Below, in pieces: positions 1 to 64,000 of a DNA stretch of 64,000 nucleotides. Source of the stretch: Flavivirga abyssicola (lineage in GTDB: Bacteria > Bacteroidota > Bacteroidia > Flavobacteriales > Flavobacteriaceae); assembly GCF_030540775.2 (NCBI RefSeq), contig NZ_CP141266.1:2591001-2655000 (forward strand), read 5' to 3'. Both the position numbers and the translations under genes were made by a program. The notes beneath the pieces were generated by a model that was given only the letters and a program-made list of their open reading frames with translations, was not told the DNA's origin and searched no databases. Numbering within the stretch: position 1 is the stretch's first letter; every line of letters starts with the position of its first letter.

Positions 1-551
1 TAACGTCGCCTTGAAAAGTACCTTTACTTAAAAAATAAATATATCCTACCGTCTGTCTCCTCGTATGGTATGCCCGCAAATATTGCCTAGACAGTAATAT
101 AAATAATATTAAATAAAAGCTGTATCGTGATTATATGTTAATAGTATCTACCAGATAGAAGCCCCACACTTACAGAGAAAAGTCATTTAGGAACTCCTTT
201 TGAAATAGGTCGTTCTTTCCTAAATAGATGATTATAAGGTTAAAAAAGAGTCTAAGGTGATCGTTAAGAAGTGACCATCAGGCAAGCCCCGACCCTTCGT
301 AAGAATAAAGCACAAAAGCTTCGAAATCCAGGAGCATAGATTGGATGGCGCATTGGCGCGACGTCGAAGTTTTGTGCTTGGTTCTTCTTAGGCATAAGCC
401 AAGAGAAGAAATTCCTATCGAAGGGGCGTCTTTTCTTTTGTTACTTTTCTTTGGACGCGCAAAGAAAAGTAAATAATTGTTCTTTTTTAAAAGATGTGGG
501 TGCACAGTAGTTGCCTCCTCGCAGTCGAGGTTCAACCTAACATAGCTTTAA
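1..551. repeat. Noncoding region with a dispersed palindromic repeat
   Basis: No convincing gene is seen here. From about 286 to 475 the sequence is repeat-like. GCACAAAA-g-CTTCGA near 309 is matched in inverted orientation by TCGAAGTTTTGTGC near 365, so the segment can fold into a hairpin. A second inverted pair, CTTTTCTTTG and CAAAGAAAAG, lies at about 446-470. An 85-codon open frame crosses this on the minus strand, but its product is low-complexity and looks like a translated repeat, so I do not call it a gene. Positions 1-277 show nothing recognisable. Confidence 0.5.
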
Positions 552-1394
552 CTATTTCAACCTAAACTCATACAGGTTCCCACCATCTCCATGTGCTTTT
601 TCATCAGTAATATAAACGGTGTTTTTATCTTTAAAACAAATACTTTCCTTTTGAGATATATTCTTAAAGTCATAAGTTTTAAGCGTACCGTTAAAGAAAT
701 CATCAGACTTGAAATCGGTAAAAATCAAAAATGATTTTTGAGTTAATAAAACCATTTGTTTGCCATCATCACTTATATCTGCTGAGGTCACCCAACAATG
801 TAAATCGTCACAGAAGCTAAACGTGCTAACTAACTCAGCTACATGATTACCTTTTTTAGCAGGGATTTTATACAAATGAGTTTTACCAAAATCGTTTTTT
901 ACACGACTTTTAGTAAATAAATAAAGACTGTCGTTATAATGGAAGAATGCTTCACAATCGAAATATAGTTTTTTCTTTTTTGGAGGAAACTTTTTCTGGT
1001 TTGAATATGTAAAAGAGATCCGTTCCACGTCAATTTTTTTAGAACTTTTTAAAGCGTTTGCATTCACCTTTAAAATACTCAGGTTTTTACGGTCGTTAAC
1101 ATTGTTTCCAAAATCACCTATATAAAGATTGCCAGCTTTATCTGCTGTTAAATCTTCCCAATCATGGTTTTTTGCATCAATTTTTAATGTTTTTATAATA
1201 GCTCCTTTTCTATTTAAACCATAAATTTTAGAAGCATTTCCACCATCATTTAACATCCAAATGACATCTGAATTTGGTACTGTTTCTGTTCCGGAAACTT
1301 CATGCAATGCTTTAGGTAGATCAGCAATCACATTTTTACTTTCTGGGTTACACGATGCTGTTAATAGTATTACTGATAAAAGAAATTTATTCAT
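552..1394 (-). CDS. Putative lipoprotein of unknown function
   Basis: The product is 280 residues. It starts with a short lipoprotein signal ending in the lipobox TASC (Cys15), so it should be anchored in the outer or inner membrane. The body has short repeating strands with phrases such as NDGGN, DWEDL and YIGDFGNN, which suggests a beta-propeller of the kind found in extracytoplasmic sensor or SdiA-regulated-like proteins. No catalytic motif is evident. It is divergent from the flavoprotein gene that starts 48 bp away, and both promoters must lie in that short gap. The lipoprotein call is firm. The propeller fold is inference from sequence texture. Confidence 0.75.
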   Translation of the reverse strand: MNKFLLSVILLTASCNPESKNVIADLPKALHEVSGTETVPNSDVIWMLNDGGNASKIYGLNRKGAIIKTLKIDAKNHDWEDLTADKAGNLYIGDFGNNVNDRKNLSILKVNANALKSSKKIDVERISFTYSNQKKFPPKKKKLYFDCEAFFHYNDSLYLFTKSRVKNDFGKTHLYKIPAKKGNHVAELVSTFSFCDDLHCWVTSADISDDGKQMVLLTQKSFLIFTDFKSDDFFNGTLKTYDFKNISQKESICFKDKNTVYITDEKAHGDGGNLYEFRLK

Positions 1395-1442
1395 TTAGGC
1401 TGTCATCATTTATAATGCTAAATTTACGCAGTAATTTTTGAT

Positions 1443-2654
1443 ATGAGAACATACGACGTTATTATTGTTGGAGGAGGCGCAGCAGGTTTTTTTGCAGCCA
1501 TTACTATTGCTGAGTTAAACCCGAGTTTAAAAGTAGCGATTTTAGAACGAGGAAAAGAGGGGCTACAAAAGGTCAAAATATCTGGAGGTGGCCGATGTAA
1601 TGTAACGCATGCAGAGTTTATACCTTCAGAATTAGTACAAAACTATCCAAGAGGTGAAAAAGAATTATTAGGCCCTTTTCATCAGTTTATGACAGGTGAT
1701 ACCATGGAGTGGTTCGAAAAACGTGGCGTCCCGTTAAAAATTGAAGACGACGGACGGATGTTCCCAGAATCAAATTCATCACAAACCATTATTGATTGTT
1801 TTTTGAAGGAGGCGCAAGAGAATGGTGTAGGAGTCTTATACAATCATTCGGTAAAGTTTATTAAAAAGAAACAAGACCTATGGGAGTTAGAAACAACAGA
1901 AGGTCAATTTACTTCAAAAAAAGTACTAATAACAACAGGTAGCAATCCAAAAATATGGAATCTTTTGGAGGACTTGGGACATTCTATTTCACAGCCCGTA
2001 CCTTCGCTTTTTACTTTCGATATCAAAGATGCCCGAATTAAAGATATCCCAGGGGTTGTGGCTCAAAATGTAGAAATTAAAGTTGTTGATAGCCATTTAG
2101 AGTCAGAAGGTCCAGTACTCATTACGCATGTGGGAATGAGTGCTCCAGCAATTTTAAAACTTTCAGCATTTGGAGCTTTAGAATTGGCAAAACGCGATTA
2201 TAAGTTTCAAATTAAAATCAATTTTATAAAACGATCCTTTAAAGAATGTTTAGACGATTTGAAGGAATTCAAACAAGAGTTCGCGAAAAAGACCGTATTT
2301 AAATTTACACAATACGAATTACCTAAAAGGTTATGGCAACAGTTAGTATTAGCATCCCAAATTTCAATGACTACGACTTGGGCAGATATAAACAAACAAC
2401 AATTGGACGCTTTAGCATTGCAGCTAACAGAAGCTGTATTTAAAGTGACAGGTAAAAGTACTTTTAAAGAAGAATTTGTTACTGCTGGAGGCATCGATTT
2501 AAAAGAAGTTAATTTTAAAACCTTCGAAAGTAAACTTTGTGAAGGTATGTACTTTGCTGGTGAAATTTTAAATATAGACGCTATTACAGGAGGGTTTAAT
2601 TTTCAGAATGCCTGGACAGGTGCTTATATTGCGGCAAGATCTATTGTTAATTAG
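1443..2654 (+). CDS. BaiN/HI0933-family NAD(P)/FAD-dependent flavoprotein
   Basis: The 403-residue product begins with a Rossmann FAD-binding motif, VGGGAAGFFAA, at about residues 9-19. It carries the family signature KISGGGRCN at 45-53 and the C-terminal FAD-contact segment DAITGGFNFQNAWTGA near 378-393. These define the HI0933/YhiN/BaiN family of soluble flavoproteins, annotated as aminoacetone-oxidase-like or NAD(P)/FAD-dependent oxidoreductases. The physiological substrate of most members is unknown. Length is normal and the ATG start directly precedes the FAD motif. It appears monocistronic. Confidence 0.92.
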   Translation: MRTYDVIIVGGGAAGFFAAITIAELNPSLKVAILERGKEGLQKVKISGGGRCNVTHAEFIPSELVQNYPRGEKELLGPFHQFMTGDTMEWFEKRGVPLKIEDDGRMFPESNSSQTIIDCFLKEAQENGVGVLYNHSVKFIKKKQDLWELETTEGQFTSKKVLITTGSNPKIWNLLEDLGHSISQPVPSLFTFDIKDARIKDIPGVVAQNVEIKVVDSHLESEGPVLITHVGMSAPAILKLSAFGALELAKRDYKFQIKINFIKRSFKECLDDLKEFKQEFAKKTVFKFTQYELPKRLWQQLVLASQISMTTTWADINKQQLDALALQLTEAVFKVTGKSTFKEEFVTAGGIDLKEVNFKTFESKLCEGMYFAGEILNIDAITGGFNFQNAWTGAYIAARSIVN

Positions 2655-2753
2655 TGGCTAAAGATCCTAAAGACCTTATGGGGGTATTTCATTTAATCAT
2701 TTAAAAAAATAGTTATTTATATATATAATTTATATATTTGATATATAATATTT

Positions 2754-3017
2754 ATGTTATTTGCGATGGGAAAAACAAAAAAGCTTATTGAGTTAGATGA
2801 TAAAGCTATTGAAATTCTTGAAAAACAAGCAAAACTTCAAAAACGCTCTTTAAAAAACTATATAGAATTTACATTGGAAGATGCTGCAGTACGATTTAGT
2901 GAGCCTTCGGAAGCTTATAAAACCATGATGGATGATATTATAAAGAGAGATGAAGAAGGGAATTTAAAAACAACGTCGGTTGCTGAGGTTTTAGCAAAGT
3001 ATGGAAGAAAATTATAG
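2754..3017 (+). CDS. Antitoxin of a type II toxin-antitoxin pair
   Basis: This is an 87-residue charged protein. An N-terminal segment around IELDDKAIEILEKQAKLQKRSLKNYIEFTLED resembles a ribbon-helix-helix DNA-binding fold, as in DUF2683-type antitoxins, and the acidic C-terminal tail would wrap the toxin. A second ATG at 2766 (MGKTKK) lacks the odd hydrophobic leader MLFA and may be the true start. The frame overlaps the downstream toxin by 17 bp, the usual arrangement for a co-translated antitoxin-toxin pair. The AT-rich TATATAT stretch just upstream would suit an autoregulated promoter and operator. Confidence 0.8.
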   Translation: MLFAMGKTKKLIELDDKAIEILEKQAKLQKRSLKNYIEFTLEDAAVRFSEPSEAYKTMMDDIIKRDEEGNLKTTSVAEVLAKYGRKL

Positions 3018-3273
3018 GTTTTCGGATGAAGCTAAACTAGAACTTCACAGAGCGTTGTGCTATTTTAAGTTGATGCAGAAAGATGATGTCTTTATGGATG
3101 ACCTAATTAGTCAATTAAGACTTATTTCTTCAATGCCTACTGCATTTCAAATTAGATATAAAAGCGTTAGAATTCTTGGATTCAATAAATTTAATTACTC
3201 AATTCATTACAGAATTAAAGAGGGTGGTGACATTTTAATCTATCACATACTTAATCAAAAGCAAGATTTTTAA
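3001..3273 (+). CDS. RelE/ParE-family toxin
   Basis: The 90-residue protein has the plan of the RelE/ParE superfamily: two N-terminal helices (FSDEAKLELHRALCYFKLMQ), a central Pro/Phe-containing turn, and a C-terminal beta sheet ending in HYRIKEGGDILIYHILNQ. RelE types cleave mRNA in the ribosome and ParE types poison gyrase. The sequence alone does not decide between them. Overlap with the preceding antitoxin supports the call. The DUF1697 gene begins one base after the stop, so all three may be one transcript. Confidence 0.8.
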   Translation: MEENYRFSDEAKLELHRALCYFKLMQKDDVFMDDLISQLRLISSMPTAFQIRYKSVRILGFNKFNYSIHYRIKEGGDILIYHILNQKQDF

Positions 3274-3274
3274 A

Positions 3275-3814
3275 GTGAAAACATACATAGCACTTTTAAG
3301 AGGTATTAATGTTAGCGGACAAAAAAAGATCCCAATGGCAGAGCTAAGGGATTTACTAACTAACTCTGGATTAGAACATGTACAGACCTACATCCAAAGT
3401 GGGAATGTGATTTTTAAGTCAACCGAACAAGACATTCAAAAACTGGAATTAAAAATACACGAGACTATCAAAATGCATTTTGGTTTTGAAGTCCCGATTC
3501 TTATTAAAACCCCAGAAGGTTTGCAGAAAGTCTTTGATGATTGTCCATTTCCAGAAGAGAAAAAAACAAACAGCTATTTTACATTATTATATACCATTCC
3601 AGATAAAGATTTAGTAAAAGAAGCTGCAAAATTATCGTACCCAAATGAAGAGTTCGTTATAATGAATAGCTGTATTTATTTTTACTGTTCCACAGGTTAC
3701 GGAAAAGCGAAATACAGTAATAATTTTTTTGAACGTAAACTAAAAACAACATCAACAGCAAGAAACTATAAAACGATGCTAAAGCTTTTAGAGTTATCTT
3801 CAGATGGGGCTTAA
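3275..3814 (+). CDS. DUF1697 domain-containing protein
   Basis: The 179-residue product opens with the DUF1697 hallmark YIALLRGINVSGQKKIPM and continues with LTNSGLEHVQTYIQSGNVIF, which is diagnostic of this small cytoplasmic family. Its biochemical role is unknown. The start is GTG at 3275, one base after the toxin stop codon. That spacing suggests translational coupling with the toxin-antitoxin pair, although DUF1697 genes are usually stand-alone. Length is typical for the family. Confidence 0.88.
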   Translation: MKTYIALLRGINVSGQKKIPMAELRDLLTNSGLEHVQTYIQSGNVIFKSTEQDIQKLELKIHETIKMHFGFEVPILIKTPEGLQKVFDDCPFPEEKKTNSYFTLLYTIPDKDLVKEAAKLSYPNEEFVIMNSCIYFYCSTGYGKAKYSNNFFERKLKTTSTARNYKTMLKLLELSSDGA

Positions 3815-4152
3815 TCGAAAAGAGTTCCTCAATGTTGTGCGTCGAGGTTTCTGCTGAAATTGTCATTCCCGTGAAATCGTAAGATTCATTATTATAAAAA
3901 TATAACGCAATGAATAAAACGGGGATCTAAAATCATCATCATTTGAACAAGACGAAATCAATCGGATTAGGGCAAAAAGCACGATCATTTTTTTCATAGC
4001 TTACCAAAAGACGCATAAGTGTATGTTTGGTTGTGTCAAATTATAATTAACAAATAGGTGACCAATTGGATATTTCCTATTTTTGCCAAATATTAATGAT
4101 CGATTTATAGAAGTCTGTTTTAAATAGGCTTTGTCGGCGGATTTAAAATAGA
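3815..4152. other. Intergenic region with a partial TTGTCATTC repeat
   Basis: No gene is seen. A partial dispersed-repeat end, TTGTCATTCCCGTGAA, lies at about 3860-3875 and matches the repeat family found further along the window. The last 80 bp hold the likely promoter of the mevalonate gene cluster. Confidence 0.5.
4078..4085 (+). promoter_or_regulatory. Bacteroidota -7 box upstream of mvaD
   Basis: TATTTTTG fits the consensus TAnnTTTG. It lies 68 bp before the ATG of mvaD. No good TTG is seen at the -33 spacing, so this is a moderate call. Confidence 0.4.
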
Positions 4153-5262
4153 ATGCAAGAAGTACAATTTATCCCTAAAACCTATACAAATTCTATTGAA
4201 AAAGGAAGTTTTACATGGACATCGCCAAGTAATATTGCTTTAGTTAAATATTGGGGTAAAAAAGAACATCAAATTCCGGAGAACCCATCTGTTAGTTTTA
4301 CGCTCGATAATTGTAAGACAATCACAACTTTGGGTTTTACTAAAAAAGAAAACCGAGATGATTTCTCTTTCGATGTTTTTCTAGATGGTGATAAAAAAGA
4401 TGATTTTAAACCAAAAATTGAAACTTTTTTTAAGCGAATTGAAGCCTATTTACCATTTTTAAGAACCTATCATTTTAAGATTGAAACCTCTAATACGTTT
4501 CCACATAGTTCTGGTATAGCCTCTTCTGCAAGTGGTATGAGCGCATTGGCCATGTGCTTAATGAGTATAGAGAAGTTATTGATGGAATCTGATAGTACTT
4601 TAAGCATAGCCGAAAGAGCTATTAACGATGATTTTTTCATTCAAAAAGCATCTTTTTTAGCACGATTAGGTTCGGGAAGCGCCTGTAGGAGTTTAGAAGG
4701 TGATTTAGTAGTTTGGGGAAAACATAGCGAGATTGATGGGAGTTCAGATTTATTTGGTATAAAGTATCCATTTGAAGTGCATGAAAACTTTAAAAATTAC
4801 CAGGATACTATTTTGTTGGTTGATAAAGGCGAAAAACAAGTAAGCAGTACTGTCGGTCATAATTTAATGTACGGCCACCCGTTTGCCCAAGAACGCTTTA
4901 AACAAGCTCATAAAAATTTATCAAACCTGATAAACATCTTTAAAGAAGGCGATTTAGACACCTTTATAGAAATCGTTGAAAGTGAGGCATTAACGCTTCA
5001 TGCCATGATGATGACTAGCATGCCGTATTTTATTTTAATGAAACCAAATAGCTTAGAAATTATAAATAAAATTTGGTCATTTAGGCAAGCAACAAACTCA
5101 AAAGTCTGTTTTACACTGGATGCAGGGGCCAATGTACATCTTTTGTATCCTGAAAATGAATGTGAACAAGTTTGTGAATTTGTTAAGGATGAATTAGTTG
5201 CATTTTGTCAAAAAGGTCAGTATATTAACGATAAAATTGGATTTGGAGCAAAACAATTGTAA
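4153..5262 (+). CDS. mvaD: Diphosphomevalonate decarboxylase
   Basis: The enzyme performs ATP-dependent decarboxylation of mevalonate 5-diphosphate to isopentenyl diphosphate, the last step of the mevalonate pathway. The 369-residue product has the family signature SNIALVKYWGK at 26-36, the GHMP ATP-binding loop PHSSGIASSASG at 117-128, and ARLGSGSACRS near 170-180, which carries the conserved Ser/Arg. Length fits the family, with a somewhat extended C-terminus. It is first in a same-strand run with a mevalonate-type kinase and a UbiA prenyltransferase, consistent with isoprenoid supply. Confidence 0.93.
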   Translation: MQEVQFIPKTYTNSIEKGSFTWTSPSNIALVKYWGKKEHQIPENPSVSFTLDNCKTITTLGFTKKENRDDFSFDVFLDGDKKDDFKPKIETFFKRIEAYLPFLRTYHFKIETSNTFPHSSGIASSASGMSALAMCLMSIEKLLMESDSTLSIAERAINDDFFIQKASFLARLGSGSACRSLEGDLVVWGKHSEIDGSSDLFGIKYPFEVHENFKNYQDTILLVDKGEKQVSSTVGHNLMYGHPFAQERFKQAHKNLSNLINIFKEGDLDTFIEIVESEALTLHAMMMTSMPYFILMKPNSLEIINKIWSFRQATNSKVCFTLDAGANVHLLYPENECEQVCEFVKDELVAFCQKGQYINDKIGFGAKQL

Positions 5263-5290
5263 TTTTGACGAGCCAAATCAAAAGTAACTT

Positions 5291-6220
5291 ATGAAAGGAC
5301 CCTTATTTTACTCAAAAATATTACTCTTCGGAGAGTATGGAATCATTAAAGATTCTAAAGGGTTGTCCATCCCTTATAATTTTTACAATGGTGCTTTAAA
5401 GACAGATGAAAACCCTTCAGATACAGCCATTGAATCGAATGAAAGTTTAAAGCATTTTGTTGATTATTTAGAAGCTATTGATTCTGAATTAGTAACGTTT
5501 GATATAGCATTGCTAAAACAACATGTTAACGCCGGTATGTATTTCGATTCTTCTATCCCTCAAGGTTACGGTGTTGGAAGTAGTGGTGCTTTAGTCGCTG
5601 CCATATATGATAAATATGCTCAGAACAAAATCACGGTTTTAGAGAATTTAACACGTGAAAAGCTGTTGAAATTAAAAGCGATTTTTTCAGCAATGGAATC
5701 CTTTTTCCATGGGAAGTCGTCCGGATTAGATCCACTAAATAGTTATTTAAGTATCCCAATCCTTATCAATTCTAAAGACAATATTGAAGCCACAGGAATA
5801 CCTTCGCAAAAGAATGAAGGTAAAAATGCAGTGTTTCTATTAGATAGTGGTATTATTGGAGAAACGGCACCAATGGTGAGCATTTTTATGGAAAATATGA
5901 AGCAAGAAGGTTTCCGTAATATGCTTAAAGATCAGTTTATAAAGCATACTGATGCGTGTATTGACGATTTTTTAAATGGAAATATCAAGTCGCTATTTAA
6001 GAATACAAAGCGTTTATCAAAAGTAGTCTTAAATCATTTTAAGCCTATGATTCCGCAGCAATTTCATGAACTTTGGAAAAAAGGTATTGAAACAAATGAA
6101 TATTATTTAAAGCTTTGTGGTTCTGGCGGAGGTGGTTATATTCTAGGTTTCACCGAAGATATCGATAGAGCAAAGCAAGCGCTTAGTGACTATAAATTAG
6201 AAGTCGTATACAACTTCTAA
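5291..6220 (+). CDS. GHMP kinase, probable mevalonate kinase
   Basis: The 309-residue protein starts KILLFGEYGII, the substrate-binding strand of mevalonate kinases. It has the GHMP phosphate loop PQGYGVGSSGA at 90-100, a catalytic-region motif FFHGKSSGLDP near 140-150, and the C-terminal GHMP loop LCGSGGGGYILGF. It would phosphorylate mevalonate or phosphomevalonate with ATP. Its place 28 bp after mvaD supports a mevalonate-pathway role. Mevalonate kinase and phosphomevalonate kinase cannot be separated with certainty from sequence, but HGKSSGLD favours mevalonate kinase. Confidence 0.82.
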   Translation: MKGPLFYSKILLFGEYGIIKDSKGLSIPYNFYNGALKTDENPSDTAIESNESLKHFVDYLEAIDSELVTFDIALLKQHVNAGMYFDSSIPQGYGVGSSGALVAAIYDKYAQNKITVLENLTREKLLKLKAIFSAMESFFHGKSSGLDPLNSYLSIPILINSKDNIEATGIPSQKNEGKNAVFLLDSGIIGETAPMVSIFMENMKQEGFRNMLKDQFIKHTDACIDDFLNGNIKSLFKNTKRLSKVVLNHFKPMIPQQFHELWKKGIETNEYYLKLCGSGGGGYILGFTEDIDRAKQALSDYKLEVVYNF

Positions 6221-6272
6221 ACTTCACGTTTATTATTCTGAATGTATTTCAGAATTTCAATATTAAGTTTTT

Positions 6273-7175
6273 ATGTTAAACAGAAAGCAAAAACATATCC
6301 TACTTAAGTTTTTTAGCTTATTTTCTGTTGTAAGAGGTTATAATATTTTAATTATTGTTATTGCGCAATACTTAACATCTATCTACATCCTAGCTCATAA
6401 TAAACCATTAAAACAGGTTATTTTTGATCTTAATTTATTTATGATTGTTTTAGCTTCTGCGGTTACTATAGCGGGAGGCTACATTATAAATAACTTTTAT
6501 GATTCGGAGAAAGATTTAATCAATAGACCCATAAAATCGAGATTAGACAGATTAGTAAGTCAAAACACAAAACTCTCTTTTTATTTTGTTTTAAATTTTT
6601 TAGCAGCCATTATGGCTAGCTATGTTTCCTTTAAGGCTGTTGTGTTCTTTTCTATTTATATTTTTGGTATTTGGTTTTATTCCCATAAGTTAAAAAAACA
6701 ACCATTTATTGGTAATCTAACATCAGCTATTTTAACCATTACACCGTTTTTTGCCATTTTTATGTACTATAAAAACTTCGAAACGGTCATTTTTGTACAC
6801 GCTATGTTTTTGTTTTTAATTATTTCTATGCGAGAACTCACAAAAGATTTGGAAAATATAAAAGGTGATTTAGTTCAGAATTATAAAACCATTCCAATTG
6901 CTTATGGTGAAAGAGTGTCTAAATTGATGTTAACCGTATTGTCTATTTTAACATTAATTCCAACTTATTTATTATTGTTTAAGTATGAAGTAGGGCATAT
7001 GTATTTATATTTTTACTTAAGCACATTATTATTACTTGGGTTTCAGGTATTGCTTTGGAAGTCAAAAACAAAGACTCATTATCTTATTCTCCACAATACG
7101 TTAAAATTTATTATTGTGTTAGGGGTTTTTAGTATTTTGTTGATTGATATTACAATTGTATTACATAGAATTTAA
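6273..7175 (+). CDS. UbiA-family prenyltransferase
   Basis: This 300-residue integral membrane protein has about eight hydrophobic segments. It carries the two Asp-rich loops of UbiA enzymes: NNFYDSEKD at 73-81 and KDLENIKGD at 191-199. These bind the Mg-diphosphate of a prenyl donor. Flavobacterial relatives are usually named geranylgeranylglycerol-phosphate geranylgeranyltransferase, by analogy with the archaeal lipid enzyme. The actual acceptor in Bacteroidota is not established. Location directly after the mevalonate genes fits use of an isoprenyl donor. The stop overlaps the ATG of the next gene (TTTAATGG). Confidence 0.85.
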   Translation: MLNRKQKHILLKFFSLFSVVRGYNILIIVIAQYLTSIYILAHNKPLKQVIFDLNLFMIVLASAVTIAGGYIINNFYDSEKDLINRPIKSRLDRLVSQNTKLSFYFVLNFLAAIMASYVSFKAVVFFSIYIFGIWFYSHKLKKQPFIGNLTSAILTITPFFAIFMYYKNFETVIFVHAMFLFLIISMRELTKDLENIKGDLVQNYKTIPIAYGERVSKLMLTVLSILTLIPTYLLLFKYEVGHMYLYFYLSTLLLLGFQVLLWKSKTKTHYLILHNTLKFIIVLGVFSILLIDITIVLHRI

Positions 7176-8129
7176 TGGAAGAAAATAGACTCAAAGTAGC
7201 ACTTGCTCAAATTTCACCAGTTTGGCTAAACAAAACCGATACCTTAAAAAAGGTAAAACAATGTATTATAGATGCTTCTAAAGAGGCTGTGGAATTGATT
7301 GTTTTTGGGGAAGGTTTATTGCCTGGTTATCCGTTTTTGGTTAGCACTAACAGGAGGTGCAGAATGGGACAAAACCGTAAATAAAGAATTGCATGCGCAT
7401 TACGTATCTAATGCCATTTGTATAGAAAAAGGGGATTTAGAACCTATTTGCGAGTTGTCTAAAAAATATAAAATAGCTATTTATTTAGGAATTATAGAGC
7501 GTCCATTGGATAGAGGGGGACACAGTGTTTATGCCTCTTTAGTTTATATAGATCAGGAAGGAAATATTCAATCGGTACACAGAAAGTTACAACCAACTTA
7601 TGACGAGCGTTTAACATGGTCTCCAGGAGATGGGAATGGTTTACAGGTACACTCATTAAAACAATTTACAGTTGGCGGATTAAACTGTTGGGAAAACTGG
7701 ATGCCTCTACCAAGAGCTGCTTTATATGGTTTAGGAGAAGATTTGCATATTGCTGTATGGCCAGGAGGTGATCATAATACGAAGGATATTACACGATTTA
7801 TAGCTCGAGAATCACGTTCGTTTGTCATATCAGTATCTGGTTTAATGACTAAAGAAGACTTTCCTAAAGACACGCCACATTTAAATCAGATTATTGAAAA
7901 AGCTCCGGATGTTTTAGCTAATGGCGGTAGTTGTATTGCAGGACCAGATGGTGAATGGATTGTTGAACCTGTTTTACATAAAGAAGGTTTGATTATACAA
8001 ACCATCGATTTTAATCGTGTGTTAGAAGAACGTCAAAATTTTGATCCCGTTGGGCATTATTCCAGACCAGATGTTACTAAGCTAAGTGTTAATAGAACAC
8101 GTCAATCTACAGTTGAATTCAAGGATTAA
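7175..8129 (+). pseudogene. Carbon-nitrogen hydrolase (nitrilase), frameshifted
   Basis: Two overlapping frames encode one nitrilase-superfamily protein. The first (from 7175) gives ALAQISPVWLNK and the active-site Glu in VFGEG (about residue 46), then diverges after LLPGYP. The second frame resumes FWLALTGGAEWDK. Five T at 7334-7338 would need to be four to restore the frame, giving about 317 residues with the full Glu-Lys-Cys triad: Glu46, Lys in VHRKLQP (about 137) and Cys in GGLNCWENW (about 171). GLNCWEN is typical of true nitrilases. The 3' part is intact to its stop, so this is a very recent lesion or a homopolymer sequencing error. It overlaps the UbiA stop and is probably cotranscribed. 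Confidence 0.88.
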
Positions 8130-8171
8130 AACAAATTGGCGTTCTTAAATCGTCAATCGTAAATTTAGCTA

Positions 8172-8179
8172 TATCTTTG
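8172..8179 (+). promoter_or_regulatory. -7 promoter box before the pseudouridine synthase
   Basis: TATCTTTG matches TAnnTTTG exactly and lies 17 bp before the ATG at 8197. The mRNA leader would therefore be very short. No clear -33 TTG is present. Confidence 0.5.
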
Positions 8180-8196
8180 CAAAAAAAATTAGAGTG

Positions 8197-9042
8197 ATGA
8201 GTAAACAACAAGGCGGACAAAGAAAAGGAAAGACTTCTCCTGGAGGTTCTAAAAAAGACTTCAAGAAAAGTTATGTGAAAGGAAATGCGCCTTTTAGAAA
8301 GAGTGATGGTCAGCAAAATAAAAAACCATCCAATCCTGACGAAATAAGATTAAATAAATACGTTGCCAATTCTGGAATATGTTCTCGTAGAGAGGCGGAT
8401 GTTCATATTGCAACTGGTTTAGTTTCTGTGAATGGAAAAGTCGTTACAGAAATGGGTTATAAAGTTAAGATAGGCGATGAGGTTCGTTATGACGGTGCTC
8501 GCATTAACCCAGAAAAGAAAGCCTATGTATTGCTTAATAAACCAAAGGGGTTTGCAACGACAACTAGTGAAGGGAAAGGTAGAACGGTAATGGACTTAGT
8601 TGCTAATGCGACAACCTCTCGCATAAAACCAATTGGTCGTTTAGGTAGAAACTCTAAAGGCTTATTGTTGTTTACTAATGATGATATTATTGTAGATAAG
8701 TTTACTAACTCTAAAAACGGTGTAGCTCGCTTATTTCATATAGAATTGAATAAAAACTTAAAATTGGAGGACTTAAAAAAGGTTCAGGCAGGTTTTAAAG
8801 TGGAAGGGAAATTAATAACAGTTGAGGAAATTAGTTATATAGATGGTGCTTCAAAAAAAGAAATAGGCCTTAAAATTAAAAACACAGGAAATACTATCAT
8901 TCGCACCATATTCGACTATTTAAAATATGAGATTGAAAGTTTAGATTGTGTTGCCATTGGTCACCTTACTAAAAAAGATATTCCCCGTGGTTCATGGAAG
9001 CATCTTACTGAGCAGGAATTGAATACCTTGAAGATGCTGTAG
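8197..9042 (+). CDS. RsuA/RluB-like pseudouridine synthase with Gly at the catalytic Asp position
   Basis: The family converts uridine to pseudouridine in rRNA. The 281-residue protein has a Lys/Gly-rich disordered N-terminus (about 1-48), an S4 RNA-binding domain (LNKYVANSGICSRREAD, about 52-68) and the RsuA/RluB catalytic domain. The family motif GRLD, whose Asp is the nucleophile, reads GRLGRNSKGLLLFTND here, with Gly150 in the Asp position (codon GGT). The rest of the domain is intact, so it may be a Bacteroidota subfamily with changed chemistry or an RNA-binding remnant. A GTG at 8194 directly precedes the ATG; I take the ATG. Enzyme activity is uncertain. Confidence 0.85.
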   Translation: MSKQQGGQRKGKTSPGGSKKDFKKSYVKGNAPFRKSDGQQNKKPSNPDEIRLNKYVANSGICSRREADVHIATGLVSVNGKVVTEMGYKVKIGDEVRYDGARINPEKKAYVLLNKPKGFATTTSEGKGRTVMDLVANATTSRIKPIGRLGRNSKGLLLFTNDDIIVDKFTNSKNGVARLFHIELNKNLKLEDLKKVQAGFKVEGKLITVEEISYIDGASKKEIGLKIKNTGNTIIRTIFDYLKYEIESLDCVAIGHLTKKDIPRGSWKHLTEQELNTLKML

Positions 9043-9479
9043 TCATTTTATTCTAGAATAATTTTCGATTGAATTAGTTTGTGGGTTATCTTAATACATA
9101 CTATAATAACTAGTTTGCTTTCCTAAGCTAGAAAATATATAATAATACCAAATGAGAATTGGTATAAATCATTTACTTCACCATTACCTTCTTATAGTTG
9201 TTTTTCTAACTGTTTTAAATGACAAACAGACGTATAAGATGAGCTTATCTTAATGTTTAAAACACTAATCAAGAAGCGTTTTGAAAAACATTTAGAACAG
9301 TCTTTTGTTAATCTTTAGTTAAAAACCATTTTTTGAAATCTAAAAAAAATATTGCCGCGTAATTTATAATATAGTAACGGTCAATAGTTTTAGACGTAAA
9401 GCTATTGATGTGTTATGAACTTAACCTAACAGGTTAATTCCTGTAAATTGTTTTATTTTAATTTTTAAATTTTATCAAA
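9043..9479. other. Intergenic region with a short inverted repeat
   Basis: No gene is seen in these 437 bp. An inverted repeat, ATACCAA...TTGGTAT, spans 9145-9165 and resembles small palindromes scattered in flavobacterial genomes. The final 100 bp presumably contain the promoter and an AT-rich leader of the next gene. Confidence 0.4.
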
Positions 9480-9851
9480 ATGAGAACAAAGTTTTTATTT
9501 ATGTTATGTAGTTTTATGATGCTGTTTTTTACATTATCAAGTTTTAAAACAGAAGCGCCTTTAAATGAAGTACAATTCATTATTCAAGATTCTAAGGAAG
9601 TAGATGCCGTTTATGGTGGTTATGACGGTAGTGCATATAGTTTTACAGCTCAAAGTAATGGTGAAACGTATAAGTTGTTATTTCAGAGTGTTGAAGATGC
9701 TGTTTTAAGTGATTTCGATTTGAGTTCTGATACTTTAGTTGGTGTGGTTTTTAAGGTGACTTATACTACTGAAATTGCAGTCACTAAAGATGCAGATGGT
9801 AATGACGTAGAAACAGAAGTTAATACGATTACCAAATTGGAAAAGCTGTAA
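9480..9851 (+). CDS. Small secreted protein of unknown function
   Basis: The 123-residue product has a clear hydrophobic signal sequence (about residues 1-24, ending near SSFKTEA). The mature part is a short beta-rich domain: YGGYDGSAYSFTAQSNGETYKLLFQSV, then DTLVGVVFKVTYTTE, then ITKLEKL. I do not recognise the family. The same order of motifs occurs in the 74-residue protein at 10674-10898 (YEDGYYTFLFDDG, YIGKSFKLSFIE, IERLELI), so the two may be an exported and a cytoplasmic form of one domain. A strong terminator follows 26 bp downstream, so it is probably monocistronic. Confidence 0.75.
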   Translation: MRTKFLFMLCSFMMLFFTLSSFKTEAPLNEVQFIIQDSKEVDAVYGGYDGSAYSFTAQSNGETYKLLFQSVEDAVLSDFDLSSDTLVGVVFKVTYTTEIAVTKDADGNDVETEVNTITKLEKL

Positions 9852-9876
9852 ACAGCAACAATAAGTATATACTTTT

Positions 9877-9901
9877 GGCTACCTTTTAGGTAGCCTTTTT
9901 T
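9877..9901 (+). terminator. Rho-independent terminator
   Basis: GGCTACCT, a short T-rich loop, AGGTAGCC and a run of T follow the stop codon by 26 bp. This ends transcription of the small secreted protein gene. Confidence 0.85.
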
Positions 9902-10365
9902 ATTGGTCTTAAATACAGTTAGAACTAGGTGTTTTAGCCCTTTTTGCTTTCAGTTTCTAAGAACTTTTGATACGAATTCACACTAATCACAAAAAGGAAC
10001 GAATAGTTCAATCCACAGAATAACTTTCAAAAAGGCTTCAATTTTTATGTAAAAAATAATTTTAAAAAAACATTAAATTAAATTTTTTATATTTCATTTG
10101 TATAAGCACTTAGCTGAGCATTATGAAATATGTTTATGTATTCGGGCTTTTGAAAATAGGCAAGTCAAACTCAAAAGCAGCTTATAAAAAAAGTAACCGA
10201 ACTTTAAATTTGACTTCCTTTATTTCAAAATATCTATCCCATATAGATACAGATTTGCATCATCTTAAAGTGCGTTTATTTAGAATTTGTATTGATTAAA
10301 TTCAGAAATTAATTTGTATATTAACACTACCAAAAACATATTAAAACTTAACCAATTATAAGAAA
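9902..10365. other. Intergenic region with one doubtful 58-codon ORF
   Basis: The region is AT-rich. The only frame of note is 10123-10299 on the plus strand (58 codons, product beginning MKYVYVFGLLKIG). It has no recognisable domain or clear ribosome-binding site and is too weak to call a gene. No RNA gene or repeat is recognised. Confidence 0.3.
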
Positions 10366-10644
10366 ATGAAACGAATTATTGTAGATTATCAGAAACTTAA
10401 TAAAGATATTTTAAATCTTTTGGTTGAGAAATTCCCTGATGGATATGATGATGACCACATCATTTCATTTAGAAATGCTCATAACGATCTCATTGAAGCT
10501 GTTGAAGTAAAAACAGAGGATACCATTTATCTAGTAAAAGTAGGGACGTATTTAGCAAAAGCTATGGCGGATTTTGGAGATGAAGAAGATACCCCTAATA
10601 CAAGCCCCCCAGTACCAGATGCAAATTTTGATCAAGAAGAATAA
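10366..10644 (+). CDS. Conserved small acidic protein of unknown function
   Basis: The 92-residue protein reads MKRIIVDYQKLNKDILNLLVEKFPDG and has a hydrophobic core segment EDTIYLVKVGTYLAKAM. It ends in a strongly acidic, Pro-containing tail. Similar short proteins are common in Flavobacteriaceae, where some are labelled DNA primase without basis. No catalytic motif is present. It lies 29 bp before another small gene on the same strand and may be cotranscribed with it. Confidence 0.7.
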   Translation: MKRIIVDYQKLNKDILNLLVEKFPDGYDDDHIISFRNAHNDLIEAVEVKTEDTIYLVKVGTYLAKAMADFGDEEDTPNTSPPVPDANFDQEE

Positions 10645-10673
10645 TAGGTATCTAGTAAATTATTTGTAAATAA

Positions 10674-10898
10674 ATGGAAACAGCAATTTTTCAACAGTAC
10701 GAAGACGGTTATTATACGTTTTTGTTTGATGATGGGGTGCAATTAGATTTTGAGGAAATTCACCCTAAAGCACTTTATCATTACGATTTAAAAAATGATA
10801 ATTCTTATATCGGTAAATCTTTTAAGCTATCCTTCATAGAAGTATTTGATGATAGGGATCAAGCACTTTACAGAATAGAGCGTTTAGAACTAATTTGA
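10674..10898 (+). CDS. Small conserved protein of unknown function
   Basis: This 74-residue cytoplasmic protein consists of alternating beta-like segments: FQQYEDGYYTFLFDDG, NSYIGKSFKLSFIEVF, ALYRIERLELI. It has the same motif order as the mature part of the secreted protein at 9480-9851. Function is unknown. Its last 31 bp overlap the 3' end of the convergent glycosyltransferase gene on the minus strand. Such overlap is unusual here but does not rule either gene out. Confidence 0.6.
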   Translation: METAIFQQYEDGYYTFLFDDGVQLDFEEIHPKALYHYDLKNDNSYIGKSFKLSFIEVFDDRDQALYRIERLELI

Positions 10899-12337
10899 GA
10901 CTGTTCTTTTTTTATAAAAACTTCCCATAAAAAAACTCCGTAAACGATCATGTATTCTAAACCAATAATCCACAAGTTTTCGGATTTATCTGCTTTATTA
11001 AGATTTATATAGGCTAAGTAGCTTAATATAATAACAAAGCTCCAAATTAATGGGAATTTATATTTGGTAAATACAGATAGTATTAAAAGTGTGGCTACGT
11101 ACCATGGGTGCACGGTGGTAGTGGTAAAGTAGTAAAAAGATAATACCAGCAACATAGCAGTTATAAGTTCAATGAATGTTTTATTTTTTCTAAAAAATGT
11201 TATAATTAAGACAAACAGAATGACAATAATGGGTGTTACCTTACCTATAATGGCAATTTCGTTATAGCCTCTAAATGAGTACCCAATTTCTCTGGCTACA
11301 TAATAAATACTAGCATTAAACTCAAAATTTTGGAACCACAAACCAACAGTTTGAGCATAGTTATTTATAAATTCTGAAGAGTAAAAAGGAGCAAAGAGTG
11401 CTATAATAGTTATTAAAACTATGGCATAGAACCCGATTAATCTTGTTATTCCTGCGAAGGCAGGAATCCATTTTGATAGATTGCCACGCCGCGCTCTCCT
11501 AGTAATGGCACCTTGTTTATTTTGATCACTAAGTGTAGTCGAGGTGAACCATTGAAAAAACAAAGGCAAAAATATTAGTGGAATTAATTTAACCGAAACT
11601 GATAAAGCCAAAACGACAGCTGCCCATTGCCATTTACCCGAGTATAATAAATATAAACTCCAAATAAGGAAAAATATCATAACGCCTTCAAAGTGCAAGT
11701 TACCTGTGAGTTCAATAATTATAAATGGATTTAGTATATACCAAAATATATTATGAGCAGGAATATTGAGTTTATTAAGTAGTTTTTTACCAAAATAAAG
11801 TGTGCCAAAATCCGCAGCAATAATAAGTAAGCGCATCATGATGGCCGATCCCAAAATACTTTTCCCAGCAAACAGACCAGCAATCACAAAGCAAAGTTGA
11901 TTTATAGGGGGGTAATTAGTATAATGACTGGCGTTTAAAAGCCCCATACCAGCATATAATTCTTGGGCTTGCGCAACTGGAAATTGGCCTTTGCTCATAA
12001 AGGATTCAACAGTATGCAAGTATGGGTTAAAGCCTTCTACAATCATACGGCCATCCCATATAAAACGATAAAAGTCTTGTGATAAATTAGGTATGGCTAA
12101 TATAAAAATGGCCCGAAATGCAAAAGAAATCCATGTTAAAGCCCTTATATTGTGTTTTAGAATCTGCACTAGTTTATAAAACAAAAAAAACAAAGCCACA
12201 TATAGCGTTATTAGCTTTGTGTAATCTGTTCGGGTTAAATTATAAGCAAAGGATAGGTAAAATAACAAACACGCCACTACAAGTAATAATGGTGTTCTGT
12301 TTAGTTTAAAAAAAGCTGAGCTAAAAAGCATGTCCAA
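10868..12337 (-). CDS. GT87-like membrane glycosyltransferase with a repeat-derived insert
   Basis: The 489-residue protein has about ten membrane segments. The loop after the first ones, DFYRFIWDGRMIVEGFNPY, is typical of polyprenol-phosphate-dependent mannosyltransferases of the GT87/GT-C type, which transfer a sugar to an outward-facing acceptor at the membrane. Residues about 265-298 are foreign in character: an arginine-rich stretch followed by KWIPAFAGIT, which is a direct translation of the palindromic repeat also found at 26165-26182 and 26520-26537. The frame stays open through it, so the insert lies in a loop between membrane segments and may be tolerated. Start at the first ATG. 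Sugar and acceptor are unknown. Confidence 0.8.
   Translation of the reverse strand: MDMLFSSAFFKLNRTPLLLVVACLLFYLSFAYNLTRTDYTKLITLYVALFFLFYKLVQILKHNIRALTWISFAFRAIFILAIPNLSQDFYRFIWDGRMIVEGFNPYLHTVESFMSKGQFPVAQAQELYAGMGLLNASHYTNYPPINQLCFVIAGLFAGKSILGSAIMMRLLIIAADFGTLYFGKKLLNKLNIPAHNIFWYILNPFIIIELTGNLHFEGVMIFFLIWSLYLLYSGKWQWAAVVLALSVSVKLIPLIFLPLFFQWFTSTTLSDQNKQGAITRRARRGNLSKWIPAFAGITRLIGFYAIVLITIIALFAPFYSSEFINNYAQTVGLWFQNFEFNASIYYVAREIGYSFRGYNEIAIIGKVTPIIVILFVLIITFFRKNKTFIELITAMLLVLSFYYFTTTTVHPWYVATLLILSVFTKYKFPLIWSFVIILSYLAYINLNKADKSENLWIIGLEYMIVYGVFLWEVFIKKEQSQISSKRSIL
11444..11550. repeat. Dispersed repeat segments inside a coding region
   Basis: 11447-11464 contains TTCCTGC-gaag-GCAGGAA, the core of the window's dispersed palindrome. 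Next to it, about 11475-11510, read on the minus strand, are segments like GCCATTACTAGGAG and GCGTGGCAATCT, which resemble another widespread bacterial repeat. Both are translated in frame within the membrane glycosyltransferase. Confidence 0.7.
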
Positions 12338-12443
12338 ATATAATATTATTTGTTGGTCGGCATTGAGATAGATTAGCTTACTTTATAGTATAATAAAATA
12401 TTTGAAAAGATAAAACGTTTACAAAATAAAAATTAACCTACTT

Positions 12444-13436
12444 ATGAAAACTTCAATTTTTAATTTGGTCATACTGGGTCTTGCCTTAAATTTTATAGTC
12501 TCATGTTCATCAGATGATTCTAATAATAAAGTTGATGACCCAGATCCAACGGGAGATATAGGCTCTGTAGAAAGCATTCAAATTTTTCCAATCGCCCATC
12601 CTTTAAATATGGATATATCCAATAGTCCTGTTGATGTTAACTCAGGTTTAATAATCAATAATATTGGTACTAACAAAGGACTTTTTCCTGATTTTGGTAG
12701 TGGTGAGTGGGAAGGAGCTCCTATTGGAATTCCTTATGTTAGTGTTGATGGTAGCCAGCCAAAAGTACCGATAACTTTTAGGGCTAACGACTATGATGAA
12801 AATTATGGAGACGAGAGTGATCAAGGACCGTTTCCTATTCCTTTAAATGCTCCTATTGAAGGCAATGGAGCAGGGGATAGCCATATTATTTCTCTTGATG
12901 TAGAGCATGGCATGTTATACGAGTTATATAATGCATCGCGAGCAGGTGATGGATTTGAGGCCTCTTCGGCTGCTGTTTTTGATTTAAACAAAATAGAATT
13001 TAGACCAGATGGTTGGACATCAGCAGATGCCGCAGGTTTACCAATATTTCCATTATTAGTAAGATATCCAGAGACAGAAAAAGGCGTTATAGATCACCCT
13101 ATACGTTTTACTATAACAAGAAGTAAGATATATGAAGGTTACGTACATCCTGCCAGACATCTTGTTTCTGGAAATACAAGTGATGAATTATTGCCTTTTG
13201 GAGGTAGGTTGCGACTAAAAGCGGATTATGATATTAGTAGCTTTTCCGAAACAAATCAAATCATTCTTACCGCTATGAAAAAATACGGATTGATGCTTGC
13301 TGATGTAGGATCAGATATGTTTATAACAGGAGCACCTCATGAAAAATGGGATAACGATGATCTTAAAAATTTAAAACAAGTCACCTTAGATAATTTTGAG
13401 GTTATTGAGTTGGGAACTATTACTTTGAAAAAGTAA
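12444..13436 (+). CDS. Surface-type lipoprotein of unknown function
   Basis: The 330-residue protein has a lipoprotein signal with Cys21 followed by SSDD, the acidic pattern that directs Bacteroidota lipoproteins to the cell surface. The mature protein contains FPIPLNAPIEGNGAGDSHIISLDVEHGMLYELYNA and GLPIFPLLVRYPE, a pattern I associate with a family of secreted proteins of unknown function also found outside Bacteroidota. No catalytic residues can be named. It stands alone between a convergent-oriented gene and a noncoding region. Confidence 0.8.
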   Translation: MKTSIFNLVILGLALNFIVSCSSDDSNNKVDDPDPTGDIGSVESIQIFPIAHPLNMDISNSPVDVNSGLIINNIGTNKGLFPDFGSGEWEGAPIGIPYVSVDGSQPKVPITFRANDYDENYGDESDQGPFPIPLNAPIEGNGAGDSHIISLDVEHGMLYELYNASRAGDGFEASSAAVFDLNKIEFRPDGWTSADAAGLPIFPLLVRYPETEKGVIDHPIRFTITRSKIYEGYVHPARHLVSGNTSDELLPFGGRLRLKADYDISSFSETNQIILTAMKKYGLMLADVGSDMFITGAPHEKWDNDDLKNLKQVTLDNFEVIELGTITLKK

Positions 13437-13478
13437 TTGTAGTTTATTAAAATATGTAATGTGTTGTTTTTTCAGATG

Positions 13479-13528
13479 TTTTTAATGTTAAATTTATAAG
13501 TTTGCAACCATAAATTTAACATTAAAAA
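13479..13528. promoter_or_regulatory. Perfect 19-bp inverted repeat around a -7 box
   Basis: Arms 13479-13497 (TTTTTAATGTTAAATTTAT) and 13510-13528 are exact reverse complements with a 12-bp spacer. TAAGTTTG at 13497-13504, a match to TAnnTTTG, starts at the last base of the left arm and fills the spacer. The geometry suits an operator over a promoter or a hairpin at the 5' end of a transcript. The right arm ends at the A of an ATG. Confidence 0.6.
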
Positions 13529-13686
13529 TGGATGATACAATTAAAAACTAAGCCGAACAAAATATTCAAAAACCATTAAGCTTATCTTACCAAGGTAAAA
13601 TTGGTGAATGGGTGAATCTGTTTACAAAAACTGAAGCTTTAGAAATAGTTAGAATTATCAATGATAATAAGGAAAGAGTTCATTAA
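13528..13686 (+). pseudogene. Decayed short ORF, possibly a sulfotransferase C-terminus
   Basis: From ATG 13528 the frame reads MDDTIKN, then a TAA at 13549-13551, then continues open for 44 codons to a stop at 13684. The downstream part contains SYQGKIGEWVNLF, which resembles the GKxGDWxNxF motif near the C-terminus of sulfotransferases. Without the in-frame stop it would be a 52-codon fragment, far too short for such an enzyme. I read it as a remnant. The sulfotransferase link rests on one short motif and is weak. Confidence 0.35.
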
Positions 13687-13759
13687 ATTGTATTCTCTTT
13701 TTTTATTAGAAAGAGTTACTGTAGATACTATGTTACTTACTTTGCACAATTAATACTTT

Positions 13760-14212
13760 ATGGAAAGAAAAATATCTTCTAATTTAACAAAAGCTTTTCA
13801 GATTGTAGGAATAATAAAATTTATTAGTTTTTCAATTGTATTTTTAATAGTCTTATTTTTTATACCTGATTTTAAAATTACTTTGATGATTACATTTATT
13901 TGGTTAGTTGGAGTGTTAACATTGAGGCAAATTAAAATCACTAAGCTTGAGACTGTTTATTGGAAAGAAAAAACTCTTTATGTCAAGGTTAATGGAATTT
14001 CATCAAGGGTAATTCCCTTGAAAGAAATAATAAGCATTAATAAAACTTTTTTATTTGATGAATTTCCTTATGAAGTTAAGTTTATAACGGAATCTAAAAA
14101 GGTTGAAAGGTTATACTTCTTGCCTAAAGGCAAAATTTTGCACAATCTATTTGAAGAAAATCGACTTATAGCTGAATTGAGAAAAGAAATAAAAAAATCT
14201 AAGGCTAATTAA
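13760..14212 (+). CDS. Small membrane protein of unknown function
   Basis: The 150-residue product has two adjacent membrane segments (about residues 15-36 and 40-56) and a cytoplasmic C-terminal part with alternating strands (VYWKEKTLYVKVNGISSRVIPLKEIISINK). This is the layout of small PH-like (bacterial pleckstrin-homology) membrane proteins. It ends in a Lys-rich helix. No known family is recognised with confidence. It is convergent with the glycosyltransferase at 14286. Confidence 0.65.
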   Translation: MERKISSNLTKAFQIVGIIKFISFSIVFLIVLFFIPDFKITLMITFIWLVGVLTLRQIKITKLETVYWKEKTLYVKVNGISSRVIPLKEIISINKTFLFDEFPYEVKFITESKKVERLYFLPKGKILHNLFEENRLIAELRKEIKKSKAN

Positions 14213-14285
14213 TATTAAATAATGTCAGTTTCTATGTTAAATAAGAATATCTGATTAATTGATTTTTAATATCTAGGAAATTCTT

Positions 14286-15776
14286 TTAAACCTTAGAAGT
14301 CAAAGACTTAATAAACACATAACCAAAGCCTAAAAACAACATCAAGTGAAAAGGGAAAAGCCCAAAATCACCCCCTTGGTCACCAACAATAAAGGCACTA
14401 TACATACCAAAACCGAAGTAAGCCATAAGTAAGCCTTCGAAAATAACGTGAACAGATACTGTCTTCTTTATATATTTGTTATTTTTCCAACTATCCTTTA
14501 AGGTGTTGATGTTGAATTTCGGTGTTCGTATAAATTCACTCTTTTTACCTAAATGCCCTTCTAATACAGCAATGGAATTGTGCAGTGAAAAGCCCATGGC
14601 TATTGAGAAAAACACAAAGAACATCCCTATATATCCTATAAAGTTTTTTATACCGCCACCATAGATATTTTTATACATAATCCAGTAACAAACAAAAAAT
14701 ATCAGGGTACTAAGTACAAAGAAACTCATCACATAAAAATAGGGTTTTAAGTGAGCATATTCATTTTTTATGTATAGCATAGGAATACTTAGTACAGCTA
14801 CTATCAGGATGTTTAAAAACATGGTACTATTAAGTAAATGCAATAATCCATGTACCTTTGTTTTAGCTGATATGTTCTGGTTTTTTAGAACCTTCCACAT
14901 CATTTTTCTAAAATTTTCAGCACCGCCTTTGTTCCATCTAAATTGTTGTGAGCGTGCAGCACTTATAACCACAGGGAGTTCGGCAGGTGTTTCAACATCT
15001 TCAAGATATTTGAATTTCCAGTTCTTTAATTGGGCACGATAGCTCAAATCAAGATCTTCAGTTAGTGTGTCGCCTTCCCAATTACCAGCATCTATAATAC
15101 ATTCTTTACGCCATACCCCAGCAGTACCATTAAAGTTAATAAAATGCCCTTTACTGTTTCTACCAACTTGTTCTAACGTAAAATGTGCATCCAAAGCAAA
15201 AGCCTGAATTCTTGTAAGAATAGAATAGTTACGGTTAATATGCCCCCAACGCGTTTGTACGACTCCAATGTTTTCATCCTTAAAATAGGGGACAGTACGC
15301 TTAAGCCAATCTTTTTTAGGAAGAAAGTCAGAATCGAAAATGGCAATGAATTCACCTTTGGCAATTTCTAACCCTTCCTTAAGAGCTCCCGCTTTAAAAC
15401 CACTACGATCTGTTCTGGTGATGTGTCTAATATCTAATCCAGTTGCTTTTAATTTTTCTATTTGTTGACGTGTAGTATTGACAGTTTCATCAGTGGAATC
15501 ATCTAAAACTTGTATCTCTAATTTATCTTTGGGATAATCTATCTCTGCAATATTATCCAACAGACGTTCCATAACGTACATTTCGTTATAAACGGGCAGT
15601 TGTATGGTTACATAAGGAACTTCATCCGGATTTGTGAAATCGAATTTTGAACAATCATCACACTTTTTTTGAGCACTTATATAATTAAAAAGTAAATTTA
15701 ATTGTGCTAATGCATATAAGAATATAAGCAGAAGTGCTATGGTGTATATTATGATAACAATAGTATGAGAAATCAT
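14286..15776 (-). CDS. Cellulose-synthase-like GT2 glycosyltransferase
   Basis: A processive-type family 2 glycosyltransferase of 496 residues. There is one N-terminal membrane helix (about 5-30), then a cytoplasmic GT-A domain with DDSTDE (92-97), the DxD-type FDSDF (147-151), TEDLDLSYR (239-247) and the QxxRW motif QQFRW (277-281), then four or so C-terminal membrane helices. This is the arrangement of CESA/CslA-like enzymes that polymerise beta-linked sugars across the membrane. Substrate is not predictable. It overlaps the upstream GT2 gene by 4 bp, so the two are translationally coupled. Confidence 0.9.
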   Translation of the reverse strand: MISHTIVIIIYTIALLLIFLYALAQLNLLFNYISAQKKCDDCSKFDFTNPDEVPYVTIQLPVYNEMYVMERLLDNIAEIDYPKDKLEIQVLDDSTDETVNTTRQQIEKLKATGLDIRHITRTDRSGFKAGALKEGLEIAKGEFIAIFDSDFLPKKDWLKRTVPYFKDENIGVVQTRWGHINRNYSILTRIQAFALDAHFTLEQVGRNSKGHFINFNGTAGVWRKECIIDAGNWEGDTLTEDLDLSYRAQLKNWKFKYLEDVETPAELPVVISAARSQQFRWNKGGAENFRKMMWKVLKNQNISAKTKVHGLLHLLNSTMFLNILIVAVLSIPMLYIKNEYAHLKPYFYVMSFFVLSTLIFFVCYWIMYKNIYGGGIKNFIGYIGMFFVFFSIAMGFSLHNSIAVLEGHLGKKSEFIRTPKFNINTLKDSWKNNKYIKKTVSVHVIFEGLLMAYFGFGMYSAFIVGDQGGDFGLFPFHLMLFLGFGYVFIKSLTSKV

Positions 15777-16465
15777 TTTTTAATACTGTATTTAAAAATC
15801 CAACCTAAAATTTTTATGCCTGCAAATATAGCACCTTTTACCGTACCAGAAACTTTTGAAACACCTATTCTGTTTCTATAATTAACTGGAATTTCGACGT
15901 ATGTAAATTTTTGTTTTAATGCTTTTAGTTGCATTTCTACCGTCCAGCCATAAGTTTTGTCTTCCATATTAAGCGCTAATAGCTTATCATATTTAATGGC
16001 TCTAAAAGGACCTAAATCTGTGAATTTTGCCCGAAAAAATAATGTCATTAAAGTAGTCGCTAACCAATTACCAAAAATTTGAGGTCCAGTCATAGATCCT
16101 TGTTCTCTAAGTCGCTTTACTCGTGCGCCAATTACAAAATCTATATCATCATTTATAATAGGAGAGACAATTTTGGTTAGCTCTTCGGGGTAATCGCTAT
16201 AATCACCATCTAAAAATACAATGATATCCGGCTTTTTTTCTTGATTTGCGATATAATCCATCCCTTTTAAACAGGCATAACCATAACCTTTATTCGTTTC
16301 TTTTAAAACTGTTGCACCAGCTTTTTTTGCATTAACCTCAGTGTCATCAGTAGAGTTATTACTTACCACGATAACTTCATCGACAGTAGCTGGAATATCG
16401 TTAATTACATTGACAATAGATTCTGCTTCGTTATAAGCAGGTATGATAACTTTTATATGAGTCAT
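15773..16465 (-). CDS. Dolichyl-phosphate-type GT2 glycosyltransferase
   Basis: The 230-residue protein starts VIIPAYNEAES and has NNSTDD (36-41) and the metal-binding DGD (86-88), as in polyprenyl-phosphate mannosyl- or glucosyltransferases (DPM1-like). It has no extended membrane domain. Such enzymes load a single sugar onto undecaprenyl phosphate for use by membrane GT-C transferases. The gene overlaps its neighbours by 4 bp on each side. The nearby GT87-like protein at 10868-12337 could in principle use its product, but that is inference. Confidence 0.88.
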   Translation of the reverse strand: MTHIKVIIPAYNEAESIVNVINDIPATVDEVIVVSNNSTDDTEVNAKKAGATVLKETNKGYGYACLKGMDYIANQEKKPDIIVFLDGDYSDYPEELTKIVSPIINDDIDFVIGARVKRLREQGSMTGPQIFGNWLATTLMTLFFRAKFTDLGPFRAIKYDKLLALNMEDKTYGWTVEMQLKALKQKFTYVEIPVNYRNRIGVSKVSGTVKGAIFAGIKILGWIFKYSIKK

Positions 16466-16944
16466 TGAAGATCAGATAGGTTGTTTTCTTTTCTGAAGGA
16501 TTTGAAATCCGTCCATTCTTTAATTCTTTTACCAGCTTTATATTTTCTTGCAGCAACCAATTTTTCGTTCTTGTACATCAAACAATATCCATTCTTTTGA
16601 TTATCTTTTAATTGGCATTTATGATTGATTTTCTCCATATCATCATAAAACAACCACCAATTATTTTTTTTCCCATCAACAAAATGACCTTCAGATTTTT
16701 TATTGCCATTTACGGTGTAAAAGTACCAATATTTTATAGGTTTATCTTGTTGAAAGTGACCTTCTTTTTCAACGCGACCATTTTCATAATAAAACGTCCA
16801 ATATTTAATTTTCTTATTATTGTGCGTCCATCCTTCAGATTTTATCTTACCGCTATCGTAATATGTTCTTTTGTACGATTTTTGAGCGTTGATATTTATA
16901 CTAATGAACAAAACTAAACTGAATACTACAAATGAATACTGCAA
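16462..16944 (-). CDS. Secreted MORN/YwqK-like repeat protein
   Basis: The 160-residue product has a signal peptide (ending near ININAQ) and four or so repeats of the form YxNGRVEKEGHFxxxKPIKYWYFY. This is the MORN-variant repeat of YwqK-type proteins, sometimes called antitoxins although that role is not shown here. It probably sits outside the inner membrane. The frame opens with TTG (16942-16944); no ATG precedes the hydrophobic stretch. The start lies in a sequence close to one found at 34776-34795, AACAGTTxGCAGTATTCA, so a repeat may have remodelled this 5' end. Confidence 0.7.
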   Translation of the reverse strand: MQYSFVVFSLVLFISININAQKSYKRTYYDSGKIKSEGWTHNNKKIKYWTFYYENGRVEKEGHFQQDKPIKYWYFYTVNGNKKSEGHFVDGKKNNWWLFYDDMEKINHKCQLKDNQKNGYCLMYKNEKLVAARKYKAGKRIKEWTDFKSFRKENNLSDLQ

Positions 16945-16952
16945 ACTGTTAC

Positions 16953-18542
16953 TTATTTCTTATTAACTAAATCCATTAAATCAACATCGTTTCCTAACAA
17001 TATTTCTGTTGGGTTGATACGCCCTTCCATAGTATCATTTTCTAGTTTTAAAACACCTCTTGGGCATACTGCGCTACAAATACCACAGCCTACACAACTA
17101 GAACGTACAATGTTTTCTCCTTTTTGAGCATAAGCGCGAACATCAATTCCCATTTCACAGCTGTTGGAGCAGTTACCACAAGAAATACATTGTCCACCAT
17201 TGGTTGTAATTCTAAATTTAGAGAATAAACGTTGTTGAAATCCTAAAATAGCAGCCATCGGGCATCCAAAACGACACCAAGATCTGCTTCCTAAAATAGG
17301 ATAAAACCCTGTGCCAATAACTCCAGAGAAAATAGATCCTATATAGACTCCATAAGCAGAACGCAAAGCACTTCCTTTTATAAAGAATACGTTGTCTGTT
17401 GTGCCGGTAAAGTACATAATGACTAATAAAGCAATCACGACAAAATAACCGATAGCTCCATATTTAGCATCTTTACCAAGTTCTTTACGTTTAAAATACA
17501 TAACGCCAGCAAAAACTAAAGTTAAGAATCCAATGACTAAACTTATGAATAGACCTTTAGTTAACCAAAAAGCATTATGATCATAGCCTAAATAGGTATA
17601 TACCATGGCAACCGTCATAACTACAGAGAAAACAAGGACTGTATGGATTAACCAGCGTTCTAATTTCCAGGCAGACATTTTTTTAGAAGATAATTGTCTA
17701 AAGGAGTCTCCGGCAGTTTCGGCTAGTCCACCACAACCGCAAACCCATGAGCAATACCAACGTTTTCCGTATTTATAGGTTAAAATAGGTGTTATGACGA
17801 AAATGGAAATAATACCAAACAAAATTAATGCTAAACCAATATTTCCGTTAGAAAGAAATCCTTTTACAGACCATTCATCAAAAATATAATAGTTAAGAGG
17901 CCATACACTTTTTAGGTCATAATAAGGTAGATCTGAGTTCATGACATACATAAATTCCGGAATCAAAAAAGCAAAACCTAATTGGAAAAACATAACGGAT
18001 GCCGTTCGCAATTGTTGATACCTGTTATGTCTGTATTTAAGCATAAATTTATACCCAAAAGCCAGAATAGCTACCGTGTATAATGTGCCGTAAACAAACC
18101 ATTGACTGGCATTTCTACCACTTAACAAGTTACTTAAAGGATCAAAAAGTGAAATTAAGCCCGTATTTGAAGCGCCATCTTTACCCAATCCTAAATACTG
18201 TGGATAAAAATATAATACAATGTAAAATGCTGTTAGAATAACGCCCAGAATCCAACCCCAAACACCTCGGGATGATATGGACTTAAACCAAACACCATCA
18301 TTTTTAATACCTTCTAATTTGGTTAAATAAGCGTCTCTTGAATATATTATAATCCCAGCAGATATTAAGCCTAATGATAAGGTTAGGAATAATCCCTTGT
18401 TAGGAAAGTTAGTATTAAACAATGCGAGTGCTAATATAAATAACCCTAAAATACCAACCGCTAAAGCTATTTTTTGTTTGTTTGAAATGTCTACAGCATC
18501 TGGTTTAGCTAAAGACATACTATGATTTATTTTATTGCTCAT
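16953..18542 (-). CDS. Membrane polyferredoxin, NapH/CcoG-like 4Fe-4S protein
   Basis: The 529-residue protein has about nine membrane segments. Cys motifs include CSWVCGCGG and CRFGCPMA in the membrane part and two ferredoxin clusters near the C-terminus: CISCGNCSNSC (from about residue 452) and CVGCGICSAVCP (from about 483). It should carry two 4Fe-4S clusters and move electrons between membrane and cytoplasm, as in NapH, NosR and CcoG relatives. It starts 9 bp after the FAD oxidoreductase gene, its likely electron partner. Confidence 0.88.
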   Translation of the reverse strand: MSNKINHSMSLAKPDAVDISNKQKIALAVGILGLFILALALFNTNFPNKGLFLTLSLGLISAGIIIYSRDAYLTKLEGIKNDGVWFKSISSRGVWGWILGVILTAFYIVLYFYPQYLGLGKDGASNTGLISLFDPLSNLLSGRNASQWFVYGTLYTVAILAFGYKFMLKYRHNRYQQLRTASVMFFQLGFAFLIPEFMYVMNSDLPYYDLKSVWPLNYYIFDEWSVKGFLSNGNIGLALILFGIISIFVITPILTYKYGKRWYCSWVCGCGGLAETAGDSFRQLSSKKMSAWKLERWLIHTVLVFSVVMTVAMVYTYLGYDHNAFWLTKGLFISLVIGFLTLVFAGVMYFKRKELGKDAKYGAIGYFVVIALLVIMYFTGTTDNVFFIKGSALRSAYGVYIGSIFSGVIGTGFYPILGSRSWCRFGCPMAAILGFQQRLFSKFRITTNGGQCISCGNCSNSCEMGIDVRAYAQKGENIVRSSCVGCGICSAVCPRGVLKLENDTMEGRINPTEILLGNDVDLMDLVNKK

Positions 18543-18551
18543 GATATATTT

Positions 18552-19850
18552 TTATACAATTTGTAATTTGTTTTTAAATGCAGAATAAATATCAGCTTCA
18601 TAAGTTTTATAAAACTCAGGATCAAAATTGGCTTCTGCTAAATGTTCCATAACATAATCAACATCTCTTTTTTCTGTAAGCCATGTATCAAAAATGTCGT
18701 GTCGCATTCTAATACCAAAGGTATTTATGCCTAAAAATTCATTAGTATTTTTATTATAACATACCGTAATACATTTAGTATCATCTTCATGTTTCCAGTG
18801 AAAATGTGCTTCGTTTTCTCTAGGCTTGGCAAAAACCCATCCGTAAGTTTGATATTCGATATCTAAAAATTTGGCAGAGTTAAACCAATGACCTGGTTTG
18901 TATTGAATACGATTTCCGCAGATGGTTTGTGCTACCGTTTCCCCCATCATACGACCTGTGTACCACACAGCTTCAATAGGACGACGGCCATTAATGCCTT
19001 CATGTTGTTCGGCACAGTCACCTATAGCATATACATCTGGAACGTTGGTTTCTAGAAAACGATTTACTTTAACGCCTCGACCGGTTTCGATGTTAGATTC
19101 TTTTATAAAATCGATATTAGGAGACACCCCAGCAGTAAGTCCAACAACATCACAAGCAATTTCTTCACCGGTTTCTTGTATGATGATGGATTTTACCTTA
19201 CCATTTTCATCAGAAATAATCTCTTTTAAATTATTGCCTAATCTTAAATCTATATGATGATTTTTTATATGTCTGTTAACCATAGCTGATTCTCCTTCTG
19301 GTAAAACACCATTCCAGAAACTATCTTCTCTTACTAAAAAGGTAACAGGAATATTGCGACTGTTTAGCATCTCGGCAAGTTCGATACCTATTAGGCCACC
19401 CCCAACTATTACAGCTCGTTTACATACTTTATTATTGGGGGCATATTTCTCTAAATTCTCTAAATCTTGTTTGTGATACATGCCCATAACACCATCTAAA
19501 TCCTGACCAGGCCATCCAAATTTGTTTGGTTTACTTCCTGTGGCAATTATGAGTTTGTCATATTGTAAAGAATCACCATCGGCAAAGTGTAAGGTCTTAT
19601 TTTGGGTTTCTACATTTTTAACATAACCTTTTTTAAGGTTAATTCTATTTTTTTCCCAAAACCAGTTTTCATAAGGTTGCGTATGCTCAAATTTCATATG
19701 TCCCATGTATATGTACATAAGCGCAGTACGTGAAAAGAAATAATCTGTTTCTGCGGATACAATGGTAATTTGCTTATCTGATAATTTACGAATATGTCTC
19801 GCAGCAGTTACGCCCGAAATTCCGTTTCCAATAATAACAATGTGTTCCAT
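18552..19850 (-). CDS. FAD-dependent pyridine-nucleotide oxidoreductase
   Basis: The 432-residue product has an N-terminal FAD motif IGNGISG (7-13), the conserved IIATGSKP (101-108), the NAD(P)H-binding GGGLIG (150-155) and the second FAD motif VYAIGDCAE in the last third. This fits the NirB/rubredoxin-reductase/nitric-oxide-reductase-like group. It lacks the C-terminal siroheme domain of full NirB. As first gene of a tight operon with the membrane polyferredoxin, it probably passes electrons from NAD(P)H to it. Substrate is not known. Confidence 0.88.
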   Translation of the reverse strand: MEHIVIIGNGISGVTAARHIRKLSDKQITIVSAETDYFFSRTALMYIYMGHMKFEHTQPYENWFWEKNRINLKKGYVKNVETQNKTLHFADGDSLQYDKLIIATGSKPNKFGWPGQDLDGVMGMYHKQDLENLEKYAPNNKVCKRAVIVGGGLIGIELAEMLNSRNIPVTFLVREDSFWNGVLPEGESAMVNRHIKNHHIDLRLGNNLKEIISDENGKVKSIIIQETGEEIACDVVGLTAGVSPNIDFIKESNIETGRGVKVNRFLETNVPDVYAIGDCAEQHEGINGRRPIEAVWYTGRMMGETVAQTICGNRIQYKPGHWFNSAKFLDIEYQTYGWVFAKPRENEAHFHWKHEDDTKCITVCYNKNTNEFLGINTFGIRMRHDIFDTWLTEKRDVDYVMEHLAEANFDPEFYKTYEADIYSAFKNKLQIV

Positions 19851-20142
19851 ATGTTAGTCGTTATTTGTTTTGTATTGTGAAATGTAATTTGCCAAAAAAC
19901 ACAATTGGTTATCTGTGTTTATTTGGGAGATAGCATTTTATGAATTCTAATTGTGCTGGGGTTTATGTCGAAACTAAAGATAAGAACTTAATGCGAACGG
20001 GCATATTTAGAATAAATATAAATTATTTTTTAATTGTAAGTTTTAAAATGAAATTCAGACGCGAAAAATTTTACATTTTTTTTGAAAGTTTGTTAAAATG
20101 GTTCAGACTGAAGCAACGTTAAAAATCAATAAACATATAAAA

Positions 20143-20856
20143 ATGAAGAATATAACAATTATAGTATTAATATTTTTTGGAAGCTTATCGCTTTCGGCAC
20201 AAGATTTAAATACCTTTTTTGAAAAAGCAGATAGCTTCTTTAAGGCGCATGTTGCAGACGGCAAAGTAGCATATTCAAAAATTAACTCTAATAAAGAATC
20301 TCTTGATGAGGTTTTGAAATTAGCAGAAACCATTTCAGTGTCAAAAAGCGATGCTAACAACTATCAGGCATTTTGGATTAACGCTTATAACCTATCAGTA
20401 ATAAAGGGGATTATAAACAACTATCCAACAAAATCACCTTTAAATCATGCCGGTTTTTTTGATAAAATAACCTATCCTTTAGGCGGCAAGAAAATTACTT
20501 TAAACGATATTGAACACAAATTATTAAGAGCACAATTTAATGACGCCCGTTTTCATTTTGTATTAGTATGCGGAGCATTAGGATGTCCACCTTTAATTAA
20601 TAAAGCATATTTGCCTAGTACGTTAGATTCACAAATGGATGTACAGACCAAAAAGGCCTTAAATGGTAGTTTTTTAAAGGTAAATACTAAAAAGAAACGC
20701 GTTCAGGCATCTCAAATCATGGAGTGGTATAAAAAAGATTTTACTATGAAGGGTAAAACAGAAATAGACTTCATTAATACATATAGAACAGAAAAAATAC
20801 CTAATAACTTTAAACTAAGCTACTTTCCATATAATTGGAATGTAAATAAACAATAA
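20143..20856 (+). CDS. DUF547 domain-containing secreted protein
   Basis: I place the start at ATG 20143, where MKNITIIVLIFFGSLSLSAQ forms a good signal peptide; the longer frame adds a non-signal leader. The product of 237 residues contains the DUF547 hallmarks WINAYN and FVLVCGALGCPPL. DUF547 is a papain-like or transglutaminase-like fold of unknown role. A paralogue lies in the arsenosugar locus at 31822-32676. The next gene, 38 bp on, encodes an outer-membrane protein, and the two probably form one transcript. Confidence 0.88.
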   Translation: MKNITIIVLIFFGSLSLSAQDLNTFFEKADSFFKAHVADGKVAYSKINSNKESLDEVLKLAETISVSKSDANNYQAFWINAYNLSVIKGIINNYPTKSPLNHAGFFDKITYPLGGKKITLNDIEHKLLRAQFNDARFHFVLVCGALGCPPLINKAYLPSTLDSQMDVQTKKALNGSFLKVNTKKKRVQASQIMEWYKKDFTMKGKTEIDFINTYRTEKIPNNFKLSYFPYNWNVNKQ

Positions 20857-20894
20857 GAACAAATAATAAAATAACAAATCAAAAATAGAATACA

Positions 20895-21812
20895 ATGAAA
20901 AAAATAATATTAGCATTACTAGCAATAACAACTATATCGGTTTCAGGTTTTTCACAGGAAACAAATGAAGATCAAGAAAAGAGTAATATTCAAACATATA
21001 CACCTTCAAAATTATTAAAGAAAGGACAATGGGATATTAAATTTTTTAATAGCCTTTATACGCAAACTGAACAAACAGATTCAGGAAGTAAATCTCAAAA
21101 AATAGCACGACAAAACTTTTTTACTAATACCACAGAAATATATACAGGTATAAGCGATAATGCAAGAATAAATGTAGGTTTAGTTTTTCAAATAAGATCT
21201 AATAATTATGGAGGACAGGGTGCTTTTAGTGTTTTCGATTTTGATAATAATAAAGTTGATTCTAGAAGTGGCTTTACAACAATAGCACCATCAATAAGAG
21301 TACAGCCTTTTGCTAATGTTCCTAATTTTTCATTTACAAGTTCTGTATACTTTGCAATATTTGGAGATGAGCCTAATGCGGCATATTTAGATAAAAAAAG
21401 TACATTTTGGGAAACAAAATTCTTTTTCGATAAAACTTTTGGAGGCGGAGATTGGCAAATTTTTACCGAAGCAGATTTCGGGTTTAACTTTGGAGAAAAA
21501 TCTTCTGAAGCTGATCCAGCTACAGAAAATGTAGGGGAACGTTTTGCTAATAACAGCTTGTTTTTACCATTAAGTGCTTTTTTAAGTTATTTCCCTTCAA
21601 GTAAATCAACAATATTTGTAAATGCTCAGCAGGCTTTTTTAATTGATTTAGGTAACGATTTCTCTCAACGTTATACCCAATTAGGTTTTGGAGGGAAATA
21701 TCAAATAACGCAAGCTTTAAATTTAGAGGCTTCGTTTGGGAAAATAGTAACTGGAAATAATTTTCAGGGATTAGGACAGACATTTAGTTTAGGTTTAAGA
21801 GCACTGCTTTAA
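20895..21812 (+). CDS. Probable outer-membrane beta-barrel protein
   Basis: The 305-residue protein has a signal peptide (about 1-20, ending SGFSQ). After it come many amphipathic strands such as IYTGISDNARINVGLVFQIR, SVYFAIFGDE and LNLEASFGKIVTGNNFQGLGQTFSLGLRALL, ending in a C-terminal hydrophobic Leu. This pattern suits an outer-membrane barrel of the transporter/phenol-degradation type. No substrate is indicated. It lies between the DUF547 gene and the GH113-like hydrolase on the same strand. Confidence 0.7.
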   Translation: MKKIILALLAITTISVSGFSQETNEDQEKSNIQTYTPSKLLKKGQWDIKFFNSLYTQTEQTDSGSKSQKIARQNFFTNTTEIYTGISDNARINVGLVFQIRSNNYGGQGAFSVFDFDNNKVDSRSGFTTIAPSIRVQPFANVPNFSFTSSVYFAIFGDEPNAAYLDKKSTFWETKFFFDKTFGGGDWQIFTEADFGFNFGEKSSEADPATENVGERFANNSLFLPLSAFLSYFPSSKSTIFVNAQQAFLIDLGNDFSQRYTQLGFGGKYQITQALNLEASFGKIVTGNNFQGLGQTFSLGLRALL

Positions 21813-21860
21813 TCATTAATAAATAGTAAATTAGGAGTTTTGAAAGTTATTTTATTACAC

Positions 21861-22865
21861 ATGAAAAAATTCAAACTCCTAATTACACTTTCGGTTTTAC
21901 TGCTTCAATCCTGTACTTCACAATCTAAAAAAATTAACGGTATTAGTTTTGTGGCCTCAAGAGAAGCTGTCAATCAAAGTCATATTAAACCTGTTGTTAA
22001 TTTAAATGCAAATTATGCAGCCGTAATGCCTTTTGGGTTTATTAAAAATCTGAACCATCCGGACATCGTATTCAATACAAACAGACAATGGTTTGGAGAA
22101 ACTAAAGAAGGCGCAAAACAGTATATCGAAGAACTTTATAAGTCGAATATAAAAGTGATGCTAAAACCTCAAATTTGGGTTTGGCACGGAGAATTTACGG
22201 GTTATATAGAAATGAAGAATAAAACAGATTGGAGCGTACTGGAAACATCATATTCAAAATTTATTTTGGAATATGCTCAATTGGCTCAGGAGATGAAAGT
22301 TGATATATTTTGTATTGGTACTGAACTTGAGAAATTTATTGAAAACAGACCTAATTATTGGAAAAACTTAATAGTAAAAATAAAGCAGATATATAAGGGT
22401 AAACTGACCTATGCAGCCAATTGGAATGAGTTTAATCGCACGCCTTTTTGGAGTGATTTAGATTATATTGGCGTTGATGCCTATTTTCCAGTGAGTCATA
22501 GTAAAACACCAACGTTTAATGAGTGTTTAAAAGGCTGGAAAACCCATGTGAAAACGATATCGAAAATTTCTAATAAAAACAAAAAACCAATTTTATTTAC
22601 GGAATTTGGATATAGGAGTGTCGATTATTCTGGAAAAGAACCTTGGAAAAGTGATAGAAGTATGTATCAAGTAAATCTTGAAGCGCAAACCAATACTACG
22701 CAAGCACTTTTTGAAACATTTTGGAAAGAAGATTGGTTTGCAGGTGGATTCATTTGGAAATGGTTTCATAATCATAGTAAATCTGGAGGAGATAATAACT
22801 CACAATTTACGCCTCAAAATAAGCCTGTTGAAGCTTTAATACGAAAACAATATCATTTAAAATGA
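21861..22865 (+). CDS. GH113-like glycoside hydrolase lipoprotein
   Basis: I choose ATG 21861 because it gives a clean lipoprotein signal, LLITLSVLLLQSC (Cys18); the upstream TTG adds only seven residues. The 334-residue product reads like a TIM-barrel of the GH113 beta-mannanase group: QIWVWHG, then FCIGTELEKF with the acid/base Glu (about 155), and PILFTEFGYRS with the nucleophile Glu (about 248), plus FIWKWFH near the end. It may act on a mannan-type glycan at the cell envelope. The stop overlaps the next ATG (ATGA). Confidence 0.82.
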   Translation: MKKFKLLITLSVLLLQSCTSQSKKINGISFVASREAVNQSHIKPVVNLNANYAAVMPFGFIKNLNHPDIVFNTNRQWFGETKEGAKQYIEELYKSNIKVMLKPQIWVWHGEFTGYIEMKNKTDWSVLETSYSKFILEYAQLAQEMKVDIFCIGTELEKFIENRPNYWKNLIVKIKQIYKGKLTYAANWNEFNRTPFWSDLDYIGVDAYFPVSHSKTPTFNECLKGWKTHVKTISKISNKNKKPILFTEFGYRSVDYSGKEPWKSDRSMYQVNLEAQTNTTQALFETFWKEDWFAGGFIWKWFHNHSKSGGDNNSQFTPQNKPVEALIRKQYHLK

Positions 22866-23590
22866 ATACTATAAAATACATCATTATATGTTGCTTGATT
22901 TTAGTTTCTTGCTCAAATGATGATGACGAAATATCAACATTATCAGCTTATATTGAAGGAACAACAATCGAAACAGGAGCCGTTATAGCCTGTGCGGCTA
23001 GTGATAAAGATAGTAATGATGTTTTAACATTTTATTATCCAGAACCTGGAGCAACCAATGTTCGGTTTTACCAAACAAATGATGCGAATGTTGATCATAG
23101 CAATTTTTCAAATTATTCCAGAGTATTGTTAAATAGCGATCCTTTTTTTAATGGCTATTTAGGTAAGTTTACACAAACAGCAGCTTCCACTGAAAGATGG
23201 ATTGTTGTTACGTTTGAATTGGAAGGAGAAATAAAAATATCTAACCCTATTAGAACCAAACAAATTTCGAAACCTACGGTTTGGAGCGAAGATGTTGATA
23301 TTAACCAGGATGAATCAGGAATGCCGAAGTTTACATGGGTTGATAATCCTGTGGGAGACAATGCTATTTATTTTCAAGTCATTTCTACTGCTCAAAACGA
23401 GTTGTTGTCCGGTACATATACTTATGAAAACTATTTTCAATATTATAAAACGGACAACGTGGTTTTAAATATAACTACAGAAACCCCGCCAGTTCTAACG
23501 TTAAATAATACTTATAACTTCACTTTAATGGATGTAAGTGAAGATAATTGGGTGAATTTAGTAATTAGCAAAAATTTTATCGCACAGTGA
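22862..23590 (+). CDS. Lipoprotein of unknown function
   Basis: The 242-residue product has a lipoprotein signal with Cys17 followed by SNDDDE, the surface-export pattern of Bacteroidota. The mature part is beta-rich with no motif I recognise. It overlaps the upstream hydrolase by 4 bp and the downstream Omp85-like gene by 4 bp (GTGA), so the three are translated as a unit. A role in glycan handling or as partner of the barrel protein is inference from position. Confidence 0.75.
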   Translation: MNTIKYIIICCLILVSCSNDDDEISTLSAYIEGTTIETGAVIACAASDKDSNDVLTFYYPEPGATNVRFYQTNDANVDHSNFSNYSRVLLNSDPFFNGYLGKFTQTAASTERWIVVTFELEGEIKISNPIRTKQISKPTVWSEDVDINQDESGMPKFTWVDNPVGDNAIYFQVISTAQNELLSGTYTYENYFQYYKTDNVVLNITTETPPVLTLNNTYNFTLMDVSEDNWVNLVISKNFIAQ

Positions 23591-24858
23591 AAAGAGTAAT
23601 CACATTAGTCTTAATATTCTTTTTTGCATTTTCATACGCACAGGAAAATAGTATTTACAAAGTTGATATAGAAGGAAACAAAAGAACCAGAACAGCATTC
23701 TTAAAAAGATTAGCTTTTGTAAAAGAAGGTGCTGTTTTAGATTCGGCCAAGATAGCTTCAGATGTAAGACGTTTAAAATTATTGCCATCTGTTGCAAATG
23801 CTGAATATAAATTAGAGTCTTTAGATAAAGGCAAATATCATTTAACCTATATTATAGAAGAGAATTTTGCTATCATTCCTGGGTTAAATATATCAACAGA
23901 TAATAATGGGGAGTTTGCTTATAGAACTTCAATATTCGATTTTAATTTCTTAGGTAGAAATCAAATAATAGGCGGGTTTTACAGCAGAGATGTATTTAAT
24001 TCGTATGGTGCTTTTTGGGAGGCCCCAAACTTATTCACTCGGAAACTAGGAATAGGTTTGAATTATCAAAACCTAGTATCCCAGGAACCTGTTTTTTTTA
24101 ATAATGGTAGTGATGTAAATTATAAATTTAATTACAAGGCATTTGAAATTAAGCTTCAGTATGAACCAAATTTTCATAACCGATTAGAGTTGGGTTTGAA
24201 TATTGATTCAGAAGCTTATAGTTTTTTAGAGGGAAATTTGCCAGCTGAAATCCCTACTTCTTTAAAAGCTAATAAAGTATCTGTTATTGGTGAATATGAG
24301 TATAATAATATCAACATATTTTACCAGTATCAAAACGGCTTTAGGAGTATTCTAACGTATAGGTTTGTTACAGGAAATAAAGGAGAAGATAACCTTTTAA
24401 GGAATTTTTTTATTGGTCGTAATGATTTTGAGTATTTTAAAAGAGTAGGCAAAAGAGGCAATTGGGCAAATAGATTGCGACTGGCCTATGCATCTAATGA
24501 CGAAACCCCTTTTGCTCCTTTTGCAGTAGATAATCAATTAAATATCAGGGGAACAGGTAATACCATAGATAGAGGTACTGCAGCAATAGTTCTCAATACC
24601 GAATACCGGCAGACGCTATATGAAAAAGGTTGGTTTGTATTACAGGGAAATGCTTTTGTTGATACGGGGTCTTGGAGGACTCCCGGAGGTGATTTAGGAG
24701 AGTTGTTTGATGGTAGTACGATTAAATTTTATCCAGGGTTGGGAATCAGGTTTATACATAAAAGAATTTTTAATGCCGTTTTCAGATTAGATTATGGCTA
24801 TGGACTAGGAGATGATGCTACCAATGGAATTGTTTTTGGAATTGGACAATACTTTTAA
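23587..24858 (+). CDS. Short Omp85-like outer-membrane protein (copy 1)
   Basis: The 423-residue protein has a signal peptide (ending SYAQ), one POTRA-like unit (about 20-90; VDIEGNKRTRTAFLKRLAFVKEG and DVRRLKLLPSV) and a barrel of the BamA/TamA D15 type with NIRGTGNTIDRGTAAIVLNTEYRQ and GNAFVDTGSW. BamA has five POTRA units and about 800 residues, so this is a minimal relative. It may secrete or insert a specific partner. The start is GTG at 23587, overlapping the upstream stop. The next gene is a clear paralogue. Confidence 0.85.
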   Translation: MKRVITLVLIFFFAFSYAQENSIYKVDIEGNKRTRTAFLKRLAFVKEGAVLDSAKIASDVRRLKLLPSVANAEYKLESLDKGKYHLTYIIEENFAIIPGLNISTDNNGEFAYRTSIFDFNFLGRNQIIGGFYSRDVFNSYGAFWEAPNLFTRKLGIGLNYQNLVSQEPVFFNNGSDVNYKFNYKAFEIKLQYEPNFHNRLELGLNIDSEAYSFLEGNLPAEIPTSLKANKVSVIGEYEYNNINIFYQYQNGFRSILTYRFVTGNKGEDNLLRNFFIGRNDFEYFKRVGKRGNWANRLRLAYASNDETPFAPFAVDNQLNIRGTGNTIDRGTAAIVLNTEYRQTLYEKGWFVLQGNAFVDTGSWRTPGGDLGELFDGSTIKFYPGLGIRFIHKRIFNAVFRLDYGYGLGDDATNGIVFGIGQYF

Positions 24859-24884
24859 GATTTAAAAGTTTTATTTTTATTACA

Positions 24885-24892
24885 TAATTTTG
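24885..24892 (+). promoter_or_regulatory. -7 box before the second Omp85-like gene
   Basis: TAATTTTG matches TAnnTTTG and lies nine bases before the ATG at 24902. It implies that copy 2 can be transcribed separately from copy 1. No -33 TTG is clear. Confidence 0.4.
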
Positions 24893-24901
24893 CATCTATA
24901 A

Positions 24902-26158
24902 ATGTTTAAAAGAACTATTGTATTTTTATTACTTATTTTAGGTTTGTATTCTTATGGACAAGAGAAAATAGTTCATGACCTTAAAATTCAAGGTAATAAA
25001 AAATTAAAGACCTCATTTATAAAAAACATATCGACCACCAAACCTGGAAGTAAATTAGATACCTTAATCATAGAACAAGATATTTTACGCCTAAAGCGTT
25101 TACCTTCGGTTTCTCATGCTTATTATCAAGTATTTCCATCTGAAGACAATCAATACAATGTGTTTTATAATATTGAAGAAAATTTCACTCTCATTCCTTC
25201 TTTAAGTATTTACACCACTAATAATGATGAATTTGCATATCGAGCAGGGCTCTACGAGTTTAATGCACTAGGTAGGAACATAACTGTTGGAGGCTTTTAT
25301 CAACATGATATTTATAGCTCCTATGCTGTAAACTTTAGGGCACCTTATTTGTTTTCTAATAAGTTTGGGTTAGCAATAAATCACCAAAATTTAACGACTC
25401 AGGAACCTGTTTTTTTTGAAGGAGAAACGGCCGATTATAAATATAATAATAAATCTTTTGAAATTCTAGGGTTGTATGAAATCAACTTTAAAAACAGATT
25501 CGAACTCGGTTTGAATTATTTTACAGAGGACTATAGGTTTAAAGGAGATAATATTAATAATAGACCAGAATTAAATGTCCATAAATGGCTGGTGAAAGGT
25601 ATTTATGAATATAATAATTTAGACTATTTTTATCAGTACATTTCTGGGTTTAGAAGTCAGTTTAACTTTCAGTATGTGACATCTACTAATGCTATGCTGC
25701 CAGACTTTTTTATTGGTTGGAATGATTTCTTTTACTTTAAACGTATTGGAGAACGAGGCAATTGGGCAAATAGATTAAGAATGGGCTTATCAACTAATGA
25801 TAATACACCATTTGCTCCTTTTTCTGTAGATAATAATTTAAATGTTAGAGGTGTTGGTAATACTATAGACAGAGGTACAGGGGTTATTGTACTTAATACC
25901 GAATACCGCCATACTTTATATGAAAAAGACTGGTTTGTTTTGCAAGGAAATGCTTTTGTAGATTCAGGTACCTGGAGAAATCCGGGAGGTGATTTTGGTG
26001 ATTTTAGTAAAGAGGATAACGTTAAAATATATCCTGGTTTAGGTCTCCGTTTTATTCATAAAAAAATATATAATGCCATTTTTAGAATTGATTACGGTTA
26101 TGGCATTACTAAAAATTCGACCAACGGTTTTGTGTTTGGTATTGGACAATATTTTTGA
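24902..26158 (+). CDS. Short Omp85-like outer-membrane protein (copy 2)
   Basis: The 418-residue paralogue of the preceding gene keeps the whole plan: signal peptide (ending YSYGQ), one POTRA-like unit (DLKIQGNKKLKTSFIKNI, ILRLKRLPSVSHAYY), and the barrel motifs NVRGVGNTIDRGTGVIVLNTEYRH and GNAFVDSGTW. Both end in FGIGQYF with the terminal Phe needed for barrel assembly. The tandem arrangement points to a local duplication. The substitutions are spread evenly, so the duplication is not recent. Specific partners are unknown. Confidence 0.85.
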   Translation: MFKRTIVFLLLILGLYSYGQEKIVHDLKIQGNKKLKTSFIKNISTTKPGSKLDTLIIEQDILRLKRLPSVSHAYYQVFPSEDNQYNVFYNIEENFTLIPSLSIYTTNNDEFAYRAGLYEFNALGRNITVGGFYQHDIYSSYAVNFRAPYLFSNKFGLAINHQNLTTQEPVFFEGETADYKYNNKSFEILGLYEINFKNRFELGLNYFTEDYRFKGDNINNRPELNVHKWLVKGIYEYNNLDYFYQYISGFRSQFNFQYVTSTNAMLPDFFIGWNDFFYFKRIGERGNWANRLRMGLSTNDNTPFAPFSVDNNLNVRGVGNTIDRGTGVIVLNTEYRHTLYEKDWFVLQGNAFVDSGTWRNPGGDFGDFSKEDNVKIYPGLGLRFIHKKIYNAIFRIDYGYGITKNSTNGFVFGIGQYF

Positions 26159-26547
26159 TTTTTATTCCTGCGAAGGCAGGAATCCACTTTGATATTAGAA
26201 ATATTAATATTGCTACTTTGTTTTTATAAAAACAGATGTCAACCAAATCGCCTTTATACAGCAAAACAGAAAATTTTACAGGTTTATTGAATAAAGAATT
26301 TCTTGAAACGAACTATCCTCGAGGCAGAGCCATAGAGCTATTTCGCTCGTTTAATTTTGACCTTTGGGTTGAAAACCGAAATTCTGTTATTTAGATTCCC
26401 GTTTTCACGGGAATGACAACTTCAACGGAAATCCCGAGACTTTGCCTCGGGAAATTCTTTTCGATTAAAGGTCGCTTGACGGGACATTTATCTATGAAAA
26501 TATATTATAAACTAGTAGATTCCTGCCTTCGCAGGAATGACAATACA
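26159..26547. repeat. Intergenic region made of palindromic repeats around a 52-codon ORF
   Basis: Four palindromes are seen: TTCCTGC...GCAGGAA at 26165-26182, ATTCCCGT...ACGGGAAT at 26395-26414 (followed by GACAA), TCCCGAG...CTCGGGA at 26432-26452, and TTCCTGC...GCAGGAA at 26520-26537 (followed by TGACAA). Between the first two lies an open frame, 26236-26394, product beginning MSTKSPLYSKTENF, ending just at the second palindrome. It resembles nothing I know and may be the truncated 5' end of a lost gene. Confidence 0.65.
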
Positions 26548-29500
26548 TTATTCTAGCATTAATACCAAATCATCAGAGTTTACCATAGTACCGGTTTTTA
26601 AAGCAATTTGTTTTACGGTTGCATTTTCAACAGCAGTAATCGTGGTTTCCATTTTCATCGCTTCAATAATAAATAAAGGTTGATTTTTAACGACCTGCTC
26701 TCCTTTTTTCACCAAAATGCTAGATAGCATACCTTGTAAAGGTGCGCCTATTTGTTTTTCATTGGTTTTATCTACCTTAACATGTTCAACCTTATCTACT
26801 TTGATAGATGTGTTTTTAATTTCAACACTACGCCCTTGTCCATTTACCTTAAAGTATACCGTAACCATGCCGTCTGTATTTGGCTCTCCTACAGATTCCA
26901 GAGTGATGAGTATGGATTTTCCTTTGTCTAGAGAGACTATAATGTCTTCTCCTATATCCATACCATAAAAGAAGTTCTTAGTCGGTAAATGCATGAGGTT
27001 ACCATATTTTAAATGCTTGTTATAAGCATCTGTAAATACTTTTGGATAAAGATTATAAGATAAAAAGTCAGTGATATCTATAGGTCTGCCTAATCCCTTC
27101 TCAAATGTTTTTTTGAAAGATTTATAATCTTCTTCCAAGTCAACAGGTGGAATGTGAGCGTTTGGCCTATCTGAGTATGGTTTTTGACCTTTTAAAATTA
27201 ACTTTTGAAGCTTTTTAGGAAAACCCCCAACAGGTTGTCCTAAATCGCCCTTAAAGAAACTTACAACAGATTGTGGGAATGAGATGGTATCTCCACGTTC
27301 TAATACATCATCAATGGTTAAATTATTGCTCACTAGATACTGTGCCATGTCTCCGACTACTTTCGAGCTGGGTGTTACTTTTATAATATCACCAAAAAGT
27401 TGATTGACCTGACCGTACATATCTGTTATTTCATGAAAACGATCTTCTAAACCCAAAGCCTGTGCCTGTGGTTTTAAATTAGAATATTGACCGCCGGGAA
27501 TTTCATGTTTAAAGACTTCTCCAGACCCAGCTTTTAAACCAGATTCAAATGGGTAATAATACTCTCTAACAGCTCCCCAATAGTTTGAATAGTCATTTAA
27601 AGAATCTATATTTATAGAAGGCTCTCTTTCATTAAATCGTAGCATTTCTACGATGGAATTAAAGTTAGGCTGCGATGTTAGTCCAGATAAGCCACCTAAG
27701 GCTACATCCACCACATCAACACCAGCTTCTATAGCTTTTAAATAGGTTGCTGGCTGAATGGATGAGGTATCATGAGTATGTAAATGAATAGGAATATTTA
27801 CTTCCTGTTTTAATGCTGAAACAAGTTCGAAAGCGGCATACGGTTTTAATAAACCAGCCATATCTTTAATGGCTAGAATATGCGCACCGGCATTCTCAAT
27901 ATCTTTGGCAAGGCTTGTATAGTATTTTAAGTTGTATTTTGTATTTTCTGGGTTTAAAATATCTCCGGTATAACATATGGAACCCTCAGCAAGTCCTTTT
28001 GTTCTGTTTCTTACATGCTCTATACATGGCGCTATGGATTTCATCCAGTTTAGTGAATCAAAAATTCTAAAAATATCAACACCATGTTCCCAGGATTGCT
28101 CTACAAATTTTTCTATTAAGTTATCAGAATACGCTTTGTAGCCTACACCATTTGAGCCTCTAATAAGCATTTGTAATAAAATATTAGGCATGGCTTTACG
28201 AAGCATTTGAAGACGCTCCCAAGGGTTTTCTTGCAAAAATCGCATACAAACATCAAAAGTGGCACCACCCCAAACTTCCATACTAAATATTTCCGGGTGA
28301 TTTTTTGCATAACCTTCTGCAACTTTCATCATGTCAAAAGTACGCATGCGGGTTGCCAATAAACTTTGATGCGCATCACGCATCGTGGTATCTGTAAAAT
28401 GAATCTTTTTTTCATTTTTTAACCATTCGGAAAACTTTTCCGGACCAAGTTTTGTTAATAAGTCTTTGGTACCATGAGGGTAATTGGCTGTGATATCGAA
28501 TTTTGGAATTTTAGGCTTTACAAAGGTCTTTGAGGGATCTAGTTTTTTTACGTCATCATTCCCATTAATAATAGTATCGCCCAAATACGTAATGAGTTTC
28601 GTAGCTCTATTTCTGGACTCCTTAAAGTTAAATAAATCTGGATTTGATTTAATAAAGTTTACGGTAACTTTCCCTTTCTTAAATGTGTCGTGTTTTAGAA
28701 TATTAATTAAAAAAGGAATGTTTGTTTTTACACCGCGAATTCTAAATTCGGCTAAAGCACGCCTTACTTTTCTACTAGCTCCATCTAAAGTTCTACTGTT
28801 AGCAGTGACTTTTACAAGCATGGAATCGAAAAAAGGAGAAATCGTAACACCTTGATAAATACTTCCAGCGTCTAATCGGATACCAAAACCAGAAGCACTT
28901 CTATATGCCGAGATGGTTCCGTAATCGGGTTTAAAATCGTTTTGAGGATCTTCAGTAGTTATCCTACATTGCAAAGCATATCCTGTTATTTTTATGGTTT
29001 CCTGATTTTCTATTTTTATTTGCTGATCCGATAGTTTATAACCGCCAGCTACAAATAATTGAGTTTTAACTAAATCAATATTAGTAACAACCTCTGTCAC
29101 GGTGTGTTCGACCTGAATTCTTGGATTAACTTCAATAAAATAAATAGAATCATCGTCATCGACCAGAAACTCTACGGTGCCAATATTATTATAATCTACA
29201 GCTTTACAGATTTTAATGGCATACTCATACAAAGCTGTTTTTGTTTCTTCTTTTAAACCATAAGAAGGGGCAAATTCTATGACTTTTTGATAGCGTCGTT
29301 GTACAGAACAATCTCTTTCATATAAGTGTACGGTATTACCATAATTGTCCGCAACGATTTGTATTTCTATATGCTTTGGGTTTTCAACAAATTTTTCTAA
29401 AAAGACGGTATCGTCTCCAAAAGCATTTAAAGCTTCGCGCTTACTTTCATTAAAAGCACTTTTAAGTTCTTCTTCTTTTCTTATAACACGCATGCCTCTA

Positions 29501-30000
29501 CCACCACCACCAGAAGCAGCTTTAAGCATTACCGGATAGCCTATTTTTTTAGCTTCACTTAATGCGGTTTTTATATTATTTAAAGGGCTGGTATTACTTT
29601 CTATTATAGGGATGTTATTATCAATAGCTACTTTTTTAGCAGTAATCTTATCGCCTAGAGATTGTAAAACGGATATTTTTGGGCCAATGAAAATAATGTC
29701 ATTATCCTTACATGCTTGTGCAAAATCTGCATTTTCAGAAAGAAACCCATAACCAGGGTGAATAGCATCAGCACCACTTTCTAATGCGATTTTTATGATA
29801 ACATTTATGTTTAAGTACGGTTTTAAAGGGGCATTATCTTCACCTATTTGATAAGCTTCATCAGATTTATGTCTGTGAAGTGAGTATCTGTCTTCGTAGG
29901 TATAAATACCAATAGTTCTTACTCCGATTTCTGCGCAAGCTCTAAAAATTCTTATAGCAATTTCGCCACGATTAGCAACCAGTACTTTTTTAATTTTCAT
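26548..30000 (-). CDS. pyc: Pyruvate carboxylase
   Basis: This biotin enzyme carboxylates pyruvate to oxaloacetate to refill the citric acid cycle. The single 1150-residue chain has all domains in order. The biotin carboxylase domain (about 1-450) has the Gly-rich KAASGGGGRGMRV and the EVNPRIQVEHTVTE motif. The carboxyltransferase domain starts near FTDTTMRDAHQSLLATRMRT (about 535). The C-terminal biotinyl domain carries EAMKMET with the biotinylated Lys at about 1116. Full length and unbroken. It is flanked by noncoding repeats and appears monocistronic. Confidence 0.97.
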   Translation of the reverse strand: MKIKKVLVANRGEIAIRIFRACAEIGVRTIGIYTYEDRYSLHRHKSDEAYQIGEDNAPLKPYLNINVIIKIALESGADAIHPGYGFLSENADFAQACKDNDIIFIGPKISVLQSLGDKITAKKVAIDNNIPIIESNTSPLNNIKTALSEAKKIGYPVMLKAASGGGGRGMRVIRKEEELKSAFNESKREALNAFGDDTVFLEKFVENPKHIEIQIVADNYGNTVHLYERDCSVQRRYQKVIEFAPSYGLKEETKTALYEYAIKICKAVDYNNIGTVEFLVDDDDSIYFIEVNPRIQVEHTVTEVVTNIDLVKTQLFVAGGYKLSDQQIKIENQETIKITGYALQCRITTEDPQNDFKPDYGTISAYRSASGFGIRLDAGSIYQGVTISPFFDSMLVKVTANSRTLDGASRKVRRALAEFRIRGVKTNIPFLINILKHDTFKKGKVTVNFIKSNPDLFNFKESRNRATKLITYLGDTIINGNDDVKKLDPSKTFVKPKIPKFDITANYPHGTKDLLTKLGPEKFSEWLKNEKKIHFTDTTMRDAHQSLLATRMRTFDMMKVAEGYAKNHPEIFSMEVWGGATFDVCMRFLQENPWERLQMLRKAMPNILLQMLIRGSNGVGYKAYSDNLIEKFVEQSWEHGVDIFRIFDSLNWMKSIAPCIEHVRNRTKGLAEGSICYTGDILNPENTKYNLKYYTSLAKDIENAGAHILAIKDMAGLLKPYAAFELVSALKQEVNIPIHLHTHDTSSIQPATYLKAIEAGVDVVDVALGGLSGLTSQPNFNSIVEMLRFNEREPSINIDSLNDYSNYWGAVREYYYPFESGLKAGSGEVFKHEIPGGQYSNLKPQAQALGLEDRFHEITDMYGQVNQLFGDIIKVTPSSKVVGDMAQYLVSNNLTIDDVLERGDTISFPQSVVSFFKGDLGQPVGGFPKKLQKLILKGQKPYSDRPNAHIPPVDLEEDYKSFKKTFEKGLGRPIDITDFLSYNLYPKVFTDAYNKHLKYGNLMHLPTKNFFYGMDIGEDIIVSLDKGKSILITLESVGEPNTDGMVTVYFKVNGQGRSVEIKNTSIKVDKVEHVKVDKTNEKQIGAPLQGMLSSILVKKGEQVVKNQPLFIIEAMKMETTITAVENATVKQIALKTGTMVNSDDLVLMLE

Positions 30001-30266
30001 TTATATAGATAATTACAGTTACAATAGGTTATAAACTTAATAAATTATTGTGAGTGATTAAGATTTTTTTTACACAATTGATAATGAAAAGTCAATTTGC
30101 TTATTAATTTTATAATTTTAGTTTGAAGCTTTAAAAGTTCAAGATGTTAAATTGTTGATGGCTTAATTGGTGTGTTAAATCAATAATAGAAAAATAGACG
30201 AGAATTTTTAGATGATATATTTTATAAACCTTTAAAAAAAATTACTTTTACCCCAAAAAATACTCA

Positions 30267-30998
30267 ATGAGAACATTTGCAGTTGGAGATATTCATGGTG
30301 GTTTAAAAGCGCTAATTCAAGTCTTAAATAAAATTGAAGTTAAAGACGAGGATACACTCATTTTTATGGGTGATTATGTAGATGGATGGAGTGAATCGGC
30401 ACAGGTAATTCAGTTCTTAATAGAATTATCTCAAAAGATAGATTGTACTTTTATAAAAGGAAACCATGATGTTTGGTGTGAGAATTGGTTGAAATCTGAG
30501 GATGTAAATCCTATTTGGTATATGCATGGCGGAAAAGAAACTATTGAGAGTTATGCTCACTTTTCTGCGGATGAAAAGAAACAGCATTTAGAGTTTTTTG
30601 AAAACATGCCGTTATATCATATAGATGATGAAAATCGTTTGTTTGTTCATGCAGGTTTTACATCGATGCATGGTGTAGAAAAGGAAGTATTTAAAGAAAC
30701 GGTTTATTTTGATAGAACGTTATGGGAAATGGCTTTAACAATGGATAATAACATAGAAAAGAGTTCTGTTTTATACCCTAATCGTTTAAAGCATTATAAA
30801 GAAATATTTATTGGACATACACCAACTACTAATTTTAATTCGGATATTCCAATGCATGCTGCTAACGTTTGGAATGTTGATACGGGTGCGGCATTTAAAG
30901 GAAAATTATCTGCCATGGATTTAAGTTCAAAAACTGTTTTTCAAAGTGATAATTTACCAGGCCTGTACCCTGATGAAAAGGGAAGAAATAAGGATTGA
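30267..30998 (+). CDS. PPP-type metallophosphoesterase
   Basis: The 243-residue protein has all motifs of the PPP phosphatase fold: GDIHG (7-11), GDYVD (35-39), GNHD (65-68), FVHAGF and IGHTPT. It may be a protein phosphatase or a diadenosine-tetraphosphatase-like enzyme; the fold does not decide. All metal ligands are present, in contrast to the degenerate relative at 37662-38489. It stands alone, and a palindromic repeat element follows directly after its stop. Confidence 0.87.
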   Translation: MRTFAVGDIHGGLKALIQVLNKIEVKDEDTLIFMGDYVDGWSESAQVIQFLIELSQKIDCTFIKGNHDVWCENWLKSEDVNPIWYMHGGKETIESYAHFSADEKKQHLEFFENMPLYHIDDENRLFVHAGFTSMHGVEKEVFKETVYFDRTLWEMALTMDNNIEKSSVLYPNRLKHYKEIFIGHTPTTNFNSDIPMHAANVWNVDTGAAFKGKLSAMDLSSKTVFQSDNLPGLYPDEKGRNKD

Positions 30999-31000
30999 TG

Positions 31001-31105
31001 TTGTCATCCCTGAGAAAGCTGGGACCTCGTAAATTGAAACTCAATTACTATAAAGTGGATTCCTGCCTTATTGAAACAAGTTCAACACAGGTTGCAGGAT
31101 GACAA
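31001..31105. repeat. Dispersed element with TTGTCATCC terminal inverted repeats
   Basis: A 105-bp element begins TTGTCATCCC and ends CAGGATGACAA, so its ends are inverted copies. The interior includes the partial core GTGGATTCCTGCC. It sits between two convergent genes. It has no coding capacity and looks like a small non-autonomous or palindromic repeat. Confidence 0.65.
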
Positions 31106-31124
31106 AATGAGTAATATATCGTAT

Positions 31125-31829
31125 TTAACAGACATGCTTTTTATAATAGCGATTTAGCTCACCAGCATCGGCTCCCATCCATTTTTTTAGATGAATTCTC
31201 CAATAGTAATATTGCAATTTCCATATACCATTTTTGCAGTAACATCTCGCTGAGGTTGTTAGCCATTTTTGAATGACAACAAATTGTTTGCGTTCGTATA
31301 GTTTAGCAATTAAATCATTGTCTTCATAAATAGTGAAATCCTCATTATAACCTCCTATCTCATTAAAAAGTGTCGTTGTTATAAATTGGCTTTGATCGCC
31401 TCCTCTACAAGCTTTCCAAGATAAACGGGTTAGTTGACCAGCGAGTTTGAGCCACAAATGATTGCTGTTGAATTTCATTTTAAAACAGCCAGCGTTGTTA
31501 TCTTTTTTAACTTCATTTATAATTAGAGTGTCAAAGTTTTTAGGAGGAAATGAATCGGCATGTAAAAAGTAAAGAATATTGCCTGTAGCGTATTTTGCTC
31601 CTAGATTCATTTGTTTAGCACGACCTTTTGATGAATTATGAAGATTTATTTTTACGGATTCGGATTTGAATTTTGAAACGATGTCCAGAGATTTGTCAGT
31701 GCTACCACCATCTACAATAATTATTTCAGCTATATTTTCTTTAGACGAATTTTCTAAAAGATGAGTAAGCAGATTTCCAATATGATCTGCTTCGTTTAGC
31801 ATAGGGATGATTATTGATATTTTACTCAT
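31125..31829 (-). CDS. TIGR04283-type arsenosugar-locus glycosyltransferase
   Basis: A 234-residue family 2 glycosyltransferase: IIIPMLNEADHI at the N-terminus, VDGGSTDKS (39-47) for nucleotide-sugar binding, FLHADS as the DxD-like loop, and GGDQSQF with the GGYNEDFTIYEDNDL motif later. This matches the TIGR04283 family, which co-occurs with arsM and arsS. It probably adds a sugar or sugar alcohol to an arsenic-containing intermediate or its lipid carrier; the exact step is not known. It overlaps the upstream DUF547 gene by 8 bp and is the last gene of the locus. Confidence 0.87.
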   Translation of the reverse strand: MSKISIIIPMLNEADHIGNLLTHLLENSSKENIAEIIIVDGGSTDKSLDIVSKFKSESVKINLHNSSKGRAKQMNLGAKYATGNILYFLHADSFPPKNFDTLIINEVKKDNNAGCFKMKFNSNHLWLKLAGQLTRLSWKACRGGDQSQFITTTLFNEIGGYNEDFTIYEDNDLIAKLYERKQFVVIQKWLTTSARCYCKNGIWKLQYYYWRIHLKKWMGADAGELNRYYKKHVC

Positions 31830-32676
31830 TTAAATTCCAGTTATAGTCTTTAAAATTCTTTTTTGCTTTGTCAGAAATAGTGATGTCTGAGTATTGATTA
31901 AGAAAATCGATTAACGTACCTGTTTGTTTAAAATCTTTAGCAAACCATTGAAATATTTTCGAAAGACCAAGTGTGTTTTCAGAAATAGTATTTCTTTCAG
32001 GGTCATTTAGAAACTCTTTAGTGGCATTAGTTAGTTGTTTATCCATGCTTGATGCAGTGTAAGCGTTGTTTTGTAATTTAGGACAGGAAAAAGAAGCACA
32101 AACAATAGCAAAATGAATCCTAGGTTCTTTCATTTTACGTAAAATCTGATGTTCAATTTCGTTTAAATTATACCATTTTTCATCAAGTTTCCAAAAACGT
32201 TGTTCCCAAGGTTTTTTTATGTCTTTAATACTTTTAATGGGGTAATAACGTAAAATTAAATCAATAGTCATAGCATTATAAGCATTAATCCAATAGGCAA
32301 GTTTAGCTTCTTTGGACCAAGAATCTTGTGGTGTATGTTTGCCTAAATAAGTAATATAATTTACTAATTCGTTTCGATCAGATTTAAAGGCCTTGTAGTT
32401 AACAAGACCTGTATTTGAGACATGTTTTTGTAAAAGAGTATTCCAGGTGGAATGATTAAAAGCTTTTGTCGGTTTTATTTTTTCTAAATCCTCTTTTTTC
32501 TCTTCTTCAATTTTTTTCTTTTGAAGAGTTATAGTGTCTGTTTTTTGATTAATAATCTCATCAGTTTTTACTGAATCTACTTGTTTATTTTTTGTTGGCA
32601 TATTTTCCGTAATACGTTTTGCGCCAGAACAAGATGATAAAGTAATAAGGGCCAATAACATTATAAGGTACTTCAT
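31822..32676 (-). CDS. DUF547 domain-containing lipoprotein
   Basis: The 284-residue protein has a lipoprotein signal with Cys16, a Lys/Glu-rich linker (about 25-68) and a DUF547 domain with YWINAYNAMTIDLILRYYP and IVCASFSCPKL. In the paralogue at 20143 the latter motif is VCGALGCPPL, so the second Cys-Pro is conserved. Role unknown. The 8-bp overlap with the TIGR04283 transferase implies coupled expression and places it in the arsenosugar locus. Confidence 0.88.
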   Translation of the reverse strand: MKYLIMLLALITLSSCSGAKRITENMPTKNKQVDSVKTDEIINQKTDTITLQKKKIEEEKKEDLEKIKPTKAFNHSTWNTLLQKHVSNTGLVNYKAFKSDRNELVNYITYLGKHTPQDSWSKEAKLAYWINAYNAMTIDLILRYYPIKSIKDIKKPWEQRFWKLDEKWYNLNEIEHQILRKMKEPRIHFAIVCASFSCPKLQNNAYTASSMDKQLTNATKEFLNDPERNTISENTLGLSKIFQWFAKDFKQTGTLIDFLNQYSDITISDKAKKNFKDYNWNLNE

Positions 32677-33472
32677 TATAGTATTTTTGAATGCTTAATA
32701 TTATGAAAAAGTTTCTAATAGTTTAAATGTTAGAGGACTTATAATGGCTGTTATTGGTGATGTAAGCAACCAAGATAGTCGTATTTTGCTTATCATTTTG
32801 ACGTTATAAATTGAAAGTTCTTACTACAACATGTGAATTTTATATTTAAAGAGTAATTAAATGTATTTGTGGTGATTTGCTGCTTAGTGAGTAAGTCTCA
32901 CGTTTTAGTTGGTTTAAAGAAAAAGCCAAAGCTCACTTTTTTAAATTCTAAAATTTAAAAAGATATTGCTAAGGCTTTTTGGGGGCTGTATATAGTAACC
33001 CTTAACGCCACTACTTACAAATTACATTACTATTATAAGGTATAATAAGGGGTAGATCGTCTAACTCGTATAAGGGGCTACTAAATGTATCTGCTTAATA
33101 AGAAGTTTTGTCCTATTCTGGGGTAGGAATTCCGTGGACTTTATATTGGTTTTACTGTGAGAGAGTAAGGGTATTACCATTGTTTTAATTCAGATTTGGG
33201 GCATTTAATAATGCCAGCAAAATTCGAAAAAAAAAGTTACCTCTTAGGGATAAAAAATTATCCGAAAGGGATTAATTAGAAGTTATTAATAAATGATATT
33301 GTTATTCTAAAAGAAATTGTTAAGTAAAAAGTATATTGAAAAGGTTTGTCTTTCAGAGTCTTACGCAAAAAGATAAACAGTAGGGAGGTACTTGTTTATG
33401 AGAAAGTACCCTGAAAATGTTTAAAAGAAGATTTACAATAAAAAAAAGAAACTGTCTAAAAAGTGGTTAACC
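32677..33472. other. Long noncoding region, nothing assigned
   Basis: These 796 bp lie inside an otherwise compact locus and carry no credible gene on either strand. Small structures seen: GGCATT-TAAT-AATGCC at 33200-33215, GGTACTT...AAGTACC at 33387-33410, and a repeated ATAAGGGGxx near 33044 and 33078. A small RNA, a lost gene, or a long regulatory leader are all possible. Confidence 0.4.
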
Positions 33473-33607
33473 TTGTCATTCAGAGCAACGCGAAGCATCT
33501 TATTTTACTCATAATCAGAGTTATTTATTTTATAGAGATTCTTCACAGCTTCGCTGATTCCTTCGAAACAAAATATATTTTGTTTCTCGGTAATATTCAG
33601 AATGACA
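33473..33607. repeat. Dispersed element with TTGTCATTC/GAATGACA ends
   Basis: The 135-bp element begins TTGTCATTCAGAGC and ends CAGAATGACA in inverted orientation. Inside are GCGAAGCATC and a near-inverse, GATTCTTCACAGCTTCGC, so the whole can fold as a long hairpin. It lies 35 bp downstream of the arsM stop codon and could act as its 3' hairpin. Confidence 0.7.
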
Positions 33608-33642
33608 CTTTTTAGATAGTCTCTTCTTTTTTGAAAAATTGA

Positions 33643-34614
33643 TTAACAGCACCCACCACCATCGTAATGGTAGGTCGATTCTGAAATATAAATATCATCT
33701 CTATTTAATGCTTTTAATACTCCTGCTGTTTTATCACAAATAGCTAAAGGCTGATTTTTTAATAATACATGGCCCGCATTATCATCAAAATAATCTTCAT
33801 TTCCATAATAAATAGCTGCTTTGCCAGTAAATATACAAGGCCCATCAACAGGCATGGGGTCTTTTATTGCGGCTACTTCAATAGATTCTATATAAATTAA
33901 CTCATCTGTTGGATAATTTTTAGGGTCTAGTATTCTATAGGGCTTTCTGGCTCTAATTTCGATAGTACCAAAACCTGCATCCGTTAGCGCCTTTACATAT
34001 TCTGCAATTGGTAAACTGCCACTTAAGCATAAAGCACGCAGTCTTTCATCATTACGTAACGTATTATTCATCGGTTGTTCGCATGTTGGGTCACTCATAA
34101 CTAATCTACCATGAGGCTTTAAAACGCGATACATTTCTGCAATGGCTTTTTTAAGATCGTCTGCTTTAAAAATATTAAATAAACAGTTCTGGGCAGCCAC
34201 GTCAATACTATTATCCTCCACAGGAAGGTTCATAGCGTCACCTTTTTTAAGGTCTACAAACTCACTTTTAAACCAATCATTTTGAGCTTCGGCTTCAATG
34301 AAATTTTTGCGTGATGCTTCTAACATTTCATCCACAACGTCAACACCTACAACACCTCCTTTTTGACGATTAAAATAAGCGAATTGTAACAATTCCATAC
34401 CGCCACCAACACCAACATAAAGCATTTTTGGATTGTTCGTTAAATCACGAGCATGAACTGTGCTTCCACAGCCATAATTCATCTCTTGCATGATTTTTGG
34501 TATTTTTAAACCAGGGAGTTCCCAAATAGGGTTTGTCGTGCAACATAATCCAACATCGGGTGTTATGGCAGCTTCTTTATATACATCGTGAGTGGTTTCT
34601 AAATAATTACTCAT
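33643..34614 (-). CDS. arsM: Arsenosugar-type arsenite methyltransferase
   Basis: The protein uses S-adenosylmethionine to methylate As(III), supplying the dimethylarsenic unit of arsenosugars. The 323-residue product has the SAM-binding loop YVGVGGGMELL (66-76) and the ArsM-type cysteines: Cys24-Cys25 (GLCCTTN), Cys49 (YGCGS), Cys144 and Cys196. The last two residues are also Cys (GGGCC), suited to binding arsenic. This matches the arsenosugar-biosynthesis branch of ArsM rather than the arsenic-detoxification branch. It is downstream of the phosphorylase gene on the same strand, with a repeat-rich gap between. Confidence 0.92.
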   Translation of the reverse strand: MSNYLETTHDVYKEAAITPDVGLCCTTNPIWELPGLKIPKIMQEMNYGCGSTVHARDLTNNPKMLYVGVGGGMELLQFAYFNRQKGGVVGVDVVDEMLEASRKNFIEAEAQNDWFKSEFVDLKKGDAMNLPVEDNSIDVAAQNCLFNIFKADDLKKAIAEMYRVLKPHGRLVMSDPTCEQPMNNTLRNDERLRALCLSGSLPIAEYVKALTDAGFGTIEIRARKPYRILDPKNYPTDELIYIESIEVAAIKDPMPVDGPCIFTGKAAIYYGNEDYFDDNAGHVLLKNQPLAICDKTAGVLKALNRDDIYISESTYHYDGGGCC

Positions 34615-34795
34615 AGTTTCAATATTCTGTGTTTAATACTTTAGTGTTCAGTGTTCAGTGTTCAGTGTTCGGTGCTCATTTTGTAGTCTGGGTTTTCGCC
34701 TATTTATCTTTGTGTCTTAGCGAGAATTACAAAGTATTTAATGAACAAGTGTTCAGTTTATAACTGCCTATTGCCACTGAATACTGCTAACTGTT
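34615..34795. repeat. Intergenic gap with a 7-bp tandem repeat and a dispersed repeat
   Basis: AGTGTTC occurs four times in tandem at 34643-34670, with a fifth imperfect copy to 34677. At 34776-34795, next to the phosphorylase stop, the minus strand reads AACAGTTAGCAGTATTCA, nearly identical to the sequence at the start of the MORN-like gene (16944). Neither is coding here. Confidence 0.6.
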
Positions 34796-35608
34796 TTATA
34801 GTGTTTTTATAAGTTCTTTAAACAAAGTTATCATATCGGGTTCTGCTTTTGCTGCATTTTCAATGATATCAGATATGTTAACAGGTTCTAAGTTGTCAGG
34901 ATCGCATTCATCTGTTAAAACTGACACGGCCGCTACTTTTAATTTTAAATGGTTTGCTACAATAATTTCTGGTACTGTGCTCATACCAACCGCGTCCGAC
35001 CCAATAATTTTTAACATCCTATACTCCGCTTTTGTTTCTAATTGCGGCCCTACAACACTGGCGTAAACACCTTTGTGCAATTTGATAGTATTCGCTTTTG
35101 CAATGTTTTCAAATTTCGAATTGATTTCAGCATCATAAGGCGCACTCATATCTGTAAAGCGTTCTCCCAGCTCTTCAACACCTTTGAATGCTAAAGGAGA
35201 GCTGCCTTGTAAATTAATGTGATCTTCAATAAGCATCAATTCCCCTTTTTTAAAGCTTAAATTAATGGCCCCAGCGGCATTAGAAACTAATAATGTCTTG
35301 ATGCCTAACTTTTCCATAATGCGAACAGGGTAGGTAACATCTTGTAATGTGTAGCCTTCATACAAATGAAAACGCCCTTGCATGACTATAATTTTTTTAC
35401 CAGCAAGTTCGCCATAAATTAGCTTTCCTTTATGAAACTCAACTGTTGCTGTTGGGAAGTTAGGAATATGATTATAACTAACTTCTTTTATAATATCTAT
35501 TTCGTTGATGAGTTGCCCTAGCCCTGTGCCAAGAATAATGCCAATTTCAGGACTTTCAAAACCTTTGTCTTGTAGGTATTTAGTGGTTTCGTTTATATAT
35601 TTTATCAT
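34796..35608 (-). CDS. Purine-nucleoside phosphorylase
   Basis: The enzyme cleaves purine nucleosides with phosphate to give free base and ribose 1-phosphate. The 270-residue protein has GTGLG (27-31), MQGRFHLYEGY (76-86), LLVSNAAGAIN and VVGPQLETKAEYRMLK, all typical of trimeric PNP. Within the arsenosugar locus its likely job is to release adenine from the deoxyadenosyl-arsenic product of ArsS, leaving an arsenic-bearing ribose 1-phosphate for the glycosyltransferases. The enzyme family is certain. The pathway role is inference from gene context. Confidence 0.92.
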   Translation of the reverse strand: MIKYINETTKYLQDKGFESPEIGIILGTGLGQLINEIDIIKEVSYNHIPNFPTATVEFHKGKLIYGELAGKKIIVMQGRFHLYEGYTLQDVTYPVRIMEKLGIKTLLVSNAAGAINLSFKKGELMLIEDHINLQGSSPLAFKGVEELGERFTDMSAPYDAEINSKFENIAKANTIKLHKGVYASVVGPQLETKAEYRMLKIIGSDAVGMSTVPEIIVANHLKLKVAAVSVLTDECDPDNLEPVNISDIIENAAKAEPDMITLFKELIKTL

Positions 35609-35685
35609 ATTATGTTTTTGGAATTAATAATTGAGAAATATAAGTTTTATTCTTTTAAAAAAATATGATTTTTATATAAAACGCC

Positions 35686-36417
35686 TTATTTAATTACCAG
35701 CTTTTTAGAAATGCTTTGTCTATCTGAAATTGCAGATAAAATATAAATTCCGGATTTAAGGTTTGATACGTCTATATCATTATTTAATCTCACTTCGCTT
35801 TGGTGAACAACTTTTCCTAATGCATTAAAAATACGTATTTGAGTTAATGCATCAGTTGGACTGGAAATTCTAACGATACTACTTGCAGGATTTGGAAAAA
35901 TAGAGGTTTTGTTAAATGCATTTTCTTCAATGTTTAAAACACTACTACAATTAGTGGCATTAAAAGAAGTAAAACTACCAAAATCCCAAAATTGATCGAA
36001 TGCCAGGCAATAAAAGAATACGCGATCAAAATCTTCAATATTTTTTCCGTTGGGAATATTAACAGTAAATGACTTTGCTCCGTTTGAGGGTATGGCGGGT
36101 ATACATCCTGTACATCCAACTAATCCAAATTCGATATTATCTAAATCTGCAATTTCAGAGTTTCTTAAAGTAGCATCAGAAGCACCATTTGAGTTAACTA
36201 GATATGCTCTAATATCTGGACCTCCGGCTGTTTGAAAATTTGTGCCTAAATCTAAGGAGACTGTATTATTGTTATTGAGTGTTACGGTAACGTCTCCAGA
36301 TACATTATAAGACGAAATATTAGTGTTGTTTCCAAAACTACTTGCGGATGTAGCACACTGAGAAATGCCTATTTGGGTTGTTAAAGATAAAATGAATAAT
36401 AGTAAAAATTTTTTCAT
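35686..36417 (-). CDS. DM13-like protein with T9SS C-terminal sorting domain
   Basis: The 243-residue product has a signal peptide (about 1-20). Its central domain has GGPDIRAYLVNSNG, AKSFTVNIPNGKNIEDFDRVFFYCLAFDQFW, which resembles DM13, a predicted redox domain with a conserved Cys. A C-terminal T9SS type A sorting domain follows (IFPNPASSIVRISS to the terminal KLVIK). It should be exported by T9SS and attached to or released from the surface. Its place inside the arsenosugar locus is unexplained. The DM13 call is from motif shape and moderately sure. Confidence 0.8.
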   Translation of the reverse strand: MKKFLLLFILSLTTQIGISQCATSASSFGNNTNISSYNVSGDVTVTLNNNNTVSLDLGTNFQTAGGPDIRAYLVNSNGASDATLRNSEIADLDNIEFGLVGCTGCIPAIPSNGAKSFTVNIPNGKNIEDFDRVFFYCLAFDQFWDFGSFTSFNATNCSSVLNIEENAFNKTSIFPNPASSIVRISSPTDALTQIRIFNALGKVVHQSEVRLNNDIDVSNLKSGIYILSAISDRQSISKKLVIK

Positions 36418-36512
36418 GACGATTTTTGGTATTGTTTAATAATGAATATAATTTCATTACTAAGTCGCTACCATTTAGAAATAATTTCACCCTATCTTAA
36501 ATAATTAATTAT

Positions 36513-37142
36513 TTATAGACTTAATGGTTTGATTTTTTCTTGTAATTCTAAATTAGATTTATAAAATTCTGAGGTTACTAAGTCTTCAAAAGTATCAATA
36601 TCGTTCAGTGTTTCTAAGGTAGTATATTCGATTTTATTTGATTTTAATTCTGCTAAAGTTACTTCTAATAATGAGTCTTCACTCCAAGGTTTATTGTCGA
36701 AAACCATATCAATCATTTTAGATAAGCCTATTAAATAATAGCCTCCGTCTTCTGCTGGTCCAAAAACGACATCATTATGCTTTAAGGCCTTTAGACCTTT
36801 GTTGATATGTTGGGCAGTAATATCAGGTAAATCCGAACCAATTAAGGTAATACGTTCATAGCCATCATCAAACCCTTTTTTAAACGCATGTTTCATGCGC
36901 TCGCCTAAATCGATACCCTTTTGTACCGCTTTATATTGGTTTTGCCATTTTGTATCTATCACAGCATCCGAAAAGTAAATACGTTTATCTGCTTCTAGAT
37001 GCCGAGTAGCTTCTTCGGTAACTTTAACCAATTCAGCATATACATCGAAAGCACCTTGATTACCAATGGTTTTGGCGAGGCGTGTTTTAACTTTTCCTAG
37101 CTTAATGTTTTTTACAAAAACGATAACAAGTTCTTTATTCAT
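36513..37142 (-). CDS. TIGR04282-type arsenosugar-locus transferase (DUF2064)
   Basis: The 209-residue protein is a nucleotidyltransferase-like GT-A fold with all family motifs: KLGKVKTRLA (14-23) for nucleotide binding, LIGSDLPDI, VFGPAEDGGYYLIGL and a C-terminal NDIDTFEDL. It matches TIGR04282, linked to arsenosugar biosynthesis. It may activate or transfer a sugar phosphate moiety. A second, divergent copy lies at 44665-45348. The gene overlaps the rhodanese gene by 8 bp. Confidence 0.88.
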   Translation of the reverse strand: MNKELVIVFVKNIKLGKVKTRLAKTIGNQGAFDVYAELVKVTEEATRHLEADKRIYFSDAVIDTKWQNQYKAVQKGIDLGERMKHAFKKGFDDGYERITLIGSDLPDITAQHINKGLKALKHNDVVFGPAEDGGYYLIGLSKMIDMVFDNKPWSEDSLLEVTLAELKSNKIEYTTLETLNDIDTFEDLVTSEFYKSNLELQEKIKPLSL

Positions 37143-37632
37143 ATACTTTTATTCCTTTTTTTAACCATTGACTCCATTTGAGAGAAAATGTGTGAACACT
37201 ATCTGTTTCTTTTTCTACAGCATTAAAAATGGGTAGATCATTGTTTTTCCATTCAAAAATACCACCAAAAAGATTTTTTACATTTTTATAACCTGCTTTT
37301 TTCAAACTATCACCTATAGATTCGGAGCGAATACCAACTGAGCAGTATACTATAATTTGAGACGCTTTATTTGGAATTTTTTTAGGAATACTGTCTATTT
37401 TAAAATGATCATATCCAACATGAATAGCATTTTTTAAATGACTTGTTTGATATTCTTTGAATTCCCTGGAATCTAAAAGGATAACATCCGTATCTAGTGT
37501 GCTTAACTCCTGGTGCGTAATATAAGGCACACTATTATCATTATATTTTTTCAATAGTTTATTAATTGACTTTTGTGCTTGCAGAAGATATATATTGCTA
37601 AAAGAAAGTAAAAATAAGATAATATATTTCAT
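37135..37632 (-). CDS. Secreted rhodanese-like protein
   Basis: The 165-residue protein has a signal peptide (1-20) and a single rhodanese domain with LLDSREFKEYQTSHLKNAIHV and the active-site loop VYCSVGIRS (Cys97). Rhodanese domains transfer sulfur through the active Cys, and exported versions can act in redox or thiol chemistry. Sulfur transfer to arsenic (thio-arsenosugars exist) is an attractive but untested role. It sits between the metallophosphoesterase-like and TIGR04282 genes, overlapping the latter. Confidence 0.87.
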   Translation of the reverse strand: MKYIILFLLSFSNIYLLQAQKSINKLLKKYNDNSVPYITHQELSTLDTDVILLDSREFKEYQTSHLKNAIHVGYDHFKIDSIPKKIPNKASQIIVYCSVGIRSESIGDSLKKAGYKNVKNLFGGIFEWKNNDLPIFNAVEKETDSVHTFSLKWSQWLKKGIKVYE

Positions 37633-37661
37633 AGTGATTTAGTCTCTCAAATTTAATAAAA

Positions 37662-38489
37662 TTACAACTGAATGCCGAACCCCTGTAATCCGCTTTCAAC
37701 AGCCGGTAAAATTTCAGTGTTATCCCAAATGCCCGTTATAATGGTTCTGGCATATTCCTTAGGCAGTAAATCATTGTTCATGAGTTTATTGGCTAACTTG
37801 TAGTTGTAATTTAGTGTGTGGTGCTCATAGCTTAAAATACCATTTTCATCATTTAAAATAGCATACCAAACGTTTGAATTGCCATCGTTAGCAGGCATAC
37901 CAATAACTCCTGGGTTTAACCAAAGTTTGTCTTCTTTTTTGTCATGGAAGGGTAGGCCACAATGACCAGCTACAATCATATCAAAATTATCTACATCAAA
38001 ATTTTGAGATTTGACGCTCCAAGGTGTCGATTTAAATATAAATTCAGAAGTATTTGAATACGATCCATGGACTACCATCACTTTTTTACCAGCGTAATTA
38101 AAGGTGATATGGTCAGGTAGTGTGTTCATGAATTCCAGAGAATTTTTTGAAAGTTTACTTTGTGCATAAGGATACCAGAGTTGTGAAAATCCATCACATC
38201 TGGAACCTTTTTTGAAATCACATCCACAATCTTCAGCACCTTCCCGAAGCTGAATTTCTACATTCCCGGCAATACTTTTAGCCTTCCAAATTTTAAAGAG
38301 TTGTACGGATTCTTCTGGTTGAGCACAATAGCCCACAATATCACCAGTGCAAATACAGTTTTCGGGAGTAATACCTTCATATTCTGCTACCAGTTTTAAG
38401 GCTTCCAAAGCCTGGAGATTACTGTAAACACCTCCAAAAAGTAATACTTTGCCAGTTAAACCATCAATATGTTCTATTTTTTTACCCAT
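37662..38489 (-). CDS. Degenerate metallophosphoesterase-like protein
   Basis: I place the start at ATG 38487-38489 (MGKKIEHIDGL), which overlaps the symporter by 16 bp; a longer frame adds an unlikely leader. The 275-residue product aligns with YfcE/MJ0936-type phosphoesterases but lacks several metal ligands. SDxHGN reads FGGVYSN (18-24), GNHE reads GNVE (75-78) and GHxH reads GHCG. GDIVG (49-53) and VVHGS are kept. It may have lost catalysis, bind a different ligand, or use another metal site. Its place in the arsenosugar locus suggests a specialised role. Confidence 0.83.
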   Translation of the reverse strand: MGKKIEHIDGLTGKVLLFGGVYSNLQALEALKLVAEYEGITPENCICTGDIVGYCAQPEESVQLFKIWKAKSIAGNVEIQLREGAEDCGCDFKKGSRCDGFSQLWYPYAQSKLSKNSLEFMNTLPDHITFNYAGKKVMVVHGSYSNTSEFIFKSTPWSVKSQNFDVDNFDMIVAGHCGLPFHDKKEDKLWLNPGVIGMPANDGNSNVWYAILNDENGILSYEHHTLNYNYKLANKLMNNDLLPKEYARTIITGIWDNTEILPAVESGLQGFGIQL

Positions 38490-39862
38490 TTTGGAAGTAT
38501 ATAAAGAATTAAACAACATAGCATGCCCCAAATATTTACCCATAGTAAATCAGCATATTTTCCTTCTGTAAAAATGAATGCCTTTGGAAACATTTCAAAA
38601 ATTAAAATGAATCCGAAAATTAAGCCACAGATCACACTTAAATAGAAGCTTATTTTAGGGACTTTAATATTCCAGAATACAAAAACAGGTGTTAGGCCAA
38701 TGACCATAGTTCCCGATATGGTTGTTGCTGATAATATTTCAGCATCTAAAAACACAGGAAGTGTTCCTAATACAGCTATAACGATCATTGAAATTCGACC
38801 AAAAGAGAGACCTGCCCCTATTTTTAAATCTACAACTAAGAGTTTTGAAAATGATGAAAATGTAGAGTCTAAAGTTGATGCGGCTGAGGTGATCATGATG
38901 AAATTTATAACCAAGAGAATGACTATGCCAAAGGCTTTGCCAACTTCAACAGCAGCCTGTCCTTTCATACCTTGCGTTTGTGCATAGATACCAATGATAC
39001 TAAATAAAATAATGCAGAAGCCACCTAAAACACTAGCTAGTAAAAAACTCCTGCGCGTTACTTTTGGTGATGCAATAAATGCGCGATCTGTTAAAACAGG
39101 GTCGTGAAAAGGGTAACTAAAAGACTGAATAATAGCTGCAAAAAATAAATTGAGCCCTAATTCAAAACTCCAGGTTCCTGACATGACCACATCTTTAGTA
39201 GAAAAATTTTCAATAGAAAATACATGCCATAAGATGACGATCAGTAATACGGAAAATAATACCATTTGTATTACATCTGTGAAAATGGAACTACTTAATC
39301 CGCCTTTAATGGTATAAGCTAATGTTAATGCAGTAAAAACAAGAATGGCTAGATAATAAGGTTGACTTCCTGTATCTCCAAAGTAACTACCAATAACCAT
39401 CGTATTACTCCAAACTTCGTTAAATAATCTTATGGCGATTAAAACGGAAAAAATGGCCATAGCACCTTTTCCAAACCTTGAAGTTAAAAACTCATGGATG
39501 CTTTTATAACCACCTTTGGTACGTATTTGATAAATTAATACACCTGCTATTGCAAATGATAGATAATAACCGGCATAAGCCACGCCACCAACTATCCCAA
39601 AATCGAGTCCAAGATTTGCAGCATTGGTAATGCTTTTGGCAAATATCCACGAGATAATTAAACTGCCTGTTAACACTATTGTATTTGGTGTTTTACGGTT
39701 GCTAACAGCTTTAAAAAACTGATCTGTGGTTTTTGCTAATGGAGACAAAAAGAATAGTACTGTGCTTGATATGATAATTAATGCCCATTGCGCCCATGCT
39801 AACCTTTCCGAAAAGAAGGAACTCTCACTCAAATAGAATGCTATGTTTAGAACGTTATTCAT
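38474..39862 (-). CDS. Sodium:solute symporter family protein
   Basis: The 462-residue inner-membrane protein has about 12-13 hydrophobic segments. It carries SSS-family features such as GYYLSFAIAGVLIYQIRTKGGYKSIHEFLTSRFGKG and an intact core KGGLSSSIFTDVIQ, where family members bind sodium. It imports a solute with Na+. In arsenosugar loci such symporters recur, so the solute may be an arsenic-containing sugar, a nucleoside or a precursor. That is inference. It overlaps the next gene's start and follows SusD by 96 bp. Confidence 0.87.
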   Translation of the reverse strand: MNNVLNIAFYLSESSFFSERLAWAQWALIIISSTVLFFLSPLAKTTDQFFKAVSNRKTPNTIVLTGSLIISWIFAKSITNAANLGLDFGIVGGVAYAGYYLSFAIAGVLIYQIRTKGGYKSIHEFLTSRFGKGAMAIFSVLIAIRLFNEVWSNTMVIGSYFGDTGSQPYYLAILVFTALTLAYTIKGGLSSSIFTDVIQMVLFSVLLIVILWHVFSIENFSTKDVVMSGTWSFELGLNLFFAAIIQSFSYPFHDPVLTDRAFIASPKVTRRSFLLASVLGGFCIILFSIIGIYAQTQGMKGQAAVEVGKAFGIVILLVINFIMITSAASTLDSTFSSFSKLLVVDLKIGAGLSFGRISMIVIAVLGTLPVFLDAEILSATTISGTMVIGLTPVFVFWNIKVPKISFYLSVICGLIFGFILIFEMFPKAFIFTEGKYADLLWVNIWGMLCCLILYILPKWVKK

Positions 39863-39929
39863 TTATTGATGTTCGAGATACTATTTGTGTTTTTTATACT
39901 GTTACTATTTCATTTAAACCCGTAATGGT

Positions 39930-39948
39930 TTCCCTCCTTCGGAGGGAT
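39930..39948. repeat. Short hairpin CCCTCC-TTC-GGAGGG
   Basis: A 6-bp perfect stem with a 3-bp loop at 39932-39946 lies just downstream of the susD stop on its strand. There is no T-run, so it is more likely an mRNA-stabilising hairpin or dispersed repeat than a terminator. Confidence 0.45.
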
Positions 39949-39958
39949 TAAGGGAGGC

Positions 39959-41404
39959 TTATTCATCCCACCATACCGGAACATTAATACTATTATTGTC
40001 TGTTGCCGCTGCTGCCTCTGCATAATTGTCGGCATTCAAAGCTTCTTCTTCGGGAGGATAGGGCATCCGAACAGGTAATATGTCATTATTCAAACTTGCT
40101 GAAATTGATTTTAAATTAGGAAATCCAGTGCGTCTGTATTCTACCCAACCTTCATAACCATTAATAATATTGGCAATCCATTTTTGAGTGATAATTTGTT
40201 CTAAAGGCGTTGCTGTTGCGGTATTAAAATTGGCATTACCAGATAAATAATCTGAAGGTAAATCCGTATTCCAATATTCAAAGGCCAGAGTAACTCCGGT
40301 TTCATATAAAACTTGTGCATCGGCAGTAATGATACCTCTTTCGGCAGCTTCTGCTAAAGCAAAATGAACCTCCCAGGCTGTAATGAAATTAGCATCTAAC
40401 GTTGAGGTGTCTTCTCTAAAAGCCGTTCCTGCAAGTGAATAATCGGCTAAAGTTACGGAGGTTGAGGTAGCATCAATACCGTTCAATAGACCATTGAATG
40501 CTCCGGAGTTAGAATTGGAAAATGGTTTGAATAATGTATTTATGCGTGGATCATTTAAACCGACTAAAATGTCTTCCATGGTTTCAGATAAAACAAAATT
40601 ATTGAAATCACCAATACGTAGTTGTGCTAGCCTAAAACTATTAGGATCTGAATTTGTAAAATTAAAAATAGCATTTTGAGCATTAGTTTTAATATAATTA
40701 TCATCGTCAAAAAGAGCTTGTAGCTGAGCGGATGTGTCCACCTTTCCTGAAATTCTAAGCAAATGTTTAATTTTTAAAGCATTGGCAAAACGAATCCAAG
40801 CCTGTAGATCGCCATTAAAAAGAATATCACCTTCTAATGGAATAGCATCATTATAATTCTCAATGGCAGTAATACCTTCATCCAAATTATCCAGAATACC
40901 ACCTTCGTTTGTGTAAATATCCTCTTGTGAGTCGTAAATAGGTGTAACAGTTCCGTTAACGCCATTAAAGGCTTCAAAATAGGGGACATCTCCAAACAGA
41001 TCGGTTAAACCAGCTGCCATATAAGCTTTTAAAATTAAAGCAGGACCTTCATAAACCTTAAATGCATCTATAGTTCTAGATTGATTTAAAATAATCTCAT
41101 TGTCTCTTAGGTTCGTGTAAAAAACCGGCCAGGGATTACCTCCCAGTTGAGGCGATTTTAAGGCGTGTCTGTCAAATAAATTAAAGTCTAAAGCTGTACG
41201 GTGTTGCGCTAGTAAATCACCAGCAACGAAACCTTCATAACTCATTTCTTCACCAAAATTATAAATGACTTGTCTCAGTAGTAGACTTGGTTGTACGGTT
41301 ACAGGTGCGTTAGGATTGGTGTTGATTTCCTCAAAGTCTTTAGTACAGCTCGTCGTTATAAAAAGACTTAAAATTGCGATGATATATAGGATGTTTTTTT
41401 TCAT
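39959..41404 (-). CDS. SusD/RagB-family nutrient-binding lipoprotein
   Basis: The 481-residue lipoprotein has Cys20 after a hydrophobic signal, then the SusD-like N-terminus DFEEINTNPNAPVTVQPSLLLRQVIY. It lies on the cell surface as a lid over its SusC partner and binds the substrate. The closing region contains YEGWVEYRRTGFP, a SusD signature. The SusC gene ends 10 bp upstream, so the two form a classic pair. Unlike glycan loci, no glycoside hydrolase or glycan sensor accompanies them; the neighbours are arsenosugar genes. Confidence 0.92.
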   Translation of the reverse strand: MKKNILYIIAILSLFITTSCTKDFEEINTNPNAPVTVQPSLLLRQVIYNFGEEMSYEGFVAGDLLAQHRTALDFNLFDRHALKSPQLGGNPWPVFYTNLRDNEIILNQSRTIDAFKVYEGPALILKAYMAAGLTDLFGDVPYFEAFNGVNGTVTPIYDSQEDIYTNEGGILDNLDEGITAIENYNDAIPLEGDILFNGDLQAWIRFANALKIKHLLRISGKVDTSAQLQALFDDDNYIKTNAQNAIFNFTNSDPNSFRLAQLRIGDFNNFVLSETMEDILVGLNDPRINTLFKPFSNSNSGAFNGLLNGIDATSTSVTLADYSLAGTAFREDTSTLDANFITAWEVHFALAEAAERGIITADAQVLYETGVTLAFEYWNTDLPSDYLSGNANFNTATATPLEQIITQKWIANIINGYEGWVEYRRTGFPNLKSISASLNNDILPVRMPYPPEEEALNADNYAEAAAATDNNSINVPVWWDE

Positions 41405-41414
41405 GTCTTTCTAT

Positions 41415-44400
41415 TTAAAAGTTAAACCCAGCTTTAAAGCCAAAACTTCTTGTTGTTGCATAGCTTAAATCTTCTACACCATTAACAAACCCGTTACCTT
41501 GAACGGCTAATTGTTCAGGATCAAAATGCGGATTTTCAGTGATTGCGAATAGGTTATTTCCGGTGATAGAAAAACTGACATCGGCACCATGTTTCAAACC
41601 TAAAAAACCATCTTTTAGTCTGAAATTATAACCAACGGCAAACTGTCGAAGTTTTAAAAAAGAAGCATCATAAATATTGTTTTCTTCATGGTTTCTGTCA
41701 AAAAACTGACGGTAATAACTTTCTGCTGTAACTGTTGTGGTATTGGGTTGACCCGTTGTTTGGTTTACACCTTGTGCAACGATACCAGTATCAGGACGAA
41801 AAGCGGTTTCAGCTAATTGACCACCAACATTTCCTAAAGCTCTTGTTCTTGAAACTATTTCGCCACCTTGCCTCCAATCGAATAAGAAACTAAGATTCCA
41901 GTTTTTATAATTGAAATTATTATTCCAGCCTAATGTGAAATCAGGGTTGTAGTTTCCTAATTTTTGTAAATTATTATCAGCAATAAATCGTCCGTCGTCA
42001 TTAATGATAAAATTACCATTGTCATCTTTTAAATAACCAGTACCGTAAAAATCGCCAATACGCCCGCCTTCTTCTACTTGAAACCAAACGGTTTGATTGG
42101 TGCTATCATAAATTCTACTGAATGCTAAAGTTAAACGACCTGCTTCTTGTGGCAAATCCTTTATAGTTGATCTATTGCTTGCAAAATTGAATGTCGTTTG
42201 CCATTTAAAGTTGTCATTTTTAATTGGGGTTATCCCCATAATAAGTTCAACGCCTTGCGTGTTTACTTTTCCACCATTGATAACTTGCTGGTTGTATCCT
42301 GAAGAAATTGCAATGGGTAAAGAGATAATTTGATCTCTTGTGGTCGCATTGTAATAAGTTATGTCAAAATTTAAGCGATCTTTAAAAAAGCGTAAATCTG
42401 CCCCAACCTCAAAACTTGTGGTTTGTTCGGGTTTTAAATTGGCATTTGGAATAAAGTTTTGATCACTGAAAGTTGGCTGCCCGTTAAAAGGCGTTTGTGA
42501 TACAAAAGCACCAGATGTTTGATACGGGCCTGTGTCATTACCAACTTGAGCAACACTGGTTCTTAATTTAGCAAATGAAAATACGTTTGGTAATTCTGTA
42601 ATATTAGATAAAATAAAACTAGCTGAAGCGGACGGATAAAAGAAGGAGGTACCATCAACCGAAAAAGGTGTTGCTAATGCGCTTGACCAATCATTTCTTC
42701 CAGTAATATCTAAAAATAAGTAATCTTTGTACCCTAATTTTGCAATACCATATAATGAATTGATCCGTTTCTCACTTTCAAATTGAAAGACCTCAATAGG
42801 AGATGCGGCATTGTTTAAATTAAAAATACCAGGCTGAGCCAAATTTACGGTTTGGGATTGTTTCGTAGATGCGGTTTGATCCAAACGATTTCCACCTATA
42901 GAAAAATCAAAAGAGAAATCACCAAATATATTTTTATAATTAATCAAGAAATCGGTATTTACTTCTCGGAACTTAACATCATGTTCTGCATAACCTCCGT
43001 TTTTAAATCGATTACTGCTAAAGTTTCTTCTCAATTGACGTGTTTCACTGCTATAGTCCATACCAGTTCTTAATGAAACACTTAAATGATCTGTGATTTT
43101 GTGATTAACCGCTATGTTTCCAAATATTCTATCGCGTTCAAACGAGTTTCTGTTTTCCAATAAAATGAAATATGGATTATCAAAAAAAGTATAGTTAAAC
43201 GAATATTGTTGTATTCCTTCTAAGCCAGGTTGCCAGTAGTCTTTAAGATTATTGATGTTCAAAGAACGGGGTCCCCATGCGACTAATGAATAATTTACAT
43301 TTTCACTGCCATAACCGTTTGAAGGTCTGTTATCGCTATTAGAATTTACATAACTAATGGAGGTGTTAATTTCCGTTTTTTCTGAAGGTTTAAAGTTGAG
43401 TTTTGCGCTAATAGTTTGTCTATCTAAATTGACTCCCGGAATAATCGATTCACTTCTTAAATCAGTAAAAGATAATCGATAATTTCCAGAGTCAAACCCA
43501 TTTGAAATAGCAATGTTATTAATGGTTGTAACACCTGTTTTATAGAAATCTTTCAGATTGTCCGGATTGGAATTGAAAGGTGTTGCTGTAATAGGTAATC
43601 CGTTATATAATGCAGTGTCTCCACCACGAACAAAACGGCCGTTAGTTAATTGGACAGGACTATCAAATTGAGGAATCAAAATGCCAGCATCTAATTTAGG
43701 GCCCCAAGAATACGTGATGTTGTCACTTGTGCCACCACCTAGGCCATCAACAAATTCAAATTGACCAGATTGTCCTTGTCCGTATTGATTTTGGAACTCA
43801 GGTAATTTAAAAGCTGAATCTATAGAAATAGATGAATTTAAACTTACTTGAAATCCTTTTTTATGATTACCATCTTTGGTTTTAATAACGATAACACCAT
43901 TTGATGCCCGTGTTCCGTACAGTGCAGCAGCATTGGCTCCTTTTAATACGGTAACGGATTCGATGTCATCTGGATTGACTTCCATGGCGCCATTTCCAAA
44001 GTCTATTTCTTGAAATCCGGCAGCAGCCTCATTTGTGAAATTAAAAATGGTTTCGTTGTTTATAGGAATACCATCTACCACAAATAAAGGGTTGTTATTT
44101 GAGAAAGATGACTCGCCTCGAATCGTAATTTTAGATGATGAACCAACTCCTGTTGCCCCTTGGGTTACTGTAACCCCTGCTAGTTTTCCTTGCAAATTAT
44201 CCAAAAAGTTGACTGTTTTTACTTCAGTTAAACGTTTCGACTTTATGGCTTGTACCGCATAGCCTAGTTCTTTGGTTTCACGTTCTAATCCTAAAGCAGT
44301 AATAACAATTTCATCGAGTGTTGATGCATCTTCAAGTAAAGTAATATTTATGGTTCTTAACTTGCCAACAGCAATGGTTTGTGTTTTATAACCCAGAAAT

Positions 44401-44609
44401 GAGAATTTGAGTTGATCTGACTCGGAAGCGACTTCTATGGTGTAATTTCCATTGTCATCTGTAGCAGTGCCTTGACCTGTGTTGGTTGTAATATTCACAA
44501 AAGGGATTGGTCTGTTACCTGTAGCATCGGTAACAGTTCCTGTAATAGTAATTTGTGCATGACTTATACTAGCAAAAACTAGCAACATGCAAAAGAGTAT
44601 GTACTTCAT
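41415..44609 (-). CDS. SusC/RagA-family TonB-linked outer-membrane transporter
   Basis: The 1064-residue protein has a signal peptide (ending SHAQ), a carboxypeptidase-regulatory-like domain (about 20-95; GTVTDATGNRPIPFVNI) and a plug domain with DEIVITALGLERE, DNLQGKLAGVTVTQG and PLFVVDGIPINN. A 22-strand barrel then ends in FKAGFNF. It imports a bound substrate using TonB energy, probably from an ExbB-ExbD-TonB system such as 52412-54408. It lies between two arsenosugar transferase genes. The substrate may be an organoarsenical, a sugar or something unrelated; sequence does not decide. Confidence 0.93.
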   Translation of the reverse strand: MKYILFCMLLVFASISHAQITITGTVTDATGNRPIPFVNITTNTGQGTATDDNGNYTIEVASESDQLKFSFLGYKTQTIAVGKLRTINITLLEDASTLDEIVITALGLERETKELGYAVQAIKSKRLTEVKTVNFLDNLQGKLAGVTVTQGATGVGSSSKITIRGESSFSNNNPLFVVDGIPINNETIFNFTNEAAAGFQEIDFGNGAMEVNPDDIESVTVLKGANAAALYGTRASNGVIVIKTKDGNHKKGFQVSLNSSISIDSAFKLPEFQNQYGQGQSGQFEFVDGLGGGTSDNITYSWGPKLDAGILIPQFDSPVQLTNGRFVRGGDTALYNGLPITATPFNSNPDNLKDFYKTGVTTINNIAISNGFDSGNYRLSFTDLRSESIIPGVNLDRQTISAKLNFKPSEKTEINTSISYVNSNSDNRPSNGYGSENVNYSLVAWGPRSLNINNLKDYWQPGLEGIQQYSFNYTFFDNPYFILLENRNSFERDRIFGNIAVNHKITDHLSVSLRTGMDYSSETRQLRRNFSSNRFKNGGYAEHDVKFREVNTDFLINYKNIFGDFSFDFSIGGNRLDQTASTKQSQTVNLAQPGIFNLNNAASPIEVFQFESEKRINSLYGIAKLGYKDYLFLDITGRNDWSSALATPFSVDGTSFFYPSASASFILSNITELPNVFSFAKLRTSVAQVGNDTGPYQTSGAFVSQTPFNGQPTFSDQNFIPNANLKPEQTTSFEVGADLRFFKDRLNFDITYYNATTRDQIISLPIAISSGYNQQVINGGKVNTQGVELIMGITPIKNDNFKWQTTFNFASNRSTIKDLPQEAGRLTLAFSRIYDSTNQTVWFQVEEGGRIGDFYGTGYLKDDNGNFIINDDGRFIADNNLQKLGNYNPDFTLGWNNNFNYKNWNLSFLFDWRQGGEIVSRTRALGNVGGQLAETAFRPDTGIVAQGVNQTTGQPNTTTVTAESYYRQFFDRNHEENNIYDASFLKLRQFAVGYNFRLKDGFLGLKHGADVSFSITGNNLFAITENPHFDPEQLAVQGNGFVNGVEDLSYATTRSFGFKAGFNF

Positions 44610-44664
44610 TAAAGTCTTGAATAATTAGTAATTGATGTCTGAAATGATTCAGAGAGAATGTATG

Positions 44665-45348
44665 TTACAAAAGAAGCAGTGCAGGAGAGCCTTTATTGAA
44701 TTGTTGTTGTAGTATGAAGTTTTCGACAAAAAATGTAGGTTTAGAAACTATCTTTTTTTCTGTCGAAGCAAATACATTGAGCAATTCTTTTATAGATATT
44801 GGAAGTGCTCTGTAACTATCAACAATTAGTTTTATATCTGAAGCTTTATCCAGGTCTGTTAAAACTTCAAGAAAAGTAATATTTAGTTTTTTCGAAGCTT
44901 TTAATTTGGTAATGCTTCTATTTAATTTTGAGGTGTTCCACGGTAATTTTAGAAATGTTTCGACATTAAAATGAGACTTTTTAATTCCCATTAAATAAAA
45001 ACCACCGTCAGTTGATGGCCCTAAAACGATGTCATGTTTTTGGAGTTTTTCAACTGTTTTTAAAATATGGTTTGTTGTTAAATGTGGGGTGTCATTTCCA
45101 ATAGTAATTACTGTATCAAACCCTTTATCGTAAACAGATTGTATGGCATTAGTAAAACGTTCTCCAAATGTTTGACCTGTTTGCTGTTTTTCCGAGTATA
45201 AGAAATAAGGTAAGCCTGCCTTTTTTACAATTCGTAATGTTTGAGCATTAAGCGTCTCAAAGATGTCTTTTGAAGATAAAAACGGTTTTAACGACGCTTC
45301 CTTTTTAGCAGAATTTGCAAATATTAATATGGCAGTTTTACTATTCAA
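44665..45348 (-). CDS. Divergent TIGR04282-like (DUF2064) transferase
   Basis: The 227-residue protein keeps TIGNDTPHL, VLGPSTDGGFYLMGI and a C-terminal TDLDKASDI of the DUF2064/TIGR04282 family. It has lost the N-terminal KxGxVKTRLA loop seen in the paralogue at 36513-37142; the same place reads NSAKKEASLKPF. It also has about 50 extra C-terminal residues without a known motif. Nucleotide binding may be changed or lost. It lies between arsS and susC on the same strand. Confidence 0.78.
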   Translation of the reverse strand: MNSKTAILIFANSAKKEASLKPFLSSKDIFETLNAQTLRIVKKAGLPYFLYSEKQQTGQTFGERFTNAIQSVYDKGFDTVITIGNDTPHLTTNHILKTVEKLQKHDIVLGPSTDGGFYLMGIKKSHFNVETFLKLPWNTSKLNRSITKLKASKKLNITFLEVLTDLDKASDIKLIVDSYRALPISIKELLNVFASTEKKIVSKPTFFVENFILQQQFNKGSPALLLL

Positions 45349-45424
45349 TATTTATAGTTTAAAATCTTAATTATAGATTTTTAAGTACTTCGATTAATAA
45401 TTCAAAGTTCTGTTAAACATCCTC

Positions 45425-46489
45425 TTATGCTACAACACCTTGACAACTGCTTCCTGCGCCTGCGGTACAGCCGTAGCAATGTTGTGAAATGACGATATTT
45501 CGTCCTTCTAATAAATCTTCGTTATATTCCGAAATATGTTTTACTTTACTATTAACTGGTAACTCTAACATTTGATTAAAATCACAATCAAATAAATAGC
45601 CGTCCCAACTTATAGAAAGAGTGTTAGTACACATCACGTTTGCAACAGCAGTCGGATTATAAGCTTCTACTAAAGCATACATATAATCTTCATAATTTTC
45701 TGATGCGATTAAATAATCAAGAAAACGTGAAATAGGTAAATTAGTAATGGCAAAAAGATTATGGAATTGAATGCCAAAATCGTCCATTAACGCCTTTTTG
45801 AAATCTTTCTCCATAGCCATTTGGTCCCCAGGTAAAAATGCTCCGGATGGATTATATACTAAATCCAATCTCAAATCACTATCCGGCATACCATATCCAA
45901 TAGCATTTAATTCTTGAAGTGCTTTTATCGATTTATCAAAAACACCATCGCCACGTTGTTTGTCAGTTTTGCCACGTGTCCAGTGTGGCATAGAGCTTAC
46001 AACATGGACATTATGCTTTTTAAAGAATTCGGGTAAATCATAATACTTTTTATTTGCTCGAATAATGGTCAAGTTAGACCTGACTATAAAATCTTTGATA
46101 CCCACTTTTGCTGCTTCCTCAACAAACCATCTGAAATCAGGGTTCATTTCGGGTGCACCGCCAGTTAAATCTAATGTATGCGCACCAGAATTTTTAATCA
46201 CCTCAAGACATTGTTGCATGGTTTCGCGAGTCATGATTTCCTTGCGGTCTGGACCTGCATCAACATGACAGTGTTCGCATACCTGGTTGCACATGTATCC
46301 CACATTAATTTGTAAAATCTCTAGTTTTTTAGCTTTTAAAGGGAATTGATTTGTTTCTGAAATCTTTTCTTTAAAAGTAGGTAATTCACCATTTTGAAAA
46401 ATACCATTAGATAGAATTTCCAATTGACGGTTACTTTGTGCTAAATCGCTTTCGCGTTTGTGTAATGATTGTGTTTTTACTTTTGTCAT
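45425..46489 (-). CDS. arsS: Arsenosugar biosynthesis radical SAM protein
   Basis: The 354-residue protein has the radical SAM cluster Cys67-x3-Cys71-x2-Cys74 (CNQVCEHC) followed by HVDAGPD, DLTGGAPEMNPDFRWFVEEA and a Cys-rich C-terminus (HCYGC, then SSCQG; Cys338, 341, 349) that may hold a second cluster. ArsS-type proteins join a 5'-deoxyadenosyl group to dimethylarsenite, the committed step to arsenosugars. Length and motifs match the ArsS family. It sits with arsM, the peroxidase-like gene and the transferases on the same strand. Confidence 0.93.
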   Translation of the reverse strand: MTKVKTQSLHKRESDLAQSNRQLEILSNGIFQNGELPTFKEKISETNQFPLKAKKLEILQINVGYMCNQVCEHCHVDAGPDRKEIMTRETMQQCLEVIKNSGAHTLDLTGGAPEMNPDFRWFVEEAAKVGIKDFIVRSNLTIIRANKKYYDLPEFFKKHNVHVVSSMPHWTRGKTDKQRGDGVFDKSIKALQELNAIGYGMPDSDLRLDLVYNPSGAFLPGDQMAMEKDFKKALMDDFGIQFHNLFAITNLPISRFLDYLIASENYEDYMYALVEAYNPTAVANVMCTNTLSISWDGYLFDCDFNQMLELPVNSKVKHISEYNEDLLEGRNIVISQHCYGCTAGAGSSCQGVVA

Positions 46490-46630
46490 GTCTATATTAT
46501 CTGAGATAATAATTTTATTTCATTGTTCATTTTGTCTTGATGCAAAACGAACCAAAAAATCAAATTAGGGCTTGACTTTCTAGTGAGTTATTTTTTATTT
46601 CAAATTATTTTTCCAACTTTCTAAACTCTA

Positions 46631-46966
46631 TTACCCGTCTAATTTATTTACTTTGTTCATCATTTGTACGCCATGAACTAAAGTGGCTCCACTTTTTATA
46701 GCGGCTCCAACATGAATCGCTTCCATCATTTCTTCCTTAGTAACGCCACGTTGTAAACCATCTTTAGTGTAAGCATCAATACAATATGGACATTGTTCGG
46801 TATGAGCAACTGCTAATGCGATTAACGATTTTTCTCTTGCAGTTAGGGCACCTTCTTCAAAGACTTTGCCGTAATATTCAAAGAATTTGTTTCCTAATTC
46901 CTCACTCCATTCAGTAATTTTCCCAAACTTTCTAAGGTCTGCGGGGTCATAATATGTTTTTTGCAT
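46631..46966 (-). CDS. Arsenosugar-associated peroxidase-like (carboxymuconolactone decarboxylase family) protein
   Basis: The 111-residue protein is of the AhpD/CMD fold with the redox motif HTEQCPYCIDAY (Cys59-x2-Cys62). A version of this family always near arsS is annotated as arsenosugar biosynthesis-associated peroxidase-like. The Cys pair could reduce an arsenic(V) intermediate or peroxides. It is the first gene of the locus in transcription order. It precedes arsS by 141 bp. Confidence 0.9.
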   Translation of the reverse strand: MQKTYYDPADLRKFGKITEWSEELGNKFFEYYGKVFEEGALTAREKSLIALAVAHTEQCPYCIDAYTKDGLQRGVTKEEMMEAIHVGAAIKSGATLVHGVQMMNKVNKLDG

Positions 46967-47036
46967 AAAATATAATTTTTACTAAAGATAAAAATCTATT
47001 GAGGTTTTGTCGAAAAATTAAAAAATACTTAACAAA

Positions 47037-47080
47037 AAAGTTCAACTATTATTTTCGACAAAAATTAATAGTTGAACTTT
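47037..47080 (-). terminator. Strong terminator of the acyl-CoA dehydrogenase gene
   Basis: Arms 47037-47051 (AAAGTTCAACTATTA) and 47066-47080 are exact reverse complements with a 14-bp loop. On the minus strand the stem is followed by a run of T. It lies 80 bp after the acyl-CoA dehydrogenase stop and isolates it from the arsenosugar locus. Confidence 0.85.
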
Positions 47081-47159
47081 ATGTTTTTTAATTTATTGTA
47101 AGCTGTGAAAAGCAAATTAAAACCTATTGATAAGCAGTGTTTTAAGATAATAGGGCGTC

Positions 47160-48302
47160 TTATTCTCTTATAAGACTTCTTGAGATTACAATTTTTTGGA
47201 TTTCTGAAGTGCCTTCGTAAATCTGTGTAATTTTTGCATCACGCATAAGGCGTTCAACATGATATTCTTTTACAAAACCATTCCCTCCATGTATCTGTAC
47301 AGCTTCCACAGTGTGTTCCATAGCAACTTTAGAAGCATAAAGTTTCGCCATGGCACTCGATTTGTCATAATTATTGCCTTGATCTTTATCCCAGGCAGCT
47401 TTCATAACTAAATGACGTGCAGCTTCGATTTCGGTATACATATCAGCCAATTTAAAAGCGATGGCTTGATGATTGCAAATTTCTGTGCCAAAAGCTTTAC
47501 GTTCTTTAGAGTATTTTAAAGCTAACTCATAAGCTCCAGATGCAATCCCTAATGCTTGTGAAGCAATACCAATACGCCCTCCAGATAACGTTTTCATAGC
47601 AAATCTAAATCCAGAGCCATTAGCGCCTATTCTATTTTCTTTAGGAACTTTTACATCATTAAATTGTAGTGTATGTGTGTCACTTCCTCGGATACCTAGT
47701 TTGTCTTCTTTTGGTCCAATATGAAAACCTTCCATGTCTTTTTCAAGAATAAAAGCATTAATACCATGAGAACCTTTGTCTTTGTCTGTTTGCGCTATTA
47801 CTAAATATACGTCAGCACTTCCGCCGTTAGTAATCCAGTTTTTTGTACCATTAATAAGGTAGTGATCACCTTTATTAATGGCTGTGGTTTTTTGTGAAGT
47901 GGCATCGCTACCCGCTTCTGGTTCACTTAAGCAAAAAGCACCTAGAAATTCACCAGTAGCTAGTTTTGTTAAATATTTTTGTTTTTGTTCTTCAGAGCCA
48001 TAAGTTTCTAAACCATAACAAACCAACGAATTATTTACAGAGACCATCACAGAAGCAGACGCATCTATCTTTGATAACTCCTCCATAATAAGAACATACG
48101 AGATGGCATCCATACCACTACCTCCATATTTTGGATCTACCATAATGCCCATAAAACCTAATGCTCCCATTTTTTTTACTAGTTCCTTTGGAAATTTTTG
48201 TTTATTATCGCGTTCAATAACGCCAGGGAGTAATTCGGTTTGTGCAAAATCGCGAGCAGCATCGCGTATCATAATATGTTCTTCTGAAAGATTAAAGTTC
48301 AT
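47160..48302 (-). CDS. Acyl-CoA dehydrogenase
   Basis: The enzyme oxidises acyl-CoA to enoyl-CoA in fatty or branched acid breakdown, passing electrons to an electron-transfer flavoprotein. I choose ATG 48300-48302 (MNFNLSEEHIMIRDAARDF), the usual family N-terminus; a longer frame adds 14 hydrophobic residues. The 380-residue product has CLSEPEAGSDA for FAD binding, WITNGG, and QIHGGNGFVKEY followed by the catalytic YEGTSEIQ. All are typical of short-chain acyl-CoA dehydrogenases. Chain-length preference is not certain. Confidence 0.93.
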   Translation of the reverse strand: MNFNLSEEHIMIRDAARDFAQTELLPGVIERDNKQKFPKELVKKMGALGFMGIMVDPKYGGSGMDAISYVLIMEELSKIDASASVMVSVNNSLVCYGLETYGSEEQKQKYLTKLATGEFLGAFCLSEPEAGSDATSQKTTAINKGDHYLINGTKNWITNGGSADVYLVIAQTDKDKGSHGINAFILEKDMEGFHIGPKEDKLGIRGSDTHTLQFNDVKVPKENRIGANGSGFRFAMKTLSGGRIGIASQALGIASGAYELALKYSKERKAFGTEICNHQAIAFKLADMYTEIEAARHLVMKAAWDKDQGNNYDKSSAMAKLYASKVAMEHTVEAVQIHGGNGFVKEYHVERLMRDAKITQIYEGTSEIQKIVISRSLIRE

Positions 48303-48341
48303 AATTTTTCGATTTATTATTGATTTGATAAAAAATATGTA

Positions 48342-48372
48342 CAAATATAGCTTTTTGGTGTCATATTTTCAA
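48342..48372 (-). promoter_or_regulatory. Promoter of the acyl-CoA dehydrogenase gene
   Basis: On the minus strand TATATTTG (48342-48349) matches the -7 consensus, and TTG (48370-48372) lies upstream with a 20-bp spacer. The start codon is 39 bp further on. Confidence 0.6.
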
Positions 48373-48396
48373 TGAGTATAGTTATTTTTACGCAAT

Positions 48397-49464
48397 ATGA
48401 TAAAAAACAAGTACAATGTTATTGGCGTTATGTCAGGAACATCATTAGATGGAGTAGATGTTATTTATTCGCAGTTTGAAATAGATAATAATGTATGGCG
48501 TTTTAAAATTATACATTCTAAAACGATTTGTTACAATTCAAATTGGGAAGAGATACTCCGTAATTTAGTGTCATATAACGATACTAAACTACAACAAATA
48601 GATGACGATTATACAAATTACCTAGCGGGTATAATTAAAGATTTTATCAATGAAAATAATATAAAAAACATCGATGCTATTTGCTCACATGGGCATACTG
48701 CTTTACATCAACCAGATAATGGGATTACGTATCAGATAGGGAATAAACCAACAATGGCAACACTGTTGAATGAAAGGGTCGTTTGTGATTTTAGGGTGCA
48801 GGATGTTGAATTTGGAGGGCAAGGAGCACCATTAGTTCCTATAGGCGATAAATTACTGTTTTCTGAATACGATTTTTGCTTGAATTTAGGTGGGTTTGCA
48901 AATATTTCTACTGAATTTAATAATAAAAGAATTGCTTATGATGTGTGCCCTGTGAACATTGTTTTAAACCACTATACCAAATTAATTGGGTTAGATTATG
49001 ATGATGGTGGTAAAATAGCCGAAACGGGAGTTATGAATAATGAGTTATTAAACAAGTTAAATGCACTTTCTTTTTATAAAGAAGATTATCCAAAATCTTT
49101 GGGTTTAGAATGGGTTAATAAAAACATTTTACCTCTAATTGATACTTTTCAATTGGAAACAAAAGACATTCTAAAAACATTTATAGAACACATATCTATC
49201 CAAATAGCAAAAGAAATAAACAAAAAGAAACAAGGTTCTGTATTTATTACTGGTGGTGGTGTTTACAATAATTACTTAATAGAAAGACTAAAACAGTATT
49301 CGCAGCATAACATTATCATACCTTCAAATACGGTTGTGGAATTTAAAGAAGCACTGATTTTCGGGCTTTTAGGTGTGCTCAAGTTAAGAGATGAAGTTAA
49401 TTGCTTACAAAGTGTTACCGGTTCTTCAAAAAATCATAGTTCGGGCAAAATATATCTACCTTAA
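48397..49464 (+). CDS. anmK: Anhydro-N-acetylmuramic acid kinase
   Basis: The enzyme phosphorylates and hydrolyses anhydro-MurNAc from cell-wall recycling to MurNAc 6-phosphate. The 355-residue protein begins VIGVMSGTSLDGVDV, the family hallmark. It also has ICSHGHTALHQP, VCDFRVQDVEFGGQGAPLVP and NLGGFANIS, with VFITGGGVYNNYL near the C-terminus. Length is typical. It is divergent from the acyl-CoA dehydrogenase gene, with about 95 bp between the start codons. Confidence 0.94.
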   Translation: MIKNKYNVIGVMSGTSLDGVDVIYSQFEIDNNVWRFKIIHSKTICYNSNWEEILRNLVSYNDTKLQQIDDDYTNYLAGIIKDFINENNIKNIDAICSHGHTALHQPDNGITYQIGNKPTMATLLNERVVCDFRVQDVEFGGQGAPLVPIGDKLLFSEYDFCLNLGGFANISTEFNNKRIAYDVCPVNIVLNHYTKLIGLDYDDGGKIAETGVMNNELLNKLNALSFYKEDYPKSLGLEWVNKNILPLIDTFQLETKDILKTFIEHISIQIAKEINKKKQGSVFITGGGVYNNYLIERLKQYSQHNIIIPSNTVVEFKEALIFGLLGVLKLRDEVNCLQSVTGSSKNHSSGKIYLP

Positions 49465-49479
49465 AAATAATGAAAAATT

Positions 49480-49500
49480 AATCCTAAAGGATTTTTGTTT
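49480..49500 (+). terminator. Weak terminator after anmK
   Basis: AATCC-TAAA-GGATT is followed by T4GT7. The stem is only 5 bp, but the position 16 bp after the stop and the long T-run support it. Confidence 0.45.
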
Positions 49501-49502
49501 TT

Positions 49503-49510
49503 TATATTTG
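49503..49510 (+). promoter_or_regulatory. -7 box upstream of the amino-acid dehydrogenase
   Basis: TATATTTG is an exact TAnnTTTG match, giving a leader of about 105 bp to the ATG at 49623. The leader has no recognised riboswitch. No TTG is present at -33. Confidence 0.5.
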
Positions 49511-49622
49511 TTACAATAATAATTTAAATCATTTTTATCATGAATCAGCTTTAGCTACGCTTAATAAACCCCTCTGGAAAAAAATAGATGTAAGCTAAAA
49601 ATGAATCAACTTAAAAATAGAA

Positions 49623-50849
49623 ATGAAAGCATTATTAAAAAAGTACGAAAATAAAGAACCAGAAATTGTATTTAATTGGAAAGATCCAGAAACATATGCC
49701 GAAGGCTGGACTGTTATAAATTCATTACGTGGAGGAGCTGCTGGAGGCGGAACACGTATGCGAAATGGTTTGGATATGAATGAAGTTTTATCCTTAGCCA
49801 AAACCATGGAAATTAAATTTACAGTTTCCGGACCAGCCATTGGAGGTGCAAAATCAGGGATAAATTTCGATCCTAAAGACCCTAGAAAAAAAGGGGTATT
49901 GGAACGTTGGTATGCTGCTGTTTCTCCATTGTTAAAAAGTTATTATGGTACTGGAGGAGATTTGAATGTAGACGAAATACATGAAGTTATTCCAATTACA
50001 GAAGAAAGCGGTGTTTGGCATCCTCAAGAAGGTGTGTTTAATGGGCATTTTAAACCAACCGAAGCAGATAAGATAAATAGAATAGGACAGTTGAGACATG
50101 GTGTTATTAAAGTCATAGAAAGTCCTGAATATTCCCCCGATATTTTAAAAAAATATACAGTAGCAGATATGATTACTGGTTTTGGTGTTGCCGAAGCAGT
50201 TAAACAGTACTATGATATTTATGGCGGTTCTGTTAAAGGAAAACGCGCCGTAATTCAAGGTTTTGGTAATGTAGGTGCGGCAGCAGCTTTTTACTTGTCT
50301 CAAATGGGAGCTAAAGTTGTTGGGATTATAGATATTTCTGGAGGTTTAATTAATGAAGAAGGATTTACTTTCGAAGACATCACGAATCTATTTCTTGCAA
50401 AAAAAGGGAATACATTAGTTAGTAATGATTTGATTTCTTTTGAGGACGCTAATGAAAGAATTTGGTCAATAGAAACAGAAATTTTTGCACCCTGTGCAGC
50501 ATCACGCTTAATTACACTTCATCAAATAGACCAAATGATTGATAGTGGTTTAGAAGTTATTTCTTGTGGGGCTAATGTGCCTTTTGCAGATAAGGAAATT
50601 TTTTTCGGACCTATTATGGAACATACCGATTATAGAGTAAGCTTAATCCCAGATTTTATTTCTAATTGTGGGATGGCTCGTGTCTTTGCCTATTTTATGG
50701 AGCGTAAAGTAGAGATGACAGATGAAGCGATATTTAATGATACGTCAAATATAATAAGAGAGGCACTACAGAAAGTGTATAATAAAAATAAACTAAAAAC
50801 AGAGATCAGTGCAACAGCGTATGAAATTGCACTCAATCAATTAATATAA
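49623..50849 (+). CDS. Glu/Leu/Phe/Val dehydrogenase family protein
   Basis: The 408-residue enzyme oxidatively deaminates an amino acid to a 2-oxo acid with NAD(P). It has the dimerisation-domain motif SLRGGAAGGGTRMR, SGPAIGGAKSGI carrying the catalytic Lys, YGTGGDLNVDE, and the Rossmann motif VIQGFGNVGAAAAFYL. The order and Gly pattern place it with leucine/valine or glutamate dehydrogenases; specificity cannot be fixed by eye. It is followed 11 bp later by nhaD and may be cotranscribed. Confidence 0.88.
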   Translation: MKALLKKYENKEPEIVFNWKDPETYAEGWTVINSLRGGAAGGGTRMRNGLDMNEVLSLAKTMEIKFTVSGPAIGGAKSGINFDPKDPRKKGVLERWYAAVSPLLKSYYGTGGDLNVDEIHEVIPITEESGVWHPQEGVFNGHFKPTEADKINRIGQLRHGVIKVIESPEYSPDILKKYTVADMITGFGVAEAVKQYYDIYGGSVKGKRAVIQGFGNVGAAAAFYLSQMGAKVVGIIDISGGLINEEGFTFEDITNLFLAKKGNTLVSNDLISFEDANERIWSIETEIFAPCAASRLITLHQIDQMIDSGLEVISCGANVPFADKEIFFGPIMEHTDYRVSLIPDFISNCGMARVFAYFMERKVEMTDEAIFNDTSNIIREALQKVYNKNKLKTEISATAYEIALNQLI

Positions 50850-50859
50850 TATTTTATTT

Positions 50860-52251
50860 ATGGAAGCAGCAATTATTCTAGTATTTGTAATGGGCTATTT
50901 AGCTATTACTTTAGAACACAGTATTAAAATTGATAAACTTATACCAGCATTAGTGATGATGGCTATTTGTTGGGCATTAATTGCATTAGGTTTAGAAAGC
51001 TTCCCAGAATGGTTTGATTCATCAAAGCATGCTTTACTAGATGGTTTTGGATCGTTTTCTTCAGAAGAAAAGACACATCTAATGGAAGAGACCTTACTGC
51101 ATCATTTAGGTAAGACATCAGAAATATTAGTGTTTCTTTTAGGTGCTATGACCATTGTTGAAATTATTGATTATTTTGATGGTTTTTCTACTATTAAGGA
51201 TTTTATAAAGACTAAAAAGAAAACGAGGATTTTATGGATTTTCTCTATTCTAGCATTTATACTTTCCGCTATAATAGATAATCTTACGGCAACGATTGTA
51301 CTTATTTCAATACTTCAAAAAATTGTTAAAGACAGAAACGTACGTATATGGTTTGCAGGTTTAATTATTATTGCAGCGAATGCCGGTGGTGCTTGGTCTC
51401 CTATTGGAGATGTAACAACAACGATGTTATGGATTGGTAAAAAAGTAACTACTGGTCACTTAATAGGTTATTTGTTTGTCCCTTCTCTTTTGTGTATGGC
51501 TGTGCCATCATTAATAGCATCATTTTTACCAGCATTTAAAGGTGATTTAGATATCGAAGAGGTCAAAGAGAAAAAAAAATCGAGGTTTAGTAGTACGATG
51601 CTTTATCTAGGTTTAGGCGCCATTGTATTTGTACCAATATTCAAAATGGTTACCCATTTGCCTCCATATGTTGGTATGATGTTATCGCTAGGTGTAGTTG
51701 CGATTTTTGCTGAAATATATAGCAGTTCTAAATTCAGTATGACAGAGTTTGACTCTGAAGAAAGTGATGCTCATGCACATCACAGCCCGGTTCATTATTC
51801 TTTATCAAAAATAGAATTACCAAGTATTTTATTCTTCTTAGGGATATTGATGGCAGTAGCTGCTTTAGAATCCTTAGGTATTTTGTTTGGCTTTGCATCA
51901 TCATTACAAGAGTCCATGCCTCAATTAGGAACTGAAATACACCCTGGAGGTGTGTCAGATTTAGTTGTGCTATTATTAGGTGTAGGCTCTGCAGTAATAG
52001 ATAATGTACCATTAGTGGCTGCCAGTTTAGGAATGTTCTCAGAGCCATTAGACCATGAATTATGGCATTTTATTGCCTTTTCAGCAGGGACAGGAGGGAG
52101 TATGTTAATTATAGGATCTGCAGCAGGTGTTGTAGCTATGGGAATGGAAAAAATAGATTTTTTCTGGTACTTAAAAAAGATATCATGGTTAGCTTTAATA
52201 GGCTTCCTTGTCGGTTCTTTGGCATTTATGGTAACCAGAACGTTGTTTTAA
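50860..52251 (+). CDS. nhaD: NhaD-type Na+/H+ antiporter
   Basis: The 463-residue inner-membrane protein has 12 or so hydrophobic segments. It carries the ion-transporter motifs IDNLTATIV and AANAGGAWSPIGDVTTTMLWIGKKV in the first half and IDNVPLVAASL with GTGGSMLIIGSAAGV in the second, as in NhaD of marine bacteria. It exports Na+ in exchange for protons, fitting a saline habitat. A His-rich stretch (DAHAHHSP) lies in a loop between the halves and could sense pH. Confidence 0.92.
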   Translation: MEAAIILVFVMGYLAITLEHSIKIDKLIPALVMMAICWALIALGLESFPEWFDSSKHALLDGFGSFSSEEKTHLMEETLLHHLGKTSEILVFLLGAMTIVEIIDYFDGFSTIKDFIKTKKKTRILWIFSILAFILSAIIDNLTATIVLISILQKIVKDRNVRIWFAGLIIIAANAGGAWSPIGDVTTTMLWIGKKVTTGHLIGYLFVPSLLCMAVPSLIASFLPAFKGDLDIEEVKEKKKSRFSSTMLYLGLGAIVFVPIFKMVTHLPPYVGMMLSLGVVAIFAEIYSSSKFSMTEFDSEESDAHAHHSPVHYSLSKIELPSILFFLGILMAVAALESLGILFGFASSLQESMPQLGTEIHPGGVSDLVVLLLGVGSAVIDNVPLVAASLGMFSEPLDHELWHFIAFSAGTGGSMLIIGSAAGVVAMGMEKIDFFWYLKKISWLALIGFLVGSLAFMVTRTLF

Positions 52252-52386
52252 TAAATAAGGGTTTTCTGAAATTATCATTTTTGTGACATCGAAAACTCAC
52301 AAACACTCGTAAATAACTAGGAATAAGTAAAGCAGGAACACTGCTGAAAGGTATTTTTATATACTTTAGTAGAAAAAGTAACGTTA

Positions 52387-52394
52387 TACATTTG
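52387..52394 (+). promoter_or_regulatory. -7 box upstream of exbB
   Basis: TACATTTG fits TAnnTTTG and lies 17 bp before the ATG at 52412, implying a short leader. Confidence 0.45.
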
Positions 52395-52411
52395 CAATAA
52401 ATTTAAATTAT

Positions 52412-53113
52412 ATGCTTAACACATTATTACAAACCACGCAAGAGGGAGCGGAAGTACTTACGGATGAAGAGTCAGTTGAAAAAACGCTTTCAATTATTGA
52501 ATTAATAAGTAGCGGAGGTACCGCAGGACAATTTATAATAGGAGTACTTTTTATATTGCTTGTTGGAGCCATTTATATTTATTTTGAACGCATTTTTGCT
52601 ATTAAAGCAGCCTCTCAAGTAGATTCAAATTTTATGAATCAAATTAAAGACCATGTTAGTAATGGGAAAATTGATTCGGCTCAAATGTTATGTGCTCAGG
52701 TTAATTCTCCAGTCTCAAGATTAATAGGTAAAGGAATTTCAAGAATAGGAAAACCACTTGCCGATATTAATACAGCTATTGAAAATGCTGGGCGTTTAGA
52801 GATTTATGGTTTAGAAAAAAATGTGAGTATTTTGGCTACGATCTCAGGAGCCGGTCCTATGATTGGGTTTCTTGGAACAGTTATTGGTATGATATTAGCA
52901 ATATTTGAACTTGCCAACGCAGGGGGAACTATACAAATGGATGTTTTAGCAAGTGGGTTGTATACAGCCATGACAACAACTGTAGCAGGGTTAATTGTAG
53001 GTATTGTTGCTTATATAGCGTATAATCACTTGGTAGTAAAAACAGATAAAGTAGTTTATCAAATGGAAGCTAATTCTTTAGAATTCTTAGATCACTTAAA
53101 CGAACCTACATAG
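52412..53113 (+). CDS. exbB: ExbB/TolQ-type proton channel protein
   Basis: The 233-residue protein has three membrane segments (about 38-58, 130-155, 172-195) and the family motif SGAGPMIGFLGTVIGMILAIFELAN, with the threonine and glycine residues that line the proton path. With ExbD it converts proton flow to motion of TonB. The exbD and tonB genes follow directly, so this is a complete energising unit, which may power SusC-type receptors such as that at 41415-44609. Confidence 0.92.
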   Translation: MLNTLLQTTQEGAEVLTDEESVEKTLSIIELISSGGTAGQFIIGVLFILLVGAIYIYFERIFAIKAASQVDSNFMNQIKDHVSNGKIDSAQMLCAQVNSPVSRLIGKGISRIGKPLADINTAIENAGRLEIYGLEKNVSILATISGAGPMIGFLGTVIGMILAIFELANAGGTIQMDVLASGLYTAMTTTVAGLIVGIVAYIAYNHLVVKTDKVVYQMEANSLEFLDHLNEPT

Positions 53114-53114
53114 T

Positions 53115-53507
53115 ATGAATTTTAGAGGAAGAAATAAAGTAACGCCAGAATTCAATATGTCTTCAATGACAGATATTGTATTCTTGCTTCTCATATTTTT
53201 TATGATAGCTTCCACGTTAGTAACAACTAATGCTATTGATATTGTGTTGCCAAAAGCAAGTGGGAAGACCGAGAATAAGAAATCTGTAGCTGTAAGTATA
53301 AAAAAGGATTTAACTTATTATATAGACCAGAAGCGAGTTGGAGAAAGTGTTTTAGAAAATGAATTACTAGCAGCATTATCTTCAAAAGACAAGCCGACGA
53401 TTGTTTTAAGAGCTGAGAAATCGGTTCCTGTAGAAAATGTGGTTAAGGTTATGGATATAGCCAATAGAAATAAGTTTAAAGTTATATTAGCGGTTAAGCC
53501 TAAATAA
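53115..53507 (+). CDS. exbD: ExbD/TolR biopolymer transport protein
   Basis: The 130-residue protein has one N-terminal membrane helix with the proton-carrying Asp in SSMTDIVFLLLIFFMI (Asp20), preceded by an amphipathic start, and a periplasmic domain (IVLRAEKSVPVENVVKVMDIANR). One base separates it from exbB. Length and motif are typical. Confidence 0.93.
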   Translation: MNFRGRNKVTPEFNMSSMTDIVFLLLIFFMIASTLVTTNAIDIVLPKASGKTENKKSVAVSIKKDLTYYIDQKRVGESVLENELLAALSSKDKPTIVLRAEKSVPVENVVKVMDIANRNKFKVILAVKPK

Positions 53508-53520
53508 ATACGTTTATTTA

Positions 53521-54408
53521 ATGAAGACATACTTCAAAACCAAACATGAAAAAAATTCAGCAAAATTAACAACATTAATTGCTGTTATTTTGCTGTTATT
53601 ATTGTTTGTGGTAGGAACACCTTATATGGATCCACCGGAGGAGTATGGCGTTGCTGTAAATTTTGGAAATACAAATTTTGGCAAAGGGAAAGTGCAGCCT
53701 TTAAAGCCTGTTAAATCGGAACCTCGAAAAATAGAACAACCACATCAACCGGATGTTTCTAAAGCGGAGCCTACAAAAACAAAAGCTTCTGAAACAAAAG
53801 AAGAGGTCTTAACACAAGATAATGATGAGTCTATAGCTATTAAAAAACAAAAAGAAGCAGAGACAAAAGCGAAAGCCGTTGCAGATGCCAAAGCTAAAGC
53901 CGATGCTATTGCAGAAGCTAAAGCAAAGGCCGAAGCAGAGAGGATTGCAAAAGCAAAGCGGGAACAAGAAGAGAAAAAAAGAAAGTTAGATGCTTTAATA
54001 GGGGGTGTCAGTAAATCTGAAGGAAGTGAGACTGGCAGTGAAGGCAACGATAATAGAGCAGGAGATAAAGGCCAGTTAGATGGTAATCCTTACGCACCAA
54101 GTTATTTTGGAGGACGAGGAACCGGTAGTGGGGGTGTTGGTTATGGTTTAAATGGACGAGGTACGGCGTCATATAAAAAACTTAAACAAGACTGTAATGA
54201 GTCTGGGCTTGTTATAGTTAAGATTATTGTTAATCAAAGTGGAAATGTTATTCAAGCGGTTCCAGGGGTTAAAGGCACTACTAACACAGCACCATGTTTA
54301 TTAGAACCTGCAAAAAAAATAGCATTATCCCATAAGTGGCGATCAGATTCTAAGGCACCAGCAAAACAGATCGGTTTTGTGAAAGTAAACTTCAAACTAG
54401 GTCAGTAG
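53521..54408 (+). CDS. TonB-family energy transducer
   Basis: The 295-residue protein has one membrane anchor (about 17-35), a Pro/Lys region, a long Ala/Lys/Glu helix (KAKAVADAKAKADAIAEAKAKAEA, about 117-155) and a Gly-rich stretch. A C-terminal TonB-like domain follows with CNESGLVIVKIIVNQSGNVIQA. It would contact outer-membrane receptors. The layout is closer to TolA/TonB hybrids common in Bacteroidota. It lies 13 bp after exbD. Confidence 0.88.
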   Translation: MKTYFKTKHEKNSAKLTTLIAVILLLLLFVVGTPYMDPPEEYGVAVNFGNTNFGKGKVQPLKPVKSEPRKIEQPHQPDVSKAEPTKTKASETKEEVLTQDNDESIAIKKQKEAETKAKAVADAKAKADAIAEAKAKAEAERIAKAKREQEEKKRKLDALIGGVSKSEGSETGSEGNDNRAGDKGQLDGNPYAPSYFGGRGTGSGGVGYGLNGRGTASYKKLKQDCNESGLVIVKIIVNQSGNVIQAVPGVKGTTNTAPCLLEPAKKIALSHKWRSDSKAPAKQIGFVKVNFKLGQ

Positions 54409-54411
54409 CAA

Positions 54412-55629
54412 ATGACGTATCAAGATACACTTGATTGGATGTTTTCTCAATTACCAATGTATCAACGGCAAGGTAAAGCCGCATTCAAAGAAGATTTATC
54501 GAATACTTTAATATTAGCTGATTATTTAAATAATCCAGAGCGGTGTTTTAAATCTATTCACGTTGCGGGGACCAATGGAAAAGGTTCTACAAGTCATATG
54601 TTAGCATCCGTTTTACAGGAAGCAGGTTATAAAGTTGGCTTGTACACATCGCCACATTTAAAAGACTTTCGAGAGCGTATTAGAATTAATGGTAACGTTG
54701 TAAGTAAACAATTTGTAACGGGTTTTATAAAGCGAAATAAAGTATTCTTTGAGGTGAATTCTTTATCGTTTTTTGAAATGACCGTAGGCATGGCTTTTGA
54801 ATATTTTTCAAGAGAAAAAGTTGATATTGCCGTTATAGAAGTTGGTTTAGGTGGTCGTTTAGACTCCACAAATATTATAATTCCAGAAGTTTCAGTAATT
54901 ACTAATATAGGATTAGATCATACACAGTTTTTAGGAAATACGCTCGAAGCGATCGCATTTGAAAAAGGAGGTATCATAAAGCGTAATATACCTGTTGTAA
55001 TTGGAGAAACTCAAGAGGAAACAGCTTCCGCTTTTAAAGGTCTGGCATGTAAGAACAATGCTAAGATTGTATTTGCAGACCAAGAGATTATTAAAGTATA
55101 TGATACCGACCTATTGGGGATGTATCAATCTAAAAATGTTAAAACGGTTATTCAAGCTATTAAAGAATTAAGAATTAAAGGGTTTAAAGTCTCTGAACAA
55201 TGCTTAAAAGAGGGGTTGCTTAATACCGTTAATAATACTGGGCTATTAGGTAGATGGCAAGTAATAAATGAAACTCCCAAGGTTGTTTGCGATACAGGAC
55301 ATAATAGAGAAGGCTTGAGTTATGTTATGAATCAAATACATAATGAGAATTATAAGACTCTACATATCATTATAGGAGTTGTTAATGATAAAGATTTAAG
55401 TACTATTATGGACTTATTTCCTAAAAAAGCTATTTATTATTTTTGTAAACCTAATATTCCACGAGGTTTAAATGTAAATGTATTAAAACGCCTTTTTTCT
55501 AAGTATAGATTGATAGGAGAAGTTTACAGTTCTGTTAATGAGGCATATAAAAATGCTCTTAAAAACTCTAATAAAGATGATTTTGTGTTTATTGGAGGTA
55601 GCACGTTTGTTGTAGCAGAAATAATTTAA
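54412..55629 (+). CDS. folC: Folylpolyglutamate/dihydrofolate synthase
   Basis: The enzyme adds glutamate to folates and makes dihydrofolate from dihydropteroate. The 405-residue protein has the Mur-ligase-type P-loop AGTNGKGST (52-60), YTSPHLKDFRERI, VIEVGLGGRLDSTN and ITNIGLDHTQFLG, which are folC hallmarks, and the C-terminal CDTGHNREG. Start 3 bp after the tonB stop codon shows co-transcription with the TonB system. No functional link is apparent. Confidence 0.94.
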   Translation: MTYQDTLDWMFSQLPMYQRQGKAAFKEDLSNTLILADYLNNPERCFKSIHVAGTNGKGSTSHMLASVLQEAGYKVGLYTSPHLKDFRERIRINGNVVSKQFVTGFIKRNKVFFEVNSLSFFEMTVGMAFEYFSREKVDIAVIEVGLGGRLDSTNIIIPEVSVITNIGLDHTQFLGNTLEAIAFEKGGIIKRNIPVVIGETQEETASAFKGLACKNNAKIVFADQEIIKVYDTDLLGMYQSKNVKTVIQAIKELRIKGFKVSEQCLKEGLLNTVNNTGLLGRWQVINETPKVVCDTGHNREGLSYVMNQIHNENYKTLHIIIGVVNDKDLSTIMDLFPKKAIYYFCKPNIPRGLNVNVLKRLFSKYRLIGEVYSSVNEAYKNALKNSNKDDFVFIGGSTFVVAEII

Positions 55630-55648
55630 ATTTTTATTGAAAAAGTTT

Positions 55649-55677
55649 TTGCAGTTTTAAAAACTCCTTTATATTTG
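55649..55677 (+). promoter_or_regulatory. Promoter of the tRNA-Val gene
   Basis: TTG at 55649-55651 and TATATTTG at 55670-55677 form a full Bacteroidota -33/-7 promoter with an 18-bp spacer. It ends 14 bp before the tRNA. Confidence 0.8.
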
Positions 55678-55691
55678 CAGTCCAATTACGA

Positions 55692-55766
55692 GGGCGCGTA
55701 GCTCAGTTGGTTCAGAGCACTTGGTTTACACCCAAGGGGTCAGGGGTTCGAATCCCTTCGCGCCCA
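55692..55766 (+). tRNA. tRNA-Val (anticodon UAC)
   Basis: The 75-nt gene folds as a cloverleaf. The acceptor stem pairs GGGCGCG (55692-55698) with CGCGCCC (55759-55765). The D arm is GCTC...GAGC, the anticodon stem is CTTGG/CCAAG with loop TTTACAC (anticodon TAC at 55727-55729), and the T arm is GGTTCGAATCCC. The discriminator base is A. CCA is not encoded and must be added after transcription. Confidence 0.96.
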
Positions 55767-55770
55767 CAAA

Positions 55771-55800
55771 ATCCTAAAGCATTTGTTTTAGGATTTTTTT
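55771..55800 (+). terminator. Terminator of the tRNA gene
   Basis: ATCCTAAA (55771-55778) pairs with TTTAGGAT (55787-55794), followed by a run of T. It follows the tRNA by four bases. Confidence 0.85.
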
Positions 55801-55812
55801 TGTTTTAAAAAT

Positions 55813-55846
55813 AATGAGACTGCCTTTTCAGACAGCCTCATTTTGA
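55813..55846. terminator. Second hairpin, possible terminator
   Basis: AATGAGACTG (55813-55822) pairs with CAGCCTCATT (55833-55842) with one mismatch, then TTG. It may back up the tRNA terminator or end the convergent small gene at 55924. Confidence 0.5.
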
Positions 55847-55923
55847 CTATTTTCCCTCAATAAAATAATAGTCGATTTTGATTGCTCACAATCAAATGAT
55901 TAGTTATTCTTATATAGCATCAT

Positions 55924-56142
55924 TTACCAAAATTCAATGAATACGCCATTAGCTGTGTTTTTAAGTGTTACACTAACAGGAATTTCTTCGCAAAGTTTTG
56001 CTAATTGAATAATTTGATGTCTAACCATAGGTTCCTCAACAATTGTTATTAAACCATCGAAGTTTCCTTTTTGAGTTTCGGTTTTAAAGATCTCCTTAAG
56101 GCCCTCTTCAATTCTTTTGTGGTATTTTTTGTTTACAGCCAT
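55924..56142 (-). CDS. Small conserved protein of unknown function
   Basis: The 72-residue protein starts MAVNKKYHKRIEEGLKEIF and has a predicted helix followed by two short strands (SVTLKNTANGVFIEFW). I recognise no domain. It is on the strand opposite to the tRNA and next to another small gene (56245-56526), which may be cotranscribed. Codon usage looks normal for the window. Confidence 0.6.
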   Translation of the reverse strand: MAVNKKYHKRIEEGLKEIFKTETQKGNFDGLITIVEEPMVRHQIIQLAKLCEEIPVSVTLKNTANGVFIEFW

Positions 56143-56244
56143 TTTGTAGACAAGGTTTTTAATTTAAGTGTAGATGATTATAGATATTTGGTATATAAGC
56201 TATGACTTATAAGCAATACATATCAGAGTTGATAATGTTTTTCC

Positions 56245-56526
56245 CTATGTATCGCTTTTTAGATTTTTTTTTAAACGGTTAGACATGGCTTTGTACTCTT
56301 TGGCGACTTCAATAATGGCATTAAAGACTAATATGTTTTTAGAAATTCCTGCTTTAGTATTTCTAACTGTTTGCGAATCAACTATGATTTCATTCGTGTT
56401 TAACTTGTCCATAACCTTGCTAGTATATTCTTTTGGAAGATGATTTACTAACAAATCTTTGAGCGTTTCTTGTTCTTTGTGTATGTCTATGTTATATAAT
56501 GCGTATAATTTGTTTAAATTTGTCAT
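56245..56526 (-). CDS. Small helical protein of unknown function
   Basis: I prefer the start at MTNLNKLYAL (56524-56526); a frame seven codons longer exists. The 93-residue product is mainly helical, with an LKDLLVNHLPKEY segment and a Lys-rich end. It has no recognisable domain. It is divergent from the XRE regulator that begins 112 bp away, which could suggest regulation by it, but this is inference. Confidence 0.6.
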   Translation of the reverse strand: MTNLNKLYALYNIDIHKEQETLKDLLVNHLPKEYTSKVMDKLNTNEIIVDSQTVRNTKAGISKNILVFNAIIEVAKEYKAMSNRLKKNLKSDT

Positions 56527-56637
56527 AGCTTGTGTATATTTGTACAATGTTGAGTGAATTTACATACAAAAATATATAAATAATTAAATAAACAAAAAAT
56601 ATTTTACTCATTAGTATAATTTATAATTATTCTAAAT

Positions 56638-56949
56638 ATGGTATTTGAAGAAAAATTGAAGCAATTAATTAAGAGTAAGTACGTTAAATTGAGTGATTTA
56701 GCTGAAAAATTTGGTATGAATTATTCTCAGTTATCACAATACGTCAATGGAAAAAAAGTATCCATTGATTTCTTAAATAAAATAATTCAAGAGTTTCCAG
56801 AAGCAGATCTTAATTGGTTATTAAGAAATGATGATATTTTGAATGAAAGTAGACCTCCCTACAAAGTACCATTGACTAATAATCAAATTATAGATAAAAT
56901 AGAAGTGTTGTTAGCAGACTTGAAAGGCCAAATAGAAGAAGAAAAATAA
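56638..56949 (+). CDS. XRE-family helix-turn-helix regulator
   Basis: The 103-residue protein has a helix-turn-helix at about 18-50 (KLSDLAEKFGMNYSQLSQYVNGKKVSIDFLNKI) of the Cro/CI (XRE) type and a C-terminal helical tail. It probably binds DNA as a dimer. The target is unknown. A TATATTTG at 56535-56542 may be its -7 box, giving a leader of about 90 bp. The upstream divergent small gene is a candidate for shared control. Confidence 0.8.
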   Translation: MVFEEKLKQLIKSKYVKLSDLAEKFGMNYSQLSQYVNGKKVSIDFLNKIIQEFPEADLNWLLRNDDILNESRPPYKVPLTNNQIIDKIEVLLADLKGQIEEEK

Positions 56950-56989
56950 TATCTCTTTATTTGTGGGATTAGTCTTATGTATATTTCTT

Positions 56990-58276
56990 TTAAATAAACT
57001 CTAAAACCCTTTCTAAAGCCATTCCTCTAGAGCCTTTTATAAGTATTGAAACATTTTTTATTTTTGAATCATTAAGCCAGTTTTCTTTAAAGTCTTCAAA
57101 AGATATAAATTGTCTGGCTTTGTCCGATTTTATTTCCGTCTTAAAAAAGTTTTCACCAATAAGAAGGATTTGATCTATGTTTAAAGAGGTTGCTAAATCA
57201 GCTATGCTTTGATGCTCGTTTTTAGCTTCTTTTCCAAGTTCGAACATATCTCCAATAAGTGCTATTTTTTTTGAATTTGGTTGTTTTTCAAAATTTAATA
57301 AAGCCGCTCGCATACTTGTTGGATTAGCATTGTAAGCATCTAAAATAATATGGTTAGTCTCTTTTTGTATAATTTGTGACCGGTTATTAGCAGGTGTGTA
57401 ATTCTCAATGGCAGTTTTTATATCATTGTCTTCAACTTTAAAGTAATTGCCTATAGCAATGGCTGCAGCAATATTGTTAAAGTTATAATCACCAATTAGC
57501 TGACTCTCTATTTCTAATTCATTGTACTTTGATTTTACAAAAGGGAGGGCTTCGATGAAATCAATATGGATATCAAAACCATGATTTTTTTTACCAAAAA
57601 CAAACGTATTTGCATTTTTTGTTTTTTTTGTTTGGATAGTGTCATTACCGTTTACAAAAACGGTTTTATGGTTATTAATTAGAAAATCATACATTTCACT
57701 TTTTCCTTTAATAACACCTTCCACACCTCCAAAACCTTCTAAGTGTGCCTTGCCAAAATTGGTTATATAACCATAGTCTGGCTTGGCTATACTGCAAAGA
57801 AATGCGATTTCTTTTTGATGATTAGCGCCCATTTCTACAATCCCAATTTCAGTATTGTTCGTCATAGATAGCAAGGTTAAAGGAACTCCAATATGATTGT
57901 TTAAGTTACCAATTGTAGCCGTGGTTTTATATTTTTGAGATAGTGTAGCATTAATTAATTCTTTGGTTGTTGTTTTACCATTACTACCTGTGAGTGCTAT
58001 TATAGGTATCTTTAAATACGATCTATGATAAGAAGCTAATTTTTGTAATGTTTCTAGAACATTTTTAACCAAAATAGTTTTAGAACTTGTGTTAAATAGT
58101 ACATCATCAATAATGGCATATTTTGCACCATTTTTTAAAGCTAATTCGGCATACTCATTTCCGTTAAAATTTTCGCCCTTAAGAGCAAAAAATAAGTCAT
58201 TCTTTTTAATCTTTCTTGTGTCGGTGCACGCTGTACTGCATTGTAAAAAAAGCTCGTGTAATTGTTCTATTTTCAA
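56990..58276 (-). CDS. murF: UDP-N-acetylmuramoyl-tripeptide--D-alanyl-D-alanine ligase
   Basis: The enzyme adds D-Ala-D-Ala to the peptidoglycan precursor in the cytoplasm. The 428-residue protein has TDTRKIKKNDLFFALKGE at the N-terminus, P-loop GSNGKTTT (97-104), GIVEMGANHQKEI, ITNFGKAHLEGFGG and LDAYNANPTSM, all MurF signatures. The length is normal. In other Flavobacteria murF lies next to gldJ, as here. A terminator (58315-58346) lies between them. Confidence 0.95.
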   Translation of the reverse strand: MKIEQLHELFLQCSTACTDTRKIKKNDLFFALKGENFNGNEYAELALKNGAKYAIIDDVLFNTSSKTILVKNVLETLQKLASYHRSYLKIPIIALTGSNGKTTTKELINATLSQKYKTTATIGNLNNHIGVPLTLLSMTNNTEIGIVEMGANHQKEIAFLCSIAKPDYGYITNFGKAHLEGFGGVEGVIKGKSEMYDFLINNHKTVFVNGNDTIQTKKTKNANTFVFGKKNHGFDIHIDFIEALPFVKSKYNELEIESQLIGDYNFNNIAAAIAIGNYFKVEDNDIKTAIENYTPANNRSQIIQKETNHIILDAYNANPTSMRAALLNFEKQPNSKKIALIGDMFELGKEAKNEHQSIADLATSLNIDQILLIGENFFKTEIKSDKARQFISFEDFKENWLNDSKIKNVSILIKGSRGMALERVLEFI

Positions 58277-58314
58277 CAGTTAGGATTCTTTTAAGTTTGT
58301 AAAATTAAATGTAT

Positions 58315-58346
58315 AAAAAAAGTCCTAACATTTGCTAGGACTTTTT
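58315..58346 (-). terminator. Hairpin terminator between gldJ and murF
   Basis: AGTCCTA (58321-58327) pairs with TAGGACT (58336-58342), flanked by A-rich and T-rich runs, so it can end transcription in either direction. On the minus strand it follows the gldJ stop by 24 bp. Confidence 0.85.
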
Positions 58347-58369
58347 AATAATATTATAAATAATTGAAA

Positions 58370-60061
58370 TTAGTTTTTCGTTTTATTTCTAGATTTAGAT
58401 TTTGAACCTACACGAGACATTGCACATCTAAACCCGATATAGTCAGTTGCCATATCTTGTGGGAAGTAACGTCTTTGAGCAGGATCTAACCAGTACTCTC
58501 TATCTTTCCATGATCCGCCTTTGTATACTCTTACTTGATCATTAATTAAAGATGTTCTGTTACTAACTTTGTCATATTCTCTAATAATATTTCCTAGAGA
58601 ATCTCTGGTAACACTATGTTTTGGAGAATTGTACATTTTTCTGGTATCAGAATCTTTCTTCTCACCGTCTTCACCTTCATAATCGTTAAAGCTTTCGTAA
58701 TAACGAGAAGAACGTTTGTCTCCATCTCTAAAGTTTATTTCATCACTCTTATCAAAGTTAGTACGTAGATACGTTTCATTATCATCGATAGGAATTTGTT
58801 TTATTTCACCTGGTAAGTTCCTTGCGATTACTTTTCCGTTTGGTAAGGTATCATATACAATATCATCTGCAGTAACAACCTGTACAGTACCATCATCATT
58901 TAACGCGTTTTTAGTATAAACATTACCACGGTAATAGTTAAAGTCGTTAAATTCACTATCGATAATAGGTCTGTAAACATCAGCCACCCATTCAGCAACA
59001 TTACCAGCCATGTCATATAAACCAAAATCGTTAGGATCGTAAGACTTAACAGCATTAGTTATGTCGGCTCCATCGTCAGACCAACCTGCAATTCCACCGT
59101 AATCACCTTTACCTTGCTTGAAGTTAGCTAATTGATCACCGCGAATTTTACGCTTGTCAGAACGTGTGTATTGTCCATCCCATGGATATTTTTTACGTCC
59201 ACGGTATAAGTTGTAATCTCTAATTTCACTTAATCCTAAAGCAGCATATTCCCACTCAGTTTCAGTTGGTAGTCTATACTTAGGTGAAATAATTCCAGTT
59301 TCACGTGTTGCATAGATATTAGATTCATTACCATCGGCATCTGTTCTAACATTTCTCCTATTACGTCCATCTCCATTAATAACTTCCTCATTTCCACCAT
59401 AGGTTAAAGTTGGAGCGTTAATATAAGTATCTGTGCTAAACGTTGATTCAGCATTAACATCTAGGATTTTTGCATCACGTTTTAAGTAACCAGCTCTTTC
59501 TAAGTTGTACTCATTAACACGATCTGATCTCCAGTTCGCAAACTCAACAGCTTGAATCCAGCTTACTCCAACAACAGGGTATTCTCCATAACCTGGATGA
59601 CGTAAGTAATTTTCTGTCATGACTTCGTTAAAACCTAATCGGTTTCTCCAGACTAATGTGTCAGGAAGCGCACCATTATAAATGGATCTAAAGTTTTCTT
59701 CAGATGGAGGATAAACTCTTTTTATCCAATCTAAATACTCCATATACATGGCGTTAGTTACTTCTGTTTCATCCATGTAAAATGATTGTACATGTTGTTG
59801 TGTTGGACTATTATTCCAATCATGCATAACATCATCTTGAACACGTCCTTTGGTGAAAGTACCACCTTCAATAAATACAAGTCCAGGAGACGTTTCTTGT
59901 TCTCTAAAATCTGTATTGTACTGAAAACCACCTTCTCTGGAGTTAATCTGCCATCCTGTAGCTCTTGAACTATTTTTTGAACTCGAAGATTTTTTACACC
60001 CAGTTGAAGCTATAGTTAGAGCTAAAACTAATAAAACCTTGAATGCTACTACTTTTTTCAT
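58370..60061 (-). CDS. gldJ: Gliding motility lipoprotein GldJ
   Basis: GldJ is required for gliding and the type IX secretion system. I start at ATG 60059-60061 (MKKVVAFKVLLVLALTIASTGC); an alternative two codons upstream adds little. The 563-residue lipoprotein (Cys22) has a formylglycine-generating-enzyme/SUMF1-like fold: FIEGGTFTKGRV, DETEVTNAMYMEYLDW, YPVVGVSWIQAVEFANWRSDR, YRLPTETEWEYAA and VYKGGSWKDREYWLDPAQRR. No catalytic Cys pair is expected, since the fold is structural in GldJ. It is divergent from porU, another T9SS gene. Confidence 0.95.
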   Translation of the reverse strand: MKKVVAFKVLLVLALTIASTGCKKSSSSKNSSRATGWQINSREGGFQYNTDFREQETSPGLVFIEGGTFTKGRVQDDVMHDWNNSPTQQHVQSFYMDETEVTNAMYMEYLDWIKRVYPPSEENFRSIYNGALPDTLVWRNRLGFNEVMTENYLRHPGYGEYPVVGVSWIQAVEFANWRSDRVNEYNLERAGYLKRDAKILDVNAESTFSTDTYINAPTLTYGGNEEVINGDGRNRRNVRTDADGNESNIYATRETGIISPKYRLPTETEWEYAALGLSEIRDYNLYRGRKKYPWDGQYTRSDKRKIRGDQLANFKQGKGDYGGIAGWSDDGADITNAVKSYDPNDFGLYDMAGNVAEWVADVYRPIIDSEFNDFNYYRGNVYTKNALNDDGTVQVVTADDIVYDTLPNGKVIARNLPGEIKQIPIDDNETYLRTNFDKSDEINFRDGDKRSSRYYESFNDYEGEDGEKKDSDTRKMYNSPKHSVTRDSLGNIIREYDKVSNRTSLINDQVRVYKGGSWKDREYWLDPAQRRYFPQDMATDYIGFRCAMSRVGSKSKSRNKTKN

Positions 60062-60332
60062 ATCCATACTTTTTAAGTAAGCTAATAATATTTTTGGTGC
60101 TGCAATATAAGAATTAAACCTAATAACACAAGCCCTTTTTTACTTTTTAGCCAAAAAAAAGTGTATTTCACCCTATTTTTTTGACCTTACAACGATGTTT
60201 TTGTTGTTTTTCAACGTTGTTTTGTGTTGTATTAACGCATGTTTTACTAATTTATTATTGTATTTTTGATGCAGTTTTTTAAATTGTTAACTTTTTTAAT
60301 AATAACACAGCTTTAAGTACGTTGTTTTAACG
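60062..60332. promoter_or_regulatory. Divergent control region of gldJ and porU
   Basis: The 271 bp contain poly-T and poly-A tracts. On the minus strand TATATTG near 60107-60113 could be the -7 region of gldJ. The plus-strand promoter of porU is not clear. Nothing else is seen. Confidence 0.35.
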
Positions 60333-63300
60333 ATGAAAGAGAAATTTTTATTTTTATTGCTCATTTCTTGCTCCATAACTCTATTTGGGCAACAAAAAAA
60401 ATATACGATTACTTGGAAAGCATCTAAGGTAATTTCTAATGGAAGTTATACCATTGAAATACCATCCTTTAATGATGAGAATTTTAGTTATGGTTTTGAA
60501 GAAGGCATATTGTTTGTAGACCAATGGAAGACAAATCAATTAATAAATGAATCTTCTGTAGCTATTAATAATGTTGTTTATGCTTCTATTTCTAAAACAA
60601 ACTTGAAAGATTTAGATTTAAATACGATTCCAAATAAATTAGAATACAGCCTAAAAAATTCTATAGCAAGAGATAAACAATATGCATTTTTTGAACTTTC
60701 ACCAATTATTAAAGATTCAAGAGGTAATTATAAAAAGGTCGTTTCTTTTCAGTTAAGTTATAGAAATGGATCCATTACTAATAGAATATCGTCATCGAAC
60801 AAACGTTTTAAAACATCTAAAGTGATTAGTAATTCGGTATTAAGTTCTGGAGAATGGTACCGTTTTTATGTTGATGAAACAGGTGTTTTTAGATTGTCAA
60901 AAAGTTTTTTGCAACGTTTGGGGGTAAATGTAAATAGTGTAGATCCTAGAAATATAAAATTATATGGACATGGTGGACGTATGATTCCTTATTCTAATGC
61001 CATAGCTTACCCTTTTGATGTTCCTGAGAATGCTATAAAGTTTGTTGGAGAAGAGGATGGGGTTTTTGACAATGAGGATTATATTTTGTTTTATGCTGAA
61101 GGCCCAAAAGAGTTTAGTGTTGAGAGTAATACAAATATAAATTGTTATACGGATAAGACATATTATTATATAAATGTTAGTCCGGGTTCTGGTAAACGCA
61201 TTCAACAATTTACACAACCTACCGGGCCCGTTGATTTGGTTATCAATACGTTTGAAGATTATAAGTTTCATGAAATTGACGAACATAATATTGCCTTTTT
61301 AGGCAGACGTTGGTTTGACGATAGATTTAATGTTGATAATAATAAAACTTTTGAATTTGATTTTCCAGATTTAGTTACCTCAGAACCAATAAACCTAAAA
61401 GTACTCACTGCAGCTGCGTCTACGACACCAAGCTCAATAGCATTGACAGTAAACGGAACAGCAGTTTCAACATTAAGCATGGGAGTGATTACAGATTTTG
61501 TTTTGGCGCAAAATGCTTCATTTATTGGTAACGTTAATGTTAACAGTTCAAAAATAGAAGTAGGGCTTAATTTTGATAATCAAGGAAATCCAAGTACACA
61601 AGCTTATTTGGACTTCATATCAATTGAAGCAACACGACAGCTAAATTTTTCAGACAAGCAATTTCAATTTAAAAATAGTGCGGTTACGTCAGTATCAGGT
61701 ATAGGACAATATAATATGACTAATGCGTCACAAGTTTCAGAAGTATGGGATGTAACCGATATATATAACGTTTCTAATTATATAAACACTGACGGGGCTT
61801 CAAGCCTTAGCTTTACGTCTACATTAGGGAGTTTAAAAACGTATGTGGCTGTAACACCTTTAGATTATTTTCAACCAAAAATAGACTCAAGAACAACTAT
61901 TAATAATCAAGATATAAAGGGAACTATTTTTCAAAATAGTCAAGGTGAGTTTCAAGACGTAGATTATATTATTGTGGCTCCTAATAATATGCTTAATGAA
62001 GCAGAGCGTTTAGCACAAATAAACAGAACGCAATATAATTTGAATGTTAAGGTATTTGGCTTAGACGAAATATATAATGAGTTTAGTTCGGGCAATCAAG
62101 ATATAGGGGCAATTAGAAATTTGATCAAGTACGTTTATGATAATGCAAGTTCACCAGAAAACAGAATAAAGTATGTGTGTTTATTTGGAGATGCTTCCTT
62201 TGATTATAAAGATAGAATTCCTAATAACACTAACATAGTCCCTTCGTGGCACTCTTACAATAGTTTTAACCTTACCAGTTCATTCGTTTCCGATGATTTT
62301 TATGGTATGATGGATGCTAATGAAGGCACAATGGCTAACAGTGATAAATTAGACATCTCGGTGGGTAGAATGTTAGTAGATACACCACAACGAGCCAAGG
62401 AAATGGTTGATAAAATAGAATCGTATTATATAAAAGAAGCACTTGGTAGCTGGCGTAATAATTTTGTAGTTATATCTGATGATCCTGATAGTGAAATACC
62501 AATAGGTTTACAGGAAACTACAGACCAAATAGGAAATAGAGTAGCGCAAGAAAAACCATTTGTAAATGTTATAAAAATACATTCTGATGCGTTTCAGCAG
62601 GAGACGTCAGCTGGAGGTGATAGATATCCAGATGTAACGACAGAAATAGCTAATGCTATAGATAATGGTGCTTTGGTGGTAAATTATTTTGGCCATGGTG
62701 GAGAAGATGGTTTGGCTGGAGAACGGATATTATTAAAACCAGATATTAATGATTTTCGTAATGTTTGTAAGCTTAATTGCTTTGTAACCGTGACCTGTGA
62801 ATTTACTAAGTTTGATAATCCGCTAAGGGAAACAGCAGGCGAATTCACTTTCTGGAATAAACAAGCCGGAGCCGTTGGGTTAATTACAACGACAAGACAG
62901 GTGTTTGTGAATTTTGGAATTAATTTTAATAGAGAGTTTGGACAATATTTGTTTTCTTATAGTGATAATGATACTTATGAAGACTACGAATACCCATCCA
63001 TGGCGGAAGCATTAAGGCTAACAAAAAATGATCCTCGAATATCCAATAACTCTCAGAGACGTTTGGTATTCTTTATTGGTGATCCAGCTATGAAGTTAGC
63101 GTTTCCGGAACCAAATATTCGATTAACGGAAATTAATGATGTACCAATTACTCAAGCTACAGATACATTAAAAGCACTAAGCTATGTGAAATTAGCAGGA
63201 GAGGTGGTTGATGTTTCCGGAAATCTAATAACAAATTATAATGGAACACTGTCTACGACGATATATGATAAATCAATAAGTAGACAAACGTTAGCCAACG

Positions 63301-64000
63301 ATGGTGTGACATCTGGTGGACAAACGGTGAGGTTAAATTTTCAAACACTTGGGGAGATTATATTTAGAGGACAAGCATCAGTAAAAGATGGCCAATTTGA
63401 ATTTGATTTTGTAGTACCTAAAGATATAGGTATTCCTGTGGGATTTGGAAAAGTAAGCTTTTATGCAAAGAATGAGGCATTATTTCAAGATCAAACAGGA
63501 GCCAGTGTTAATACAGTTAGAATAGGAGGTGTTAATGAAAATGCCGCAGAAGATAATACAGGCCCCGTTATTACACTCTATATGAATGATGAGAACTTTG
63601 TGTCTGGGGGGATAACCAATGAGTCTCCTACTTTATTGGCTAAAATGGAAGATGCCAATGGAATTAATACTGCAAGTGGAATTGGGCATGACATTGTTGC
63701 TATTATAGATGGAGATGAAACAAATCCTATAGTTCTCAATGATCATTATCAAACCGAAGTAGACGATTATCAAAAAGGCGTAGTAAGTTTTCCATTAAGA
63801 GATTTAGAGCCAGGGCTTCATACATTGACATTAAAAGCTTGGGATGTCTATAATAATTCTTCAGTATCTGAAATTCAGTTTGTTGTGTTTGATGAAAATC
63901 AGGAATTAGTTATAAATAATGTCCTTAATTATCCAAATCCATTTGTAAATTATACAGAATTTTGGTTTAATCACAATAGTTCGGAGTCTTTAGACGTTTC
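60333..64000 (+). CDS. porU: Type IX secretion system sortase PorU (partial at window end)
   Basis: From ATG 60333 an open frame of 1222 codons runs off the window. The product begins with a signal peptide (MKEKFLFLLLISCSITLFGQ) and contains a gingipain-like C25 cysteine-protease domain: CLFGDASFDYKDR, VNYFGHGGEDGLAGER (His788) and VTVTCEFTKFDNP (Cys822), the likely catalytic pair. Near the end YPNPFVNYTEFWFN begins the C-terminal region. PorU cleaves the sorting signal from T9SS cargo at the cell surface and attaches cargo to A-LPS. It would act on proteins such as that at 35686-36417. The 3' end is not in the window. Confidence 0.93.
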   Translation, partial: MKEKFLFLLLISCSITLFGQQKKYTITWKASKVISNGSYTIEIPSFNDENFSYGFEEGILFVDQWKTNQLINESSVAINNVVYASISKTNLKDLDLNTIPNKLEYSLKNSIARDKQYAFFELSPIIKDSRGNYKKVVSFQLSYRNGSITNRISSSNKRFKTSKVISNSVLSSGEWYRFYVDETGVFRLSKSFLQRLGVNVNSVDPRNIKLYGHGGRMIPYSNAIAYPFDVPENAIKFVGEEDGVFDNEDYILFYAEGPKEFSVESNTNINCYTDKTYYYINVSPGSGKRIQQFTQPTGPVDLVINTFEDYKFHEIDEHNIAFLGRRWFDDRFNVDNNKTFEFDFPDLVTSEPINLKVLTAAASTTPSSIALTVNGTAVSTLSMGVITDFVLAQNASFIGNVNVNSSKIEVGLNFDNQGNPSTQAYLDFISIEATRQLNFSDKQFQFKNSAVTSVSGIGQYNMTNASQVSEVWDVTDIYNVSNYINTDGASSLSFTSTLGSLKTYVAVTPLDYFQPKIDSRTTINNQDIKGTIFQNSQGEFQDVDYIIVAPNNMLNEAERLAQINRTQYNLNVKVFGLDEIYNEFSSGNQDIGAIRNLIKYVYDNASSPENRIKYVCLFGDASFDYKDRIPNNTNIVPSWHSYNSFNLTSSFVSDDFYGMMDANEGTMANSDKLDISVGRMLVDTPQRAKEMVDKIESYYIKEALGSWRNNFVVISDDPDSEIPIGLQETTDQIGNRVAQEKPFVNVIKIHSDAFQQETSAGGDRYPDVTTEIANAIDNGALVVNYFGHGGEDGLAGERILLKPDINDFRNVCKLNCFVTVTCEFTKFDNPLRETAGEFTFWNKQAGAVGLITTTRQVFVNFGINFNREFGQYLFSYSDNDTYEDYEYPSMAEALRLTKNDPRISNNSQRRLVFFIGDPAMKLAFPEPNIRLTEINDVPITQATDTLKALSYVKLAGEVVDVSGNLITNYNGTLSTTIYDKSISRQTLANDGVTSGGQTVRLNFQTLGEIIFRGQASVKDGQFEFDFVVPKDIGIPVGFGKVSFYAKNEALFQDQTGASVNTVRIGGVNENAAEDNTGPVITLYMNDENFVSGGITNESPTLLAKMEDANGINTASGIGHDIVAIIDGDETNPIVLNDHYQTEVDDYQKGVVSFPLRDLEPGLHTLTLKAWDVYNNSSVSEIQFVVFDENQELVINNVLNYPNPFVNYTEFWFNHNSSESLDV

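Follow-up and report, generated by a model that had tools for sequence, protein, structure and literature searches.

Why should a bacterial locus for arsenosugar biosynthesis carry genes for outer-membrane transport and other envelope proteins? We explored this question in Flavivirga abyssicola, in a stretch of 64,000 nucleotides (positions 2,591,001 to 2,655,000 of contig NZ_CP141266.1; hereafter the window, whose numbering is used throughout), using its ORF list and NCBIfam/Pfam profile searches. The original prediction of a 14-gene, one-strand arsenosugar locus was borne out: positions 31125-46966 hold 14 ORFs, all on the minus strand, and ArsS, ArsM, CMD, TIGR04282, TIGR04283 and PNP exceeded their curated cut-offs. 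CMD, a CMD/AhpD-like "arsenosugar biosynthesis-associated peroxidase-like protein" (46631..46966; TIGR04169, 193.6 bits, cut-off 120) whose CxxC motif reads CPYC, recurred in 93 of 94 Flavobacteriaceae arsS loci. The radical SAM gene arsS (45425..46489; TIGR04167, 442.1 bits, cut-off 300) is the sole copy above that cut-off in its own genome, and its translation keeps the CX3CX2C motif intact (CNQVCEHC). The remaining core genes encode a TIGR04282 (DUF2064/CofC-like) nucleotidyl- or glycosyltransferase (36513..37142; 193.4 bits, cut-off 134) with a weak CofC match, purine nucleoside phosphorylase (PNP, 34796..35608; NF006054, 341.6 bits, cut-off 218), ArsM, an arsenite methyltransferase of the arsenosugar type (AsSugarArsM, 33643..34614; NF038099, 576.7 bits, cut-off 400), and the GT2 glycosyltransferase TIGR04283 (31125..31829; 226.9 bits, cut-off 182), the last present in 59 of the 94 arsS loci.

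Five further genes (37662-45348) form a module, GT82b-SusC-SusD-SSS-MPE. GT82b (44665..45348), which precedes SusC in most module loci, is a TIGR04282/DUF2064-like paralogue outside TIGR04282 proper: it reached 103.9 bits, below the cut-off of 134, over profile positions 70-189 only (the C-terminal part), with nothing matched before position 70. The SusC/SusD pair was confirmed, a SusC-type TonB-dependent outer-membrane transporter (41415..44609; TIGR04056, 636.5 bits) adjoining the gene of a SusD-like lipoprotein (SusD-like_2, 39959..41404; PF12771, 310 bits). They are followed by a sodium/solute symporter of the SSS family (38474..39862; PF00474, 26.4 bits, cut-off 22.8; TIGR00813, 51.8 bits, below its cut-off of 184) and by MPE, a degenerate, Cys-rich metallophosphoesterase-like protein (37662..38489, the longest ORF extending to 38543; PF12850, Metallophos_2, 42.7 bits, cut-off 27). 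PDB sequence searches with SSS (weak matches to SGLT1 and a choline transporter) and with SusD indicated no substrate.

Centred on MPE, the best 80 named loci showed tight linkage of the module to arsS, which lay in the same direction within 10 kb in 78 of them; the other two are short contigs (6,415 and 11,632 bases). SSS stood immediately before MPE in all 80, SusC was matched in 74 (in L161 by a different SusC-like protein), and six had kept SSS-MPE without SusC/SusD. The flanks of these loci were varied, with 19 upstream gene families (69 loci) and 30 downstream (75 loci). Seen from the 94 arsS-centred loci, the SusCD-SSS-MPE set was present in only six, so that the symporter, which the original prediction had placed in the usual arsenosugar set, does not belong there. 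SusC-like matches behind TIGR04283 were not taken as modules, the five examined being proteins of 506-517 aa and not SusC.

Consistently with this linkage, arsS was present in 51 of 51 MPE-positive and 237 of 346 MPE-negative genomes of the family (397 sampled; Fisher 3e-8), a count that leaves out two further in-family carriers (G476 and G671). Outside the family, SusC-SusD-SSS-MPE was found in four genomes of four families, all with arsS, in two of them on another contig. A SusD copy of at least 67% identity occurred in 48 of the 397 genomes, every one MPE- and arsS-positive, the next matches reaching at most 40%; this SusD clade is thus specific to MPE/arsS-positive genomes. Moreover, MPE was fused to CMD in nine of the 51 MPE-positive genomes (L088, L189-L196) and likewise in L236, a genome from another family, but in none of the best 80 MPE loci. 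Mirror-tree correlations over 70 loci were 0.44 for ArsS-MPE, 0.70 for ArsS-SusC and 0.75 for ArsS-PNP.

MPE belongs to the metallophosphoesterases by Pfam domain and by fold: its AlphaFold2 model (pLDDT 80, pTM 0.85) was closest in the PDB to 3rqz and SapH/Spr1479 (3qfm), with Foldseek query TM of 0.64-0.77. Catalytic two-metal metallophosphoesterases carry the motifs DxH, GD, GN, H and GHxH. In MPE this set is incomplete, the first motif having changed from DxH to GxY (SDVH to GGVY) and the second histidine of GHTH to glycine, while GD, GN, HG and GH are retained (D50, N76, H141 and H176); metal ligands are absent and metal site 1 is lost. Cysteines 47, 88, 90, 98 and 177 are common to a 38% homologue in Roseomonas, C47 and the DCGC motif also being present in homologues with intact metal sites; the stretch with C90-C98 has low model confidence.

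We found that carriers of the module are depleted in ArsM, which was absent from 30 of 51 genomes with MPE and, among arsS-positive genomes without MPE, from 33 of 237 (Fisher 1e-10); with only the first genome per genus counted, the figures were 16 of 33 and 20 of 152 (2e-5). Thirteen genera were mixed, having MPE-positive and MPE-negative members among their arsS-positive genomes. Every MPE-negative member had ArsM, six MPE-positive ones lacked it and none showed the reverse (sign test on 6 to 0, 0.03). For five of these six, both members of the pair were read, and the contrast was seen in the locus itself (L056/L201, L202/L203, L094/L204, L027/L205, L206/L190). A second ArsM as stand-in was rejected, since only one of the 30 ArsM-less carriers (G121, with one stop codon reported within the matched stretch) exceeded the PRK11873 cut-off of 263; among the others, 19 had matches of 42-71 bits only and ten had none at E 1e-10. 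Of the 51 carriers, 21 have ArsM as well as the module, the window among them, and in 33 arsS-positive genomes both are missing; hence the importer neither requires loss of ArsM nor is needed for it. These data suggest that ArsM-less carriers may obtain their organic arsenic ready-made from their surroundings.

The reading that we favour, with a probability of about one half, is that the five genes are an uptake module within the arsenosugar operon, supplying the pathway, at a point before ArsS, with arsenic in methylated or ribosylated form and rendering ArsM dispensable. SusC/SusD would take the organoarsenical across the outer membrane, and passage across the inner one would fall to the SSS symporter; candidate substrates are dimethylarsinate or another methylated arsenical, or else an arsenic riboside from which dimethylarsinate is released by breakdown. 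MPE, with its metallophosphoesterase fold and conserved cysteines, and the CxxC protein CMD may then yield reduced, thiol-bound dimethylarsenic, which ArsS would adenosylate, and PNP, TIGR04282 and TIGR04283 would serve to make, activate and transfer a sugar-1-phosphate. Where such an importer is present, ArsM as the maker of intracellular dimethylarsenic could be spared and would often be missing; the title of Xue 2017, in the reference list of PMC8787705, describes ArsM as contributing to arsenosugar synthesis "by providing DMA". Organoarsenical import is thus a putative function, deduced from linkage and ArsM absence. We put forward more tentatively that SusC-SusD-SSS-MPE is a dedicated organoarsenical uptake system, that MPE and CMD together are a new arsenical-converting enzyme, one that works through thiols and has a half-dismantled phosphoesterase as its scaffold, and that arsenosugar making could be a salvage route, possible without an arsenite methyltransferase.

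The imported compound could instead be a non-arsenic riboside, because the closest SusCD relatives (37-40% identity) have nucleoside hydrolase and MTR-kinase-like genes as neighbours and come mostly from genomes that lack arsS: of ten such loci, a nucleoside hydrolase was present in six and an MTR-kinase-like gene in three, others having phosphodiesterase or phosphonate-type genes. The arsenosugar pathway itself handles ribosides through PNP. Import of such a non-arsenic co-substrate (a nucleoside, a riboside or a glycerol-type acceptor), ArsM being lost for another reason, would however predict neither the depletion of ArsM in carriers nor the MPE=CMD fusion beside ArsS, and we regard it as unlikely. 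Uptake of finished arsenosugars as algal food, which the operon would salvage or rebuild, ArsS being kept for rebuilding only, would suit the many carriers whose genera are known as marine or algae-associated. It would also suit the cousin GT82b-SusCD loci (with nucleoside hydrolase, kinase or ABC genes) of five genomes without arsS, which sit at a particular chromosomal site that holds arsS in 17-19 of the 94 arsS loci. ArsS should then sometimes be lost along with ArsM, yet all 51 carriers keep it; we regard this reading as distinctly unlikely. Finally, the module might serve redox or metal homeostasis of the pathway, with module and ArsM loss being lineage marks that have no causal link; the lineages are not independent and 33 arsS-positive genomes have neither ArsM nor the module, but the depletion persists with one genome per genus and within mixed genera, and we consider this improbable.

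The other passengers behaved differently from the module. The rhodanese-domain protein (37135..37632; NF045521, 201.9 bits, cut-off 145), with a signal-like N-terminus and a CxxGxRS loop (both by eye), was found in 59 of the 94 Flavobacteriaceae arsS loci, and the DUF547 lipoprotein (31822..32676; PF04784, 104.2 bits; lipobox by eye) in 63; both are usual members of these loci. One NCBIfam rhodanese model carries the name rhoda_near_glyco. A DM13 protein with a T9SS C-terminal tail (35686..36417; TIGR04183, 59.2 bits; PF10517, 29.3 bits) recurred less often, in the same direction in five of the 94 arsS loci and 17 of the best 80 MPE-centred loci. The predicted overlaps of 8-16 bp were also found (TIGR04283/DUF547 and TIGR04282/rhodanese, 8 bp each; MPE/SSS, 16 bp, assuming that MPE starts at the conserved Met at 38489 and not at the longest-ORF start, 38543). 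The original prediction had taken the passengers to be functionally coupled, and to be chance neighbours if absent from other arsS loci and not expressed along with arsM/arsS. Such absence was looked for and not found; coupling is supported, rhodanese and DUF547 being present in most loci and MPE loci being linked to arsS. Recurrence of the listed passengers therefore stood, but not their treatment as one kind, SusCD with SSS and MPE being a separate module. That they are chance neighbours is scarcely credible and was rejected: every passenger is missing from some arsS loci, but recurrence there, MPE-centred linkage and the arsS-restricted SusD clade contradict it for rhodanese, DUF547 and SusCD-SSS-MPE, DM13 being weaker but recurrent. 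Our data support envelope proteins as a regular part of arsS loci, and uptake suits them better than the putative arsenosugar handling outside the cytoplasm that had been suggested before.

Unmentioned in the original prediction, a 966-bp gap without an intact gene separates arsM from DUF547 (32677..33642, minus strand) and holds what is left of a PiT (PHO4) transporter gene after deletion of most of it, a 34-aa C-terminal remnant at ~32704-32805 (67.6% over 34 aa by tblastn to PiT of L004, of the same genus). A PiT gene occupies the matching place in the same-genus L004 and L200, and the gap DNA aligned to L004 with a jump of ~1 kb. A candidate FA_hydroxylase remnant was unconvincing (best E 0.74).

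Nutrient uptake loci of Bacteroidota pair SusC-SusD with an inner-membrane transporter. The module shares this arrangement, but has no glycan-degrading gene and a SusD clade confined to arsS-bearing genomes among the 397 sampled. A plasmid locus of Roseomonas haemaphysalidis (L198) also places this degenerate MPE right after a transporter, with TIGR04282, DUF547, a TIGR04283-like transferase and radical SAM genes nearby; its transporter, however, is a PhnD/PhnE-type ABC system and none of its radical SAM proteins exceeds the ArsS cut-off. The window shares ArsM and ArsS families above curated cut-offs with the Synechocystis ArsM-ArsS pathway, as described in PMC8552651, and adds to it an outer/inner-membrane uptake module, a rhodanese with a signal-like N-terminus, a DUF547 lipoprotein and transferases; the arsenosugar-type ArsM is lacking in 30 of the 51 module carriers sampled. 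The arsQML arsinothricin cluster (same source) likewise combines radical SAM, ArsM and permease genes, but its permease is a proposed exporter, whereas the SusC type in the window argues for import.

Among the papers listed by our literature searches, none described a SusC-SusD-SSS-MPE module in its title or in the opening of its abstract, subscription journals being mostly outside coverage. According to a 2025 review with a mainly human context (PMC12608789), uptake of arsenobetaine, arsenosugars and arsenolipids is largely unknown. If our reading is true, a specific module common to named bacteria, of which many are cultured strains, would bring organoarsenic uptake within reach of direct experiment. 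In that case arsS without arsM could also be a sign that an organism relies on other producers for its organic arsenic, and genomes would have to be interpreted differently with respect to arsenic cycling.

The arsenosugar operon of the window (31125-46966, minus strand), delimited by open reading frames and family profiles, has 14 genes transcribed in the order CMD (CxxC peroxidase-like protein), arsS, GT82b (a partial second TIGR04282-like gene), susC, susD, SSS (sodium/solute symporter), MPE (a degenerate Cys-rich metallophosphoesterase-like protein), rhodanese, TIGR04282, DM13/T9SS, PNP, arsM, DUF547 and TIGR04283. We refer to GT82b-SusC-SusD-SSS-MPE, the proposed uptake block, as the module. 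Intergenic spacing was -16 to 181 bp throughout, except that arsM and DUF547 are 966 bp apart; the gap there holds a 34-aa C-terminal stump of a PiT (PHO4) transporter with 67.6% identity to the PiT of same-genus genomes. Two such genomes (loci L004 and L200) have a PiT gene at the equivalent place and no module; DNA similarity of the gap to L004 jumps over ~1 kb of L004, and the single PHO4 match elsewhere in the one-contig, 4.68-Mb host genome lies within a different, 761-aa frame. The same gap contains a dispersed repeat of ~160 bp (33465-33625), with six more copies in the genome (at least 130 of 161 bases, 92-95% identity) and partial copies too.

arsS was present in 288 of 397 sampled Flavobacteriaceae genomes. 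We analysed all of 94 arsS neighbourhoods (13-20 kb), hand-picked, mostly one per genus, from the ~150 best-scoring matches listed, scoring gene presence by tblastn (E 1e-5). CMD (93/94), TIGR04282-like genes (86), PNP (72), ArsM (65) and TIGR04283 (59) were all co-directional with arsS. Of the operon's passenger genes, DUF547 (63) and rhodanese (59), likewise all co-directional, recurred in most loci; DM13 (8, of which 5 co-directional) and SusD (7) were found in few. SSS and MPE each occurred in six; SusC matches, in 15, included other proteins. Among genes flanking the operon in the window, used as controls for recurrence, ApaH-like (25), OMP85-like (23) and AnmK (13) genes all lay on the opposite strand, while pyruvate carboxylase (3) and acyl-CoA dehydrogenase (16) were always co-directional; the latter, which in the window (47160-48344) has the orientation of CMD and is separated from its upstream end by 193 bp, probably reflects old chromosomal synteny.

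The common operon order was CMD-arsS-rhodanese-TIGR04282-PNP-arsM-(FA_hydroxylase)-DUF547-TIGR04283. In four of the 94 loci the complete module separated arsS from rhodanese as one block, in a fifth (L086) it lacked GT82b, and in L088 SusC-SusD-SSS-MPE lay upstream of arsS. FA_hydroxylase (PF04116, ~295 aa, e.g. locus L014), a frequent operon member not seen in the window's operon, was found in 32/88 loci without and 58/86 with the module, and may fit arsenolipids. Five loci (L026, L033, L034, L067, L085) carry, after TIGR04283 on the same strand, a 506-517-aa protein with a SusC-like N-terminal part.

A profile search of genome contigs with the MPE alignment returned 259 relatives, the nearest named ones, among matches listed, being Flavivirga and Algibacter (Flavobacteriaceae), with records very near the window possibly omitted. 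In the best 80 of the 259, genes on the same strand as MPE were SSS (80, always directly before MPE), TIGR04282-like (80), PNP (78), arsS (78), CMD (77), SusC (74, including a different SusC-like protein in L161), SusD (74), rhodanese (71), DUF547 (67), TIGR04283 (51), ArsM (37) and DM13 (17). Both loci in which arsS was missing are short contigs (6,415 and 11,632 bases), and six had SSS-MPE without SusCD. Operon flanks varied, with 19 upstream gene families in 69 loci and 30 downstream in 75. Close MPE (E < 1e-100) occurred in 51/397 genomes, all with arsS, and SusD of at least 67% identity in 48/397, all MPE-positive, the next matches reaching at most 40% (up to four candidates were scored in each genome). 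In a phylum-wide sample, MPE was found in 8/365 genomes, including four members of the class outside Flavobacteriaceae; these four kept the SusC-SusD-SSS-MPE order and all had arsS (once as MPE=CMD-arsS, a gene fusion, once nearby on the other strand, twice on another contig). None of the four had an arsenosugar-type ArsM over cut-off, two giving weaker ArsM-like matches (116 and 91 bits).

ArsM (NF038099, E 1e-60) was absent from 30/51 MPE-positive versus 33/237 MPE-negative genomes among the 288 with arsS. One of these 30 carriers (G121) had another ArsM over cut-off, and six of the remaining ArsM-less carriers (G190, G215, G294, G309, G335, G396) are single-contig genomes. In 13 genera with MPE-positive and MPE-negative members, every MPE-negative member had ArsM and six MPE-positive members lacked it, the reverse never occurring. 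Both members were read for five of these six genera, and there the contrast sits in the locus itself; in the sixth (g172) the module-bearing member only was read. In one such pair, L094 reads CMD-arsS-rhodanese-TIGR04282-PNP-arsM-(297-aa ORF)-DUF547-TIGR04283, and L204 reads CMD-arsS-GT82b-SusC-SusD-SSS-MPE-rhodanese-TIGR04282-PNP-FA_hydroxylase-DUF547-TIGR04283. Speaking against a strict exchange of ArsM for the module, 21/51 carriers, the window's genome included, keep ArsM. ArsS is no less conserved where a module locus lacks arsM (mean identity to the window 88.1%, n = 41) than where it has the gene (86.7%, n = 37). PiT was present in 6/88 loci without the module and 0/86 (85 distinct) with it (Fisher 0.03), the window having the module and the PiT stump only, a pattern that we read as an exchange of importers, with no direction implied.

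Six cysteines were invariant in seven MPE sequences, a seventh being present in 6/7; across 42 sequences C45, C55, C88, C90, C98 and C177 (counted from the MGKK start) were invariant and C47 nearly so. The structure model adopts the fold of a metallophosphoesterase at a mean pLDDT of 80, which drops to about 49 across residues 91-100. Relative to 3rqz, SDVHAN of motif I is changed to GGVYSN, GNHD to GNVE and GHTH to GHCG; GD, GN and HG are kept, as is GHTH's first H, and we take these substitutions, from family knowledge, to remove metal site 1 and keep site 2. A 38% homologue on a Roseomonas haemaphysalidis plasmid (L198) has GGPYSN, GNCE, DCGC and GHCG, which extends the degenerate pattern, as read from motifs, beyond Bacteroidota; its gene stands behind an ABC transporter of the PhnD/PhnE type, with TIGR04282, DUF547 and two genes for radical SAM proteins nearby. 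The L198 run also gave matches, far below cut-off, to the NCBIfam Rv1680 and Rv1681 family models. No arsS lay near eleven homologues of 23-27% identity (L178-L188), of which three were aligned and had intact motifs, one with DCGC. In 9/51 carriers (L088, L189-L196) MPE runs in frame into CMD, whose start Met is retained where the linker was inspected; these loci are compact, (GT82b-)SusC-SusD-SSS-MPE=CMD-arsS, and the fusion was absent from the best 80 of 259 MPE loci.

We read ten cousin loci with SusD of 37-40% identity; arsS was absent from seven of their genomes. GT82b-SusC-SusD recurred in seven of the ten (L214-L217, L219-L221), with a nucleoside hydrolase in six, an ABC substrate-binding protein in four and an MTR-kinase-like gene in three (TIGR01767, 118 bits, below the cut-off of 275); some of the hydrolases have, by eye, a signal- or lipoprotein-like N-terminus. 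Five of these seven, all from genomes without arsS, sit at a position in the chromosome, marked by TetR, heptosyltransferase-like and DUF4254 genes, where 17 to 19 of the 94 arsS loci are also found. The GT82b-SusCD cousins possibly salvage 5-substituted ribosides. From this gene content, mostly judged by eye, the SusCD clade therefore seems to serve ribosides or, in the cousin locus L222, a phosphonate-type gene set, which would suit an arsenic riboside or a dimethylarsinate-like ion as module substrate without proving arsenic.

The title of Xue 2017 (cited in PMC8787705) credits ArsM with supplying DMA for arsenosugar synthesis, and a passage of PMC12159101 has arsenic adenosylated by a radical SAM enzyme in the pathway. 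The entry point of the imported compound is therefore most likely upstream of ArsS, given that all 51 carriers retain ArsS while ArsM is frequently absent from them. Pentavalent dimethylarsenic, once imported, would require reduction, for which MPE and CMD are candidates, a speculation based on their fusion and cysteines only. After ArsS, the route would proceed, judging from family functions, through PNP, nucleotidyl activation and transfer. With its chemistry putative, this variant arsenosugar locus appears to be new and is well supported as comparative genetics.
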